Shown here one piece after another: positions 1 through 64,000 of a DNA stretch of 64,000 nt; the stretch's first letter is position 1, and each line of letters opens with the position of its first letter. The position numbers and the translations under genes were made by a program. The notes below the pieces were generated by a model. The model saw only the letters and a program-made list of their open reading frames with translations. It did not search any database and was not told the DNA's origin. This DNA comes from Sugiyamaella lignohabitans (lineage: Eukaryota; Ascomycota; Dipodascomycetes; Dipodascales; Trichomonascaceae). The DNA is taken from the NCBI RefSeq assembly GCF_001640025.1, contig NC_031674.1:1426001-1490000 (forward strand). Reading direction: 5' to 3'.

Positions 1-465
1 CTTCTTCTTCTCTACTTATACCATATTCATATTCATCCTCATGTACTAAACTTATTTATTATTATTATATTGTTAATGTTACCGTCCGTCGGCTCGGCTG
101 AATAAAATTAATGACCATCAGAGCAACCATGACGAGAACAGTAACCGTACAACTGCCGCCCTCATTTCGACTCCCCCGCTTGAACTCTGCCGTTTGCTTG
201 CACCAGCAGTAGCAAAGTGGGCCCCAACTGAGACTCGGCGAAGGAATGGACTGTAACTCTCCTTCTTGCAAGACTCTGCTACTTTCGACACTTTCTGTCT
301 GTCTTTCTTCTGTCTGTCTAAAACAGCTGGCCAAGACAGTGCCTCCGCCATGACCCACTCACTACCTACCGCCGTCAAACCACCGGCCTCTGCTTCCTGA
401 TACTCTCAGTTTTACATTTGTTACCAAATGTTTTATTTCACGGAGAAGCTGGCCGTTGGGGGGTC

Positions 466-517
466 TGCCTCCGGCGGCTGGGGCTCTGCCCCAGACCCCG
501 TGGCTCGCTTCGCTCGT
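466..517 (+). repeat. GC palindrome element, R-arm half, + orientation
   Basis: Starts GCCTCCGGCGGCTGGGGC and ends in a shortened R box (CTCGCTTCGCTCG). The opposite arm is missing. Confidence 0.9.
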
Positions 518-858
518 TTTGGGACCGGTGGGCAGCTGCTGGGGGTTGCTGTGGTGGGATTCAGGGGGTCTCTGTGGTGGCATTGCCAGACGAAGAGGGT
601 GTATTTTCCAGTGGAAACGGGTCAATTGCTCTGTGAGTCGCTCGGACGGGTGTGGTCCATTCACTGGTCCATTCACTGGAGCGAGCTGAGTTGTTTTTGT
701 GACACTGGATCACGGTCATCGTAGAGGTTCACCAGCCGGGATGGAATCTCGGAATCTCAGTTGGTGCCTGAAAAATCGAACTAAGCCAGCTGCAAGGTCT
801 GGAGTGGCTCAGGAGTCAACTTTAGAGGGCAATTGAGTAGTTGGTTTCCCGAAAGAAA

Positions 859-1073
859 CGAGCGAAGCGAGCTACGGGGTCTGGGGCAGAGCCCCAGCCG
901 CCGGAGGCTGACCTCAACACCCCCAAACGACCCCAGAAACCTACAGAAAAACGAGCGAAGCGAGCCACGGGTTCTGGGGTAGAGCCCCAGCCGCCAGAGA
1001 CAGACCCTGGACCCCAGAAGAAACGAGCGAAGCGAGCTACGGGGTCTGGGGCAGAGCCCAAGCCGCCGGAGGC
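859..1073 (-). repeat. Three tandem R-arm halves of the GC palindrome
   Basis: Three right-hand R arms lie in the same orientation at about 859-909, 952-1003 and 1023-1073, each beginning with an ACGAGCGAAGCGAGC-like R box. The middle copy has several substitutions (GGGTTCTGGGGTAGAG). They lie 3' of YPT1. The spacing of 93 and then 71 bp suggests local duplication. Confidence 0.85.
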
Positions 1074-1283
1074 TGAACTCCAGAAGAGAAGCCCGTGGTT
1101 CGCAAATAAAAGAACTCTTTATTAGTTTAAGTTTAGTGAAGCAAGACAGATAAGCAGGCAGGCAAGGAAGTGGATGGTATAGCGGGAAAGGAGGAGGTGG
1201 TGGGTGCAAGTGTGTGGTGTGTAGGGCATGAAGCGATGAAAAAATAATAATAAAAAGGGACCGCTAGAGGATGGTCCACCCAC

Positions 1284-2406
1284 TTAACAGCAGCCGTTCT
1301 GGTTGGATTGAGAAACGTTGTGGCCACGCAAGTTGACGTTGGCCTTGTCACTCGATCCGCCCTCGCCAGCACCGCCCATTCTCTCTTTGATCTGACGGGC
1401 CATGGTCAAGAAAGCCTGCTCGACATTAGTCGAGTCTTTGGCAGACGTCTCAAGGAACGGAATGTTCATTGAATCAGCAAACTCCTTGGCAACACTGTAC
1501 TCAACCACCTTCTTATCGGCAATATCGCTCTTGTTACCCACAAGCAATTTGTTGACGCCCTCAGTGGCATAACGGTCTATCTCTTGGAACCACTGCTTGA
1601 CGTTGTTGAAACTGTCTTGATCAGTCACATCGTACACCACAATAATACCGTGGGCTCCACGGTAGTATGACGAAGTGATAGTCCGGAACCGTTCCTGGCC
1701 GGCCGTGTCCCAGATCTGCAACTTGACTGTCTTGCCGTCCAAATCAATGGTTCTGATCTTGAAATCAACGCCAATCGTCGAGATATATGACTCGGTATAC
1801 GAGTTGTCGGCAAATCGCAGCAACAAACACGATTTTCCTACTCCTGAGTCTCCGATAAGGAGCAGTTTGAACAGGTAGTCGTATCTACATCCTCGCGTTA
1901 GTTCCTCTTTCCTGGGACTGGGGGAGGGGGTCTGCCTCCGGCGGCTGGGGCTCTGCCCCAGACCCCGTGGCTCCTCTCGCTTTGTTCGAGTCGTTACGTG
2001 GGGTGTAACTGTAGCGTGGTGTTGGTTTGGTGGTGATAGAAGACGCGCCATGTCTCTATCCTCCAAATTCTACCCTCCAACCGGCTGTAAACACACATCT
2101 CCGACGGTACGTGTAGAAGAGTAACTGATAGTATCACCTTGAATGTGCATTTCTCGTAGTTCAAGTTTTATCACACATCCTTCGGATGACGTGGCTCGTG
2201 TACCAGTGATACTGGATTACTGTCTACAAGCGTGATATCTGTTTTCTTGGTCCGTCGGGTGTATGCTTACTGATCCGAATATCAATCAGCATCATTACTC
2301 TGGAAATGCGTTAGATCCTGCTCTCTGGCTCTTTCAATAATGATATGAACACGACATATGCTCATTCTCTGCTGGATAAAATGATTACTTACTACTCAGC
2401 GTTCAT
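1284..2406 (-). CDS. YPT1: Ypt1/Rab1 small GTPase
   Basis: Rab-family GTPase of ER-to-Golgi and early Golgi transport. It has two exons: complement(2396..2406), only 11 coding bases (ATG AAC GCT GA), and complement(1284..1884). The joined protein is 203 aa and starts [18 protein letters not shown], matching the family's [18 protein letters not shown]. The P-loop GDSGVGKS, switch I effector [36 protein letters not shown] and ETSAKDS are all present. The protein ends in Gly-Cys-Cys, the digeranylgeranylation site. The intron (1885-2395) has the branch point CTAAC shortly before its TAG acceptor, an atypical GTAGTA donor, and a GC palindrome half. The donor choice is inferred from reading frame and homology. 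S. cerevisiae Ypt1 is 206 aa. Confidence 0.93.
1932..1993 (+). repeat. GC palindrome R-arm half inside YPT1 intron
   Basis: Left arm with an R box carrying one change (CTTTGTTCGAGTCG). It lies between the donor and branch point of the YPT1 intron, antisense to the gene. Confidence 0.88.
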
Positions 2407-4197
2407 ATCGCGTGTGGTTTATTATTATCTATTGAATATCTTGTCAACCAGCTGATGTGGTTCGTGTGTCGTTATTTTATGATGTTCGATTTGCAAACTT
2501 CAAAAGAGGCAAGCTGTAATCGTGTTCTGGTTATTGGTACTGGTAATTGACGGTCTAATCACACAAATTATGGTCTCTCCGACTGGAAAACGTGGGAATA
2601 ACCTTGGTCTTGGTGGCAATCAAATGCTAACTGATAGTTGGCGATGTAAGAGATTAACCTTAGCCAGTCTTACAATTAGAGATAATGATGAGGTGTTGTA
2701 GTGTGGTTTGTGGCGCCCGCGCGGCTAACATTCAGACCGCAGCTGCTGCTTGCGGTTGGGAGGTCACCCGGATCATAACGGCCTCAATCCGCAAATGGGT
2801 CTCGCGACTGCATGAAACGGGTAACGTTCAGGGTCCCCTCTAGATCAGACTGATTGGGGTCGGTGGGGTCGGTGGGGTCGTGGGTTGGTGGGGTGGAGGG
2901 GGACATGCCTCCGGCGGCTGGGGCTCTGCCCCAGACCCCGTGGCTCCTCGAGCGGAGCTCGAGGAGTTTTGGTGGTCGTTTTATGCTCTGTGGTCGGTTC
3001 TGTGGTCTGGTTCTTTGAAAGTCAGCTGATCTGCCTGTTTGAGCTGTGGGTTTGCGGCGTTATTGAGTGAGCTGAGATGACCGAAGAGCTTGTATGTTTA
3101 ATTATCTTGATTATTTATTGTTAACTACTTCGATATTTTTTTTGACTTTTGGCTCGTTGTGTGTTTACTGATGTCACTATTAAATCCTCGATATTGATTT
3201 AATTAATTTTTCCTTTGTTTTCGGTTAATTGTTCTTACCTTCATTATCTACTGGCCACTTACTCTCAGTATACACAGGGTATTTGGCAGGGATGTGTGCT
3301 AATGCTCGCTGCTGATCTGTGTAATCAAATGTGGATGTGGTTCTTACTTCGGTTGACACAAACGAAAACCACACTCTCACACCATTAAATCACTCAACGA
3401 ACCTACTGAAATCAAATGCTATACTATAAATCTTCCTCGGATAGGGCTCTAAGTCACTTGGTGGGGTATAGTGGGGCAATTCCTGATAGTGGGTAGTGTT
3501 GCCGGCGGGGTCCGGGGGTTACCCCTGAATGATCGACAAGCGGGCCCTTGGAGTCGCAGCTGCTTTTTCTCGTTCGTCTTTAACCCGGATAAATACCCAT
3601 TGTTTTATCTTTTGATGGGTTATTTTGGGGCTATTTTTACGTTTTATTTTGCCAAGAACTAACGCGAATAACTCCGTAGGGTCTCCGGCATCCGCCACAA
3701 GTAAAAACTCAACGGCCAGGCGGTCTTCCAAGGCGGGTTCTTGAAAAAACCCTAACCATATACTGATATAGAGCAGGAGGAGCACGACTCTGGCAAAGGA
3801 GCGTTAGTGCAGGTGAGATACATTCAGTACATATAAAAGGGATCTATCCCTATTTGGGTGTGGTGGACCTTCATCGCTTCTGTAATCTCAAACACTGTCT
3901 GATATTTGTCGTTATTGCCGGGACCTCACGGCTTTGCTCCAGTATTAATCTGTATATATATATATACAGATTATCAGCCGGCACTTGGAGTTGTCCTTTT
4001 TTCAATTGTTTATTACGTTATTGGGTATCGGAAAGCCGGCGTCTTATCTAACCGGTATAGTCTAATTACTCGAAATTGCAAGGAGTGAAATTTCAAGGGG
4101 TTTTCTGTCAATTGGTCGAAATAATTTTTATTTTTGGTTGAAAACTGACTTTATAAAAAATTGAGGTTGCTTGCTGGTTCCAAGTCTAGCGGCTACA
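2407..4197. promoter_or_regulatory. Divergent promoter region YPT1 / GPA2
   Basis: About 1.8 kb between two divergently transcribed genes, with no recognisable gene. It contains one GC palindrome half (2907-2966), an exact TTACCCCTGA decamer (3519-3528), an alternating TA run near 3955-3966, and a TTTATAAAAAA TATA-like tract about 45 bp before the G-alpha start. Short open frames at 3471-3662, 3519-3785 and 3854-4088 resemble nothing I know. Confidence 0.55.
2907..2966 (+). repeat. GC palindrome R-arm half, variant box
   Basis: Left arm whose terminal hairpin is CCTCGAGCGGAGCTCGAGG, a longer palindromic variant of the R box. It sits about 0.5 kb upstream of the YPT1 start. Confidence 0.85.
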
Positions 4198-5658
4198 ATG
4201 GGCTCTTGTTTATCCAGTCCAAAGTCAACGGAGGATAATGAGAATCAGAATGCTACAGTAAGGCTTAATGGAAATGCCCAAGGAGCCAACAAGTCGAATG
4301 TGTCAGGCAAATCTGGAGGCGCTGACATCAGTTCTGCTGTTCATGTTCAGACAAATGGTGGATCCAATGGCAATGGACCATTGCCTGGGGGTCAGACTCC
4401 CTTATCTACATTTGCTAGTACTTACTCCGGTACGAATAGCACTCAGAACAATACAAATGGAAATAATATGATAAGTCCAGCAGTATCAGGAGTTCCCATG
4501 CAACCCAATTCCAGTAATGACAATTCTGGCAAAGATCCTGTGAAAATCCTACTTCTCGGTTCAGGAGAAAGTGGTAAATCAACTATCCTCAAGCAGATGA
4601 AGATCATTCATCAGAACGGTTATTCTCAGGAAGAGAGACTTATGTACAAGACTACTGTCTACAAGAATTTACTCGACTGTTCAAAAGCAGTTGTAGATGC
4701 GCTTGCCAAATTCGGTATTTCTGTTGATACTGAAACCACTTCCGAAACTGATGTTGACAATATTGATGATACTAATGGTATAGAAACCACTGAAACTGCT
4801 GGTCACTCGCAGACTGATGATACTACTACTCAGCACTCTGACGCTGCCACCATGTCTACATTGACTACTAAACGTAGATACAGTCCAGTGTCACAACAAG
4901 ATCTCGATTATATCTCCAAGTCGATTATCTCCCCTGATCCTGACACCGTGCTTGATCCCGAGCTAGTCTCCATTGTCGAAAGATTGTGGGCGCGACCCGA
5001 AGTCCGCAAACTAGTGAGTCAACGTCGGTCGGAGTTTTATATCATGGACTCTGCTCCTTACTTCTTTTCCAATGTGAAGCGAATCGGCGACCCTGACTAT
5101 ATCCCCAGTGTCAACGATATTCTACGAGCCCGTATCAAGACAACCGGTATCTATGAGACCCGATTCGACATGGGTGGTCTGGATATTTTGATGTACGACG
5201 TAGGAGGCCAGCGATCTGAACGTAAGAAATGGATCCACTGTTTTGAGAACGTGACGCTTGTGATTTTCTGTGTCGCCCTCTCTGAATATGACCAAGTCCT
5301 TCTAGAACAAAAGGGACAAAACCGTATGGCCGAATCGCTAGTACTTTTCGATTCCATCATCAACTCGCCATGGTTCGCACGCACCTCGGTGGTGCTCTTT
5401 CTCAACAAAATCGACGTGTTCACCGAAAAACTACCCTATTCTCCCTTAGAAAACTACTTCCCCGACTACACGGGCGGCAACGACGTCAACAAGGCCGTCA
5501 AATACATTCTCTACAGGTTCACCCAGACCAACCGGGCCGGCCTGAACATCTACCCGCATCTTACCCAAGCCACCGACACGTCCAACATCCGCCTCGTCTT
5601 CGCGGCCGTCAAAGAGACCATCCTCCAAAACGCGCTCAAAGACTCAGGTATTTTGTAA
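4198..5658 (+). CDS. GPA2: Heterotrimeric G protein alpha subunit, Gpa2 (fungal group III) type
   Basis: GTP-binding alpha subunit, expected to couple a nutrient receptor to adenylate cyclase/PKA at the plasma membrane. I start at ATG 4198 because it gives MGSCLSS, with Gly2 for myristoylation and Cys4 for palmitoylation; an in-frame non-ATG extension upstream is unlikely. Length is 486 aa. The P-loop GSGESGKST follows an approximately 110-residue Asn/Ser/Gly-rich insertion. A second acidic Thr-rich insertion lies in the helical domain (roughly residues 180-230). The switch I Arg is in ARIKTTGI, switch II is [12 protein letters not shown], and the guanine-specificity motif is NKID. The C-terminus KDSGIL matches the Gpa2/GNA-3 group rather than Gpa1, which is the reason for the subgroup call. 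Confidence 0.88.
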
Positions 5659-5706
5659 CTCCACCTCTCTAATTTATTTCATTCGCATTCTCCCCTCAGG
5701 GGCGCT

Positions 5707-5842
5707 GCCTCCGGCGGCTGGGGCTCCGCCCCAGACCCCGCTGCTCCTGCTTCGCAGGAGATACCAGGGACCCCGAACGAATCGACTCGAGCGCAGCGAG
5801 AGGAGTAGCGGGGTCTGGGGCGGAGCCCCAGCCGCCGGAGGC
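5707..5842 (-). repeat. Full GC palindrome element, - orientation, between GPA2 and SEC7
   Basis: C-arm left, R-arm right. It fills most of the 246-bp gap between the convergent GPA2 and SEC7 stop codons. Confidence 0.93.
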
Positions 5843-5904
5843 AGAACCCGTCCCGAGAGGCAATAAACAGCACATGTATAAATATACTTAGATATATTCT
5901 AAAA

Positions 5905-8900
5905 CTAGGTGAACTTGAGTTCTCCCAGACGGGTGAGGACCTTTTGCACAGCGGCACGGAGCTCTGGTGACAGGTCTTTGCCGAGGATCTTGACCACCTC
6001 GGGATAGAAGTCGTGGATATTCTTCTCGAATTCGTTGTCCTTGAACCCGCTGTACTCGTCTAGGATTTGCACTACCACAGGCGAGAGGGTGTTCACATAT
6101 CGCTCGTCAGTCGCAACGAGGTGGTTGTATCCTTTAATGATCTCGACACAGAGTGGAATCAGCTCGATCTCGACCTCGTCGCGACGGTTGCCGTTTTCGA
6201 GTTTACTGTCGTCTTTGTACAACCTCATCATCAAACCAACATATGTCAGAGCAGATGTGGACTCTTGTTTCAGAAGGTTGGGCAGTTGTTTCATGAATCC
6301 CTGTCTCCACAACTCCAGTCGAAGCTCTCGGTTGTCGTTAAATTTCCTAGCAAACAGGTAGCTTGCTTTCAAGTGACCGCTCAATCGCAGAATGTCGTCG
6401 GTTGGCATCTTCTTGAACACTTCGGGGTTGTTCAGTAACTCTTCAACAGTATCGATCATTAACAATTGCAGGATACTGCGAACAATGGTCGCTCTGAACC
6501 TTGATGGTTTCTTGCCATTCTTGGATTTGTGTTTCGTGGGTGACAGGGTCGGGCTTGTTCCTTCAACTTCACCGTGATTCGCGTGTTCATCTTTACTGCC
6601 ATTGCGACTATGTCCTCCATTGGCAGCACCGTTTTCAGAACTACTAGTCGGCGGAGTACTGGGTAAAACCACTTCTGATTCCCTTAGCAGACTGTTGTCG
6701 ATGAGTTCATGTGCAGTGGTCGTTTTGAACAGATATTCCAGCTTGTCCACAATCAAGGACCAGTTTTGAGGAGATAGTTTTTCGACATTCTGGATGACCA
6801 GTTGCAATACACATGAGCTACCAATTCTCGAAACAGTATCATTTTCTTGGTCAATACATGTCACGAGGAGTTCCAAGAAACCGTCTAGCATTCTTTCCAG
6901 CGTCTCAAAATAATGCGTCAACAATGCAATCATGTTCCGTAGAGCTTGAATCATTGTTGTTGACAACCACACAGACAGTTCGTCTTGCGTCTTGGACGAT
7001 CTGGATTTGAGAACAACAAATATCGGGAACAGAAGCTTTCGGCAAATCGAGTCCCAGAAACTAGGTTCGAACTGTCCACCATATTCAACTAAAATATCAA
7101 ACATGTAGTTTAGTGCTCTTGATCTAACCTCTAGATCCTCACCGTTCATAATGATGTCATGCAATGAGAAGAGAATAGGGAACCATAACTCTGTATATTC
7201 GTCTTTAATTCCTGCATCCTTTTCCTTTTTCAATGGGGCTATTCTCTTGATAGATTTTCTGAGCAAGTCAACAGCATGAAGACTGGTTTTTTGGTATTTG
7301 GGATTCTTTGCAAGGCTACTCAAGCAAAGCATTAGATCGCCAAAACTACCCTGTGAAATCACTTGTACAATATACTCGTCATAAATCTTTTTTGTCAAAT
7401 CATATGATGCACTCACAATAGACCCTATTTTGTTAGTACCTTTTATCCCTACTCGGTCTCAACCAATCACTTTACATACCATATTCTACATTTGATGCCT
7501 TTGAGAAAACGCCAAACATAGCACTCCAGCCTGATTTGATACGATCCGATTTGGCTAGAATCATTTGCTGAAGACATTCCAGAACCAGCTCCTTAGCAGC
7601 TTTGTCGTTGTTATGAACCATAGTATATTCAAAAGGTTTAAGGAAATCCTTTTGGAATTTGAAATGCGAAAGCTCCTCTAAATCAAAAAATCGCAATGAC
7701 AATTGTCGTAAAGAGTCGAGAGCAAATGAGACAACATTGGCATTCTCATGACTGCCCATTTTGTTAAACTGATCTCCCATGATGACCCACAATTGTGACC
7801 ACTCAACTCTGATTCTCTCCATGTTATAGTACGATACATCAACCATTTTTTGCAGCGAGAACATCCGTGGATGGTCACTGTTACCAGAAGATTGAATTTC
7901 TTCAGAGGAAACAGCAGTCAATGCCTTGACAAACTCGACAATGCCATCTCCTGATAATTGCGAACTTTGTGTGAAAATCTTGTCCATGTCTACCTCGATA
8001 GTTGAAGACTGCAATTCGCGACCAACTTCAGGATTAAATACTGCAGCTCGGAAGTTAGCAGGACTACCAAACGAACGGACTCGATCAACTGATTCACGCG
8101 AGGCAAATCGAGCATTAGTGACATCAGGAATCGACTTTGCCTCAATACCACTGGCAATCAACTGGAATCTTTCCAATTGACTGATACAAGTCAAAACATC
8201 TTTCCACGATGACTTTAACATGTTTCCTTCGGATAAAGCAGTTGTGAGCAACACTTTGACAGCCTCTACATTCTTTAATTTCATCTCACTCAAACTCTGA
8301 AGATTTGTGAAATTAGCTAGTGCAGACACAAACGAAATTCGAGCCAGTTCAACATCAAACAGACAGGCAATTCTAATAGCCAGTCTCAAGCCCTCCATAC
8401 ACAACCTGACAACATCGGCTTCTTCACTCTCCTGGAATGGTCCACTTAAACCAGCAAGACAAGACATCCAAGCAAACTCAAACATTGGCTTGACATGCTC
8501 AATATGGGATGCGATATAAAACTCATTATCTTTGTTTCTACCATCTTCGCTGGAAATGAGTCTCTTGAAAAGCTGTTCCGTTTTGGATGACATTTCCTTG
8601 GATGCTTGCATGTATGCTTCACGTTGAAGGTCTCTTCCAACAGCTGCCAAAGTTAAACCAAAATTGGCTGCAAACGAGCCACCCTGAGTACCACCTGATG
8701 AGAGTAAAGCTGCGTGTTGTTCTGACAACAGCTTGATTTCATTTGTTTGAATTTCGTGGTAAATGTTCAAGAGGAACTCATCTGGCAGGTTGGCCGAGTC
8801 ATTTATACCACGATTATTACGAATGAATTCCTCGGTAGTCATTCTTTGTTTAATCTCTGGACTGTGCAAATCGGTGTTGAGCATGATAACCGAATAGGCA

Positions 8901-11798
8901 AGAATATATGGTGTATCTGCATTGGAGAATACGCCTGGGTTGTCGGAAATATATCGTTCCGCAAATTTCAACATGTATCTGTCGATTTTCTGTGCTTCTC
9001 CTGGTAATCGGAACCCTTGAAGGAATCGTCGTAGTGCATCTACAAATGAAAGACCCTTGAAATCCATCAAATCCACAAACTCATGCATGATCGAGATATG
9101 ATATGGATCATCATCACCAAGGAAGTCTCCAATAGTGGCCTTGTCAAGACCCTCGGTATTAAGCAGGAATTTGGCCACTTCTATAGGTTCCTTGGAAGAA
9201 ATGAACCCCTCTCTAATGAGCCTTTCTAGACCACGTTTAGGTTTGAAATTAAATTCCCGTACTGCTCCAGATAAAGCTGCTTTACGATGCTTAAGCGATT
9301 CAAATTGTGATGGGTCGTCTGAAAACCCTTTGCCATTGGAAAGGTTTGGAGTGGCAGCTCCAGACGGAGTTTCATCCAAATCGACATTGGAATCACCCAC
9401 TGCGCCATTCAACTCTGATAACGCGTCATGACTGGTGCTGTTGGTAGTCAGCGCAGCAGCGATACCACGTTGAGACCAGGTGAGCAAAGATCGAAGCACA
9501 GCTACTAGTGAGTCGAGGGCTACCATTTTCAGACTATATTCCATGGGATATTGAGCAGACGCTTCGACATGGCTTTGACCAGCCAAACTTGCGATTGCCA
9601 GAGCAGGAGGAAGAGACAGATTATAAGTTGCCAATACTTGATGTTTCGTCTTTGCTTCGTAATAGTTTTGAAGTTGCATTTGTGTCATGTGGACAGGAGT
9701 CACAGCCATCTTAACCAAAACATCGATAATATGCTCAAAAACGTTGACGGGTGCATTTCGGTCACAGTCATAATTGAGATAAATCTCAACCAATGCCCTA
9801 GGATCATTGCATACTCTCTGTAGAATCGACAAGAAATATTGCTTTTGGTGTACAGTGGAAGTTTTCATTTCCAAAATGGGGAAATAAATTTCCACTAAAA
9901 ATACAGAAATCTCTTTCTTGAACTGACTACGCAAATTACTCCAGATTAACCAGAGGATTTCCGCAGAGATTTCAAATACAGGGCTCGAAATACTCGCGGC
10001 ATTTCTTGCCAGCATCGAACACACATAATCCTTGATAGCAATGACAAACTTTTCGTCGCCCTTGTTTGACGACTTGATATACAAGTTATTACATGTGAAT
10101 ACGCTCATGTGGGTTTTGAGAATAGTGTGAACCAGATGTAATGTCAACAATTTGGTACGCACTGCTTGTGATTTGAGATTGGTGCCGTCATCTTCCAAAG
10201 GCTTCTCTGTCAACATACACATTGTTCTAAAAACCAAGAACGCATCTTTGATCATCAAATCGTTTGAGTCAGCTCCTGCATCGTCTACATTCAATTCAAG
10301 TGATTCATCTTTAGCTATCCGGTCGTCTTCAATCGAGTGTCTTTGTGAAGTTGTTTTCTGAGTCATAGAACGCAGAGTAAGTTCAGGAGTACTCTCCTCT
10401 CCTGCAGAAGTTGTAGATGCAACTGATCCGTTTCTCAGCGACGATACATCTAAGCTTGATGATTTGTTGCTTCTTGTAGACAAGTTGATGAATTTTTTCA
10501 CTCTTTCAAAGACCTTATCGACCATTTGTGTCAAGGCAGCTTGGGCTACTCCTTGATTAGCCTGAGACAGGGATCGCACTGAAATGAAGTATATTTTTCG
10601 AATCGAATTGAGCAGAATCTTACCATGCACAAACAGCTTGTCATTTATAACAGCTGCAAGAAGAGCTTTAATTATTTGCAACTCGACCCTCGCATCAATG
10701 TCCTCTGTCTTGAAAGTCTCACATATTGACGCAGCAACCCTATCAACCAGAGGAATTGTGGGAGGAGGTGTGATTCCCGATTCACTATCAACCTCTGGTG
10801 GTTCTGGGTCTTGGAAATACGCATATGTAAATAGCTTTCCAATGCAATCCATGGCTTCTGCCTTTAACTCGTTGTTGCTTGACTGCGTACACACTATATT
10901 CAGTGGCTCAAACACAAAAGTAGGAGTAGATAGTGCCGATGGGTCTTCCTCAAAGTGTTCTATAATTAGTTAGTATCAATCGTATCCATATCCATCTTCA
11001 TCTTCATTTTTTGACTCTGTTAAATATGAGCAAGCTCGATAGGTGGTAATAGCACTAATTTAACTGGAGTCATTGAAAATTGGCAAAGAGCACGGTGAAC
11101 TTACTAATTGCCTTGTGAAGAGCATTGTCTAGGGCGCTGATTTTACGAATATCTTTGCTCGCTTTTATCGATGCTAAGGTCTTCTTTATAAAGACGCTGG
11201 CCTGCTGACTACTGTCAATAGACGAAATGGACAAAGCCATTGACGGCGAACGACGGTTGTGTTTTTTTGGAGTATCCAAATGGCTATTAGGAACTGTCGT
11301 AGTAGACGACAAGGCTGACGAAGAAACGCTTGGAGAAGTTGATGCTGTCTCTACATTAGTAGCCGGAGCCGAAGTTGCTGATTCAGACTCGGCAGTGCTA
11401 GCAGCATTGCTAGTCGATACCACTGGATCAATAGATTCTGACGACAAACCCGTAGTAGCGTTTGTATTATCAGTTTCGTCTGCTCTTTCTGATTCTTGAG
11501 AAGATTCTCCTTCTGTACTAGCAGCAGTGGATTCATCAACCTTAGTCTCTTGCACGTCATGTTCCGACGCTGGACCGTCGGCGGGACTCTGTTCTTTGAC
11601 CACTGTCTTTTCGGAAGACACAGTAGCACTATCAGAAGTGGTTGTATCAGCAGGTTCCTTTAAATCCACTTCGTCCATCTCGGAAGAATCAATAGCACCA
11701 TTCTCAGGGTCAGAACCCTGAACAGGCCCACTCAATGGAGGTTGGTCCTCCTGGCTAGCCTCAACTGGAGACATGTGGAAAACAGGCAGTAAATCCAA
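5905..11798 (-). CDS. SEC7: Sec7 Arf guanine nucleotide exchange factor
   Basis: Large trans-Golgi Arf-GEF of the Sec7/BIG family. Three exons: complement(11105..11798), (7480..10959), (5905..7424). The first intron has donor GTAAGT, branch TACTAAC and acceptor TAG (145 bp). The second has donor GTATGT, branch TACTAAC and acceptor TAG (55 bp). Joined length is 1897 aa if the first ATG (11798) is used; an ATG eight codons later is an alternative. An acidic Ser/Thr-rich N-terminus is followed by the DCB region. The HUS box appears as YLNYDCD. The catalytic Sec7 domain lies around residues 790-985, with the glutamic finger in FRLPGEAQKIDR (Glu near 885). HDS repeats follow to the C-terminus. S. 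cerevisiae Sec7 has about 2000 aa. Neither intron carries a GC palindrome. Confidence 0.95.
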
Positions 11799-12021
11799 CT
11801 AAAAGGTGACCTCTGCCGACCTGATATACGCCCAAAAAGAACACCCTAATCAATTGCGGCACAAGATCTGTCGAATTCCTTTAAAAGTACAAAAGGACCG
11901 TGTCAAGTTGTCGCGCACAGGCACTGAAGGTGTCGTGATATGTGGTAGTGGCTGGAGCTTCGTCTTCGTGTATTGTGACGTAGGACGTTAGAGTCGCGGG
12001 ATTCGCAGCACTGAAATCTAT

Positions 12022-12039
12022 GCCGCACGTTCGTGCGGC
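12022..12039. repeat. Perfect inverted repeat GCCGCACG-TT-CGTGCGGC
   Basis: Eight-base arms with a two-base centre, about 220 bp from the SEC7 start and 600 bp from TOK1. It is unrelated in sequence to the GC palindrome family. Symmetry suggests a dimeric protein site or a hairpin; which one is not decidable here. Confidence 0.7.
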
Positions 12040-12128
12040 GACTGATAAGATTGGGGTGCTGCCAAGTGAGGTCGCTCACAGCAGGTGGGGTGTAGTTTAA
12101 CTGGCAGCGATCCAGGGGGACGGGGACT

Positions 12129-12272
12129 GCCTCCGGCGGCTGGGGCTCCGCCCCAGACCCTGGTTGCTCCTGCTTCGCAGGAGATGGCGGCGAGAGGGGA
12201 AGAGGCTAGAAACGACTCGAGCGCAGCGAGAGGAGCAGCGGGGTCTGGGGCGGAGCCCCAGCCGCCGGAGGC
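12129..12272 (-). repeat. Full GC palindrome element, - orientation
   Basis: C-arm left, R-arm right, located in the SEC7/TOK1 promoter gap. The two arms differ in the variable junction (CCTGGTT on the left, CAGCGGGG on the right), so they have diverged independently. Confidence 0.93.
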
Positions 12273-12478
12273 AGGCCCACCCGGGCCAGTGGCAGGGGAG
12301 CACAAAGTATTCTGGTACAGAGAGCACAGGCTTGGCGACACGTTTTTAGAGTTATAGGGGTGAAATAGCAGGAAAACATTCCATGGTTTAGAAGAGAGGG
12401 GTGGAGGGGGAGAGGTGGGGCTGACGACGCCCACCGTTCATCTGAGATCTACGCAGAGACTCCTTATCTTAGCCGCGC

Positions 12479-12499
12479 ATGTGCATGGAACATGCACAT
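12479..12499. repeat. Perfect inverted repeat ATGTGCATG-GAA-CATGCACAT
   Basis: Nine-base arms with a three-base spacer, about 140 bp upstream of the TOK1 start. This is the usual size of a binding site for a dimeric regulator. No known factor is assigned. Confidence 0.65.
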
Positions 12500-12639
12500 A
12501 TCTCGGACGTAGCACGCATGGAAGAAAAGGGCATGAGCATCTTAAATAGATAGCGAGTTGACTTGAACAAAGCTCCATCCTGTGGTTGAGCTAGTTAGTC
12601 AGACCGTCTTTTTCTGCTTCCGAGCGTTTCGAGTGAATA

Positions 12640-15600
12640 ATGGGAGTGGAGAACGGGATTGGAAAGAGCTCGAGTGGATCATCGGACGAGCCCAAAGATG
12701 TCCACGATTCGGCCCACCGTTACACTCCGATGGCTCCGCTACAGCCAGCGACATCGCGGTCTTCCATGTCAGCTTCGAAACTGAAGTCGAAGCTCAAGTT
12801 CCACCATCTTCCGAAACCACCTCCTCGGCGGAAAGTTCCTCGTAGTAGGAAGTCAAACAGCAGAAAGAACGAAAACGGCAGAGTGCGTAGTGTGATAAAT
12901 AGCTTATCAGAAACACTCAACCGCAAATCTACTGATAATGATCGCGGAGATGCCCATAATAGCGGTGATGACCAGATTGATAGCGATGATTTGGAGGATC
13001 AGGAGTCGGATCGGTCGAATTCGTCGATTCAGAGCATTATTTTCAGAGACCGAATACCGAACTTCCCACTGTCCCAGAACGAGCTTAATTATATAGCAAT
13101 GACTCCAGTGGAGCTGGTGGTGGAAAATCTTCGTGAGTCGATGATGTCGGATGTGCCAATTCATCAACTGGAAGTTGAACCCGAGAACTGGGCTAATGTT
13201 GGCTGGTATATGCTGTCTAGTAGTGCGCCAATCATCGCTGCGTCTATTGGTCCATTGGGCAATCTGTGCTCAACTGCCTCGGTAGCTGATACTTGGAGAG
13301 CCACAGTGACAGAACCAGTTAGGTATCCAGCGGATTTCGCTTGGATTTACGCGCTGAATGGACTATCATTGTTGTTAGGTTGCATGTCGAATTTGTCATT
13401 GTATATGAACTTCACGGGATTAATTAACCACAGATTGTCACAAACTATTTCCATAGGAGGATGGTATATTGCAAGCATGATTTTATTGGGTCTCATAATA
13501 GCATCAAAGTACGTTTATTTCGACGACGACAGCGTACGAGCGTACGATGGGTTTTGGTTTGGAGTAGTAGCATGTATTTTATATTTCATTGGTGCTACTC
13601 TACTACTTATCAACGAAATTGGCAGGAGATTAAAACGGTCAGTTGTGCCATTGTCAATTACTCATATGCAATCTCGACTGATGTTTCTTAATGTAATATT
13701 TATAGTGTGGATTGGATTTGGAGGAGGTATTTTTACTGCTATGATTCAAGGACTGACTTTTGGTGATGCGATGTATTTTTGCATGGGTGTATGCTTAACA
13801 GTAGCTGCTGGTGATATTCTTCCTAAGACCCATCTGTCAAGAACTATAATCATATTCTACGCTTATATTGGCGTGTTCCTTATTGGTCTCAGTGTCGCTT
13901 CGATAAGTGCTGCCATTGTAGAGTCTAATGGTACAGCCTTGGTTTATCGACGGATCGAACAAGCAAGAAAGAAAAAATATGAAAAGCTGGTGGCTGAAAA
14001 CAAATTCGAGACGCTAAAGCCAGAAGATGCGTTTCATATTCTAAGACGGATCCATCGACGAGAAATCTCCAATGCCAACAATCAGCTAGCATTCAAGGCG
14101 TTGCTGTTGTATGCAGCATTTCTTCTTATAGGAGCGATGGCTTTTTCACTTATTGAAGGGTGGTCGTATTTTGAAGGAATATACTTTTGTGGATTGCTGT
14201 TTGTGGCTAATTCATTTGGTGATTTCACTCCAAAATCTCCAGGAGGAAGAACGTTCTTTGTAGTATGGGCAATCGGAGCAGTGCCTATGATGACTATCCT
14301 GATTTCAAGTCTTAGTTCTACTATCTTTACGTTCATTACAGAAGAAGGTGATAGGTTTACTCGACGGCTTGTACGAATAACAGGGTTCATTGGCAATTTG
14401 AGTGTATTTAACAAGGGACTTGGTAGCCATACAAAGAAAGCATCACACAATCCATTTACAGAGCTCGAAAGACAGGATTCTAGCAATGCTGGACTGGTAC
14501 CGACGAGTCGACCTGGCCAGCCTTTGTTCTTAAAGAGTGCATCGACAATGACTAACGACGAGTCTGACGAATCGTTGTTTAGGTACTGGCCGAGCAGTAT
14601 AGAATCTAATAGCGAAACTGACAACGATGGCGATGACGATAGTGACAGCGATACTCCTACACCCGAGGGTCCAGCACATGATTCCGAAGGTAATGTGAAT
14701 GAGGATATTATCGAAGACATTGAAGAAGCCGAGTCGGAGCATGAAGAAGAGGAAAACGAAAACGAAAACGAAGATAATGAGCAGGCGCGTGAGGAAAGAG
14801 AAGAAAAACAGGAATCTCGCAAGGCAAGCGTGGAATCAGACGATGAATTCAACGACGATGAAGGCGACGATGACCAACCAGATAATGTCGCAGTACGTTT
14901 GCCCGAAGAGAGCGAAGAAGGCGAGTCTTTTGATGGCAGGGTCGATTATCCAGATTCGGAAGTCCTAGTACACAGCGGCGATGACCCCCACGATGACGAT
15001 TACGAAGACCTCGACAACGACGAAGATGAACCACAGCAGCCAGATGAGAAAGACAGCAGTGATCCTCAAGTGAATAAAGACTCTGAATCTGTCCACAAAC
15101 CGAGTAATACACGAGAAAAACAAGCAACCGAGAAACCAAACTCTCTAAAAGGCAGGTCACACATCTCACCGTCATCCTCATACAACGAGAAATCCCCACC
15201 AAAAACCACATCCAAAAGGCCACAGAAACGTGTAGCCCGTCGGTCGTCATCAGGACGGTCATCTCCAACAGCCAGAACCTCGTCTCATTACACATCCAAC
15301 GACCTTCAGAATGCCAATATCTCTACATCCAACCTATCGAAGATCCACACACGACGAATGCTTGTTCTCATCAAACAAGTGCGGACACTGTCGCGAACAC
15401 TGGCCCAATCTCCTGAGACAACGTACTCATTCAAAGAATGGATCCGGATCCTGAAAGTCGTCCGACTCGAAGTCGGAATCAACTCGTCACAATTCTGGCT
15501 CTCACCCTTCACACCCCTACGAGTCCCTGTCGTCGAAAGCTGTTTCTTCCTCCTCACCAGTCTAGCGGCCCTGGACGAAGAAGTCTCGCGAATCATCCAC

Positions 15601-15702
15601 TTCCAACACGGCAAAGAAGCACCCACCGACCGCAAAGAACGAGTGGGTTGTTTCCGCTACAACCCCTCCCGTCGCCGACGCCGACCACCTTCCTCGTCCT
15701 AG
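12640..15702 (+). CDS. TOK1: TOK1-type two-pore outward-rectifier K+ channel, with altered selectivity filters
   Basis: Plasma-membrane channel of the fungal TOK family (eight membrane spans, two pore loops), 1020 aa against about 690 in S. cerevisiae. A charged N-terminus (about 150 aa) precedes spans between about residues 185 and 420 and again between about 485 and 575. Pore 1 reads CLTVAAGDILPKT, aligning with the family's LLTVGLGDILPKS. Pore 2 reads LFVANSFGDFTPKS, aligning with LLTIGYGDYAPRT. Thus the first glycine of the TxGxGD filter is Ala in pore 1 and Ser in pore 2, and the pore 2 Thr is Ala. The C-terminal half is a long, very acidic, low-complexity tail (about 640-870) followed by a basic Ser/Arg-rich end. 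K+ selectivity cannot be assumed. Start is the first ATG in frame. Confidence 0.85.
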   Translation: MGVENGIGKSSSGSSDEPKDVHDSAHRYTPMAPLQPATSRSSMSASKLKSKLKFHHLPKPPPRRKVPRSRKSNSRKNENGRVRSVINSLSETLNRKSTDNDRGDAHNSGDDQIDSDDLEDQESDRSNSSIQSIIFRDRIPNFPLSQNELNYIAMTPVELVVENLRESMMSDVPIHQLEVEPENWANVGWYMLSSSAPIIAASIGPLGNLCSTASVADTWRATVTEPVRYPADFAWIYALNGLSLLLGCMSNLSLYMNFTGLINHRLSQTISIGGWYIASMILLGLIIASKYVYFDDDSVRAYDGFWFGVVACILYFIGATLLLINEIGRRLKRSVVPLSITHMQSRLMFLNVIFIVWIGFGGGIFTAMIQGLTFGDAMYFCMGVCLTVAAGDILPKTHLSRTIIIFYAYIGVFLIGLSVASISAAIVESNGTALVYRRIEQARKKKYEKLVAENKFETLKPEDAFHILRRIHRREISNANNQLAFKALLLYAAFLLIGAMAFSLIEGWSYFEGIYFCGLLFVANSFGDFTPKSPGGRTFFVVWAIGAVPMMTILISSLSSTIFTFITEEGDRFTRRLVRITGFIGNLSVFNKGLGSHTKKASHNPFTELERQDSSNAGLVPTSRPGQPLFLKSASTMTNDESDESLFRYWPSSIESNSETDNDGDDDSDSDTPTPEGPAHDSEGNVNEDIIEDIEEAESEHEEEENENENEDNEQAREEREEKQESRKASVESDDEFNDDEGDDDQPDNVAVRLPEESEEGESFDGRVDYPDSEVLVHSGDDPHDDDYEDLDNDEDEPQQPDEKDSSDPQVNKDSESVHKPSNTREKQATEKPNSLKGRSHISPSSSYNEKSPPKTTSKRPQKRVARRSSSGRSSPTARTSSHYTSNDLQNANISTSNLSKIHTRRMLVLIKQVRTLSRTLAQSPETTYSFKEWIRILKVVRLEVGINSSQFWLSPFTPLRVPVVESCFFLLTSLAALDEEVSRIIHFQHGKEAPTDRKERVGCFRYNPSRRRRRPPSSS

Positions 15703-15763
15703 CATTTCTACCCTGTATATATAACCGCATTTTTTCCCCGGATACTGGCTGGCTGTGGGGACC

Positions 15764-15901
15764 TGCCTCCGGCGGCTGGGGCTCCGCCCCAGACCCCGCT
15801 GCTCCTCTCGCTCCGCTCGAGTCGACTCTCCCCACGGTCCCAGCCATCTCCTGCGAAGCAGGATCCACGGGGTCTGGGGCAGAGCCCCAGCCGCCGGAGG
15901 C
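15764..15901 (+). repeat. Full GC palindrome element, + orientation
   Basis: R-arm left, C-arm right, with spacer ending CGGTCCCAGCCATCTCC. It lies between the TOK1 stop and the SND2 start (308 bp), so it belongs to the TOK1 3' region or SND2 promoter/leader. Confidence 0.93.
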
Positions 15902-16010
15902 AGGTCCGACCCCAGGGACGTACCCTAACATCCTGGCAACTTCACGAGATTCCAGATCATGGGCGACATTTCATGCTCGTCGACCTGAAAATACACACTT
16001 TAAAACAAGA

Positions 16011-16643
16011 ATGGCCAACGCAGCTGCTAAAAAGCTGGCGGTGTCTAATACCGCCAGTCTGAAGACTCTGCATCTCATGTCGCTGGTATTTAATGGCCTG
16101 TTCCTGCTGTCATACTTTGTTCTGTCACGGCCTCGGTCTATAAAACCGTACCTGATCCTGTCGCTGCCGGCGTTTTTCCTCGAGTACCAGATCGAACGAA
16201 TGGGCCGTCCTGTGTTCGACGCCAAGGGCTCGCTCGTTCGCCCGGGTTCTGACGTCAACCAGCCGGGATTGACCGAATGGTTCCACGATGTCATCTACGT
16301 GACGTTTCTGTGTGATTTGCTGGTGGTCATTACTGGCCGTAATGCCGTGTGGTATTTATATTTCTCGGTAGGTTGATGCCTCCGACGGCTGGGGCTCCGC
16401 CCCAGACCCCGTGGCTCCTGCTTCGCAGGAGTTTTTTGGGGGGAATGGCGAGGACTAACATGACAGATTCCATTGTATGCTGCGTATAAGGCGTGGGGAC
16501 TTTTTAAGGGCGTGAGGAGCCAGTTTGGTGGAGGTGCTCAAGGCCCTGCCGAGGAAGCTACAGGTCCTCAGACCAAGTCGAAGAGGCAGGAGAAGCTCGA
16601 GAAGCGTGGTGGAGCTGCTCGCACAAAGTACGCTTCTCACTAA
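16011..16643 (+). CDS. SND2: Snd2/Env10 (TMEM208 family) ER targeting protein
   Basis: Small ER membrane protein of the SRP-independent (SND) targeting route. Exons are 16011..16367 and 16467..16643, giving 177 aa; the yeast protein is about 174 aa. The intron (99 bp) has donor GTAGGT, branch CTAAC and acceptor CAG, and contains a C-arm half of the GC palindrome. The joined sequence reads LYFS-IPLYAAYKAWGLFKG. Family features are an N-terminal Ala/Lys segment, hydrophobic spans around residues 20-60 and 90-120, and the conserved basic tail KSKRQEKLEKRGG. Convergent with SDH2. Confidence 0.9.
16378..16431 (+). repeat. GC palindrome C-arm half inside SND2 intron
   Basis: Left arm ending in the C box (CTCCTGCTTCGCAGGAG). 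It occupies over half of the 99-bp intron, between donor and branch point. Confidence 0.9.
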
Positions 16644-16978
16644 ACCACAGCTTCCCGAGAAAACTCTACGTTCTCGTCTGTTCTTTTGGCTGGTCTATAA
16701 ATCAAATGTAACTAAAATGATGTCATTTTTCGAGCGAGGATCAATGGAATTCAGCAGGTTATGGTAAGATAAACTGTATAAAACTTGATACAATTCATTT
16801 ATGTCTGACATTTACTTTTTAATCAACATTTGTCATTTGAGCTTGTCGTGAACTGCGGGTTGGTAATTGTCAAGGGCTTCTAACAGAATGGCTTCGTTTC
16901 GTGGCTTGACTTTTTATAAACATATGGCAGTGAACCAATTACACCGAAACGAAAAGAACCAGTCCGATTCCCCACGCA

Positions 16979-17029
16979 ACGAGCGAAGCGAGCCACGGGG
17001 TCTGGGGCGAAGCCCCAGCCGCCGGAGGC
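16979..17029 (-). repeat. GC palindrome R-arm half 3' of SDH2
   Basis: Right arm with R box ACGAGCGAAGCGAGCC. It lies about 45 bp downstream of the SDH2 stop in the convergent SND2/SDH2 gap. Confidence 0.88.
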
Positions 17030-17072
17030 AGACTGGCCCCCCAAAAAGAATAAAAAAATGTAAATTAGTTAC

Positions 17073-17891
17073 TTAGAAAGACATCTCCTTCTTGATACGA
17101 GCGATGGCAAGACCGGGGTTGAGGCCCTTGGGACATGTTCGGGCACAGTTCATGATGGTGTGACATCTGTATAAACTCATGGAGTTTTGTAGCATTTCAC
17201 GACGCTTGTCGGTGGCCAGATCACGCGAGTCGGCCATCCATCTGTAGGCTTGCATCAACACGGCGGGTCCGAGGTATTCTTGTTGATTCCACCAGTATGA
17301 AGGACACGAAGTTGAACAACAGGCACACAGAATGCACTCGTACATACCGTCGAGCTTCTTTCTATCCTCGATGGTCTGTAAGTTCTCCTTTCCGTCCTCG
17401 GGAACAGAGTCTCTTTGCAGGTATGGCTCGATGGCCTTGTATTGCTTGTAGAATAGCGTCAAATCGGGAACCAAGTCACGCACCACAAACATGTGTGGTA
17501 AAGGATAGATCTTCGAGTCTTTAGATTCGTCTTGTTCAATACGACACAGACATGCCAAAGTGTTTCTACCGTCGATGTTCATGGCACATGATCCACAAAT
17601 ACCTTCACGGCACGAACGACGGAATGTCAAGGTAGCATCCTGCTCATTCTTAATTTTCAGCAATGCATCAAGAACCATGGGTCCTGTCTTGGATAAATCC
17701 ACTTTATATTCTTTGAGATATGGCTTCTCTTCTGGAGTATCGGGGTTCCATCTGTAAATCTTGAAAGTCTTAAGTCTTTCAACAGGAGCAGCAGCAGCGG
17801 CAGCGGCATTGCTCACAACTCGCGAAGATGACAACATTCTACGCGAGATCATGGACGAAGCTCCACGAACAGCGATTTGTGACTTGAACAT
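17073..17891 (-). CDS. SDH2: Succinate dehydrogenase iron-sulfur subunit
   Basis: Complex II subunit that passes electrons from FAD in Sdh1 to ubiquinone at the inner mitochondrial membrane. It has 272 aa in a single exon. The first approximately 30 residues are basic, Ser/Arg-rich and free of acidic residues, as in a mitochondrial presequence. The [2Fe-2S] ligands are in CREGICGSC with a later Cys in NTLACLC. The [4Fe-4S] and [3Fe-4S] ligands are in [17 protein letters not shown] and [18 protein letters not shown] short Ala run (about 33-41) follows the presequence. Confidence 0.97.
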
Positions 17892-18800
17892 GGTTTTTGT
17901 TGTGTAAATTGGAACAAGGCTCTTTGTAGCAGTGACAAAAAAAGATTCCAGTTGATGCGAGAAGGTGAAAAAAATGCAGTACGGGTGTGTTTGTTGGAGT
18001 ATTGCAATTGAGTCGTAGCAGATCTCGTTGTTACAATTACGACTGAAACAGAACAGATATCAGATATTAAAAGCGTTCTCTACAAAAGGAATCAACCTAT
18101 AGTAGCAGAAGTGTTATCAGTTAGCGGGTTTGTCTGAGTGTTTCTCGGAACGACAAACTCGGAATGATTAATGGACCAAAATCCGATTTCAAAATATGGA
18201 TGGATTTGATCACTGGATACGATTCAGGTCGGCTTTTTAAACCAGATACCAGAATTCCAGAAGTTGTTTTTTTCAGCGGTGGAAACAAAAAAATGATAGT
18301 CAGGAATTCAAAACCCGGTTCACCAAAATATCAGGCACTGTTTAAAAACTAACCCACCAGCATCTGACCAGCCAGTAAACTCCCATTTCCAACTTCGCAC
18401 CGTAAAAGACCAATCATCTGCATTCCTATTGGTCCATCAAACTCCCAAACTCACTTCTCCCCAGATTTTCGTCCTAACCCTATACACCATTCCATTCCGT
18501 GCGAGTCTGGGGATACCAAAACCAGACGGAGCGAGACGGAGCGAGATGGGGCCAAACGGGGGTTCTGTTCTTCAATTCCGAGTCAATTGTATTTACTAAG
18601 CACTGTCAATCAACTCCTCAAAATACCAGTCACTTTTGAACTTCCAAAATCTGAAAAAAACCAGAAATTTCACCTGTTCAAAGGCACTCAGCAGCTACCC
18701 ACCCACTGGCCTTCCACACAGCCGTACATCGGCTGGTGCTCCGGCTGATTCTCGGGTGCACCTCGGGACTAACCGGGGGTTATAGAGGGGGGCTCGACCT

Positions 18801-19073
18801 GCCTCCGGCGGCTGGGGCTCTGCCCCAGACCCCGTGGCTCCTCTCGCTCCGCTCGAGTCGTTAGCGGGGAGTCCCCTGGCACGCTCCGGCGACGCACGAC
18901 CCACCGGGTCTGGGGCAGCAAATCTTTTCCCAGTCTGCCTCCGGCGGCTGGGGCGCTGCCCCAGACCCCGCTGCTCCTCTCGCTCCGCTCGAGTCGGTAG
19001 TGGGGAATCCCCAAGCAAACTCCTGCGAAGCAGGAGCCACGGGGTCTGGGGCAGCGCCCCAGCCGCCGGAGGC
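18801..19073 (+). repeat. Compound GC palindrome: broken copy plus full copy
   Basis: A left R arm (18801-18860) is followed by a truncated right-arm fragment (ACCGGGTCTGGGGCAGCA, about 18902-18919). A full + element follows at 18937-19073. The truncated copy suggests a break or replacement inside an older element. Confidence 0.85.
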
Positions 19074-19449
19074 AGACCCCCACCCCGGTGAACCGGCTTC
19101 AGGTGACCGTGCAGCCCGTCAGCGACCAGTCACACCAAAAAATAATATCTATAGCGCGATAGAGTGAGTCAGGAGACGTGCAATTTTTGAGGCAGTTCAG
19201 GGGTAACTTGCAGCTGCATTCAGGGGTAACGAAATTCTGAAACGCTTGCCCCTGCCCTGCCCCTGCCCTCATGAATATAAATACCCCCCTCTCCCCCCCG
19301 TAGATATTGATTATTAATTTGGATGGTCAGAACGACATGTGAGATGATACTTTTTTGTCAGGCCTTAATTTAATTACTTGAAATATAATTTGCTAATAAA
19401 ATTGCTATTAAACACTCCAAGTTGCCAGCACCAACCCACCGCCCGGTCT

Positions 19450-19586
19450 GCCTCCGGCGGCTGGGGCTTCGCCCCAGACCCCACTGCTCCTCTCGCTCCG
19501 CTCGAGTCGTTAACGAGGAGGCCCCTAGCAAACTCCTGCGAAGCAGGAGCCACGGGGTCTGGGGCGAAGCCCCAGCCGCCGGAGGC
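19450..19586 (+). repeat. Full GC palindrome element in array unit 1
   Basis: R-arm left, C-arm right. The spacer (TTAACGAGGAGGCCCCTAGC) differs from that of copies elsewhere, defining an array-specific subfamily. Confidence 0.92.
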
Positions 19587-19799
19587 AGTCAGGGGTAACT
19601 GGTCACCTGTGAGATCTGAAACGCTTGCCCCTGCCCTCATGAATATAAATATCGCCCCTCTCGCCCCGTAGCTGACTTCAATCCTCACCTAGTTGGAAAT
19701 AGGCTGTTATTATATAACGGTACTGCTTATATAATTTGCTAATAAAAATTGCTATTAAACAACACTCTAGGTTGCCAGCACCAACCCACCACCCGGTCT

Positions 19800-19936
19800 G
19801 CCTCCGGCGGCTGGGGCTTCGCCCCAGACCCCACTGCTCCCCTCGCTCCACTCGAGTCGTTAACGAGGAGGCCCCTAGCAAACTCCTGCGAAGCAGGAGC
19901 CACGGGGTCTGGGGCGAAGCCCCAGCCGCCGGAGGC
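19800..19936 (+). repeat. Full GC palindrome element in array unit 2
   Basis: Nearly identical to the copy in unit 1, with scattered changes in the R box (CCCTCGCTCCACTCGAG). Confidence 0.92.
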
Positions 19937-20148
19937 AGTCAGGGGTAACTGGTCACCCGTGAGATCTGAAACGCTTGCCCCTGCCCTCATGAATATAAAT
20001 ATCACCCCTCTCCCCCCTAGCTGACTTCGATCCTCACCTAGTTGGAAATAGGCCGTAATTATATAACGGTACTGCTTATATAATTTGCTAATAAAAATTG
20101 CTATTAAACAACACTCCAGGTTGCCAGCACCAACCCACCACCCGGTCT

Positions 20149-20187
20149 GCCTCCGGGGGCTGGGGCTTCGCCCCAGCCGCCGGAGGC
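20149..20187 (+). repeat. Collapsed GC palindrome in array unit 3
   Basis: Only the outer ends remain: the left end runs into GGGGCTTCGCCCC and straight into the right end (AGCCGCCGGAGGC). About 100 bp of centre is missing compared with units 1 and 2. This is a natural internal deletion of a palindrome. Confidence 0.88.
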
Positions 20188-20405
20188 AGTCAGGGGTAAC
20201 TGGTCACTTGTGAGATCTGAAACGCGTGCCCCTGCCCTACCTCTGCCGTTTTGAATATAAATACCACCCTCCTTCCACCTGTCAGTTTAGCTTTTTTCTT
20301 TCTCTATGCTAAGTTGCATATATATGCTTACATAAGACTTGATTGCTTCCATACTTCGCTAATAAATACGATTGCTACTAAGTTTCGCAGCTGGTACTCT
20401 GGACA

Positions 20406-20542
20406 GCCTCCGGCGGCTGGGGCTGCGCCCCAGACCCCACTGCTCCTCTCGCTCCGCTCGAGTCGTTAGCGAGGGGCCCCCTAGCAAACTCCTGCGAAGC
20501 AGGAGCTACGGGGTCTGGGGCATCGCCCCAGCCGCCGGAGGC
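20406..20542 (+). repeat. Full GC palindrome element in array unit 4
   Basis: R-arm left, C-arm right, spacer of the array subfamily. It ends about 145 bp before the proposed ATG10 start. Confidence 0.92.
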
Positions 20543-20687
20543 AGTATAATCGCTTAAGGTCGATTTGAGACGATAGAGGTTCGCAGGTTCAATGTGTAAA
20601 TCGTTAGTAGCATATCTGACCCCTATAATATACTGATCCAATATACCCCATACTGACAGTGATTCTAAGTGAGTGATATGACTGAGT

Positions 20688-21394
20688 ATGGGAGATTGTC
20701 TGGACACGGAGTCTTTTGAAGGCCTTCTAGCACTCCTTGCTCGTTCAGGCACCGAATTGTTATTCTCTCTACGAAAAACTGTAGGTTAATCCAGTGTCCA
20801 GTCAGAAATAAATCTACTAACCACTGATATTTTTAGAAACTAGGCGAGGTGTATCTCGAAATCACTAATGACCAGGCAGGATATCACAAGAATTTGAGGG
20901 CTATTTACCACGTAATCCCGTGGCGAGCGAGTCCTGACGTCCCTGTTCTTTACATCTCAATCTACAACACCGCCGACAACAACAATCTTGTCACCGACAT
21001 CTCTACAATCTTCGACGAGCTGGTCCCGTCCGACCACCACGAACCCGTCCATGGCTCACTCACTCAAGGCGAGCACCCCATCCACGGCTACCCAACCTTC
21101 TTTCTCCACCCCTGCGAAACAGCCTCACTCCTAAAACTGCTCCGCACCGAACACCCTCCTCCAGCAGCCTACTCCACTGTCCTCTACATCTGGCTTCAGA
21201 CGTTCGGTCGTGTGGTGAGCTTATACCTGCCATCCTTGCCTCCGGCGGCTGGGGCTCCGCCCCAGACCCCGCTGCTCCTCTCGCTGCGCTCGAGCCGGGC
21301 GTCTACGGTCCCAGCCATCTCCTGCGAAGCAGGAGCCACGGGGTCTGGGGCAGAGCCCCAGCCGCCGGAGGCAGGTCCGGGCCAAACTGTGTAG
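20688..21394 (+). CDS. ATG10: Atg10 E2-like autophagy conjugating enzyme (3' end uncertain)
   Basis: E2-like enzyme that transfers Atg12 to Atg5. Exon 1 is 20688..20780 (31 codons, MGDCLDTESFEGLLALLARS). The intron 20781..20836 is 56 bp with donor GTAGGT, branch CTAAC and acceptor TAG. Exon 2 begins KLGEVYLEITND at 20837. The family hallmark is GEHPIHGYPTFFLHPCETAS, in which the Cys of HPC is the thioester residue. After YIWLQTFGRV the frame stays open through a full GC palindrome to a stop at 21392-21394. Either the protein carries a tail of about 50 residues encoded by the repeat, or a second intron starts at GTGAGC (about 21215) and removes it. I see no CTAAC branch point for that intron, so the end is unresolved. 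Confidence 0.8.
21238..21372 (+). repeat. Full GC palindrome element at the ATG10 3' end
   Basis: R-arm left, C-arm right, with spacer ACGGTCCCAGCCATCTCC. It lies in the ATG10/U2B'' convergent region and overlaps the open frame of ATG10, the only copy that may be coding. Confidence 0.93.
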
Positions 21395-21426
21395 AAATGT
21401 AATAAATAAGCAGCGGTGCTGAGTGT

Positions 21427-22512
21427 CTAGTAGTCCTCGACTTCGGGGTCTTTTTCACGGGCCCGTTTCGACCCTGTGATGCCGATGTGGTCGGGCGTTT
21501 CGAAGGGTGCCAGGGGGAGTCGTGATTTGGAGAGTGATGGCGCCGTGGGCATGATATATGTCCCGTCGAGTTTGGCAATGGCATGAGATTTGGTTCGTGC
21601 AAACGAGATTCTCATGGGTTTGCCAAAAAAATTGAATCCTTGTAGGTTTTTCAGAGCCGTGGTCGCGGACTCGATGTTGGTGAACGCAATGTGTGCTTGG
21701 CCTCTCATTGCTGGCGTTTTTAATGCTATCACGTCTACCACATGGCCATATCGTGAGAACAGGTGGTACAACGACTTTCGCAGTTCTACAAAAATGGTTA
21801 GTTAATCATCCTTTAGTTATTGACTATGTCATCACAACCAGGCACTCAGATCCCACCCCAGGTCACATCTTCACGCTCGCTGATGTGATACCACTGACAT
21901 ATGACAAGTAATTAGTTGTTTGAGCAAAAACATACCTTGTTTTTGTATTTTGTCGTTGAGGTTTTGTACATATACAGTTTGGTTTGGCGAGCCCACTGAC
22001 TGGGGTTTGACCTTAGCCAGCTGCTGCGACGGTTCGGCGGTCGTCTTGGCAGTTGATTTCGTGCTATCGTGAGTTTTTTTTTGTTGAGCTTCTGTTTCTA
22101 CTGTCGCAGATTTCGACTCAGTTTCAGTTTCAGGTTCAGGTTCAGGTTCAGGTTCAGTCTTTTCTGTTTCCACTTGATCTGGGTGGTCGACCTCGACTTC
22201 CATCTCCTCTGTGACGTTCTCTGTAGTTGTCTGTTCAGTGGACTCAGACTGGGTTTCTGATTTCGATTCTGTCTGTTCTATATTGGCCTCTGTTTCATTT
22301 TCAACAGTTTTTTCAACTTCAGAACCATTGGTTTCCGAAGAAACAGCGATATCAGCTGGTTCCTGGACGGGGATCTCGTCCTCCCCATCTGCAGCGTCAG
22401 CTTGAACCGGCTCCTCTGCCACAGACACAGTTGTCCCGTTCTCTTTCTCAGCCTTTCTGGTCTTCCGAGGAGGCGGCCTCGTGCCCGATTTCGAGTTTTT
22501 TCGTGGCGGCAT
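21427..22512 (-). CDS. U1A/U2B''-type snRNP RRM protein with acidic N-terminal extension
   Basis: Spliceosomal snRNP protein of the U1A/U2B'' (Mud1/Msl1) family, binding a U1 or U2 snRNA stem-loop. Exons are complement(21936..22512) and (21427..21785). The intron is 150 bp with donor GTATGT, branch CTAAC and acceptor TAG, and has no GC palindrome. Joined length is 311 aa. The RRM reads TVYVQNLNDKIQKQ-ELRKSLYHLFSRYG, then MRGQAHIAF (RNP1) and GFNFFGKPMRISFARTKSHAI, all close to U1A/U2B''. Only one RRM is visible, which favours U2B''. The first approximately 190 residues are acidic Glu/Thr/Pro-rich, including an EPEPEPEPE run encoded by a (GGTTCA) repeat near 22130-22160. Mud1 versus Msl1 orthology is not settled, so no symbol is given. 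Confidence 0.85.
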
Positions 22513-23039
22513 TCGTGCAATGGAGACCTACTCTTCGACCGCTGTTCGCTCACTCTCTCATTAACTCACAGACGCGAATATTTCAGCGACCGGACATGCG
22601 GCGCTCTCTCTCTCCTCACCCACCACCGTCGATCGACACCCACCTCTTATCTTATCTTTTGAAAATTACCCCTGACTAACTCAGGGGGTCACCCACACCC
22701 GCCCCTACCACACCTCAACTCTCTACCCAACTCCCTCTCCAATCCGCCCGACTACGGGCACGAATGGGCCATTCATGCTCTGTAGCGGCCGGGAAAACTC
22801 GGCGGGCGGTGCTGCCTCCGGCGGCTGGGGCGCTGCCCCAGACCCCGTGGCTCCTCTCGCTACGCTCGAGTCGTTACGTCCACGATCCCAGCCATCTCCT
22901 GCGAAGCAGGAGCAACCAGGGTCTGGGGCGGAGCCCCAGCCGCCGGAGGCACAGGCTCCCCGTGAAGCACCCCACAGGCACGGCTTGAGTGTATTTAGGA
23001 TCACCAGCTGCGGAGGCGATTGAGAGCAATTTAGCGACC
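22513..23039. promoter_or_regulatory. Divergent promoter region U2B'' / YUH1
   Basis: Contains an exact TTACCCCTGA (22666-22675) and a full GC palindrome (22814-22950). No other gene is seen. Confidence 0.55.
22814..22950 (+). repeat. Full GC palindrome element, + orientation
   Basis: R-arm left, C-arm right, spacer ACGATCCCAGCCATCTCC. It ends about 90 bp before the YUH1 start. Confidence 0.93.
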
Positions 23040-23765
23040 ATGACTAAACATTTTGTTCCTTTGGAGTGTAATCCTGAGGTGTTTGACGAGCTGATTCATT
23101 CGTTGGGCGTGACTACGGCACTGTCGTTTCACGATGTTTATGTGATTGATGACCCGGACATGCTGGCCATGATCCCGCGACCCGTGTATGCTCTGTTGCT
23201 GGTATTCCCTGTGTCCGACACGTATGAAGAGTATCGCCATGATTCAGATAAAGATTTGGCCGATGATTATTATAACTCAGTTTCTGGCACTGATAAGGAA
23301 CAGGCGGTCTGGTTTAAACAGACAATTGGCAATGCCTGTGGAACCATGGCACTTCTGCATGCTCTTGCGAATGGCATTCCTGCTGGAATGATCGAACCTG
23401 GTTCGACAATTGACATACTGATCAAAGAGTCGATTCCTTTAAACACCGTCGAACGGGTCAAGCTGCTGGAAAACAGCACAGAATTGGAACAACAGCACGC
23501 CAAAGTGGGTATCAAGGGCGACACGGCCGCTCCAGACGCCGAAGCCAGCGTGGAGTTTCACTACGTCTGTCTCACTCGAGCACGCAATTCCGACCACCTG
23601 GTCGAGCTCGACGGACGTCGCAAAGGACCAATCGATCTCGGACCCCTTTCACCAGACTCGGACCTTCTCTCCGAACCGGCTCTCAACAAAGTCAGAGAGT
23701 TCCTGGCCCGCGAAAGCGCCTCATCCGCCTTCTCCATCATCGCCCTGGCCCCCTCCTTTTCGTAG
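23040..23765 (+). CDS. YUH1: Ubiquitin C-terminal hydrolase, UCH family (Yuh1-like)
   Basis: Cysteine protease that removes small adducts from the C-terminus of ubiquitin or Rub1/NEDD8. I start at ATG 23040 (MTKHFVPLECNPEVF); the 17 in-frame codons upstream begin without an ATG. Length is 241 aa, near the family norm. The oxyanion Gln94 and nucleophile Cys100 lie in KQTIGNACGTMALLHA. The catalytic His174 is in EFHYVCLTR and Asp191 in HLVELDGRRKGPIDLG. All four catalytic residues are therefore present. Convergent with THP3. Confidence 0.95.
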   Translation: MTKHFVPLECNPEVFDELIHSLGVTTALSFHDVYVIDDPDMLAMIPRPVYALLLVFPVSDTYEEYRHDSDKDLADDYYNSVSGTDKEQAVWFKQTIGNACGTMALLHALANGIPAGMIEPGSTIDILIKESIPLNTVERVKLLENSTELEQQHAKVGIKGDTAAPDAEASVEFHYVCLTRARNSDHLVELDGRRKGPIDLGPLSPDSDLLSEPALNKVREFLARESASSAFSIIALAPSFS

Positions 23766-23785
23766 ATACTAGCTAGCCCTGGGCT

Positions 23786-23921
23786 GCCTCCGGCGGCTGG
23801 GGCTCTGCCCCAGACCCCGTGGCTCCTGCTTCGCAGGAGATGGCCGGGACCGTGGACGAAACGACTCGAGCGCAGCGAGAGGAGCCACGGGGTCTGGGGC
23901 AGCGCCCCAGCCGCCGGAGGC
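23786..23921 (-). repeat. Full GC palindrome element between YUH1 and THP3
   Basis: C-arm left, R-arm right. It starts about 20 bp after the YUH1 stop and ends about 45 bp from the THP3 stop. Confidence 0.93.
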
Positions 23922-23967
23922 AGCAGCGCCCGCACCGTCGGGGATCAATAAATATATGCGTGTGGTG

Positions 23968-25709
23968 TTAGATCTGGCCCTTGATGTCGACCTTTTTGTA
24001 CGCGGATTGGCGCGCCGTCTCGATTTTGGCGTATGCGTCTTTGGTGTTGAGTTTGAGCGGGTCTTTTTTGACGTGGTCCAACAGCCCGTGCTGGTCGAGG
24101 AACTCCAGACACTGCTGGATCTCGTCGAAAGCCAGCTCGTGCGATATGAACTCGAGTGACAGGTCCGGCCGGTACGCGGTACACATAGCAGCCAGGGCCG
24201 AAAGTCGTTCTCGCGGGATGAACGAGTCCATCACGTATCCACCCATTTTAGGCGCTTCTGTGTACAACCGGAACAGCTGGTGGTAGTTCTTACGAGTCAT
24301 GGCTTTATCGACCAACAGCGCATGTGCCACACCCGCGTCTTTCAGTGCAGGCTCATTACCACTCAGTTCTCGCAGCAAATGACCGATCTCAGCTCGGTTG
24401 TGTGTATGTAACAGATATAGGATCCTGTAGGCAAGAAACTCGTTGGCATTGCCTCGAATATGCTTGTCATACAGCTCCTTTAACCTGCTCTGACACTGGT
24501 TATACTCTCCCAAATCTCCCTTTTCTAGAGCGATTCTAGCGTGGATCTCGTACACGGACACCGTGAACTCGTTCTCAATGTGCTGGATCGTCAAATCCTG
24601 CCGCAGCGATTTGAACTGGTCACAAATGTACGGGTAGTTCTGTTCCTTGCGCCATTTATCTTTCAAAAGTTCTAACGTCTGCTTCAGAATATTCAACGGC
24701 CGCACCTGATCCGGGTCTGGCGCCGATGTCAGTCGGAAATACTTTTTTTCTAAATTCGTTGCTCGTCCTACCACTGGTCGTTCAAGATCTATCGACGGTA
24801 TTGCGCCTGTTGCTGCTGCTGTCATTGCTGGTGCCGTTGACGGGGGAGTGGGCGACATTCTCGCTTCTCGTTCAAACCGTCGTAGTCGTTTCTCCCGTCG
24901 TTCATTACTCGCAAAATCGTCACTATACCCATTACCGTAGTTGCTGCTGCTGTTACTGTTACTATAAGCACCTAAGACGTCGTTATTGGATGCCTGGCCA
25001 AAAGAATCCCTCTTATATCCACTATACTCTGCACTGGCAGCGGCCCGGCCGGCAAACCCGCCGCTTTCCGCAATTTTTCCGTCGATTTTCTTCTTTTTCT
25101 TGATACCGCCGACTTTGCTTTTCGCATCCAAAGCTGCTCTCTTACTATTATTCAGCTCCTGCTCTTTATGCCGTCTCTCCAGCATAACCGGCACCCACAT
25201 GGACTTCCAGTCAATAGTCCACGTCGTCTTCGTCTCAAACGCCTTTGTAATAATCTGTTTCAACTGCGACTCCATCACCTCTTTATCCTCTGGATGAACC
25301 TCCTTAAAACACTTGGCCACAAACTCCTTCAAACTCTCTGGCCACTGGCCATCTCTCTCACTCTCGCTGGCAGCCCTTTTACTCTCCTGGGCATGTTCCT
25401 TGGCACTTGCTGAAGAACTCGCTGAGCGGCCCAAAGACATCGAAGTCGAGACTGCCGTGTACCCTGCTGGTGTCTGTTAGCCACTTTCTTGGGGTGGGAG
25501 TGTGCCTCCGGCGGCTGGGGCTCCGCCCCAGACCCTGGTAGCTCCTGCTTCGCAGGAGATGGCCGCGACCGTCGACGCAACGACTCGAGCGCAGCGAGAG
25601 GAGCCACGGGGTCTGGGGCAGAGCCCCAGCCGCCGGAGGCATGCCCCTCGCCCGGAAAATACTTACTTTTGGGTGTTTGGGCACCGGCTCGCCAGGGTGG
25701 TAGCGACAT
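23968..25709 (-). CDS. THP3: Thp3-like SAC3/GANP-domain protein (LENG8 family)
   Basis: Nuclear protein of the SAC3/PCI group linked in S. cerevisiae to transcription elongation and mRNA processing together with Csn12. Exons are complement(25667..25709), encoding MSLPPWRAGAQTPK, and (23968..25466). The intron is 200 bp with donor GTAAGT, branch CTAAC and acceptor CAG, and holds a full GC palindrome. Joined length is 513 aa. The N-terminal third includes WTIDWKSMWVPVMLERRHKE, typical of Thp3/LENG8, then a basic stretch KRREKRLRRFERE-like. The SAC3/GANP helical domain spans about 270-480 (EKKYFRLTSAPDPDQVRPL through FDEIQQCLEFLDQHG). An internal ATG at 25440 would give a shorter protein without the intron. 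Confidence 0.88.
25504..25640 (-). repeat. Full GC palindrome element inside THP3 intron
   Basis: C-arm left, R-arm right. It makes up about two thirds of the 200-bp intron and leaves donor, branch point and acceptor intact. Confidence 0.93.
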
Positions 25710-26256
25710 GTCGGGTGTCGTACGTTAGCTGTGGGGGTGGTTTAGTTGGGTCTCCGGGTTATGATCTGTGGGCTGGGCTGTTTTCTGTTATGAGTTTCCT
25801 GTTGGAAATGGAAGTTGAAGTTGTGATTTGGGTCGTGGGTCGGTTCTGATGCTGCTGCTGTCACTTACCTACTGCCGTCGGACTGGCTGCCTCTCCTGCC
25901 CGCTGTTTTGTTAGATTTCGCTCTGAGAGTGTTTACAGACTCTGTGGTATCTCAGTATCACGAAGAGTCGCTGAGGAATGGCGGGTATCAGCGTTTGATC
26001 CAAAATCTGAGGTCTCTTCGCTATCTGTGAGATGAGACAAGTTGGGTTGCAAAAGCAGAATCAATATTTATTACGTCTAGATTGCATTGCATCATTACTA
26101 TATATTAACAGGGTAAGCGTATTTTGCGGTATATTCTTGTATCGGTTGAATGCGAGATGCTGGGTCTGCTATGTTAATTAATTTAGGTCTGGTGATGCTA
26201 ATTTCACTTTCTCAATTGATTTGGTAGTGATTTAATTCTGTTTTGGTTGTCAGAGC
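25710..26256. promoter_or_regulatory. Divergent promoter region THP3 / unassigned ORF
   Basis: Gene-free and lacking any GC palindrome. A/T-rich sequence around 26050-26250 probably holds the promoter of the downstream + strand ORFs. No specific site is recognised. Confidence 0.5.
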
Positions 26257-26694
26257 ATGGGTGCAGTGCCATCTGACTCTACAGAGACGGCGGCTCGACA
26301 GAGACAGAGAACGTTTTTGCTGTATAAAACACTCACTGACGGAGTCAGACAGACGAGCGCCGATATCGAGGAACCCGCTGGTTTACCTGGAGTTGAAATT
26401 GAACCTGATACTGAAATTAATTCATCCGAAGCTTCAGATCAACCAGATTCGGGTAGAATTTCAACAGCTGGTGCTACAGTAATTGAACCAACACAATTCA
26501 GAGTCGCTGAGATCCAATTGAAAGACAAGAATAAACTGTCTGCCAAACGACTGGTGGCCGTGGACTCGTCAGAATCAAAGTTTGTATTTGATCAATTGGC
26601 CACGAACTGGGGTGAAACTAGCAGTCCTGTGACAGTTCGACGCAGTGATATTGCTCTGATACAGCTTAAACTGGATGCTACCAGAAACCCCTGA
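26257..26694 (+). CDS. Unassigned 145-aa ORF overlapping the Taspase-like ORF
   Basis: I do not recognise this protein. It starts MGAVPSDSTET, so Gly2 could be myristoylated, though no Cys follows. The middle is acidic and Pro/Glu/Ser-rich. The C-terminal half (FRVAEIQLKDKNKLSAKRLV through DIALIQLKLDATRNP) looks like folded protein. Its stop TGA (26692-26694) lies 17 bases downstream of the ATG of the next ORF, which is in the +1 frame. The last codons are AAC CCC TGA A. A separate protein, a translationally coupled upstream ORF, or the N-terminal part of a frameshifted fusion are all possible. Confidence 0.5.
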   Translation: MGAVPSDSTETAARQRQRTFLLYKTLTDGVRQTSADIEEPAGLPGVEIEPDTEINSSEASDQPDSGRISTAGATVIEPTQFRVAEIQLKDKNKLSAKRLVAVDSSESKFVFDQLATNWGETSSPVTVRRSDIALIQLKLDATRNP

Positions 26695-28114
26695 ATATGA
26701 TGGGTATGTCCCGTTTATAGCAGTGCATCTCGGAGCAGGAAGACACTCCAAACAGAAAGAGACTCAATATTCGAGATTGTGTCAACGAGCATGTCAATTA
26801 GGTATCAAGCTCTTACTTGAAGAGAATCGGGCTCAGGATAATGCTGAGGATGAGTTTTTGAATGAGTCTCAGAGTGACCGTCAGGATGGGTCTCACTGTG
26901 AGGGTGAGGGTGAGACTGCTTTATACAGCCAGAGGCGAAACTTACGGAACAGTCATCAATCTAGAGATGTCTGTGAAATAGTGTGTAAAATGCTTGAGGA
27001 TTCACCTTTGACAAATGCTGGTACGGGATCGAACCTCAATTCACTAGGAAATGTCGAGTGCGATGCGTCTATAATTGATTCGAAGACTATGCTAGGTACA
27101 GGTGTAGCAGCATTGTCTGGTGTCAAGAACCCCATCTCGGTAGCTAAAAAGCTGGGCGACGATATCATCGCTGAAAAAACATGCCAGTCAGATAGCGGTT
27201 CTAGTGACACTACTGGTACTAGTAGTACTGCCAGCAAATATATCAAGTGGGGTCTCTCTCGACCTCTGTTTCTGTCTGGGACAGGTGCTTATGACTACAG
27301 TGTGTCTTCATCCTGTGAGTTAATATCCCCTACTGACCAGAAAACAGCAGCTGCACAACGTTATTTTGACAAGTGGAGTGCTATTATCGGTGATCCAATC
27401 ACTCCTAATACTTCCACTATCGATGCTAACGGATTCACATCTAACGCTCAAGCCGAAACCTACAGTACAAGTACGAGCACAAGCAGCACCAGTAATAATA
27501 ATTACACCACTGGTGATCCTTCTGCTTCCTCTCTGGTAGACGGTGACAGCGACCTGGACGAAAAGCTGAATGACACGGTGGGTGTCATCTGCGGAGATAG
27601 GTACGGTAACATCGCTCTGTGCTCGAGTTCCGGTGGAAATTCGCTCAAACCACCTGGCCGAATCGGACCTGCGGCATTAATTGGCCCCGGAACTGCCCTC
27701 AAAAAACAGCTCAACTCCACAAATGCTACCAGGAACACCGTCACTAAGATTACGGCCTGTTGCTCAACGGGCCATGGTGAAGACATCATCACCACGAACC
27801 TGTCAGCACTCGTCTGTGACAAACTAATTTCAGCCGCTGACAACGAAAATGACATTCTCACTTCGCTCTTCAAAAACGACCTTCCCAACACATTCCCCTA
27901 CCTCCAATCATCCCCACTGTACCTCGGATGTCTGACAGTCTCAGCCACCTACGGCACCAACAACCCGACCCACCACCGACCGCTCCTCACCTTCGCACAC
28001 ACCACCGAGTCCATGATCATCAGCTACGCCTCGCCGACCCACCCCCGACCAACCGTGATCAAATCACGCACCACCCGAGCAGGTCGCGTGTCAGTCGGTG
28101 GGGCGCTTTTGTAA
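26675..28114 (+). CDS. Taspase-1-like threonine aspartase (Ntn hydrolase)
   Basis: Asparaginase-2-type N-terminal nucleophile hydrolase that autocleaves before a Thr to expose its nucleophile. Length is 479 aa from the only ATG in the frame (26675). Matches to Taspase-1 include PFIAVHLGAGRHS, LEDSPLTNAGTGSNLNSLGN, VECDASIIDSKTMLGTGVAALSGVKNP (as shorter blocks), SSGGNSLKPPGRIGPAAL and STGHGEDI. The likely nucleophile is Thr301 (ACG at 27575-27577) in LNDTVGVICGD, aligned with the family's TLDTVGAVVVD. A Ser/Thr/Asn-rich linker precedes it, where autocleavage loops usually are. Taspase-1 in animals cleaves nuclear substrates; the fungal substrate is unknown. S. cerevisiae has no clear equivalent as far as I know. 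Confidence 0.85.
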   Translation: MLPETPEYDGYVPFIAVHLGAGRHSKQKETQYSRLCQRACQLGIKLLLEENRAQDNAEDEFLNESQSDRQDGSHCEGEGETALYSQRRNLRNSHQSRDVCEIVCKMLEDSPLTNAGTGSNLNSLGNVECDASIIDSKTMLGTGVAALSGVKNPISVAKKLGDDIIAEKTCQSDSGSSDTTGTSSTASKYIKWGLSRPLFLSGTGAYDYSVSSSCELISPTDQKTAAAQRYFDKWSAIIGDPITPNTSTIDANGFTSNAQAETYSTSTSTSSTSNNNYTTGDPSASSLVDGDSDLDEKLNDTVGVICGDRYGNIALCSSSGGNSLKPPGRIGPAALIGPGTALKKQLNSTNATRNTVTKITACCSTGHGEDIITTNLSALVCDKLISAADNENDILTSLFKNDLPNTFPYLQSSPLYLGCLTVSATYGTNNPTHHRPLLTFAHTTESMIISYASPTHPRPTVIKSRTTRAGRVSVGGALL

Positions 28115-29253
28115 CGGGTGGGTTGCGCCTCCGGCGGCTGGGGCTCTGCCCCAGACCCCGTAGCTCGCTTCGCGAGCGTCTCCGGTGGTGGTTTAATAAA
28201 AACTCGGCGGTTTTCTGTAGCTTTTCTAATAAAACAACCGTCAAACCTCTCCCAAACCCCACGAAACCAGCCCTTTCATGGTCCCTATCAGGTCCGCACG
28301 CCTCGAGAGAAGCGAGCTACGGGGTCTGGGGAGCGTCCCAGCAGCCGGAGACACGACCCAACCCCCAAAACCCTCAACTCCAGCAGGGACCCACCCCCCG
28401 AGACCCCCTGAGATGGACGTATGCGGCCTCGATGCACGATTTAATTGCACGTTTGAGGAAGAATGTGGCAGGGCGGCAGCGGCCGCGGCTAAAATTAAAT
28501 TTCAGGGTGCGGTGATCTGGGAGCGAGCGGTTGATTGACTTGCAACCACTCGCTTTGGACACGTGAAAAACGCTGGTAGTGAAAAGCAACCTGATTCGAG
28601 ACGCGTGATTTGTTTTATTAGCTAGCGCTGGTTGTTGTTAGTGAAAAGCGACTTTTGTTTTGATTGGTTTTATTCTTTGGGTGTTTCTTCAATGGCGGTT
28701 GTTGGATCTTCGAGTTTCCTATTGGTATTTTTAGTTTGTGAGGCATCACCAGCAGTAGCAGTCGCATAAGACTGAAAATTCTGTTCACGCTCTCGTTTTG
28801 ACAGTCTTGCTTTTTTAGTTTCTAGTGGTTGTTTGTGATTTATTTGGTGTTTTCGGTTAGTTCTGTGGTTCAGAAGAGGGATTTATTACTCGTGTCTGAC
28901 TGCGGGATTTTAATATTCGTCTGATTTGATTTGATTTGATTACGCAGTTGAACTGTGCAGTTGATTATTGGCTGATGGCTGCATTTGATGCTACTCGTTG
29001 ATTCGGTTCATTTCGTTTGATCTGGCTGATTGAAATTTATTGAGCAAAGTTCTTTTGAATTCTGTTCGAAGTTGTTATTCTGATTGCGTGGCTCTGGTTC
29101 TGATATTCTGGTTCTGACTCTGATAGTCTGGTATTCCGGATCACGTTTGATTTTGATTGATCTGTTAGTTGGCTTGACTGATTTGATTTGATTTAATTTC
29201 ATTTGATTTGTGGATTGTTCAGCAGACTGATTTGGTTATAGACACACGCTGAA
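28115..29253. promoter_or_regulatory. Upstream region and long leader of YPK3
   Basis: Begins with a split GC palindrome (28127-28352). From about 28560 on it is T/G-rich with short (GATTT) runs at about 28921-28942 and 29176-29206. No gene is seen. The low-complexity part probably forms the promoter and a long 5' leader of the kinase gene. Confidence 0.5.
28127..28352 (+). repeat. Split, diverged GC palindrome
   Basis: Left arm with an S box (GCTCGCTTCGCGAGC) at 28127-28178. About 120 bp of unrelated sequence follows, then a diverged right R arm (GAGAAGCGAGC ... CAGCCGGAGAC, about 28303-28352). It looks like an element expanded by inserted DNA, or two decaying halves. Confidence 0.75.
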
Positions 29254-30816
29254 ATGACGACGGTTTTTCTGTTTGACGAGACTGAGTATATCGACGGTCC
29301 TGTAGATGGCCCTGGACCCTTCCAGGGCCGACCACGGAACTTTTCGCGAAGTTCGCAGAATTTTGTGTTTCTGGATGAAGGAGACCACAGTCCGGTCTTA
29401 GATGATAGGGGAGTTTGTGAGACTGGTATCGACGATACACATGAGGGTGCTAATGGCGTTGATATTGGATCTGGTTTGCGAGCTGGTGAGGATCCATGTG
29501 ATGGAGATCTGGTGAGCAAGTTCACAAAAGTGACTATTAATGGACCACCACCATCCAGTTCTGCCAGTTCGGACGATGACACGCTTGCTGAGCTTCCCAG
29601 TCGGTCACAACCTATTTCAGTGACCCCTTCTAAACTCACTGCATCACTCAGTTCTTCACAAGGTCAGGATTTCCAAGCCCTGACTCCTCCTGGAACTAGT
29701 TATCATAGACTGGGAAAGTCGTTTGAAGTCGGCATCGACAAAAACTACGTTTCGAGTTTTGCCGCTGCTGCTTCAAGAAAAATGAAACCTGATGATTTCG
29801 AGCCTTTAAAAGTACTTGGCCAGGGCGCTTATGGCAAAGTATTGCTTGTCAGAGAAAGAAAAACTGGTAAACTTTATGCTCAGAAACAGCTCAAGAAAGC
29901 ATCTATGGTTATTGAAGATAAGAAAGTCGAACAGACAAAGTCGGAACGATCGATTCTGGAATCAGTTCGTCACCATTATATTGTACGACTGTTTTATGCC
30001 CTGCAAGACCACCATAAACTGTACCTGATCCTTGAATATGCTCAAGGTGGTGAACTATTTACACATTTGGCATCTGAGAAGATGTTTTCAGAAGACGTTG
30101 CTGCATTTTATGTAGCTGAGATGGTGCTAGCATTGCATCATTTACACGCCAATGTCGGAGTGGTGTACCGAGATTTGAAGCCCGAGAACTGTTTACTTGA
30201 CGCTGACGGTCATTTGGTGCTGACGGATTTTGGTCTGAGTAAAGTTGCTGAAGACGGATCCACGTGCAATTCGCTTTTGGGAACTCCCGAGTACATGGCA
30301 CCGGAAATCCTACTTGGCAAAGAGTACGACTACGCTGTCGACTGGTGGTCTCTTGGAGCAGTATGCTATGATCTGATGACCGGCAGTCCTCCATTTACTG
30401 GTAACAACCATCAAAAGATCATTGACAAGATCACCAAATCCAAACTCAACCTCCCATATTATCTATCAGCCGACGCCAAAGATCTCCTGACGCGATTATT
30501 ACGCAAAGATCCACGTCGTCGTTTGGGATATAAAGACATTGAGGTGATTAAAAAGCACCGATATTTCCGCAAACTGGACTGGAAAAAGCTCGAGGTGCGA
30601 CACCCCGATCTGATCCCGCCCATCATCCCCATCATCACAAATCCCGTCCTTGCCGAGAACTTCTCGTCAGAATTCGTCGACATGGCCCTCACGCCCGACA
30701 CCCACTACCACAACGTGCCAGTCCCTGCTGGTGCCGGCCTCTTCCAAGGCTTCTCCTACACTGCCAGCCGAAGCTTCATAGACAACGTCCCAATCACCGT
30801 CCACCGCGACATCTGA
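29254..30816 (+). CDS. YPK3: AGC kinase of the S6-kinase type (Ypk3/Psk1)
   Basis: Ser/Thr kinase downstream of TORC1 that phosphorylates ribosomal protein S6 in yeasts. Length is 520 aa; S. cerevisiae Ypk3 has about 525. A regulatory N-terminus of about 180 residues is followed by the kinase domain: GQGAYGKV glycine loop, AQKQLKK with the ATP-binding Lys, VYRDLKPENCLLD catalytic loop, DFGLSK, T-loop STCNSLLGTPEYMAPE and DWWSLGAVCYDLMTGSPPF. The AGC tail carries the hydrophobic motif FQGFSY near residue 500, the TOR-dependent site in S6 kinases. That motif and the PPF/NPVLAENFSSEFVDM tail separate it from Ypk1/2 and Sch9. Convergent with POA1. Confidence 0.92.
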   Translation: MTTVFLFDETEYIDGPVDGPGPFQGRPRNFSRSSQNFVFLDEGDHSPVLDDRGVCETGIDDTHEGANGVDIGSGLRAGEDPCDGDLVSKFTKVTINGPPPSSSASSDDDTLAELPSRSQPISVTPSKLTASLSSSQGQDFQALTPPGTSYHRLGKSFEVGIDKNYVSSFAAAASRKMKPDDFEPLKVLGQGAYGKVLLVRERKTGKLYAQKQLKKASMVIEDKKVEQTKSERSILESVRHHYIVRLFYALQDHHKLYLILEYAQGGELFTHLASEKMFSEDVAAFYVAEMVLALHHLHANVGVVYRDLKPENCLLDADGHLVLTDFGLSKVAEDGSTCNSLLGTPEYMAPEILLGKEYDYAVDWWSLGAVCYDLMTGSPPFTGNNHQKIIDKITKSKLNLPYYLSADAKDLLTRLLRKDPRRRLGYKDIEVIKKHRYFRKLDWKKLEVRHPDLIPPIIPIITNPVLAENFSSEFVDMALTPDTHYHNVPVPAGAGLFQGFSYTASRSFIDNVPITVHRDI

Positions 30817-30913
30817 CGGACCCCGCTTGGCTGTTTCTTTTCTAATCGTAATTCCCGACAGCACCTCTGTCTTTCTAGAGCTATTTATTTATTTTTCGCT
30901 GAATCTAACTACT

Positions 30914-31049
30914 GCCTCCGGCGGCTGGGGCTGCGCCCCAGACCCCCCGGCTCCTCTCGCTGCGCTCGAGTCGTTCCGTCGACGGTCCCCGCAATCTCCT
31001 GCGAAGCAGGAGCTACGGGGTCTGGGGCGGAGCCCCAGCCGCCGGAGGC
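30914..31049 (+). repeat. Full GC palindrome element between YPK3 and POA1
   Basis: R-arm left, C-arm right, in the 243-bp convergent gap. It ends about 10 bp from the POA1 stop, so it is almost certainly transcribed in its 3' UTR. Confidence 0.93.
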
Positions 31050-31059
31050 ACTGCCCCCT

Positions 31060-31563
31060 TCACTCATACTCGTAGACCGTGATTTTCGAGCCGACTTGGT
31101 CGAGCACCGCGGCCGTGTCCTGCCAGGGGACCCGGAAGAGTCCGGCGTTGATTTTTGGCATGTGGATCCCGTGATCGGTTAGTGAATCGGGGGCCTCGTT
31201 TTGGGCTTGGCGGATCAGATCTGAGATGGCTGTTGAGGTCGCGGAGACGATGGAGGAGGGTGGGTCGACGGTGCGTCCGTAGCCGCTGCTCGTGAAGAGA
31301 CACGCGATGTAGTTTTTTTTGGTGTCTCCGGGCTGGGGTGATATTAAGAGACATTTTCCGAGTAAGTTTTGTCGTTTCTCGGTTTCTGATGTGTATTGAG
31401 TACAGTGATTGTGGTATATTTCGTACGCTTGGGGGTAATGTTTTTTGAACCCTGCAGCTACCCCTGATCCCCATCGACCCTGACAATTGCACGAATGTGC
31501 CAGAATTGAACCTTCTGGAGCTTCAAACAGGTCTCCGCGGATGTATGTTATGGAATTGGTCAT
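31060..31563 (-). CDS. POA1: Macro-domain ADP-ribose 1''-phosphate phosphatase (Poa1-like)
   Basis: Single macro domain that dephosphorylates ADP-ribose 1''-phosphate, a by-product of tRNA splicing. Length is 167 aa, close to the yeast protein. Diagnostic blocks are ITYIRGDLFEAP, LAHSCNCQGRWGSGVAAGF (ADP-ribose binding loop with the Asn), ACLFTSSGYGR and MPKINAGLFRVPW. Start is the first ATG. Confidence 0.93.
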   Translation of the reverse strand: MTNSITYIRGDLFEAPEGSILAHSCNCQGRWGSGVAAGFKKHYPQAYEIYHNHCTQYTSETEKRQNLLGKCLLISPQPGDTKKNYIACLFTSSGYGRTVDPPSSIVSATSTAISDLIRQAQNEAPDSLTDHGIHMPKINAGLFRVPWQDTAAVLDQVGSKITVYEYE

Positions 31564-31872
31564 GTCTGTTAGTTTTATTCAGTTTTCAGGCTGTTTTAGA
31601 GCTGGATATCGAGTCCAATTTGCTACTTCACCAGTTCTCCAGATCTCGTTATAGGTCTGGAGTCAGCGTGCGGCTGATAATTTATTTAATTAGGGCCCAA
31701 TATAAACAATGTCAGACCAGTATTTACTTCACGACCGTGTTTTTGGTGATTTTGTCGGTCGCTTTTTTGCGATCTTTTATTTATTTTTTCTTTTGTTTTT
31801 TATTAATTATTTATTGCCAGCTGGCTCGGCACTTTTTTGATTTTTTCTGGTCGATTGTTTGGAGAATTGAGC
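31564..31872. promoter_or_regulatory. Divergent promoter region POA1 / TFC4
   Basis: About 310 bp, strongly T-rich on the TFC4 side. It contains no GC palindrome and no recognised site. Confidence 0.5.
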
Positions 31873-34800
31873 ATGAACGAGTTCTGGGTAGACCCTGCTT
31901 TACGGGCTCAGTCAGAGGATCCTGAGCCCGATTCTGATTATGTCATGGCAGGTACTTCTCAGGCATCTCATGGTTATGACAGACGAAATAACGAGGGTGC
32001 CAATTTCGATCCTCATGAAATTTTTAGTGATATCTCTGATAACGAGGAAGAGGAGAATGACGGGTGGGATGAACTGAATTCCGAGTCTGAGGATGAATTC
32101 GTCAATCGAGATAATTCCAAAAAACGTGGCAGAGGACGAGGTGGGTACAGAGAGCCTGAATTGAGTCCTGAAGTTACGAAATTGCTTGCTGAAGCGTCTT
32201 TGGCATATTCAAATCAAGACACTGATACTGCTATTCAACTGATTGAAGAAGCAATTACTCTAGACCCGTCGGCTCGTAGGGCATATATTTTACTTGCTGC
32301 GATATATGAAGATACCGGTGACTGGCATAAAGTGCTAGCAGCAAAGATCACTGCTGTTCATTTGAACAAAAAGAATTATGACGAGTGGATAGAGTGTGCT
32401 CAATTGAGTGAGGATCTGGGTAATCCTGCTCAGGCCGTTGAGTTCTACGGTCAAGCTCTACGAGTGAATCCTCAGAAAGTAGATGTTCAGCTGAAAAGAG
32501 TCGAGCTTTTACGCCAAATTGGCAATTATACTCGAGCACTTAAAGCAGCATTGAATATCCGACAGAATTTATTCTATTTGATAGATGATGTGTCACAAAA
32601 GTCTAATTTGATCATGGATCTGGCTATTTCTTTGAAATCGTTAGGAAGAGCTCGTGAAGCAATTGAGATTTATGAAGATATTCTTGCTCAGAATATCCGT
32701 TATGATGATATCAAACGAAAGAGGGAGCTAGAAGGTGAAGAGGAGCCAGAGTCGGATTCTGATTTGGATTCTGATGATCTTTCCGATGGCGATGATGAAA
32801 CTAATGGTAGAAGGCGGCGGCGGCGGCCAAGAAGAGACAAGTATGAACCAGAAATCCCCTTTTTGTTTAACGAGTTAAACAATCTAGCTGAATTATATTA
32901 CTATGAGAAAGACTTTTCGAAGGTCCTGACGACGGTAAGAGACGTAGCTCGGTTCTTGAATGGACGAAAGGAAGAAACCTGGTGGAAAGAAGTCAAGACA
33001 GATGCCGAGTTTGATGAACGAAGGAAGAAACTTGCCAAGTTCAAATTGTCTCCTTATGCAAATGACGACTCCAAGTTCGAGCTTCCTATCGATATCAGAT
33101 ACTGGCTAGTATTAAGCCGTCTTGAGCTCGATAAAGATCCTTCAGAAGCTCTTAATCATGTCAAGATTCTTCAAACATTCCCGCCTCTCCATTACTCAGA
33201 TCTGTATCTATCCATCGGAGAAGCCCTATACACACATGGCCATTATGCCCCGGCGCTGGAGCTTTTCGAAGCACTAGAAGGATACGATGAGTTCAGAGAT
33301 GTCAACCTGGAAATCTTCATTGCCAAATGTTTATTCCAACAAAAGCATTTTGACGATGCTGAAAGACGGTATATTGAGGTGATCCAAGTGCAACCCGACA
33401 ATATTGAAGCACTAGTAGCACTGGCCGAACTGTACGGTGCAAGTAATCGTATTAGTGAAGCTAGGGATTTGATTGCCAAAGTGAATACCTTGCGGTCGAC
33501 AGAAGACCAGCAGGTTGCCACTACTGACCAGCACGCTCAACCTGAAGTAGTGATTGAAGGGGGTGAAGAGAACCGATATTCGACACCTGATTTCATTAAT
33601 CGAGACCCTGCTGGACTCAGAAAACCAAGTAAATACAGACGACTTACTCATATCGAGAGAGTGCAACGAGAACGAGATGCTGAAAACCTGACTGAAGACA
33701 GGTTCAGACAACTCAAACGATATGATCAAGGCCGGTTCCAGGGAAACCCCGCTGCTATTTCCGAATGGCTACGGAACGCCACTGGTCTTATATACTCGTT
33801 CAAGTCATACAGAAGATTCTTCTATTCAGAGAAAAGTAAGATGTTCTCTTCGTTTGAGAAAAAGTATAACACCGGAACCATTGAAGAGCGAATTGAGCAT
33901 CTATCAAATAGAATCACCGAACAGGAACTGGACGAGGATGAAGACGATGATGTGAGCGAGCAAGCCATCAGAGATCCAGCCAAGTTCAGAAACATCACTT
34001 TTGAAGACTGGTTTGATATTTTTATGGAGACAGCGCTGCTCAAGGCGAGATACGAGAGTCCTGCTGCTGCGTTTGAGGTGATAGAAATCGCCCGTAATGC
34101 TACTGTGTTCCATCTCGACCCGACAAGAGTGATTAAAATCAACCTTGTCGACCTTACATGTGCATACATCACCAAAGAGTTTGGTAGTGCCAACGACAGC
34201 ATGCGTTTATTTATGAATTCACACCAGATTTACAACGATATCTACCGATTATACGGAGCTATATTCTGTTCAGGAAATGCTGCTACTGAGATGTTCCGCG
34301 ACGTCAAGAACCAGAAATTCTTTCTTCGACAAGTAAAAGCAGTCGACTCTCTTGTCCAGAAGAAAGATATAGCAGGAGCATCTAAAATCTACGACAAATC
34401 GCTAGTACTCACTCAAGAGAGTCCTGTACTACTTCTACTCTACGGACATATCATGCTGTTGGGAAAAAGTTACGTTTCGTGTCTGATCTATCTGCTACGA
34501 GTATACGCCCTCAAGCCCAAAGACACTCTCCTCCTGCTGACCATGGGCCTTGTCCACGTTCACCGTGCTCTCCAGAGACAAACGACAAACCGCCATCTCC
34601 AAATCGTACAGGGTTTAAGCTATCTGCTCGAATACTACGACGAACGAGGCAAAAAAGGTATTCACGAGCAGCAGGAAGCCGACTATAACATGGGCCGCAT
34701 CTTCCACCTCCTCGGACTCAACTCGTTCGCGGTCGAGTATTACAACCGCGTGCTGGCAGCACCACAACACCAACTCGACCCGGACTACGACCTCCGCTCC

Positions 34801-34890
34801 GAGGCTGCCTATAATCTGCACCTCATTTACATGATCTCGGGCAATCCCAGGCTCGCACGGGCCATTCTGGATAAATATCTTGTAATTTGA
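31873..34890 (+). CDS. TFC4: TFIIIC tau131 subunit (TPR protein)
   Basis: Subunit of the RNA polymerase III factor TFIIIC that contacts TFIIIB through tetratricopeptide repeats. I start at ATG 31873 (MNEFWVDPALRAQ), giving 1005 aa; S. cerevisiae Tfc4 has about 1025. The N-terminus is acidic (about 50-85). TPR-like helical repeats begin around residue 95 (LLAEASLAYSNQDTDTAIQL, LDPSARRAYILLAAIYEDTG) and continue around 455-560. An acidic/basic insertion (GEEEPESDSDLDSDDL ... RRRRRRPRRD) lies near 290-325. A second TPR block is in the last 150 residues (LQIVQGLSYLLEYYDERGKKG, YNMGRIFHLLGLNSFAVEYY). Confidence 0.93.
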   Translation: MNEFWVDPALRAQSEDPEPDSDYVMAGTSQASHGYDRRNNEGANFDPHEIFSDISDNEEEENDGWDELNSESEDEFVNRDNSKKRGRGRGGYREPELSPEVTKLLAEASLAYSNQDTDTAIQLIEEAITLDPSARRAYILLAAIYEDTGDWHKVLAAKITAVHLNKKNYDEWIECAQLSEDLGNPAQAVEFYGQALRVNPQKVDVQLKRVELLRQIGNYTRALKAALNIRQNLFYLIDDVSQKSNLIMDLAISLKSLGRAREAIEIYEDILAQNIRYDDIKRKRELEGEEEPESDSDLDSDDLSDGDDETNGRRRRRRPRRDKYEPEIPFLFNELNNLAELYYYEKDFSKVLTTVRDVARFLNGRKEETWWKEVKTDAEFDERRKKLAKFKLSPYANDDSKFELPIDIRYWLVLSRLELDKDPSEALNHVKILQTFPPLHYSDLYLSIGEALYTHGHYAPALELFEALEGYDEFRDVNLEIFIAKCLFQQKHFDDAERRYIEVIQVQPDNIEALVALAELYGASNRISEARDLIAKVNTLRSTEDQQVATTDQHAQPEVVIEGGEENRYSTPDFINRDPAGLRKPSKYRRLTHIERVQRERDAENLTEDRFRQLKRYDQGRFQGNPAAISEWLRNATGLIYSFKSYRRFFYSEKSKMFSSFEKKYNTGTIEERIEHLSNRITEQELDEDEDDDVSEQAIRDPAKFRNITFEDWFDIFMETALLKARYESPAAAFEVIEIARNATVFHLDPTRVIKINLVDLTCAYITKEFGSANDSMRLFMNSHQIYNDIYRLYGAIFCSGNAATEMFRDVKNQKFFLRQVKAVDSLVQKKDIAGASKIYDKSLVLTQESPVLLLLYGHIMLLGKSYVSCLIYLLRVYALKPKDTLLLLTMGLVHVHRALQRQTTNRHLQIVQGLSYLLEYYDERGKKGIHEQQEADYNMGRIFHLLGLNSFAVEYYNRVLAAPQHQLDPDYDLRSEAAYNLHLIYMISGNPRLARAILDKYLVI

Positions 34891-34914
34891 CGACCTTTTT
34901 TGCTGTGGTGGCAT

Positions 34915-34975
34915 GCCTCCGGCGGCTGGGGCTGCGCCCCAGACCCCGCGGCTTCTCTCGCTGCGCTCGAGTCGG
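34915..34975 (+). repeat. GC palindrome R-arm half 3' of TFC4
   Basis: Left arm with R box CTCGCTGCGCTCGAGTCG, starting 25 bp after the TFC4 stop. Confidence 0.9.
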
Positions 34976-35273
34976 GCGTCGGGGACTTCAGAAGGGCTTT
35001 TTTTCTTTGGGAGAGGGTGGGTTGGATTGAGTCAGAGTCCGTCAAGTCGTCAGGGAGGAAAAGGGATCGGCGCTCAGGGGTAGGGACCCGTGCAGCACGC
35101 TCGCAGCTACAGCGGCAGTTTAACCATTATAGTCAATATGCTGGGTGCGATGTTAGGTTAATTCAAGGGCCTGTTGCAGGGGACCCCAATCAACTAACAC
35201 GGACCCCCTCCCCCTCCAACCCCCTCCAACTTCGCCAACCAACCAGTCAATCCCCACCCTGCCCCTCCCCCAC

Positions 35274-35336
35274 GCCCGACTCGAGCGAAGCAGAAAGACC
35301 AGCGGGGTCTGGAGCGGAGCCCCAGCCGCCGGAGAC
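35274..35336 (-). repeat. Diverged GC palindrome R-arm half
   Basis: Right arm with a decayed R box (CGACTCGAGCGAAGCAGAAAG) and several substitutions (GGGTCTGGAGCGGAG, GGAGAC). Confidence 0.8.
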
Positions 35337-35379
35337 ACACACCTCCCCGCCTCAGGCACCCCACCAGCCCACGATAACT

Positions 35380-35553
35380 GCAGGGTCGCTGATTGGCGGT
35401 GGAGAGAGAGAGTTTTTTTTTTCATTGCATGACGCACCAGCAGCAAAAATACCTTCAGAAGCAAGAGAAGAACTGTGGTCAGCCTTGCTTGATATGCGGT
35501 CAAAAGGTACTCGGGTTGGAGAAGGACAGGTGCTAGAAATTGTATATAAATAG
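35380..35553 (+). other. Possible orphan 3' exon or gene remnant
   Basis: The open frame ends with a protein-like stretch (LHDAPAAKIPSEAREELWSA, then MRSKGTRVGEGQVLEIVYK and a stop). A CTAAC at about 35188 and a GCAG acceptor at about 35382 would fit a final exon. I could not find a matching first exon or a family, so this is only a possibility. Confidence 0.25.
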
Positions 35554-35844
35554 CCTGGTTGCTCAAATAAATTTTTCTTCTTTTTTTTTTTTTTTAGATT
35601 AACTCAAATTAGATCAATTGTTGCTCATTTGAAGAAAAACAGCCGTTTTTGTATCCACATACAAAATCAAATAAAAAACAAAAAAAAAACCCAGTTTTTT
35701 TTTAATTTTTTACCACAAGCGTTTTTTGTTTTTTACTAGAATCTCAATTTAAAAAATTACTCTAATTTTTTAAATTGTTTTTTTAGTTCCCCCTTGAATC
35801 CGACTTATACTCCCTCACGAAGTTTCCCCTTTTTATTATTTGAT

Positions 35845-36726
35845 ATGTCTGAATTGACTCACAGAACTATCAAGGACGGCTGGTTCAGCGAGGTCTCGGA
35901 CACCATGTGGCCCGGCCAAGCTATGAACCTCCGTTGCAACCAAATCCTCCATGTCGAGAAGTCCAAGTACCAGGATGTTCTTGTTTTTGAATCATCTGAT
36001 TATGGTAATGTTCTTGTTCTCGACGGTGTCATTCAAGCCACTGAACGTGACGAGTTTGCATACCAAGAAATGATCACTCACTTGGCTATGAACTCTCACC
36101 CCAACCCCAAGAAGGTGTTGGTCATTGGTGGTGGTGACGGAGGTGTACTTCGTGAGGTTGTTAAGCATTCCTCTGTTGAGGAAGCAGTACTTTGTGACAT
36201 CGATGAGGCTGTCATCCGTGTGTCCAAGAAGTACTTGCCCTCAATGGCTGTTGGTTTCCAACATCCCAAGGTCAAGGTCCATATCGGTGATGGATTCAAG
36301 TTTTTGGATGATTATAAGAATACTTTTGATGTTATCATCACTGATTCTTCTGATCCCGAGGGGCCTGCTGAGTCGCTTTTCCAAAAGCCTTATTTCCAAT
36401 TGTTGCACGATGCTCTTACCGAGAATGGTGTTATCTCCACTCAAGGTGAGAACGTCTGGTTGCACATGGATATCATCAAGCAGGTCAAGGCCGACTGTAA
36501 GACTGTATTCCCCCAAGTCGAGTACGCTTACACCACCATCCCTACTTACCCCGGAGGACAAATCGGATTCATGGTCTGTACCAAGAACAAGAGCGCCAAC
36601 CTCAAGGAGCCTCTTCGTTCCTGGACTGCCCCCGAGGAGCAGGCTTTGAACAGATACTACAACAAGGAGATTCACCGTGCTTCTTTTGTTCTTCCCAACT
36701 TCGCCAACGCTGTCCTCAACAAATAA
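35845..36726 (+). CDS. SPE3: Spermidine synthase
   Basis: Putrescine aminopropyltransferase using decarboxylated S-adenosylmethionine. I start at ATG 35845 ([16 protein letters not shown]), giving 293 aa, the same as S. cerevisiae Spe3. Motifs are [20 protein letters not shown], the nucleotide site [23 protein letters not shown], and the active-site loop [17 protein letters not shown], where Asp is catalytic. Codon use is strongly biased (AAG, GGT, CCC), as for a highly expressed gene. Spermidine is also needed for eIF5A hypusination. Confidence 0.97.
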
Positions 36727-37278
36727 TCTTTGTAGCTTGTAATAATGCCATATCGGTTGTTTGTACTTCTTTTGGGGGGCTCTTTGCCTCCGGCAGCTGG
36801 GGCTCGCCCCAGACCCCGTGGCTCCTCTCGCTTCGCTCGAGTCGGGCGTGGGGGTGTCGCGTTTCAGTTCAGTACTTTTTGGACCATGTCAGATTCCTAG
36901 AGTGTGGTTATAGATCAATCACCGTGAATTACCGTGATCTGGGACGTTTTTCAGCCACCCCCTGAGTCAAAAGATAAGGGCTGGGGTTTTTGATAAAGGG
37001 AGGGTAGCCAGTTATGTTACTCAGCTGTTGCGATAGATTTTATACGAGTTTGTAATATTAAGACTGATAATCTTGAAAGATAGTTCATTTGTGGGATAAT
37101 TGAGTATTCAAATCATGTGCTGTTTATAGTGTAAAATGTTTGAAGACAGATATTGACCTGTCAGTTGAAGGACGGGTTGGGAGACATATTATGCAGATCG
37201 TCATGTCGGATCTGATGATGGTGAACTTCGCGACCTGACTTTCCCACTGGTGTCCTACTGACTGGATGACTAGCTAGC
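36727..37278. other. SPE3-MIS18 intergenic region
   Basis: About 550 bp with a GC palindrome half just after SPE3 and otherwise A/T-rich sequence. Nothing else is recognised. Confidence 0.5.
36786..36845 (+). repeat. GC palindrome R-arm half 3' of SPE3
   Basis: Left arm (GCCTCCGGCAGCTGGGGCTCGCCCCAG, split here only for description, with one base lost from the small hairpin) ending in an R box. It starts about 60 bp after the SPE3 stop. Confidence 0.88.
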
Positions 37279-37761
37279 ATGGTTAACCCGTTTGTGTTCC
37301 AGTGTGCACAATGTAATCAGATCTTTGGTGACAGCTCTGCGTGGTTTGTTTCTACTCCCACTTTAGCGGCTTTTACGCTCATGAATTATGCTACTGAGAG
37401 CTTAAGCGTGCTGGAAGCTATTTCTGTTGTCCCGTCTCGTCAGGAAACTGAAGATTCAGGTTCGACATACTGTGAATTATTATGTACTGGCTGTTCAACG
37501 TCAATTGGTCGCGTATACAAGAGTACGCCTCACACCTTGGACCATTTACGTGATAAATACACGTTCTTCACGTCCAAGTCGAAATGTTACGAAGTGGGCA
37601 AACTGGATATCATTCCTCAAGCAGTCGATGCAGAAATCATCCAGGCCACTAGACCCAGTCCCGACGACGTTGCCAAACGGTTTGCAGTCCTCGAAGCGGT
37701 GGTTCTTGCTCTTCACAAGCGCATCGATTCGCTGACCGCAGACTCTACTGACACGGTCTGA
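37279..37761 (+). CDS. MIS18: Mis18-like (Yippee/Mis18 fold) kinetochore protein
   Basis: Small zinc-binding protein of the Mis18/Yippee group; in fission yeast and animals Mis18 directs CENP-A loading at centromeres. Length is 160 aa in a single exon. Zinc ligands are C9/C12 (VFQCAQCNQIFGDS) and C69/C72 (LLCTGCSTSIGRVY). The core FQCxxCxxIxGDSxxW and the GRVYxST pattern after the second Cys pair match Mis18 rather than Yippee. A C-terminal helix (about 125-155) follows, as in Mis18 proteins that oligomerise. Saccharomyces has no Mis18. Convergent with FAF1. A Yippee-like protein of other function is the alternative. Confidence 0.75.
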   Translation: MVNPFVFQCAQCNQIFGDSSAWFVSTPTLAAFTLMNYATESLSVLEAISVVPSRQETEDSGSTYCELLCTGCSTSIGRVYKSTPHTLDHLRDKYTFFTSKSKCYEVGKLDIIPQAVDAEIIQATRPSPDDVAKRFAVLEAVVLALHKRIDSLTADSTDTV

Positions 37762-37812
37762 GTGTCATATCCTTATTTATTCAACCATTCATTTTTTTTC
37801 ACGGTGGACTGT

Positions 37813-37873
37813 GCCTCTGGCGGCTGGGGCTCCGCCCCAGACCCCGCTGCTCCTCTCGCTTCGCTCGAGTCGG
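37813..37873 (+). repeat. GC palindrome R-arm half 3' of MIS18
   Basis: Left arm with R box CTCGCTTCGCTCGAGTCG, about 50 bp after the MIS18 stop. Confidence 0.9.
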
Positions 37874-38420
37874 GCGTGGGGGTCCCAGCACCTCGAGCTG
37901 GACATTTTTCTACTGGAATTACTAGTTCATAATTGGATGACCACGAAGCTGTTAATTGCTGTTTCACTCGCTGTCGATGCTCTGAAAACATTCAGTGTGG
38001 AATCGTGATTATTTGTCCTTTTCATAATATCTGCCAAAAGTAAGGATGGCATATGTTAATTAGAGGGGTATGACAGTAATAGTAGCATTAGACATCGGAG
38101 TATCAACATGTTTAATGGGAGAACCGAAAGCAAAGGCAGCGTTCACGCCAGCATTTTCGGGATTAAAAGTCCCTCTGAAAGAATTAATTAATCCAGTATT
38201 GCGATTTGCAAGTCATCACCTCTGCTAAAAATAATCTTTGCTAGATTGATATTTGCAGTCGAGATAGAATAAGAGTAGTACAGGCTGCAAAGTCCATGTC
38301 TGGTGAGGGAAACCGGCTGAAAGAGATTTATTGACTTCAGATTGGGAATTCACAATAAACCTTTCAGAGTCCCTCTACCACCTTATAAAGATAATTTCGA
38401 TCAGAGGGGACCCTCACGCC

Positions 38421-38480
38421 CGACTCAAGCGAAGCGAGAGGAGCCACGGGGTCTGGGGCAGAGCCCCAGCCGCCGGAGGT
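38421..38480 (-). repeat. GC palindrome R-arm half
   Basis: Right arm beginning CGACTCAAGCGAAGCGAG and ending GCCGCCGGAGG. Confidence 0.9.
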
Positions 38481-38539
38481 ATGGCCTCACAAAATCGTAA
38501 ATTGAATGAATTAATTCTATCAAATGGGAACCCCACGCC

Positions 38540-38599
38540 CGACTCGAGCGAAGCGAGAGGAGCAGCGGGGTCTGGGGCAGAGCCCCAGCCGCCGGAGGC
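38540..38599 (-). repeat. GC palindrome R-arm half 3' of FAF1
   Basis: Right arm beginning CGACTCGAGCGAAGCGAG, ending 22 bp from the FAF1 stop codon. It is a near copy of the half 120 bp to its left, suggesting local duplication. Confidence 0.9.
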
Positions 38600-38621
38600 A
38601 CACATCCCCGATCCTGGGGAA

Positions 38622-39699
38622 CTATTTCCGCTTGCCCTTGGCGCCGCCTCGACCAGAGGTGTATTTCGCGATCTCGGCTTTGCTGATGACGAGACCGTGG
38701 CGGGTGTTTCTTCCGACAGATGCAATTTTGAGTCCTCGGTCTCGTTTGACGGGTTTCTTTTTCACGGACCCGGCAGCTGGTCGGGCCAGGACAATGCCAG
38801 CTTCCTTGGCATATGCTTCGTACTTGTCTTGTTTCATCTTGCGGCTCTTCTCAATACCTTTTCGCAGACTCATAGGCATCTTCTCAGTCGCTGGTTTACG
38901 GCCGTTGGCCTGTTGCATTCGCATCTGAAGTGCCTTGAGCCGCGACTTGCCAATAGGATCAAGGTCGAGCTCCGTCGAGATATCGGCGCCCGAGAAATGG
39001 CCTTTTTGATTGGCCTCGGCCAGAATATGCGACTCGTTAATCAGTCTCTGTAATGCAATATCGTTGTCTAAATTCTCTCTCTCGTTCTCATCGGGTTTGC
39101 TATTTTTGCCTCCTTTCTTACTGGCCTCTGCCGTCTGAACTTTGGGTGCTGTGTTTGTCTGGTTCACGGGTTAGATTCTGAGGGAGGGCCGCTCGCGAAG
39201 CGAGCACAACCAGGGTCTGGGGCGGAGCCCCAGCCGCCGGAGGCATGTTGGCACTTACCATGAACTTTTTCTTTTCCTGTTTCGCCGTCATATCTAGCCC
39301 ACTGCGGCCAGCTGATGTGTCGGAGAACCTGACCACCATAGGACCTTCGTCATCCGAGTCAGAGGAGGTGGCCATGTCATCTTCGTCGTCGAAGTGCGTG
39401 TGTGCTAGGTCGTCTGAGTCGTCGAAATCCGAGTTGTTCGGCTCCGAGTCTGACTCGTTTAGACTTCTGGATCTGCTCTTTTTACTGGACGTGTCTTCTT
39501 GTTCGCTTTCGCTCTCGTTGTCGTCGCTACTGCTACTGTCGTCTGCCAAATTGCCAGCGCCAGTCTGAACAGACCCGAACTGGGCTTCGAAATTGCGTCG
39601 AAAGATATCCAGCACCTCTTTCTCCTTCTTCCGCGACTCCTTCGCCACTTCAGGCTTCGTCGCCACTGCTCTTTTCTTCTTAACCCCGCTCAAAACCAT
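38622..39699 (-). CDS. FAF1: Faf1-like 40S ribosome assembly factor
   Basis: Nucleolar factor for 18S rRNA processing and early 40S assembly. Exons are complement(39259..39699) and (38622..39158). The 100-bp intron has donor GTAAGT, branch CTAAC and acceptor CAG, and holds an S-box half of the GC palindrome. Joined length is 325 aa; S. cerevisiae Faf1 is 346. Exon 1 has a basic start (MVLSGVKKKRAV), then EVLDIFRRNFEAQFG, then an acidic Ser/Asp-rich tract. Exon 2 is Lys-rich and has the family blocks DPIGKSRLKALQMRMQQANG, KMPMSLRKGIEKSRKMKQDK and EAGIVLARPA, and ends GGAKGKRK. Confidence 0.87.
39191..39244 (-). repeat. GC palindrome S-box half inside FAF1 intron
   Basis: Right arm with box GCTCGCGAAGCGAGC. 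It fills about half of the 100-bp intron between donor and branch point. Confidence 0.9.
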
Positions 39700-39872
39700 G
39701 GCTCTTGCTCAAAATAAATAAAATACCAGTCCGCGAAGTTTCACTGATAACCTGCCGATCCCTGAATTTTTTTGATTTCGACCTGCATATCTGTGCAGCA
39801 GTCGACATACATCTCACCCTAAAACAGCCATTCCCACCCCCTGAGCACGGGTCCCTGGCAGGGGTGAAGTCT

Positions 39873-39932
39873 GCCTCCGGCGGTTGGGGCTCCGCCCCAG
39901 ACCCCGTGGCTCCTCTCGCTTCGCTCGAGTCG
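39873..39932 (+). repeat. GC palindrome R-arm half
   Basis: Left arm with R box, about 170 bp upstream of the FAF1 start. Confidence 0.9.
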
Positions 39933-40453
39933 GTGCTAGGGGGTCCCCTGATGCGTTTTTTAGACGCCCATGGCTGTTCTGGAGATATAGTTACTGTACC
40001 ACTTGATTGGCTGTTATACATGGGACCCTTTGCTCAAACCAAGCACTGGAGCCAGGAGAGAGAAACAGAACCTGAAAATAAATTCAATTATCAAAATTAA
40101 ACCACCTTAACCATATCACGGATCAATTCTAAACCCATGTCAGAGTTTTTTCCACTTCATACCACCTATTCTCAATCCAACACGACAGTCAAAATGCAGC
40201 CCCTGCAAATAGACCGCTAGCTCTTCACACATTTAAACGATTAACTGAATAATCCCCATCAACACACGAATAAAGCTTTAAAAACAGCCAAACACTGCCA
40301 GATGAGCACACACAAACACAGCCACAAACACGCGCCAGTCCATCCACTACAGCGGGTCACAAACCACCCAAAAACAAAAATCACCACCCACTCGGCGAGC
40401 CACAATCACCACCCTCTTCCACTGAACACCCAGCCCCGCACCGACCCCCTAGC

Positions 40454-40508
40454 CGCTCGCGAAGCGAGCACAACCAGGGTCTGGGGCGGAGCCCCAGCCG
40501 CCGGAGGC
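40454..40508 (-). repeat. GC palindrome S-box half
   Basis: Right arm with box GCTCGCGAAGCGAGC and junction CAACCAGGGTC, nearly identical to the half in the FAF1 intron. Confidence 0.9.
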
Positions 40509-40906
40509 AGACCCCCAGGGCAAGGTCCAGGGCACGACAGTTAATCCGGGCCCCCCACCTCGACGGAGGTATCCGGGTAGGTCCCCCAACAGCGACGGGT
40601 GGGAGGGCACAGCCGTGCGATACATGCGGGTGGAGGGTGAATTTTCCGGGTGAGGATTGCCCAACAACAGGCGAAAAGCAGTGGTGCAGCGGCAGCAGCA
40701 GGAGGGGGAGGGGTGTGGTGGGAGGTGCGGGAGTGGATGGATGGGTGGAAAAGGGGACAATTTTTTTCCAAGCCAGTGAAAGCAACAAGCACGCTTGCAT
40801 TTCGCATTTTTATTTAGTTTTTACACCCGTTCTTCGGAGTAGAATATTTTATTTTCATCAACGAAGAAGAAAAGAAAGATAGAACGGTGTTTTGCGAGAA
40901 TCCAGA

Positions 40907-42100
40907 ATGCTTTCAATTCGTCGTTCTCTTGCTTCTAAAGTAGCCAGTTCGGCTTCTGGCTCTGCTGCCATTGCTGCTGGTCGTAGAAACTACTCTTCTG
41001 GTGGTGATGATACCGTCACTATCCAACTTCCAGAGTCTTCTTATGCCACATACAATTTGGAGGCTCCTTCTCTTGAAGTGAGTCTTAAGAAGGATGAATT
41101 GCTTCAAATGTACAAGGACATGACTGTTGTTCGTCGTTTGGAAATGGCTGCTGATGCTTTATACAAGGCCAAGAAGATCCGTGGATTCTGTCACTTGTCG
41201 ACTGGTCAAGAAGCCATTGCTGTTGGTATTGAACATGCTATTACCAGAGAAGACACTGTCATCACTTCGTACAGATGTCACGGTTTCGCATACATGCGTG
41301 GAGCCTCAGTCAAGGGAGTTCTTGCTGAATTGCTTGGCCGTCGTTCCGGTGTTTCGTTCGGTAAGGGTGGTTCCATGCACATGTTTGCTCCTAACTTTTA
41401 TGGTGGTAATGGTATTGTAGGAGCTCAAGTTCCTGTTGGTTTGGGTATTGCTTTTGCCCATCAATACAGAAACGAGAAGTCGGCTACTTTTGCTTTGTAC
41501 GGAGATGGTGCTTCTAACCAAGGACAAATCTTTGAGTCTTATAACATGGCCAAGCTGTGGAATGTTCCTTGTATCTTTGCTTGTGAAAACAACAAGTATG
41601 GTATGGGTACTTCTGCTTCTCGTTCTTCCGCCTTGACCGAATATTACAAGCGTGGTCAATACATTCCTGGTCTTAAGATTAATGGTATGGATGTCATTGC
41701 CAGTTACCAAGGATCTAAGTTTGCTAAGGAATGGGCTGCTGCTGGTAAGGGACCTCTTGTTCTTGAGTATGAGACTTACCGTTATGGAGGTCACTCGATG
41801 TCTGATCCCGGTACTACTTACAGAACCCGTGAGGAGATTCAACAAATGAGATCTTCTAACGATCCTATTACCGGTCTTAAGGCCCGTTTGCTTGATCTCG
41901 GTGTTGCTACTGAGGCCGAGTTGAAGGCCGTTGACAAGGAGGCCCGTGCCTATGTCGATGCTCAAACCGCCGAGGCCGAGGCCGACGCTCCTCCTGATGC
42001 CGACCCCAAGATCCTCTTCGAAGACGTCTACGTCCGTGGTACCGAGATCCCTGTTCTCCGTGGCAGAATCCCCCAAGAGAACTTCTCCTTCACCAAATAA
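40907..42100 (+). CDS. PDA1: Pyruvate dehydrogenase E1 alpha subunit
   Basis: Thiamin-diphosphate-dependent decarboxylase subunit of the mitochondrial pyruvate dehydrogenase complex. I start at ATG 40907 (MLSIRRSLASKVASS), giving 397 aa. The first approximately 30 residues form a Ser/Ala/Arg presequence. The thiamin diphosphate fold motif is GDGASNQGQIFESYNMAKLW through ENN. The phosphorylation loop is YRYGGHSMSDPGTTYR, with the regulatory Ser in GHSMS. The N-terminal block is GFCHLSTGQEAIAVGIEHAI. Codon use is strongly biased, as for SPE3 and VTC2/3, consistent with high expression. Confidence 0.97.
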   Translation: MLSIRRSLASKVASSASGSAAIAAGRRNYSSGGDDTVTIQLPESSYATYNLEAPSLEVSLKKDELLQMYKDMTVVRRLEMAADALYKAKKIRGFCHLSTGQEAIAVGIEHAITREDTVITSYRCHGFAYMRGASVKGVLAELLGRRSGVSFGKGGSMHMFAPNFYGGNGIVGAQVPVGLGIAFAHQYRNEKSATFALYGDGASNQGQIFESYNMAKLWNVPCIFACENNKYGMGTSASRSSALTEYYKRGQYIPGLKINGMDVIASYQGSKFAKEWAAAGKGPLVLEYETYRYGGHSMSDPGTTYRTREEIQQMRSSNDPITGLKARLLDLGVATEAELKAVDKEARAYVDAQTAEAEADAPPDADPKILFEDVYVRGTEIPVLRGRIPQENFSFTK

Positions 42101-42281
42101 ACCCATCCTCCCCCTCCTCCTCTCCATCCTCTTCCCACCACACCACCACAGCCATCCAACATCCACCATCCAGACCAAACAAATATCATATGACATAGAC
42201 TTAATCCCGTCATGAATGTAGTAATATATCAAAAACGAACTACCGCCACACCCCCACCCATCACCACGGGCCGGCCGTCCT

Positions 42282-42440
42282 GCCTCCGGCGGCTGGGACT
42301 CCGCCCCAGACCCTGGTTGTGCTCGCTTCGCGAGCTCCTGAACTCTCAGGGATCTCTAAAACAATCATCCACTAGCGGGTCGTCCTGCCTCTGGCGGCTG
42401 GGGCTCCGCCCCAGACCATGGTTGTGCTCGCTTCGCGAGC
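42282..42440 (+). repeat. Two tandem S-box halves of the GC palindrome
   Basis: Left arms at 42282-42335 and 42387-42440, both ending GCTCGCTTCGCGAGC and both preceded by CGTCCT. They are spaced 105 bp apart, 3' of PDA1. Confidence 0.9.
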
Positions 42441-42784
42441 ATCCCGAGTTTTTTCGAGCTTTTCTTGAGCTCCTTGGAGTTTCAGGAACTTCTGGGAGCT
42501 CAGGGGACCCTGTAGCGAAGGACATTGTTTCATGGCCGCTCTCCCACTAAGACTGCGGAGTCGAACTCGCGTGACCCCATCCCCCCTGAAGAAAAACTTC
42601 TCTCAAAATAACTTTTTTATTATAAGTCCCCATTGACCCCTCCCCCTGACCGTGGACTCAGATTCACCCCTCCTCCTGCCCCTCCACCCCCTCCACCACC
42701 TAACGAACTCCCCACTCCCCTCCCCCTGATCACCGACACATCTTCCCCATTCCGCACCCCCCAACCGACCCACCACCCCACGCC

Positions 42785-42845
42785 CGACTCGAGCGCAGCG
42801 AGAGGAGCAACCAGGGTCTGGGGCGGAGCCCCAGCCGCCGGAGGC
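42785..42845 (-). repeat. GC palindrome R-arm half
   Basis: Right arm with R box CGACTCGAGCGCAGCGAG and junction CAACCAGGGTC. Confidence 0.9.
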
Positions 42846-42855
42846 AGCACCCCAA

Positions 42856-43060
42856 GACCCTGCATCCACACATGCAGGGTCCACCGACCGGCCCTTCGGA
42901 GGCCGAAACAGATGGCACTGATTGCTAACAAGGTTGAGAGACCGGGCACGAGCCTATGAGGACAACCATTGCCCAATCGGCCAGGGCGATATTTGGCACC
43001 AGCGGCGGCGTTGTCAAAAAGCTTAAATGGACTAGGATCGCATGCGAGCCTAGTGCCTCC
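42856..43060. other. Hairpin-rich segment, possible structured RNA
   Basis: Three inverted repeats not belonging to the GC family: GACCCTGCAT/ATGCAGGGTC (42856-42881, 10-bp arms), GGCC/GGCC around CTTCGGA (about 42890-42904), and ACTAGG/CCTAGT enclosing CGCATGCG (43031-43054). No known RNA family is recognised and transcription is unproven. Confidence 0.35.
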
Positions 43061-43164
43061 TGAAACTCTAAACACCGAAACGGCAGCGGTATCTGCGTGG
43101 AAGTAAAATCGAAACATGGCCCAAATCTTGGGTCGAATTGCGTTTCGCCTGGGGGCTGAGGGGT

Positions 43165-43305
43165 GCCTCCGGCGGCTGGGGCTCCGCCCCAGACCCTGGT
43201 TGCTCCTCTCGCTGCGCTCGAGTCGGTTCTCCCGCACGGTCCGTGCCCATCTCCTGCGAAGCAGGAGCAACCAGGGTCTGGGGCGGAGCCCCAGCCGCCG
43301 GAGGC
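43165..43305 (+). repeat. Full GC palindrome element, + orientation
   Basis: R-arm left, C-arm right, spacer CACGGTCCGTGCCCATCTCC. Both junctions are of the CCAGGGTC type. Confidence 0.93.
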
Positions 43306-43615
43306 AGGCCGCCAGCCCCTGGATTCAGGGGTGGCTCGGGTAGGGGTTGCGTCACGTTATTTTGACGTTGCCCCCACTTTTGACAGGGAGCGCGCGTCTC
43401 GAAACGACGCGGAAGATGTCGGTGCACGGAAACGGTAAATAGATTTGGGTGCTAGGCCCATCAATTGTCCTGATCGGGAGAAGTTTTATTAAGCATTGGA
43501 TTTTAGCTCTGTCGGTCAGTAGCCAGAAAAAGTTTTGTACTGAGCAGGAGTACTCCAGCCAAACAGGGCCTTTCTTTCTGTCTGATTTTGACTTTGACTT
43601 TCGTCTCAGTTTAAT

Positions 43616-43664
43616 TCTTACTTTTATACTCTTACTTTTACTTTTACTTTTACTTTTACTTTGA
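43616..43664. repeat. (ACTTTT)n microsatellite
   Basis: Hexanucleotide-like run CTTTTA/CTTTTACTTTTACTTTT in the presumed upstream region of the Ras-like gene. Confidence 0.85.
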
Positions 43665-44139
43665 CTCTCAGTTTTTACTCTTCACACCCGTTTCTCTATC
43701 ACAGGCTCGTGTCATTGACCAGACCCGTGTACATTGTTTGTTCTGATAACCGCAATCAGTCCCCGACTCAGGGTACATATGAACATACAGCGACTGATCC
43801 AGATTCGGATATAAAGATTTTGCTGGTGATACAGCTCTGATATACAGGTATACAGCTCTGATTCTACCTACGCTACAGCTCCAGACGCTCTACAGACGCT
43901 CTACAAACACTTTACTTACAGATCAGCTACAGATACAGCTACAGCTACAGCACAGCTACAGATTTCTCTGTGTTACTAACGGTACAGGAGGATCAGTCAG
44001 CCCGGTAGGAGACACGACAGGAGCACAGGAGTCACGTCAGAAGCGGGGTTGTAAAGAACCAGCGACTCGATCTGACCGAGAACCGAGATTGATAGACAGG
44101 AGCACCTCCATCCACGGCAGTACATCCCGGCAGGAGATT

Positions 44140-44860
44140 CAGCAGGAGAACCACCAGCAGGAGATCCAACAGGAGACCGACAGGAGAGCCACTGGCAGCA
44201 CCCCCGGCAGGAGAACTAGCAGCAGCACCAGCAGCAGCAGCACCATCAGCGGCAGCAAGCAGCATTGGGTAACACAAGTAACCTGACAAAAAGTCGACTT
44301 TGACATAAAGGATAATACTACAAACAAAAACTACCGCAACAGGCAGACTATTTCAGTCGGCACAACTGATCAGTAGTAGCAGTAGTAGTAGGAACAGGAA
44401 AATCAGCCAGCCAACAGGTCCGCTATCATCAGTTCCTGATAGTCAGTCGAAAGAGATAGGTTCGCGACAGCATTGATAATATAATATCAGTAGCAAGCAT
44501 CGGCAACAGATTAGCAACGGACGCTAGCAAAGAAGTTAGCGAAGAAGTTAGTTAGCAGAAGAAGCTAGCGAAAGAATACAGGAGACGAAATAGCAGAAGA
44601 AGCTACCGAAAGTAGTCAGCAGAAGAAGCTCGCTACAGAAGTTTCAGACAGAGACAGAAGTCAACTTTAGAAGTCAGCTACTGAAATCAGCTACTGAAAT
44701 CAACTCAGAAATCTGCTATATTAGTCAGATAGAGGAGTCGTGAGTCGTCCTTCAGATACCAGCTACAGAAGTCAGCTACAGAAGTTCACCACTACAAACG
44801 TTCGCTACAGAAATCAGCTATAGAATTCAGCTACAGAAGTCAGCTGAAACAGACGATAGA
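44140..44860. repeat. Degenerate AGC/AGAAG low-complexity repeats
   Basis: Includes CAGCAGCAC runs (44210-44255), TAGTAGCAGTAGTAG (about 44373-44390), GAAGTTAGCGAAGAAG-type units (44525-44640) and a roughly 13-bp unit CAGCTACNGAARTC repeated irregularly (44670-44850). The segment is strongly purine-biased on the + strand and probably lies in the leader of the gene that starts at 45180. Confidence 0.7.
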
Positions 44861-45179
44861 AACTAGCGACAGCAACAGTCAACGGTTTTAACGACCGACC
44901 ATCAGCATCAGCAGCAGCAGCAACAACAACGGCAGCAGCTTAGAGATTAGCATTTGCATCAGCATTGGCATCGCCCGCACCAGCAGCACAGGAGATAGGG
45001 GTACCAGCCGATCTTAGGGAGATATCCGATAGACCGCTCGCTGGCTGAAGATTAACAGAACGATTCCCTTTTTGGAAACCAAATTATTGCGAGACAGAGC
45101 CATCTCCGCGAACGACGAAAAAGAACACCCTGAAAAATCACGCGCCATCCACCGCAAGTCACACGATATATAACTCAAC

Positions 45180-46515
45180 ATGGCCGACCAGACCAATAGG
45201 AAGATATCCGTGGTAATTCTGGGCGACGGAGGTGAGTACAATCCTACACCAGAGGGGTCACGATCTGTGTGTTCGTTCACGAGGACTCCTCTCCGCTGTT
45301 GGCCCTTCTCAGGGGAGGGTCTGCCTCCGGCGGCTGGGGCTCCGCCCCAGACCCTGGTTGCTCCTCTCGCTTCGCTCGAGTCGTTTCGTCACGTTCGTGG
45401 CCAGATCCTGTGAAGCACCAAGCGTGGCCTCTAAACCCCTTTTTGACCTCCTGTTCAGGAGACGGAAACTGGATCCTGTCGTCGTCGTGACTCCAACAAC
45501 CGAACGAGGTCCCGATTGTCCTACTCCAAAAACCAACGGAAACTGATAACTAACTCTCCCAGGAACCGGCAAATCATGTATCACCATGAGACTGATCCGA
45601 AGCAAATGGGTCGACGAGTACGATCCCACTATTGGTAAGTGCACGACCGGTGTGCCTCCGGTGGCTGGGGCTGCACCCCAGCCCCCCTGGCTCCTCTCGC
45701 TTCGCTCGAGTCGGACATCGGGGAGACCCTGACCGACCCCTTTAACCCTCGAAGCTCGCGAAGCGAGCACAACCAGGGTCTGGGGCGGAGCCCCAGCCGC
45801 CGGAGGCAGGACAACCACCCCTGGATAACCCCCCTTCGACCCCAGAAGCTTGCGAAGCGAGCACAATCAGGGTCTGGGGCGGAGCCCCAGCCACCGGAGG
45901 TAGCACCCCCACCCCCAGGGACTAACAGGAGCAGAGGACTCGTATTCGACACAGAGAACAGTAGACGGAGTGAGCTACCGGCTGGATATTATTGATACTG
46001 CGGGCCAGGAGGAATATAGAGACATGCTGGGGTCGCTGTTCAGTGTGGACTCGGCCATAGATGCGTATTTACTGGTGTATGATATCACGTCGGAGACGTC
46101 GTTAGAGAATCTTGAGTATTTCGACGAGCTCATTGAAAAGAACCTGGACGCGGGCGGCCGGGGCCGTGATGTGGCCGCTCCAGTCAAGATCGTGGCTGGC
46201 AACAAATGCGATTTGAGCGACCACCGCACTATTTCCAGTGCCCAGGGTCTGGCATGGGCGAAAGCTCACGGCTGTGGGTTCATGGAAACAAGTGCTAAAG
46301 CCATGGTCAACATCGAAGAAACTTTCCAAATCCTCATTCGCCAGGTGGTCGAACACCGTCAGGCTGCCCTTGCCGGCTCCTCATCCTCCAACTCCCCCAC
46401 CAACGCTACCCGACAGGGTCCCTCGTCCACCTCTAAAACAGGCCTCACCGGCCGCACCACCACCCTCACCGAAAAACCCGCCAAGCAGCGATCCGGCTGC
46501 TGTGTAATCAGCTAA
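45180..46515 (+). CDS. Ras-family small GTPase, not clearly assigned
   Basis: Three exons: 45180..45231, 45563..45634 and 45935..46515, joined length 234 aa. Intron 1 has donor GTGAGT, branch CTAAC, acceptor CAG and an R-arm half. Intron 2 has donor GTAAGT, branch CTAAC, acceptor CAG and three palindrome halves. The joined protein has P-loop GDGGTGKS, effector YDPTIEDSYS, DTAGQEEYRDM, NKCD (NKxD) and ETSAKA. It ends in a Ser/Thr/Pro-rich tail and CVIS, a CaaX farnesylation box after an upstream Cys. The residues after switch II (LGSLFSVDSAIDAYLLVYD) differ from Ras1/2, Rsr1 and Rheb as I know them, so no orthologue is assigned. A plasma-membrane signalling role is likely from the lipid anchor. 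Confidence 0.88.
45323..45383 (+). repeat. GC palindrome R-arm half in Ras-like gene intron 1
   Basis: Left arm with R box, in sense orientation, between donor and branch point of the 331-bp intron. Confidence 0.9.
45654..45902. repeat. Three GC palindrome halves in Ras-like gene intron 2
   Basis: A left R arm (45654-45713) is followed by two right S arms (45752-45807 and 45846-45902). Together they make up most of the 300-bp intron. The last copy is diverged (CCACCGGAGGT). Confidence 0.9.
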
Positions 46516-46553
46516 TTTTCATGACCTTCCTTTTCTCCACGGGTGGGGGGTCT

Positions 46554-46691
46554 GCCTCCGTCGGCTGGGGCTCCGCCCCAGACCCTGGCTGCTCCTCTCG
46601 CTGCGCTCGAGTCGTTTCTCCCACGGTCCGTGTCATCTCCTGCGAAGCAGGAGCAACCAGGGTCTGGGGCGGAGCCCCAGCCGCCGGAGGC
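46554..46691 (+). repeat. Full GC palindrome element, + orientation
   Basis: R-arm left, C-arm right, about 40 bp after the stop of the Ras-like gene. The left arm has CCTCCGTCGGC instead of CCTCCGGCGGC. Confidence 0.92.
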
Positions 46692-46751
46692 ACACCCCTG
46701 CCGATCTATGCGAGATTAAAGTGGCCCTGCATTCCTGGGCTAGGGCCAGTG

Positions 46752-46895
46752 CCTCCGGCGGCTGGGGCTGCACCCTAGACCCCGTGACTCCTATTCTCCT
46801 ATTTAGCAGGAGGCGGCTGACACCGCCGGAGCAACGACTCGAGCGCAGCGAGAGGAGCCGCCAGGGTCTGGGGCGGAGCTCCAGCCGCCGGAGGC
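46752..46895 (-). repeat. Full GC palindrome element, diverged, - orientation
   Basis: Degenerate C-arm left (CTCCTATTCTCCTATTTAGCAGGAG) and good R-arm right. It lies 60 bp after the previous copy and in the opposite polarity. Confidence 0.88.
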
Positions 46896-47091
46896 AGGTC
46901 ATGCCCGCCGGCGCGGCTACCGGGAAATTGAGATGCAGCTATCAGAATTTATATAACACGCACGTGCTGCACGGTGCAGACCGTTGGACGATGACGGGCT
47001 GTTTTGGGACGGTGCAGCACACGACATTTCCTGATTGGGCCGACAACAAACTTGTTCTTTACAGGAGTATGGAACAAAGAAACGGGGGTGT

Positions 47092-47234
47092 GCCTCCGGC
47101 GGCTGGGGCTCCGCCCCAGACCCTGGTAGCTCCTCTCGCTTCGCTCGAGTCGTTTGTCGGAGGTACTCGGTAGTTAAAACTCCTGCGAAGCAGGAGCAAC
47201 CAGGGTCTGGGGCGGAGCCCCAGCCGCCGGAGCC
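47092..47234 (+). repeat. Full GC palindrome element, + orientation
   Basis: R-arm left, C-arm right, with last bases GGAGCC instead of GGAGGC. The spacer (TTTGTCGGAGGTACTCGG) is unlike the common one. Confidence 0.9.
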
Positions 47235-48039
47235 ACACCCCGTCTCCGGCAGAAGCCCCCCGGCAGCCTCCTCGAACAATGGGTGCATCGAAATCGGCCT
47301 AATTCGTTAACCTATTGCCTGTTTGGACCGCGATCGGCCAGTCTGCAATCGGCAATGCACCGGCGTCGTGGTTTGGGTGGCTCGTGGCTGGCTGGAAGGG
47401 TCCCATGTGCGCACGGCTGGCATGGAATGTGAGAAGGAGCATGTGCGCCGAAAAAAAATTACCGGCTTATGCAGCCACTGAGGCCTTTGCATGGACCGGG
47501 CTGGTGGTGCTGCTGCTGGTGATAATCTTTTGTGTGTGTGTGTCTCTCATCGGACAAGCCTGTTTTGGAGAGAGAAATATTTTACTGTACAGAGTGCGTT
47601 CTTTTTTTTCTCGTTTACAAACTTGGATACTTGTTTTCTGTCTTTGGTCAGGATCTTTTGTGTTTTATATAAAAAAGGTTTTTTGTGAGTGTTGCAGTTG
47701 GTTCATAGACTCAATTGCGACTTTCTTTTTGGCTTGGCTTCGTTTGACTGTAGCAGATTCAGTGATTGAATTGAAATTTACAGTTGACAGAGATTCTCGT
47801 TTGAAGACTACGATTGATTGAGATTGAAATTGGACAGTGAGAACTGGAGATTGAACGTTTGAATTTTGAGTTGAACCGACGTTCATCGAATATTTCTGAG
47901 TTCCAATTAGACTGATTTCGATTTGAGTTTGGATTTAAATTTGACAGAGTTGAATTTAACTGAACTTGAGTGAACTTAAGTGGATTTGAACTGGATTTGA
48001 ACTGAAGTTTGCTAAGACTAATAGGTTGTGGTTGCTACA

Positions 48040-50277
48040 ATGCTGTTCGGATTGCGTCTCGCCAATGAGGTGTACCCTCCCTGGAAACAAGAGTACATCA
48101 GTTATGAAAAATTGAAGAAGCTCCTTAAGGAGTCGGTTATTTCCGACTCTGGTGAGCAAGACTCGTCCTGGACTGAACAGGACGAGACCAAATTCGGCAC
48201 TTTCCTCGACTCGGAGCTTGAAAAGGTCTACTCTTTTGAGAGTGCCAAGTACACTGAGCTCTCTAAACGCATTGCTGATATTGAAAAGACGGTTGAACAG
48301 GCTCAGAACCTCGATGCCAAGAAAGTCGAGGCTGAACTCGAGGAGATTCTTGAATTGGCTTCTCAACTTGACAGATTCAGAAGGGTCAACTTCACTGGAT
48401 TTGCCAAGATTGTCAAGAAGCACGATCGGTTGCATCCCAAGTACAAGGTTAAACCCTTGTTGCAAGTACGTCTCAATGCTCTTCCTTTCCATTCTGAAGA
48501 TTATTCTCCTTTGCTTTACAGACTGTCTGGTTTGTACTCTGTATTGAGTGAAAACTACGGCACTGGTGCTTATCCCACCTCTGCCTCTGCTGTCATGTCT
48601 TCTTTCCACCGTGCTTCTGGTTTCAAGACCTTGAAGTTCTGGATCCATCCTGACAATGTTATGGAGGTCAAGACCAAGATTCTCCGTCATTTGCCCGTGT
48701 TGGTGTATAACAGTGGTTCTGATAACGGTGATGATGACGAGTCGACTGATCCTGTTGTTACCTCGTTATACCTTGACAACAAGAACTTTGATATCTATGA
48801 TGCTCAATTGGAAAAGAAGCGTGATTCCAACAACGACACTGTCATTCCCTCGCTTAGACTCAGATGGCATGGTCGTTTGTATGAGAACCCCAACATCACT
48901 TTGGAACAAAAGTACGATGACAAGGTTGTCCGAATCAACCTCAAGTCCAAGCATATTAACCAGTTCCTTGACGGCAATGCCTCGACTCTTATTGAGAGAC
49001 AGGTTGCTAAATTGAAGGCTCGTAACACCTCGCCTGCTCAAATCGACGCATACAAGTCTGCAGCTCACGATCTGGACGCTTATATTCAAGACCACCAGCT
49101 CGAGCCTATGCTTAGAACTGTTCATACTCGTACTGCTTTTGAGATTCCTGGTGACGATAGAGTACGTATTATTCTTGATAACGACATTTCTTTTATCAAG
49201 GAAGACTCTTTGAACCAAGACTCTCCTATTCGTGAGCCTGGTTCTTGGCACAGAGCTGATCTTGACATTCCTGGTATTGCTGATCCTCTCAAGGTTCTTC
49301 GTAAATCCGAGTATTCCAAGTTCCCCTATGCTGTTCTTGAAGTGCGTGTCAAGACTAATGGCAAGACTTCTACTGGTGCTGGTTCTGCTCCTGCCTCGGG
49401 TTCTAACAAACCATATCCTGCCTGGATCGAGGAGCTTATCAATGGCCATTTGGTTACTGAAATCCCTAACTTTTCTAAATTCGTTCAGGGTGTCGCTAAT
49501 TTATACACTGAAAACGACCATGTCGATGGTCTTCCATTCTGGTTGCCTGAATTGGAGCATGATATCCGTCAAGACCCTACCGAGGTGTATAAACGCAACA
49601 GACTTGCCAGTTCTGATTATCCCAAGACTCTTCCTTCTACCAAGCTTTTGAACGCTGTTCAAGCCACCAGTTCGAATGCTTATGAACCTGACGAGGACTC
49701 GAGCGATGGCGGTGTTTCATCTGGCGTTTCTTCTGCCAAGAGAGGATCTGTCGGATTCCCTACCTATACACACAGTGGACCCAAGTTGGATGTCGACTCG
49801 GAAGACGAGGAAGTTGTTCTTCCTCCTGGAGTCAAGGAACCCTCGACATATATCAAGAACTCTGGTGCTGTCAAGGTTGAAACAAAGGTCTGGCTTGCCA
49901 ATGAACGTACCTTCAACCGTTGGTTGCACGTCACCACCCTTCTTTCTGCACTTACTTTCACCCTTTACTCGTCCGTCGAGCGTTCTTTCTCTGTTCAACA
50001 CGCCGAACTCATTGCCTACTTCCTGTTTGCTCTGACCATCTTCTCTGGTATCTGGGGCTACGGAATCTACATGCAGCGTCTCAAGCACATCAGCGCCCGT
50101 AGCGAGAAGCACCTCGACAACGTCTACGGTCCACTCATCATCGCTTTCGGTCTGCTGGCTGCTCTCATCATCAACTTTGCTGCCGCTTTCAAGCACCACA
50201 GAGACAACGGTCTCCCCGTCCCCATCCCGGCCCCCTCTAGCCCTGCCCCTGCTCCGGCTCCTACCATCTCCCCTTAA
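48040..50277 (+). CDS. VTC2: Vacuolar transporter chaperone subunit Vtc2/Vtc3
   Basis: Accessory subunit of the VTC polyphosphate polymerase of the vacuole/ER membrane. I start at ATG 48040 (MLFGLRLANEVYPPWKQEYI), giving 745 aa; the start is nearly identical to Vtc2/3 proteins. An N-terminal SPX domain (1 to about 155) has the Lys-rich phosphate/inositol pyrophosphate surface in NFTGFAKIVKKHDRLHPKYK. The VTC tunnel domain (about 195-520) contains FWIHPDNVMEVKTKILRHLP and LRLRWHGRLYENP. It has LEQKYDD where catalytic Vtc4 has VERK, so it is the regulatory type. Three membrane spans lie near 630-725 and a Pro/Ala tail ends the protein. Vtc2 versus Vtc3 is not resolved. Codon bias suggests high expression. 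Confidence 0.9.
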   Translation: MLFGLRLANEVYPPWKQEYISYEKLKKLLKESVISDSGEQDSSWTEQDETKFGTFLDSELEKVYSFESAKYTELSKRIADIEKTVEQAQNLDAKKVEAELEEILELASQLDRFRRVNFTGFAKIVKKHDRLHPKYKVKPLLQVRLNALPFHSEDYSPLLYRLSGLYSVLSENYGTGAYPTSASAVMSSFHRASGFKTLKFWIHPDNVMEVKTKILRHLPVLVYNSGSDNGDDDESTDPVVTSLYLDNKNFDIYDAQLEKKRDSNNDTVIPSLRLRWHGRLYENPNITLEQKYDDKVVRINLKSKHINQFLDGNASTLIERQVAKLKARNTSPAQIDAYKSAAHDLDAYIQDHQLEPMLRTVHTRTAFEIPGDDRVRIILDNDISFIKEDSLNQDSPIREPGSWHRADLDIPGIADPLKVLRKSEYSKFPYAVLEVRVKTNGKTSTGAGSAPASGSNKPYPAWIEELINGHLVTEIPNFSKFVQGVANLYTENDHVDGLPFWLPELEHDIRQDPTEVYKRNRLASSDYPKTLPSTKLLNAVQATSSNAYEPDEDSSDGGVSSGVSSAKRGSVGFPTYTHSGPKLDVDSEDEEVVLPPGVKEPSTYIKNSGAVKVETKVWLANERTFNRWLHVTTLLSALTFTLYSSVERSFSVQHAELIAYFLFALTIFSGIWGYGIYMQRLKHISARSEKHLDNVYGPLIIAFGLLAALIINFAAAFKHHRDNGLPVPIPAPSSPAPAPAPTISP

Positions 50278-50352
50278 TCTATCTCCCTGTTATCTATATA
50301 TATAATCGTAATCAGTATTTTCTTTCTCAAACCCCCACGATTCAGGGGACAT

Positions 50353-50493
50353 GCCTCCGAGGGCCGGGGCTCCGCCCCAGACCCTGGTTGCTCCTCTCGC
50401 TTTGCACGAGTCATTTCTAGGGGACGGGGAGATGCCTCCGGCGGCTGGGGCTTCGCCCCAGACCCCACTGCTCCTCTCGCTTCGCTCGAGTCG
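50353..50493 (+). repeat. Two tandem R-arm halves of the GC palindrome
   Basis: Left arms at 50353-50412 (diverged: CCTCCGAGGGCCGGGGC) and 50434-50493, same orientation, spaced 81 bp apart. They start about 75 bp after the VTC2 stop. Confidence 0.88.
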
Positions 50494-50514
50494 GAGCGTC
50501 GAGAACTGGACTCC

Positions 50515-51095
50515 TTCAGGGATCACAACCCAAGTCTCTTGCAAACCAGGAACCACAAATTCGGGCACTTGTTTCCCATCTCTTCTTTCTCCTAATCACG
50601 AAAAGAACCAATATATCTTACAGATATCTCAACATTGGAAGATGCTTTGCGAAAAAGCTCTTTCTCTTCTCTATTTCTCCAATTCTGTAACTATAGAAGT
50701 GTATGGGTCTTCACTCTTGACTCTTCTAGTTCTTTCGTACTTAATCTTATATCGTGAGCACTACAAATGACATTTTTCAGTTGATGGAGACACTTCCCAA
50801 GTCCTTGACGACCTGAATCGAGTGACGAATCTGGGAACTCTGGTCTTGGAGCATCACGACAGAATTTTCCTCGAAGCAACGACCACGAATCTCTTCGTAA
50901 CAGTCTCGACTTTCCATTCTTCCTTATCACAAGATACGTGATCCGATTTGTAGATGCATTTCCTCTAACAGATGATTTGAGAAAAGGCTCATTCTCTTCC
51001 CTTTTCCTCTCTTGCATTCTCCAGTTTTCGCTTCTTTGATTTGATACCTGTTACATCTTAAAATGAAAATTCTTCAGTCAATGAAGACATTTCGT
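50515..51095. repeat. Diverged tandem duplication, unit about 300-330 bp
   Basis: Paired blocks: TTTGCGAAAAAGCTC (about 50647) with TTTGAGAAAAGGCTC (about 50975); TTCTCTTCTCTATTTCTCC with TTCTCTTCCCTTTTCCTCTC; TTCAGTTGATGGAGACACTTC-like (50777) with TTCAGTCAATGAAGACATTTC-like (51074). Identity is clearly partial. Nothing coding is recognised in either copy. Confidence 0.65.
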
Positions 51096-51111
51096 CAACG
51101 AGGGTCGAGTT

Positions 51112-51165
51112 CTCCTGCGAAGCAGGAGCCACGGGGTCTGGGGCAGAGCCCCAGCCGCCGGAGGC
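51112..51165 (-). repeat. GC palindrome C-arm half
   Basis: Right arm beginning CTCCTGCGAAGCAGGAGCC, about 220 bp from the BEM1 stop. Confidence 0.9.
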
Positions 51166-51387
51166 AGCCCGTCTCCGAAGACGTGGTTAGAGGGTCCTGT
51201 TAGCGTGCTATGTGGCAGTAAAAGTACATGGGAGAGGGGGAGGGAAGAAGGGAGATTAGCGTAGCAACAGTAGATATTCAGTTCATAGGAGTCGTAAATC
51301 GTATATGGCCAGTTCAGATCATCAGAAGAGCAGACGAGAGGGTCCGCTAGTGTCTCGTGTGGGTACGGTACGGGGGGATAAGTGTCT

Positions 51388-53963
51388 TTATCGCGCGTAG
51401 AGGACGAGTTTGGTTTTGTTTCCTAAGGCAGTGTGGAACTCGTCGTCGTCGGCGATTTCGTTGAGCTCGTCATCGGCGTCTTTGTACATGAGGGTGGGGT
51501 TGTCGAGTCCGAGACGCTGGCTGATGCGCTCGTGGAGGGATGCGAAGGTGATGTTCGATGGCAGTTTAATGGCGATAAGGTCGTCCTGGTAGAACACCTT
51601 GACTTTGATGGATGTGACCTCGGCAGGTGTTTCGGTCACTACAGACGATGACGAGGGTCCGAAAGATGAATCGTTTTCATCGGGATGCTCGTCTCGTTCA
51701 AGCACAATTGTATCGTCACCTCCAGCTGAATTGCTATTGATAAACCCAGCTCCAGCAGCAGATGATTGCTGACGTTGGTGGGATCTGTGAGTACCAGTTA
51801 CAGTTGATTCGGAAGCCATTCGTGAGTGTGATCGAGGTCCTACAGGTTCAAGAGGAGATAATGGCGCCGACATAGACGACTGCGAGGACTGAGATTGTGA
51901 TGGGTTATGGGACATGGAGCTTTGTTGGTACTGTTGTTGCAGCTGAGAATGGTCTTGATGCTGGAGCTGTGGTTGTTGTTGTGAGGATTGTGAGTATTGT
52001 TGTTGGTGTTGTAGGTGTTGTTGAGAGTGTTGAGATTGTAGATGTGGAAGTTGTGAATCAGTGTCTTGTGAATACTGGTCTTGTGACGAGACAGAGCCGG
52101 CATATGAGTTGACAATGGATCGTTCATGGCCGTGAGTCGAGTTCGACAGCTCTGAATTTCGCAGACTCGAGTTTCTCAGACCAGCACTACCAGCGCCAGC
52201 TCCAGCAGCAGCAGAAGCAGGTCCTGCTGATGAACCGCCATTGACACCGTTTGCATCGTACTGACTAGAGTCATAGACAGTATCATGACCTGATTCTCTC
52301 GAAGGAGGTTGAGGCATGATATTGGTTTTATAAGGAGTCTCGACATCGCCAGTACGAAGAGCAAATAGTTGTTGAACTATTGGACTTCGCGAGACATAAC
52401 CCGGCATCATGACGAGATTGCGAACATAGTCGTCGAGATTTGCCCGTCGTTGACTGGAAATCGAGTCATTGACATAGGTCAAAGGACCAGGCATAAACGG
52501 CAGAGTTCGTTGCTTACCAGTTCGACCAGCCTCGTCAGGAAACTCATCAAGCAGTTTGATCTGGAAATCGTAGAAATCCTGGTAGTATCTGCATAGATTG
52601 CGAAACTTACCATTGCTCAATTCGGCAACTACAAGGTACCAGTACCTGCCTCCGTCAAACGCATATCTATCGACCGATGCGTTTACAACATGATAAGGAG
52701 TCGAGCTATTTCTTGCTGGTACTCCATTAATAGGAGTTGATACTCCGCTATTAATACCATTAGCACCCGATCCAGATAATCCACTAATACTGCCTGGTCC
52801 AGTACCAGAAACACCGCCATTGCCGTTATTATTACTAGCAACCATGGCATTTCCACCGTACTCATCAGTGGATGAGCCAGTAGTATTAGTAGATCTATGA
52901 CGTTCTCGTTGTAAACTCATTGCTTTCAATTGACGAGAAACTGCTGCACTGGCAGCATTATCATCGTCGAATTTTCCTAGTGGAATACTACTGGCTTTAT
53001 ATTCAGCCGCCATTCTCTTCCATTCCTCGACTTTAGGTACTCCAGCAGCACGAATGGCTGCTTGGACATCTTCAACCGGTTTATCAGAACCCACTTCACG
53101 AATCTGGACATAAGAAATAGGAATAAGGCCCGGTCCACCCAGTCGACCAATGGGCTTAGCTACAAACCATTCTTGATTCGACTGAGCAATGACGATAATA
53201 GATTCTCCACTATTGGCCTGTAACTCGTCGGGTCGTTCAGCCTTGAAATCGTACAAAACAATGCCATACAAAGGAGATCGATTAGACGAAACCGACGACG
53301 AGTTATTACTCTGACGAGAAATGCGCTGTTTTGAAGCAGCCGATTCTGGAGACGAGACCTGAGTGGCGCTAGTATTAGTAGTAGCGGTCAAAGTACTAGC
53401 GGCACCACTGGCACCGCTCATATCACCGCCAATAGGGATCGTATGAATACTCTCCTGACGCGAGACGACCTCAAAGTACGTCACAGGAACCATTCCGTGC
53501 ATATTCGACGGAGGATCACACGCTTCATACCAATCGGTAGCATTCTCGCTTCCAACCACGTATAAAAAGTCGCCCTTGGCAAAACTCAACTCGCCAGGGC
53601 CCTGGGCGTTATAATCGTAGATGGCACGAATAATCTTCTTCGGCGGCGTCGTGGCCAGTTTGGACTTTGCGGGCAGCGACGTGTGCGAGTGTAATGGACC
53701 TTGGCTCGTTGACGAGCTCGACGTGCGCTTTTCTCCCTTCAGAGACCGGCGAATGCCCTGGATCACGCGTTAGTACACGGGGGAGGGGGGTCTGCCTCCG
53801 GCGGCTGGGGCTCTGCCCCAGACCCTGGTTGCTCCTGCTTCGCAGGAGAGTTTAGACGCTGGGAAGGGATCCTGACGCAACGACTCGAGCGAAGCGAGAG
53901 GAGCAACCAGGGTCTGGGGCGGAGCCCCAGCCGCCGGAGGCACGAACAACTCACTTTTATCAT
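51388..53963 (-). CDS. BEM1: Bem1 polarity scaffold protein
   Basis: Scaffold linking Cdc42, its GEF Cdc24 and PAK kinases at sites of polarised growth. Exons are complement(53955..53963), only nine coding bases (ATG ATA AAA), and (51388..53757). The 197-bp intron has donor GTGAGT, branch CTAAC, acceptor CAG and a full GC palindrome. Joined length is 792 aa, starting MIKGIRRSLKGEKR. Domains in order are SH3-1 (about 45-105, IRAIYDYNAQGPGELSFAKG), SH3-2 (about 160-225, GIVLYDFKAERPDELQANSG), PX (about 360-480, RYYQDFYDFQIKLLDEFP) and a C-terminal PB1 (about 715-792, IKVKVFYQDDLIAIKLP). A Gln/Ser-rich linker with polyQ runs (about 570-640) makes it longer than the 551-aa S. cerevisiae protein. 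Confidence 0.95.
53794..53941 (-). repeat. Full GC palindrome element inside BEM1 intron
   Basis: C-arm left, R-arm right, with spacer TTTAGACGCTGGGAAGGGATCC. It fills three quarters of the intron. Confidence 0.93.
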
Positions 53964-54249
53964 TTTTGTTGCGGTTAGCACGACCCGGCTGGCTGGTTAC
54001 TGGCGGTCGAGAGTGGCAGTTTGTGTTGCTGTTGTTGGGTCGCAGGGGGTACACGGTGGCAGTGGGCTACTGGGGGAGTTAGATTTGGGTGCAATTGGTC
54101 GGGTCGCGAGCAGCTCAATGGGCCGTTAGAGAACAGGGGTCGGTGGGTGGTGAAGTTGGCAAATGCAAAGCGCGTGGTTTGTTGGCGCTCAGGTGGGTGA
54201 CGCCGGTCGATTTAGCAGTCGTCGTCCTCGTCTGAGAAATTATGCTGCC

Positions 54250-54283
54250 GCTGTTTTCTGCTGCTGCTGCTGCTGCTGCTGCT
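54250..54283. repeat. (CTG)n microsatellite
   Basis: Near-perfect CTG repeat of about eleven units upstream of BEM1. A shorter one lies near 54467-54486 and another at 55303-55336. Confidence 0.9.
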
Positions 54284-54701
54284 TGCCAGCTGATATACAC
54301 ACACACGGAACAAATCAGGCAGGCCCCCTGCTACTTTTTTTTTTCAGCTGCCGCTCTTTTTTCACGCAGGGTGGAACGCAGGTTGGCGGGCAGTGGGCTC
54401 GCTGGCAGCCTCCACGCTAGTCACACGGGCTACTACTGTTGGGACAATCACCGACCGGTACTGCTCCTGTTGCTGCTGCTGCTGCTCGATCTCAGCCGGA
54501 GGTTGAAGCCGGCCGCGATCTGGCTAAGGCGGTTGGGAGATCCGATGTGCGGATAAAACGCAGAGATCCTTACCAGGCCGGGTTGCTGGAGATGCTTTCA
54601 CGGAGATCCAGGGGCCACAAACCGCTCGATTCCGGACTTGTTTTCCTATCCCTGCTCCGATCGTTAGTCTCACGTCCCACAGGGGCCATTCTCCCGACGC
54701 C

Positions 54702-54842
54702 CGACTCGAGCGAAGCGAGAGGAGCAACCCGGGTCTGGGGCGGAGCCCCTGCCGCCGGAGGCACGACCCCGGCCCCGTACTGCCTCCGGCGGCTGGGGCT
54801 CCGCCCCAGACCCGGGTTGCTCCTCTCGCTTCGCTCGAGTCG
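54702..54842. repeat. Inside-out pair of GC palindrome R arms
   Basis: A right R arm (54702-54762) is followed 19 bp later by a left R arm (54782-54842). The GCCGCCGGAGGC ends thus face each other and the R boxes point outward, the reverse of a normal element. Confidence 0.88.
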
Positions 54843-55053
54843 GGCGTGGGGGAGTGAAAACAAAGGGGGGTTGGGGCCGAGGAGGTGAGGCAGGCGACGA
54901 ATGGGGGGTGGCTTTCGCGTTTCAACTTACCGTAGAATGGGGTTGTAGTGCAGGGTGTGTTATTGTCGGGTTGCGGTGGTGCTGCTACGGGTGATTAGCG
55001 GTAGATGGGTCGGTTGGTCAGAGGCCACAGGGAGGTTGTTGTGGATGGTGAAT

Positions 55054-55060
55054 GAAGAAG

Positions 55061-55090
<30 letters not shown>
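55054..55090. repeat. (GAA)n microsatellite
   Basis: About twelve perfect GAA units. Confidence 0.95.
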
Positions 55091-55091
<1 letters not shown>

Positions 55092-55302
55092 TTGTTCAAG
55101 AGGTGGTTCTGGGAGTGGTGAGTCAGTCGGTGGGCGTGTGGACTTCCCAGTCGCCTATTTATGGGCCTGGTGGCTGGTTCTGAGACACGCTGGTATTGAA
55201 TGGGCCGTATCAGACTGGGCGGGTCCTTGCGTCGCAAGGCCGACGACAGCGATAATAAACTTTTTTTATTCCGTCGGCTGTGGTCAGCGGACTCGACTTT
55301 TT

Positions 55303-55336
55303 CTGCTGCTGCTGCCGCTGCTGCTGCTGCTGTTGT
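55303..55336. repeat. (CTG)n microsatellite, interrupted
   Basis: CTG run interrupted once by CCG. Confidence 0.9.
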
Positions 55337-55707
55337 TAGTACGAATGTCCTGCTGCGATTTCAGCGGCAAAAAAACCCAAAAGTTTTGTCACAACAAACT
55401 AAATGTGACTATGCTGGTGGTGGTAGAATTACAACCGAACCTCCATGAACCACCCAAAGCGGTTCCCCCGGTTTATATACTCATCTCCTGCAGCAGCGAT
55501 TGACAAAAGATAATGCACCCCCATCGCCGATCACCACCCCGCGACCCTCACACAAAATTACACACCGCCCGTCCATACACCCTCTTCTCGAGCCAATCTC
55601 GGCTGGCTGTTGAAACCCAGTTGCAATACGAGCCCCGATCCCCAAACTCTAAACACGAGCTGCAGCTCTGTTTCTCTAAAATTAAACTCCGTTTGGGGGT
55701 CGGGCTT

Positions 55708-55836
55708 GCCTCCGGCGGCTGGGGCCGCCCCAGACACTGGCTGCCCCTCTCTCTGCGCTCGAGTCGGTCCTACCCCACCCTCTCCTGCGAAGCAGGAGCA
55801 ACCAAGGTCTGGAGCTGAGCCCCGGCCGCCCGAGAC
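55708..55836 (+). repeat. Decayed full GC palindrome element
   Basis: R-arm left (CTCTCTGCGCTCGAGTCGG), C-arm right (CTCCTGCGAAGCAGGAG), with deletions in the small hairpin (GGGGCCGCCCCAG) and the end GGAGAC-like. It keeps the R-left, C-right polarity despite decay. Confidence 0.85.
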
Positions 55837-56008
55837 AGACCCCCAACCCCCTGCAGATACCCTGGACCCTGCGTCGCCGACCTGCAGCTGCTGAAGTAAC
55901 GAAATTGGCCCTGTAGCGGGCGTCCAGGGGGTAGGGCCAGCGTGGAGTTGGGAGTTTTTACCCCTAGAAAGCACCCCTCGGACCACTCATTATGGGACTC
56001 CCGACGCC

Positions 56009-56069
56009 CGACTCGAGCGAAGCGAGAGGAGCAACCAGGGTCTGGGGCGGAGCCCCAGCCGCCGGAGGC
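56009..56069 (-). repeat. GC palindrome R-arm half upstream of MET22
   Basis: Right arm with R box CGACTCGAGCGAAGCGAG, ending about 100 bp before the MET22 start. Confidence 0.9.
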
Positions 56070-56167
56070 AGACTCTCACCCCCACAGACACGGCTGTGCA
56101 GTGACCCTCGAGATGCGTCATGAAGTGAAGAGAAACCCGAAGTTAGTGAGTGAGAGTGAAGAAGAAG

Positions 56168-57235
56168 ATGGGTTTGTTTAGTGTGGAGAAGAGAATTGCA
56201 CAACTGGCGGTGCAGAGAGCGTCGCGGTTGACGGCGGCGGTTGCGGCCAGGAACAGTTTGAGCTCGATTACGAAGTCGGATGACAGTCCCGTGACAGTGG
56301 CCGATTTCGGGGCCCAGGCCATTATTATTAGTGCTATTCGACATGCGTTTCCTAAGGATGAGGTTGTCGGTGAAGAGGATGGTGCCAAATTGAGAGCCGA
56401 TGCCGGGCTTCGTGAGAATGTCTGGAAATTGGTTCAGGATGCTAGTAATGATTCGTTTGCTAGCGAGATCGGACAATTGAAGTCGGCGGACGAGATGATT
56501 GATGCGATTGACCACGGCAATTCCGAGGGTGGAAATAGTGGCCGTATTTGGGCTTTAGATCCCATTGACGGGACAAAGGGGTTCCTTCGTAGAGGCCAGT
56601 ACGCAGTTTGTTTGGCTCTGATGGTTGATGGAAAAGTCCAGGTCGGTGTTATAGGATGTCCTAATCTGCCATTACAAGTCGGTCAATCGTCTGCTCCTGC
56701 TGCTGGTGAAGTGGCTGGTGAGAGTGGTAGCGAGGGTAATGGGGCTTTGTTTACTGCTGTTAGAGGTGAGGGTGCTTTTGTTAGTCCTCTGTTTAGTGCT
56801 GCTACTGAATCCAATACTAAACAGATCCATTTCAATGCCATTACTTCGACGGCCAATGCCACTTTCTGCGAATCTGTTGAATCGGGCCACAGTGCTCATG
56901 ATACTCAAGCTGCTATTGCCAGTGCTTTAGGAATCACGAAACCGCCTGTCCGTATGGACTCGCAAGCCAAATACTGCAGTATTGCTCGTGGCGACGGTGA
57001 TATCTACCTCCGTTTGCCTGTATCCAGCACTTATCAGGAGAAGATCTGGGACCATGCTGCTGGAAACGTTCTTGTTCACGAGGCCGGTGGCCGTGTCACT
57101 GATATGTTCGGTAAAGAGCTTGATTTCGGTGTCGGTCGCACTCTTCGCGATAATAAGGGTGTCATTGCCGCCAGCGCCGCGATCCACTCGGACGTCCTCA
57201 AAGCCGTGCACCAGGTTGTAAACAGTTCTAATTGA
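56168..57235 (+). CDS. MET22: 3'(2'),5'-bisphosphate nucleotidase (Hal2/Met22)
   Basis: Magnesium-dependent, Li+/Na+-sensitive phosphatase that converts 3'-phosphoadenosine 5'-phosphate to AMP, needed for sulfate assimilation and salt tolerance. I start at ATG 56168 (MGLFSVEKRIAQLAVQRAS), giving 355 aa; the yeast enzyme is 357. Metal-binding motifs are VVGEEDGAKLR, WALDPIDGTKGFLRRGQYA and, near the C-terminus, EKIWDHAAGNVLVHEAGGRV, where the Asp of WDH is the third metal site. All inositol-monophosphatase superfamily signatures are intact. Confidence 0.97.
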   Translation: MGLFSVEKRIAQLAVQRASRLTAAVAARNSLSSITKSDDSPVTVADFGAQAIIISAIRHAFPKDEVVGEEDGAKLRADAGLRENVWKLVQDASNDSFASEIGQLKSADEMIDAIDHGNSEGGNSGRIWALDPIDGTKGFLRRGQYAVCLALMVDGKVQVGVIGCPNLPLQVGQSSAPAAGEVAGESGSEGNGALFTAVRGEGAFVSPLFSAATESNTKQIHFNAITSTANATFCESVESGHSAHDTQAAIASALGITKPPVRMDSQAKYCSIARGDGDIYLRLPVSSTYQEKIWDHAAGNVLVHEAGGRVTDMFGKELDFGVGRTLRDNKGVIAASAAIHSDVLKAVHQVVNSSN

Positions 57236-57266
57236 TCGGTTCTGGTGCTATTGAAGTGGTCGGTTT

Positions 57267-57288
57267 GGCCTCCGGCGGCTGGGGGTCC
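57267..57288 (+). repeat. GC palindrome end remnant
   Basis: Only GGCCTCCGGCGGCTGGGGG is left, about 30 bp after the MET22 stop. Confidence 0.7.
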
Positions 57289-57559
57289 CTGATTTCCCGG
57301 GGTTGATCGTACTCTTTTGTGTGTATATACAGCATTTTATTTTGAAACAGTTGCTTCGTTGTATTTAATTTGTCAATTCTCTGTTATTTTAGTCTCGCTT
57401 AACTCTGGCTTTTTCCTACGTTAATATTATATTTACGATTTCTGTCGTGTAACCTTCATGACTCATTAACTAATCAGCCAGAGAGACGAAAATAGCTGAA
57501 AATAATTTGATTTTACCAGTCAAGAGTTTGCTTCGGCCATGCTATAACTGAGAATCTAC

Positions 57560-58900
57560 CTTCAAAGAATGGCACTTGTATACTAGCTTAGTCATCGAAA
57601 GAAAACATTCAACTGGTTCTCATGTCAGCTGGCACTGGCAAAAAACTCTACCGACCATGTGATCTCACCATAGTGCTCCTGGATTTTTTTCAGCCTTCTC
57701 CTCACTAAATGTAGCTCAATATACGGGTACTTACTACAGGACACAATTTAAATTACAGTAGTCTCCTTCTGTCCTTTAATTGAGCATTCATGAGATCTAT
57801 CTAGATGCACTCTCTCCAAACAATAGCTCAAGATCTTCCACAGCCTCTTGTACCCAGACTAATCCATTACAGTAGCTCCTCGTTCCAGACCCCAGATAGG
57901 TTTAATTATACTCACAATTGATGTGCTTACTACTGCATACAATTCAGCCACGAGAGTTCATTGGACCCACCCTTCTGTCTCTTAACTGAGCATTCATGGG
58001 ATATATCTGCATTATCTCATTGGAAATAAGACTTCATCGTAGTTTCCAGAAATTTTACTGTCTCTCGACTCCAGGCGGATCTTTGGGACAAGAACATTGG
58101 GCCCGATCAATGGTATCTACAGGGCACAGCAGTTTCACAATTATCCAAAACTAGACCTGTCCTTTCGTCCTCTGAGTTTAAGCTTCGTGGGGTCTATTTG
58201 CATTCTTCGTTCTTCATCTAGGCGCAATGGTTCTTCGCTCTAGACATGTCACTCCCTCTTTTCCCTAGAGTATCATTTACAGTTGTACTAGTTTCAGAGC
58301 TCAGACTGGTTTCCCAGTTGGCAAGTAGCTACTACTGATACTGCAGTCTTGAAATTACACAAAACTTCACTCGTGTTCTCCTTCTCTCCTTTAAGGAAGC
58401 ATTCATGGGGTCTAACTTCATTCTCTCTCTGAAAATGCTTTTTTCTCGTAGTTTCTATGAAGTCACAGTCTCTTATTTACAGACAATTTCTGTAAAGCAG
58501 CCGACTCCAGACCATATTCTCAGAGGGCCTGTCCTTTTTACTGGATACAATTTAAAAACTACGCGAGACTTTACCGAACCTGACTCTCGGTTCCTTAATG
58601 GGCACTCATGGGATCTATCTACATGCTCTCTCTAGAAAGAATATTTCGTCATGGTTTTCTAGAAATTCTACAGCCTCTTGTTTCCAGACCGGCATTTTAT
58701 AAGAGTAGCACATAATGCCAGACTCAGACTCACTTCAGAAGTGCTGTCAATATTATTCTGTTTAGAGGGTGTGCTGAACAGCTACCGCTGCCGCTTACAA
58801 CTCTGTGCGGAGCGACATAGATCTCGTTTCTTTCACTCTGCCCTTTGTCAAGGCTCACATTACAAATTGAAATGTACTATTGTTGAACCTTATTTTTTCC
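57560..58900 (+). repeat. Degenerate tandem array, unit about 200 bp
   Basis: Five clear anchors of the form GCATTCATGGGATCTATCT lie at about 57784, 57990, 58181, 58400 and 58602, spaced 191-219 bp. Each is followed by a CATTCTCTCTCTAGAAA-like block, a TCGTAGTTTCTAGAAATT-like block and ACAGTCTCTTGTTTCCAGAC. Each is preceded by CTACTGGACACAATTTAAA- and CCTTCTGTCCTTTAATT-like blocks. Copies are strongly diverged. No coding potential is shared between units. Possible weaker units lie at both edges. Confidence 0.75.
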
Positions 58901-59159
58901 TTTACACTAAAGTATGACGAGTCTGTTATCATTACGGGAACACTCAACGGCATCGGTTGTATTCTCTGGCATTGTATTAGCATTTTTTTACGAGAATTTC
59001 CCTCGCTACATTGTCTGCCAAACCTAATTCTGACTTTCTAGAAGCAGTTAGCTCCAGGCTGGAACTCTAAATCCTACTCTTCTAACCCATACTACTTAGC
59101 GATGTGAAAATAGACTCTAAATAACTGCTTTCCAAAACTAACAAACTACATTTCAAGCT

Positions 59160-59462
59160 GCCTCCGGCGGCTGGGGCTCTGCCCCAGACCCCGTAGCTCC
59201 TCTCGCTTCGCTCGAGTCGTTACTAGAGGGTGCCAGCCCTCCGGGAGTATGGATTATGTTGTCACAATTCAAACAGCTACATGATATATGGTCAATAGGA
59301 GCCTTGAGATGCCAAATGAGACGACGAACCGCTGCTGCAGTTCCCACAAGAGAAATTGATTTGCACACAAGCTCCCTCACAGACCCGTCCCACCACGAAT
59401 CCAGCCATCTCCTGCGAAGCAGGAGCAACCAGGGTCTGGGGCGGAGCCCCAGCCGCCGGAGG
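59160..59462 (+). repeat. GC palindrome split by about 190 bp
   Basis: Left R arm 59160-59219, right C arm about 59408-59462. The usual AGCCATCTCC spacer end is still attached to the C arm, so unrelated DNA seems to have been inserted into the spacer of one element. Confidence 0.85.
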
Positions 59463-59593
59463 CACCTCGGTCGCGGTGACAGCAGCCGAGACACGATACT
59501 TTACCCCTGATAGACAGCGAAGTAGCCGGATTAGCGCTGGCAGGAGACGGAGGCCCATTTTCGGGGCGCCAAGTCGAGGGGGGTGCATGGCCC

Positions 59594-59652
59594 GATCTCC
59601 GGCGGCTAGGGCCCTGCCCCAGACCCCGTCGTCTCCGCTTCGCGGAGCGGTT
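59594..59652 (+). repeat. Decayed GC palindrome half
   Basis: ATCTCCGGCGGCTAGGGCC followed by CTGCCCCAGACCCCGTCG and a short hairpin CTCCGCTTCGCGGAG. Confidence 0.75.
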
Positions 59653-60423
59653 GGGGGATCAAATTTACGAATATAAATAAGATGTGGTGACGCGCATGTT
59701 TCGGCATCCAGGTTCCGTCCGATGACACTGTTGCCTACTGTTGTTATTGTTTTGTTTGCGGGTGTTATCAGCAGCAGAAGAGGCATGCCGGCCCGTTAAG
59801 ATGCTACTCTGGTGTTGCTGCCGGAGATGACGGTTGCCATAGCACAGCCAGAGATAACAGGCCTGGTAAGCCAATATTCTCGAAGCAGCAGTGGCAGCAG
59901 TGGTTGCCAATCGCGTCAATCGGGGGTCGATGACTCTATAGAAGAGCAACTGAGACATGTATCTATGCGCCCGAGCGGATCAGATAAACTGCCAGGATTG
60001 GCGATGCGTCGATTAGCTCGACACCTGCCCTACTTGGCTAGCCTGGAAAATAAAGATCGAGCGACGACGTGGAACACCGGGCCCAAACGGGCGGTGTGCA
60101 TGGAACCGGTGGTTTAAAAATAAATCACTGTTTGTAACAGACTCCAAATGCTAATATAATCACAATAATAATAGTAACCTGTAACTTTTAACATTTAACA
60201 TTTAGACTCATTAATAATACTCGTACTCATAATAATATACGGGGTACTCCGGGGAATTTTGACACTCGCCAGCAAACCTTAATTCCCGCTAACCTGCCGG
60301 AATCTCCTATCAGCGGTCTGCCGAAATCAAATCAAGCACCGGCTGGTTTCATCACCAACCGACCGAACAGTGTTGACTGCCGGCATCTCCTGCACCCGAC
60401 AGTTCGGTGGGAGGGGAGGGTGT

Positions 60424-60484
60424 GCCTCCGGCGGCTGGGGCTCCGCCCCAGACCCTGGTTGCTCCTCTCGCTTGGCTAGAGTCG
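60424..60484 (+). repeat. GC palindrome R-arm half
   Basis: Left arm with a slightly changed R box (CTCGCTTGGCTAGAGTCG). Confidence 0.88.
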
Positions 60485-60849
60485 TTTCGTTGGCAGTCTC
60501 ACGAAACAGCAGCAGCTGCTGGGGTGTTTTTTTGGCCTCAATCTCACTTTCGCGACCGGCGGGAGACCGGCTGTCGGCGCCAATTGCCGGTGGAGTTGGA
60601 CCAGGAGCCTGAACCCGCGATCCGGTCGCACCACCTAGTCCCCAGCCAGCCAGCCCACCACCGGCTGGACCCCGTCCCGCAACGCGAGTCCCCCGACGGG
60701 TCCATCTCACCCGCACTTCCTCTCCAAGCATTCCCCCTGAATCCCCAGTCCCGGCATCACTCCGGCCCCTCCCCATATAAGAATACGCCGATACGGCCCC
60801 CGCCGAAAAAGCAACTCCCCCCTGACGTAGTCTCCTGGGGGGAACCTGT

Positions 60850-60987
60850 GCCTCCGGCGGCTGGGGCTCCGCCCCAGACCCTGGTTGCTCCTGCTTCGCA
60901 GGAGACTGCCACGACCGCCGACGAAACGACTCGAGCGCAGCGAGAGGAGCAACCAGGGTCTGGGGCAGAGCCCCAGCCGCCGGAGGC
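60850..60987 (-). repeat. Full GC palindrome element, - orientation
   Basis: C-arm left, R-arm right, with spacer GACTGCCACGACCGCCGACG. Confidence 0.93.
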
Positions 60988-62726
60988 AAAGCCCCTCCCG
61001 TAGTGGGTCAGGAGGCCAAAATAACCGAAACATTGGCCACGACAAGACTGAGTCAGACTGGCGGATTGGGTTTAGAGTCTATTGGCGGGAAAACGGGGAG
61101 TGGGTTTGAACATTAGTTTACATGTTGGAAAATAAAGTTAACAGTTGGTGGACATGGGGATATGCAACAATATGCAGCGCGCATGCAGAACACCGCATAT
61201 CCTTTCTACCGCCTGTGGCGTTCTGCCCGGTTCGCTCCGGTGACATGCTGAAGTCGGGCATCGGATTAACCCCTAACCTGTTCTTCCCTCAGGCCCGGGT
61301 GAAGATAGGGCCTTTTTCGTGCCAGTCGGGCCTAACGGCTAGCCAAACGGGAGCGTGGTAAATGCACAGTTGCATAACTGAATACCGCAGAATAGTGTTA
61401 GGCTTGCAGCAACCTTCAGCTCCTAGCCCCCATGCGAAGAGCAGCCAGACGGCCAGGGGTGCTGCTGGTTACAAGTTAAATAACATCATCCACCGGCACC
61501 GGCACCCGGGATTTCTCGCACAACCCTCGCCATCTGACACACAACCAGCTGCGAGTAGCATCCGTGAGAATTTTGTGCCTGTATCGGCAGTAGATGTGTG
61601 TGATGGACATTCTGTAATGTATATTAACGGTCAGTTGCGACTTTGGTTATAATTTTTTTTTCTTACTTGTATAACTACTGTTTGATTGTTTATGTGGTTA
61701 TATTAACGAAATTTTTTTTTGGTTATTATTATTTTTAAAAAATCGACATTGATTTGGTTTGTTCTTTAACAAGACTGATTGTTTATTTTCACTGTTTTCT
61801 GAATATTCATATTTCTGGTCGGAGTTACAAGGCCGAATTTTTATACCGACGATTGTCACACACACTCAATTTACACGCACTGAACGCCGGAAATTATATG
61901 GGAAATTTTTAACTCTATACCAAGACCACTATTTTGTAAATATCATTAGCCATTGTTCAGTGGTGTGTATTATAGAGGATTTGATGAGAATTGGATCTTG
62001 ATTTCGGTTGATTTTTATTTTATTTTTTTTTATTGTTCATTGTGTTCGTTTTTTTTTTCTTGTTATTTTCTTTTATTTTTTTTCACCTAGTAGTAGTACC
62101 TTTGTGTGGGTAACATTGTGTGTTGACCACGGACCTAAATCCTTCTGGTACGATTTGGGAAGTGCACGTTGGAATTGAATACAATTGACAGTGAATCAGC
62201 ACGTTTTTTTTTTATTTACGATTGTCTATTGTCTTTCTGGACTTTTGTGGATATCGACATTGAATTTTGGTTTTGACTTTGAGTTTGACTTTGCCGGCAC
62301 ACACTGATACAGAATAGTATACACAACAGCATACGGAACAGTACAGTTGAAAAACTGAGTGCACGCCTTGATACCAGTATCTTAGAACACATAGCATAGT
62401 TCACAACGAAAACTGTTTAACAGTGTGAACTGAGTATAACGAACAAGCTAATCAGCATCTGCTCGTCATCAATTTTATCAGCTCATTAACACGGCACACT
62501 AATAAAACGATATTTATTTCACAGCAAATAGAAAGACGACTGGAGTTTCTCGACCTAGACAGACAACATTTCGAATTCACCCTCGCTTCAATCAAATTGC
62601 TATCAAACAAACAAACCAATAGAATACGGTACAATAACGTCAAATATACTACAGATTGGCTAGATTATATGTCACCACAATCTACGGAATTTTTATAACA
62701 ACAATCAAATACACAGCAGCTACACT

Positions 62727-63189
62727 ATGGCTTCAGTGCAACCATCGTCACTGACAGCCTCGACATCAATTGGGTCAAGTTCATTAGAGGGAAGAGAACA
62801 GCAGACACAACAACAACATCAACAACAACAACAACGTAAGCAGAATAGTGGACCTGGAGCTGGACCTTTAGGTGTAGCAGTTGGATCTGGTGGTGCAGGC
62901 TCTACTACATCCGTTGCTAATGCTAGCGCCCACAACAACCCGCCAGGTATTCGTGGTGGGCCTAATACCACAGCAGTTGCAACAACATCAGCTATCACAG
63001 CCAAACCAGCCGTGACGAAACCAGCTTTTGTACCTATAAGACCAGCGTTTCGACCATTACTGCCGAAACCATGTAGTGCCAGTGCACCAACAGGCTGGAG
63101 CTCGACATCGGAAATCACTATTAGCACCCGTCATCGTGCTGATGCTGTATTACCAACCACCAGAAAGGGCCGGAAATCAGTTTCAAAAG
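62727..63189 (+). CDS. First exon of an unassigned, possibly regulatory gene (continues past the window)
   Basis: ATG 62727 follows a very T/A-rich promoter-like region. Exon 1 encodes 154 residues and ends at donor GTGAGT after AAA G (63190). The protein is low in complexity: Ser/Thr-rich start, a QQQHQQQQQ run near residue 31, Gly/Ala/Ser stretches, then KPAFVPIRPAFRPLLPKP and ADAVLPTTRKGRKSVSKG. That last part weakly resembles the Hap4/HapX motif WVLPPRPKPGRKP, which would suggest a CCAAT-complex partner, but the match is short. Without an intron the frame stops at 63240. The intron then runs beyond position 64000 or its acceptor was not recognised. Long leader, Gln-rich start and a large intron fit a regulatory gene. 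Confidence 0.5.
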
Positions 63190-64000
63190 GTGAGTATATG
63201 AAGTTACCTAGGAGGTGGTGGGATCAGAAGATCAGGGGGTGAAACAGGACTTTTTGGAAAGAATAAGGACATCACTCGGGGACTCTCGGGCAGGATTCGG
63301 AGAGCAACACGGAAGAGGAACTGGGAAGATGGACGCGGAAGATGGACACGGAAGGGAAAGACGAAAGGGGAACACGAAGGGGAAGGTATACAACAGATGG
63401 GCATTGGGTTTACTATTACAACTTGGAATTTATTGGATTATTTGTTTTTTATTGGGTTTACAGGATGAATACGACAATGGAATTATGAAATTCCAATAAA
63501 CAGCAGACGATATTTTTAATATCCGAGCAATTGGGTTGAGCAAGAGAGCGTCAATTTACAAGCGGTTTGACAGTAAAGCTTGTAAAGTCTAATATTGCAC
63601 ACCTGCATGACAATTTTTCCGCAGGCATGGAAGCAAAATTTCAGGCCCCCACGTTTTCACCCTGTTGTTCCTCGAAGTGGTTAGAGCCGGTCGGTCTTTA
63701 TTAGACTAACGAGCCGGTCCCATCGTGCCGGCAAGAGCAGAGGCCGAGTCGATCGAAAGTCCCAACCGGTTCTGTCCGTGCCCATTCTTGCATTCCCCTT
63801 TTGAATTTCACGGTGACTCTCTCCTTACCCTATCACCCACACATCCAGCCGCGCCATTACCCCTGATATTTCCTGTGCCGGCTTTTTGTACCCGGGCTAC
63901 CCGAGTCAGCAATCTCCCTCCCAGTCGACCAGAAACGACACGGCTCTCCTGCGAAGCAGGAGCAACCAGGGTCTGGGGCGGAGCCCCAGCCGCCGGAGGC
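63190..64000 (+). other. Probable intron of the last gene, incomplete
   Basis: No convincing CTAAC-to-AG acceptor with open frame is seen before the window edge. It contains one exact TTACCCCTGA (63857-63866) and a C-arm palindrome half at the very end, consistent with the habit of these elements to lie in introns. A GC-rich stretch at 63680-63780 holds short inverted repeats (GAGCCGGTC). Confidence 0.4.
63946..64000 (-). repeat. GC palindrome C-arm half at the window edge
   Basis: Right arm starting CTCCTGCGAAGCAGGAGC and ending CCGCCGGAGGC exactly at position 64000. No left arm lies to its left. Confidence 0.92.

Follow-up and report, generated by a model that had tools for sequence, protein, structure and literature searches.

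The nuclear genome of this yeast carries a dispersed family of short, GC-rich palindromic elements, which we take, with somewhat better than even confidence, to be a non-autonomous mobile family that is built and behaves like the REP doublets (REPINs/BIMEs) of bacteria. The family is located in the nuclear genome (15.93 Mb in 4 contigs), not in the mitochondrial genome; the open reading frames (ORFs) of the window, that is, the whole 64-kb stretch of DNA that was analysed, include nuclear genes such as Sec7, G-alpha, and Ras. The 32-nt core of the element arm matched 69 times in the window with at most three mismatches and never in 100 shuffles. The hairpin GGGGCTCNGCCCC matched 151 times with at most two mismatches, against 4.26 expected and 10 in the largest of 100 shuffles, a count in which many of these palindromic hairpins were scored on both strands. 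When up to seven mismatches are allowed, the window holds 76 arms, arranged as 20 convergent pairs and 36 single arms in about 56 places. An earlier note on this DNA had described a dispersed GC element family in about 50 places; both the family and the number are confirmed, and all 13 coordinates that it listed carry full elements. In a 264-kb sample that includes the window, elements occupy 3.9% of the sequence and 8% of its DNA outside ORFs, and the genome-wide total of arms is estimated at 7,600–9,500. Rfam gave no match in the window at gathering cut-offs, a text search of the literature with the arm letters returned no paper on a repeat family by title, and the consulted part of the main text of the S. 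novakii genome paper contains neither "palindrom" nor "transpos" (PMC12232646).

The full element is a unit of about 138 bp that reads 5'-TG...CA-3'. Among the 41 elements of the 264 kb, TG is found at the outer end in 37 and CA in 39; the conserved block begins sharply at these ends, and outside there is just a G-rich bias, with a G-rich tract immediately beyond each CCTCC end. Arms carry terminal boxes of type R or C or, in addition, of two further types, G (GCTCGCTTCGCGAGC) and g (GCTCGCTTCGCTCG). Arm cores are about 2% diverged, and box identity is 98.5% for R and 94% for C, values flattered by the collection of boxes with patterns of at most two (R) and three (C) mismatches. The variable sites of the consensus are mainly the h2 loops, the C-box loop, the ACCC-box junctions, and the spacer; spacers are 47% alike on average (48 elements), and the consensus bears out the earlier description of the spacer as partly conserved. 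Element 23785, the one example folded, gave z = -13.9 as RNA and -12.3 as DNA. In the h2 stems, no compensatory change was found in 1099 cells (10 GU, 30 broken), so selection on pairing itself is unsupported. Deviations of the left arm recurred in the mate arm in 0 of 26 cases, with 0.24 expected, that is, arm changes are private. Since mates lack common deviations, there is no sign of arm-arm conversion, which was rejected as a process. The full elements and related structures of the window are as follows.

5706..5843, +, full element R-C, 138 bp, between the stops of the G-alpha ORF (5658) and the BIG2_C ORF (5905)
12128..12273, +, full element R-C
15764..15902, -, full element, C-R on the + strand
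18936..19074, -, full element
19449..19587, -, full element, unit A of a ~350-bp tandem repeat
19799..19937, -, full element, unit B of the ~350-bp tandem repeat
20148..20188, unstranded, internally deleted element, unit C of the ~350-bp tandem repeat: two outer arm ends around one common h2 hairpin
20405..20543, -, full element
21237..21373, -, full element
22813..22951, -, full element, spacer relative of 23785
23785..23922, +, full element, 138 bp, the folded example
25503..25641, +, full element, spacer relative of 23785
30913..31050, -, full element
43164..43306, -, full element
45653..45808, unstranded, convergent pair with C and G boxes (R-C exception)
46553..46692, -, full element
46750..46896, +, full element, decayed R arm
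47091..47235, -, full element
53793..53942, +, full element
55707..55837, -, full element, diverged
60849..60988, +, full element

The pairing of arms is polar. Of the 20 convergent pairs in the window, 19 join R to C (12 C-R and 7 R-C on the forward strand, with 1 C-G), and in the 264 kb this holds for 35 of 41 pairs, the others being 3 C-C, 1 C-G, and 2 with an unclassified arm, with no R-R. Exact box patterns, which miss diverged copies, gave 1047 R..C places genome-wide against 3 R..R and 7 C..C. The earlier statement that arms are never joined R-R or C-C is thus correct for the window; outside it, the part on C-C holds almost, though not strictly. That the element is one directional unit inserted in either orientation held up, as the R..C places divide between the strands as 522 and 525. 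Adjacent arms less than 200 bp apart in the 264 kb are convergent in 41 cases, against 5 divergent, 5 ++, and 8 -- arrangements.

The mobility proposed earlier is supported by inference from the spacer lineages and single-copy flanks of one genome, in which neighbouring elements lie in different flanks and yet appear to belong to common spacer lineages. Full elements less than 1 kb apart (n = 10 pairs, one copy of the tandem duplication left out) have a spacer similarity of 0.69, compared with 0.48 when permuted, and none of 5000 permutations was as high. Against the mobile reading, neighbours show no clear clustering of h2 loop types (42 vs 36.0, p = 0.086). The spacer of element 23785 is found at 62 places in the genome (at most three mismatches, its own included) on all four contigs; 11 adjacent pairs of these places are less than 5 kb apart, whereas draws of 62 places out of rotated versions of the 264-kb element map lead one to expect 2.1, and the largest of 2000 simulations gave 8. 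The flanks of 13 tested elements are single-copy, with 26 of 26 matches being their own sites at the sensitivity of that search, and, as a point against mobility, the joined flanks of the same 13 elements revealed no empty site in this genome.

Target duplications, which the earlier note had proposed to look for, were sought by comparing flanks within this genome, and none was found. There was no excess of exact direct repeats of k = 2–9 at small offsets in 41 elements, nor of k = 2–6 and 8 at the ends of 64 elements; the direct identity of flanks (41 elements) revealed no target duplication, and direct repeats of 2–4 nt, including the AG/ACT type, were not in significant excess (p 0.21–0.62, 64 elements). 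This lack speaks against retroposition of an element RNA; the host genome has 13 matches to reverse transcriptase (RVT_1). RAYT, the Y1 transposase, had no match in the host genome at E<=1, with a control that matched in 6 of 14 genomes, and the Helitron Rep domain had none, with controls likewise at 0. No transposase domain was found in the 18 ORFs scanned among the 23 of at least 200 aa in the window, two of them being without any domain, so that the earlier view of a non-autonomous element without a transposase ORF is borne out as far as seen.

We suggest that what moves is the entire R-C element, about 138 nt long, which would fold into one long hairpin and whose arms may also form smaller ones. 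A strand would extrude as a hairpin in single-stranded DNA, at a replication fork or in an R-loop, be copied or released at its base, and be joined to nearby DNA as a single strand; joining of this kind would leave no duplication and would often place the new copy within a few kb. Re-mobilisation would be confined to copies still able to fold, so that arms and boxes would stay uniform and loops and spacer would diverge from lineage to lineage. The enzyme may be one of the host's hairpin-processing nucleases or an unrecognised trans-acting nuclease.

Local spacer relatives and the lack of target duplications would also be expected from accidents of recombination or replication, such as template switching, gene conversion, or hairpin capture in breaks, without any dedicated mobilisation. 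This explanation is possible but rather unlikely in our view. In its favour, arms of one GACCCC/GACCCT subtype tend to be neighbours on the chromosome (77 adjacent same against 65.3, p = 0.005), and single arms are likewise clustered by box type (p = 0.035 and 0.017). Compared with shuffled flanks, an element's own are more alike in inverted orientation (15-nt identity 5.56 vs 4.87, p = 0.0009), one element has a 24-bp exact inverted match 6–7 bp outside its ends, and, the tandem duplication excluded, one pair of neighbours among 166 arm pairs less than 1 kb apart continues alike past the boundary for 17 bp with one mismatch. However, accidents do not readily account for TG/CA ends in nearly all copies, for the rarity of flank carry-over, or for mates that bear no mark of conversion. 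A common flank beyond the ends was separately considered as a general trait and rejected, as, apart from the tandem duplication, it is confined to that one pair of neighbours.

Single arms make up 36 of the 56 places in the window, or about two thirds. Those listed below represent 35 of the 36 counted and come from the list at up to six mismatches; their box-side ends are approximate.

466..525, +, single arm, g box
851..909, -, single arm, g box, 1 of 3 tandem arms lying downstream of a Ras-family ORF
944..1002, -, single arm, g box
1016..1074, -, single arm, g box
1933..1992, +, single arm, C box, within the 5' part of the Ras-family ORF, probably in an intron
2906..2965, +, single arm
16377..16436, +, single arm, R box, immediately past the stop of the TMEM208/SND2-domain ORF (ends 16376)
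16972..17030, -, single arm, g box, ~45 bp past the Fer2_3 ORF stop
18800..18859, +, single arm, C box
28126..28185, +, single arm, G box, ~13 bp past the asparaginase-family ORF stop (ORF end 28114)
34914..34973, +, single arm, C box, past the stop of the TPR ORF (ends 34890)
35279..35337, -, single arm, C box
37812..37871, +, single arm, C box
38423..38481, -, single arm, C box
38542..38600, -, single arm, C box
39187..39245, -, single arm, G box
39872..39931, +, single arm, C box
40451..40509, -, single arm, G box
42281..42340, +, single arm, G box
42386..42445, +, single arm, G box
42788..42846, -, single arm, C box
45322..45381, +, single arm, C box
45844..45902, -, single arm, G box
50352..50411, +, single arm, C box
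50433..50492, +, single arm, C box
51108..51166, -, single arm, R box
54693..54851, unstranded, two divergent C-box arms that make up an inverted repeat (71 bp, 97%) interrupted by 17 nt
56012..56070, -, single arm, C box
59159..59218, +, single arm, C box
59406..59464, -, single arm, R box
59594..59653, +, single arm, diverged
60423..60482, +, single arm, C box
63943..64000, -, single arm, R box, outer end truncated where the window ends

At 16377, the TMEM208/SND2 domain match ends at 122 of 167, which makes an intron at this position possible. The excess of single arms, the two further box types, and the relation to gene ends described below go beyond the earlier note. Single arms have 0.63 changes per 28 sites and paired arms 0.67 (p = 0.31 for paired arms being less changed). 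Alignments of C-type single arms stop in the loop region in 29 of 41 cases and continue into the other arm in 10 of 41. Most single arms may be full elements that lost the other arm by breakage at the palindrome centre.

Genes were called as ORFs alone, of at least 150 aa in the 264 kb and at least 130 aa in 30 loci on another contig. In the 264 kb, 141 of 157 arms lie outside ORFs, and unit ends crowd behind stop codons, with 38 of them within 100 bp against 21.8 expected and 32 in the largest of 2000 simulations, whereas 5' gene ends show no enrichment (8 vs 9.3 expected). Where a single arm lies no more than 100 bp from a gene end, its CCTCC end is turned toward the gene in 18 of 19 cases in the 264 kb and in 5 of 6 in the 30 loci, or 23 of 25 when both samples are pooled. 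These observations, together with arms in Desulfovibrionaceae loci that also lie behind stops and have the CCTCC end toward the gene in 15 of 16 cases within 100 bp of a 3' end, are what would be expected if the arms were gene 3'-end elements (transcription stop, mRNA end, or insulator) selected copy by copy and not primarily selfish. We regard such a host function as unlikely. No more than 38 of 101 ORFs are followed by a unit within 100 bp of the stop; the hairpins are nearly identical on either strand, so an RNA hairpin needs no orientation; stem changes are not compensated; and R-C polarity and the common spacers of neighbours would be superfluous. The orientation can be accounted for without function under the mobile reading: near genes, only loss of the gene-distal arm would survive, which would leave the CCTCC end of the remaining arm facing the gene.

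Among known systems, the closest functional parallel is, on the best reading, the bacterial REP doublet or REPIN, not a standard MITE. In the consulted parts of the literature, REP doublets are described as two palindromic units inverted about a spacer that is short and variable; most are extragenic, their partners may differ (heterodimers), some families have thousands of units, and some dimers sit inside larger palindromes (PMC3733652, PMC3116915, PMC8266576); REP singlets are described there as decayed relative to doublets (PMC3116915). The yeast family resembles them in its inverted pair of units, variable spacer, mostly extragenic position near the 3' ends of ORFs, thousands of units, and over-representation of convergent over divergent neighbours. 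It differs in its eukaryotic nuclear setting, in the lack of any RAYT/Y1 found, in longer arms with several hairpins, and in single arms that are not decayed. By eye, the outer ends read TG|CCTCC, with GTAG/GTGG-like letters within the arm and CGTC in the spacer; unlike in REP, neither GTAG nor CGTC was seen at the outer ends.

The comparison with mitochondrial GC clusters and MITEs made in the earlier note is not supported, given the nuclear location and the lack of target duplications. Yeast mitochondrial GC clusters are described, in the part of the source consulted, as short, GC-rich, mobile palindromes whose mechanism is unsettled, the GC42 cluster being 42 nt long, with AG or ACT repeats on its flanks that are interpreted as target duplications (PMC4478555). 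The present elements are likewise short, GC-rich, palindromic, and apparently mobile, but they are nuclear and 138 bp long. Like the palindromic repeats of Volvox and the fungal mitochondrial double-hairpin elements, as far as described in the text consulted, they are selfish-looking short hairpin repeats in noncoding DNA. In Volvox, organelle and nuclear repeats occur, the nuclear copies being judged inert organelle transfers at ~0.06% of the sequence in the part consulted (PMC2670323), against 3.9% of the 264 kb for the yeast elements.

Look-alikes of the arm occur in bacteria. The exact 26-nt core (23 fixed bases) was found in 15 bacterial loci, a count that stands without a matched control pattern from the same collection, and 4 of the 15 also have CCTCC, which was not part of the query, just upstream (~0.03 expected by a rough GC-rich estimate). 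An Acetobacteraceae MAG holds 272 exact arms, almost the same arm as in the yeast, and a Desulfovibrio MAG holds 93 related arms; of the 9 distinct loci seen, 7 hold the bacterial arm in convergent pairs. If the yeast lineage had acquired a palindromic repeat from bacteria, these likenesses would be explained, but we consider such descent improbable: no boxes, TG ends, or spacer were seen in common with the yeast element, the exact arm is in 0 of 384 other genomes drawn from the class of the Acetobacteraceae MAG, and GC-rich hairpins invite convergence. Just as improbable, in our estimation, is that the family is a true REP-type element of bacterial descent, present in thousands of copies in a yeast nucleus and moving as a single-stranded hairpin with host machinery. 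RAYT as the mover of the bacterial look-alikes was rejected. It is not found in the Acetobacteraceae MAG with the 272 exact arms; two Desulfovibrionaceae genomes have two matches each, the matches in the Desulfovibrio MAG are fragments of a single broken gene, and the six loci cut around these matches contain no full arm motif. Rfam on nine bacterial loci gave one c-di-GMP riboswitch just under the cut-off and four microRNA-model matches far below theirs. A plasmid search with the arm was uninformative (19 records, 17 from Streptomyces, query coverage at best 67%).

MITEs are short, non-autonomous elements with terminal inverted repeats, high copy number, and target-site duplication. A conventional MITE, derived from a cut-and-paste DDE transposon and with terminal inverted repeats of ~45 bp, would fit the inverted arms, the small size (below ~600 bp), the high copy number, and the mostly intergenic position. 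It is nevertheless very doubtful, because no fixed-length duplication or direct-repeat excess appears in 41 and 64 elements despite arms that are just ~2% diverged, the two arms carry different boxes in fixed polarity, and relatives are local. An artefact of assembly or amplification deserves hardly any credence: whole-genome amplification can create palindromes, according to the part of the source consulted (PMC6218980), but more than a thousand exact R-C places of constant polarity, distinct spacers, matches on all four contigs, and single-copy flanks at 13 tested sites oppose it.

To our knowledge, mobile palindrome families are a bacterial and organellar theme. If the reading as a mobile, REP-like family is true, a REP-like life would be possible in a eukaryotic nucleus without RAYT. 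The family makes it testable how long palindromes spread and survive where host repair nucleases cut them, and it bears on the movement of GC clusters and hairpin elements. If it is not convergence, the near-identical bacterial arm would mean transfer between domains.

The consensus of the 35 elements that join an R arm to a C arm begins with TG, CCTCCGGCGG, the hairpin h2 (CTGGGGC-nnn-GCCCCAG), ACCCcGTnG and the R box (CTCCTGCTTCGCAGGAG), and continues through a spacer of about 22 nt (atngctgggaccgtcgacgnaa) into the C box (CGACTCGAGCGnAGCGAG), the complement of the arm, and CA. The variable positions of the arms lie mainly in the h2 loop, the C-box loop and the ACCC-box junctions. Among 48 elements, likeness is 98.5% for R boxes and 94% for C boxes (the boxes belonged to the search pattern), and the spacers show a mean likeness of 47%, with a median of 78% to the nearest relative. 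When one example element was folded, it lay 14 (RNA) or 12 (DNA) standard deviations below its shuffles.

The arms are numerous and have a fixed polarity. At up to 3 mismatches, 69 arm cores were found in the window, versus none in 100 shuffles; in the 264 kb that include the window, 157 arms were found at up to 7 mismatches, and the reversed pattern had no match at up to 8. The same 264 kb hold 41 convergent pairs, 35 joining R with C, three C with C and one C with G, two having an unclassified box, as well as 75 single arms (41 C, 11 G, 10 R, 9 g and 4 unclassified). Genome-wide, there are 2187 exact arm cores and none in the reversed pattern; exact box patterns match R..C at 1047 places (522 on one strand, 525 on the other), R..R at three and C..C at seven. 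Scaling by area, or by the proportion of copies in the 264 kb that are exact (45 vs 157 arms; 28 exact box pairs vs 41 pairs), gives an estimate of about 7,600–9,500 arms and 1,500–2,500 paired elements for the genome. With a single arm counted as 60 bp, elements account for 3.9% of the 264 kb; for the part of it outside ORFs of at least 150 aa, the share is 8.4%. Regional clustering is also seen: the arm subtypes GACCCT and GACCCC, and also the G-box single arms, are distributed differently over 39000–64000 and 1–38600 of the window.

The host sequence is nuclear. The genome amounts to 15,932,016 bp in four contigs, the window lying at C2:1426001–1490000; strain CBS 10342 of Sugiyamaella lignohabitans is described as having 16.0 Mb, four chromosomes, 50% coding sequence and 5% split genes (PMC5499181). 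Genes were called by ORF length, and the analysis rests on one genome of one strain. The window ORFs are of the usual yeast nuclear kind, among them Sec7, BIG2_C, G-alpha, a Ras-family GTPase, spermidine synthase and VTC, and their closest named proteins belong to Trichomonascus, Geotrichum and Blastobotrys. A transposase domain was found in none of the 18 window ORFs scanned out of the 23 of at least 200 aa. The yeast genome contains 13 reverse transcriptase matches, three of which (C3:656590–657351, C3:703545–704306 and C1:3056215–3056976) have equal scores, which suggests a retroelement that multiplied recently.

Conservation begins abruptly at TG|CCTCC, with TG at the left end in 37 of 41 elements and CA at the right end in 39 of 41, and beyond the ends only a G-rich tract is found (45–68% G at positions −14 to −6). 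Direct duplication at the ends gave no sign, either in the first tests (41 elements) or in a later one (64 elements). The left and right flanks of the same element are, in inverted orientation, somewhat more alike than shuffled flanks (p 0.0009–0.007, 64 elements; in the smaller tests with 41 elements mostly 0.013–0.056, and 0.17 and 0.25 in two). At one full element on a yeast locus (L040:6174–6311), a 24-bp unique flank sequence occurs in two exact inverted copies, 6–7 bp outside the ends; in bacteria, REP dimers sitting inside palindromes have been described (PMC3733652). At 13 elements, the flanks were single-copy at the sensitivity of that search.

Similar arms exist in bacteria. Exact matches to the 26-nt arm core occur at 15 loci of GTDB genomes and at one locus of viral contigs, and a looser pattern (up to 3 mismatches) matched in five of those 15 GTDB genomes: 152 times in an Acetobacteraceae MAG, 93 times in a Desulfovibrio MAG and three times in each of three others. 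The Acetobacteraceae MAG carries 272 exact arms with loops of 3–6; a sample of 384 further genomes of its class had none. Convergent pairs were present in seven of the nine distinct loci seen in this MAG, with variable spacers and loops. Many Desulfovibrio arms have the h2 stem changed on both sides (CCAGGGG..CCCCTGG). The boxes, TG ends and spacer are, as far as seen, not common to the yeast element and the bacterial arms. The convergent hairpin pairs of the Acetobacteraceae MAG (L060:6766–6873, L081, L083, L087 and L093) are high-copy, with often GNRA-like loops and purine-rich outer flanks, and its genome gave no match to Y1 transposase. In the Desulfovibrio MAG, two intergenic stretches of about 490–500 bp (L080:1500–1998 and L084:1500–1985) have inward-pointing arms at both edges and are packed with further hairpins; a called stop codon precedes the first arm by 6 and 15 bp.

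In the yeast, 38 unit ends follow a stop at a distance of up to 100 bp, where 21.8 are expected; at 5' ends the count is about as expected (8 vs 9.3). Single arms turn CCTCC toward the gene in 18 of 19 cases where the ORF end is less than 100 bp away, in 12 of 19 at 100–250 bp and in 13 of 27 beyond 250 bp (264 kb); 30 loci on another contig gave 5/6, 4/6 and 5/10. Among 27 arms of Desulfovibrionaceae loci, 16 have a 3' end within 100 bp (15 of them with CCTCC toward the gene), four lie at 5' ends (all toward) and seven inside called ORFs; of 16 mostly paired arms of the Acetobacteraceae MAG, 10 point toward the gene, three do not, and three lie inside ORFs. When 41 C-type single arms were aligned to the consensus, 29 ended in the loop region, two stopped just short of the box end, and 10 ran on into the second arm, four nearly to its end. 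We read single arms as mostly full elements broken at the centre, the gene-proximal half surviving; a direct role of the arms at gene ends is a serious rival. At 54693–54851, two divergent C-box arms with their flanks form a 71-bp inverted repeat (97%, 17 nt between), oriented oppositely to full elements. The single arm at 1935 probably lies within an intron: at 1885–2051, an AACTAAC branch-point-like and a TAG splice-site-like sequence were noted by eye on the minus strand, and the conserved part of the Ras-family ORF, which by eye looks Rab-like, seems to begin after them.

The spacers speak for copying. After removal of one tandem-duplication copy, full elements separated by less than 1 kb (10 pairs) had a spacer likeness of 0.69, versus 0.48 with spacers permuted over the same positions, and none of 5000 permutations was as high; for separations below 5 kb (n = 20), p = 0.0002. 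Spacer-alike neighbours are present in both orientations, and outside the tandem duplication only one neighbouring pair shares flank sequence, 17 bp with a single mismatch. A spacer followed through the genome to 62 places, including its own, forms 11 adjacent pairs within 5 kb versus 2.1 expected when places are drawn from the real 264-kb map after rotation. In the tandem repeat at 19100–20545, a unit of about 350 bp recurs with the element in it, and in one unit the element has lost the part that separates its h2 hairpins. Arm deviations amount to about 2% and are private to each arm, which suggests that the arms were uniform at the time of copying and the spacers by then already different. 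Selection for folding at every round of copying would give rise to both uniform arms and differing spacers; strong selection on the arms in place is the alternative, against which the absence of compensation counts weakly.
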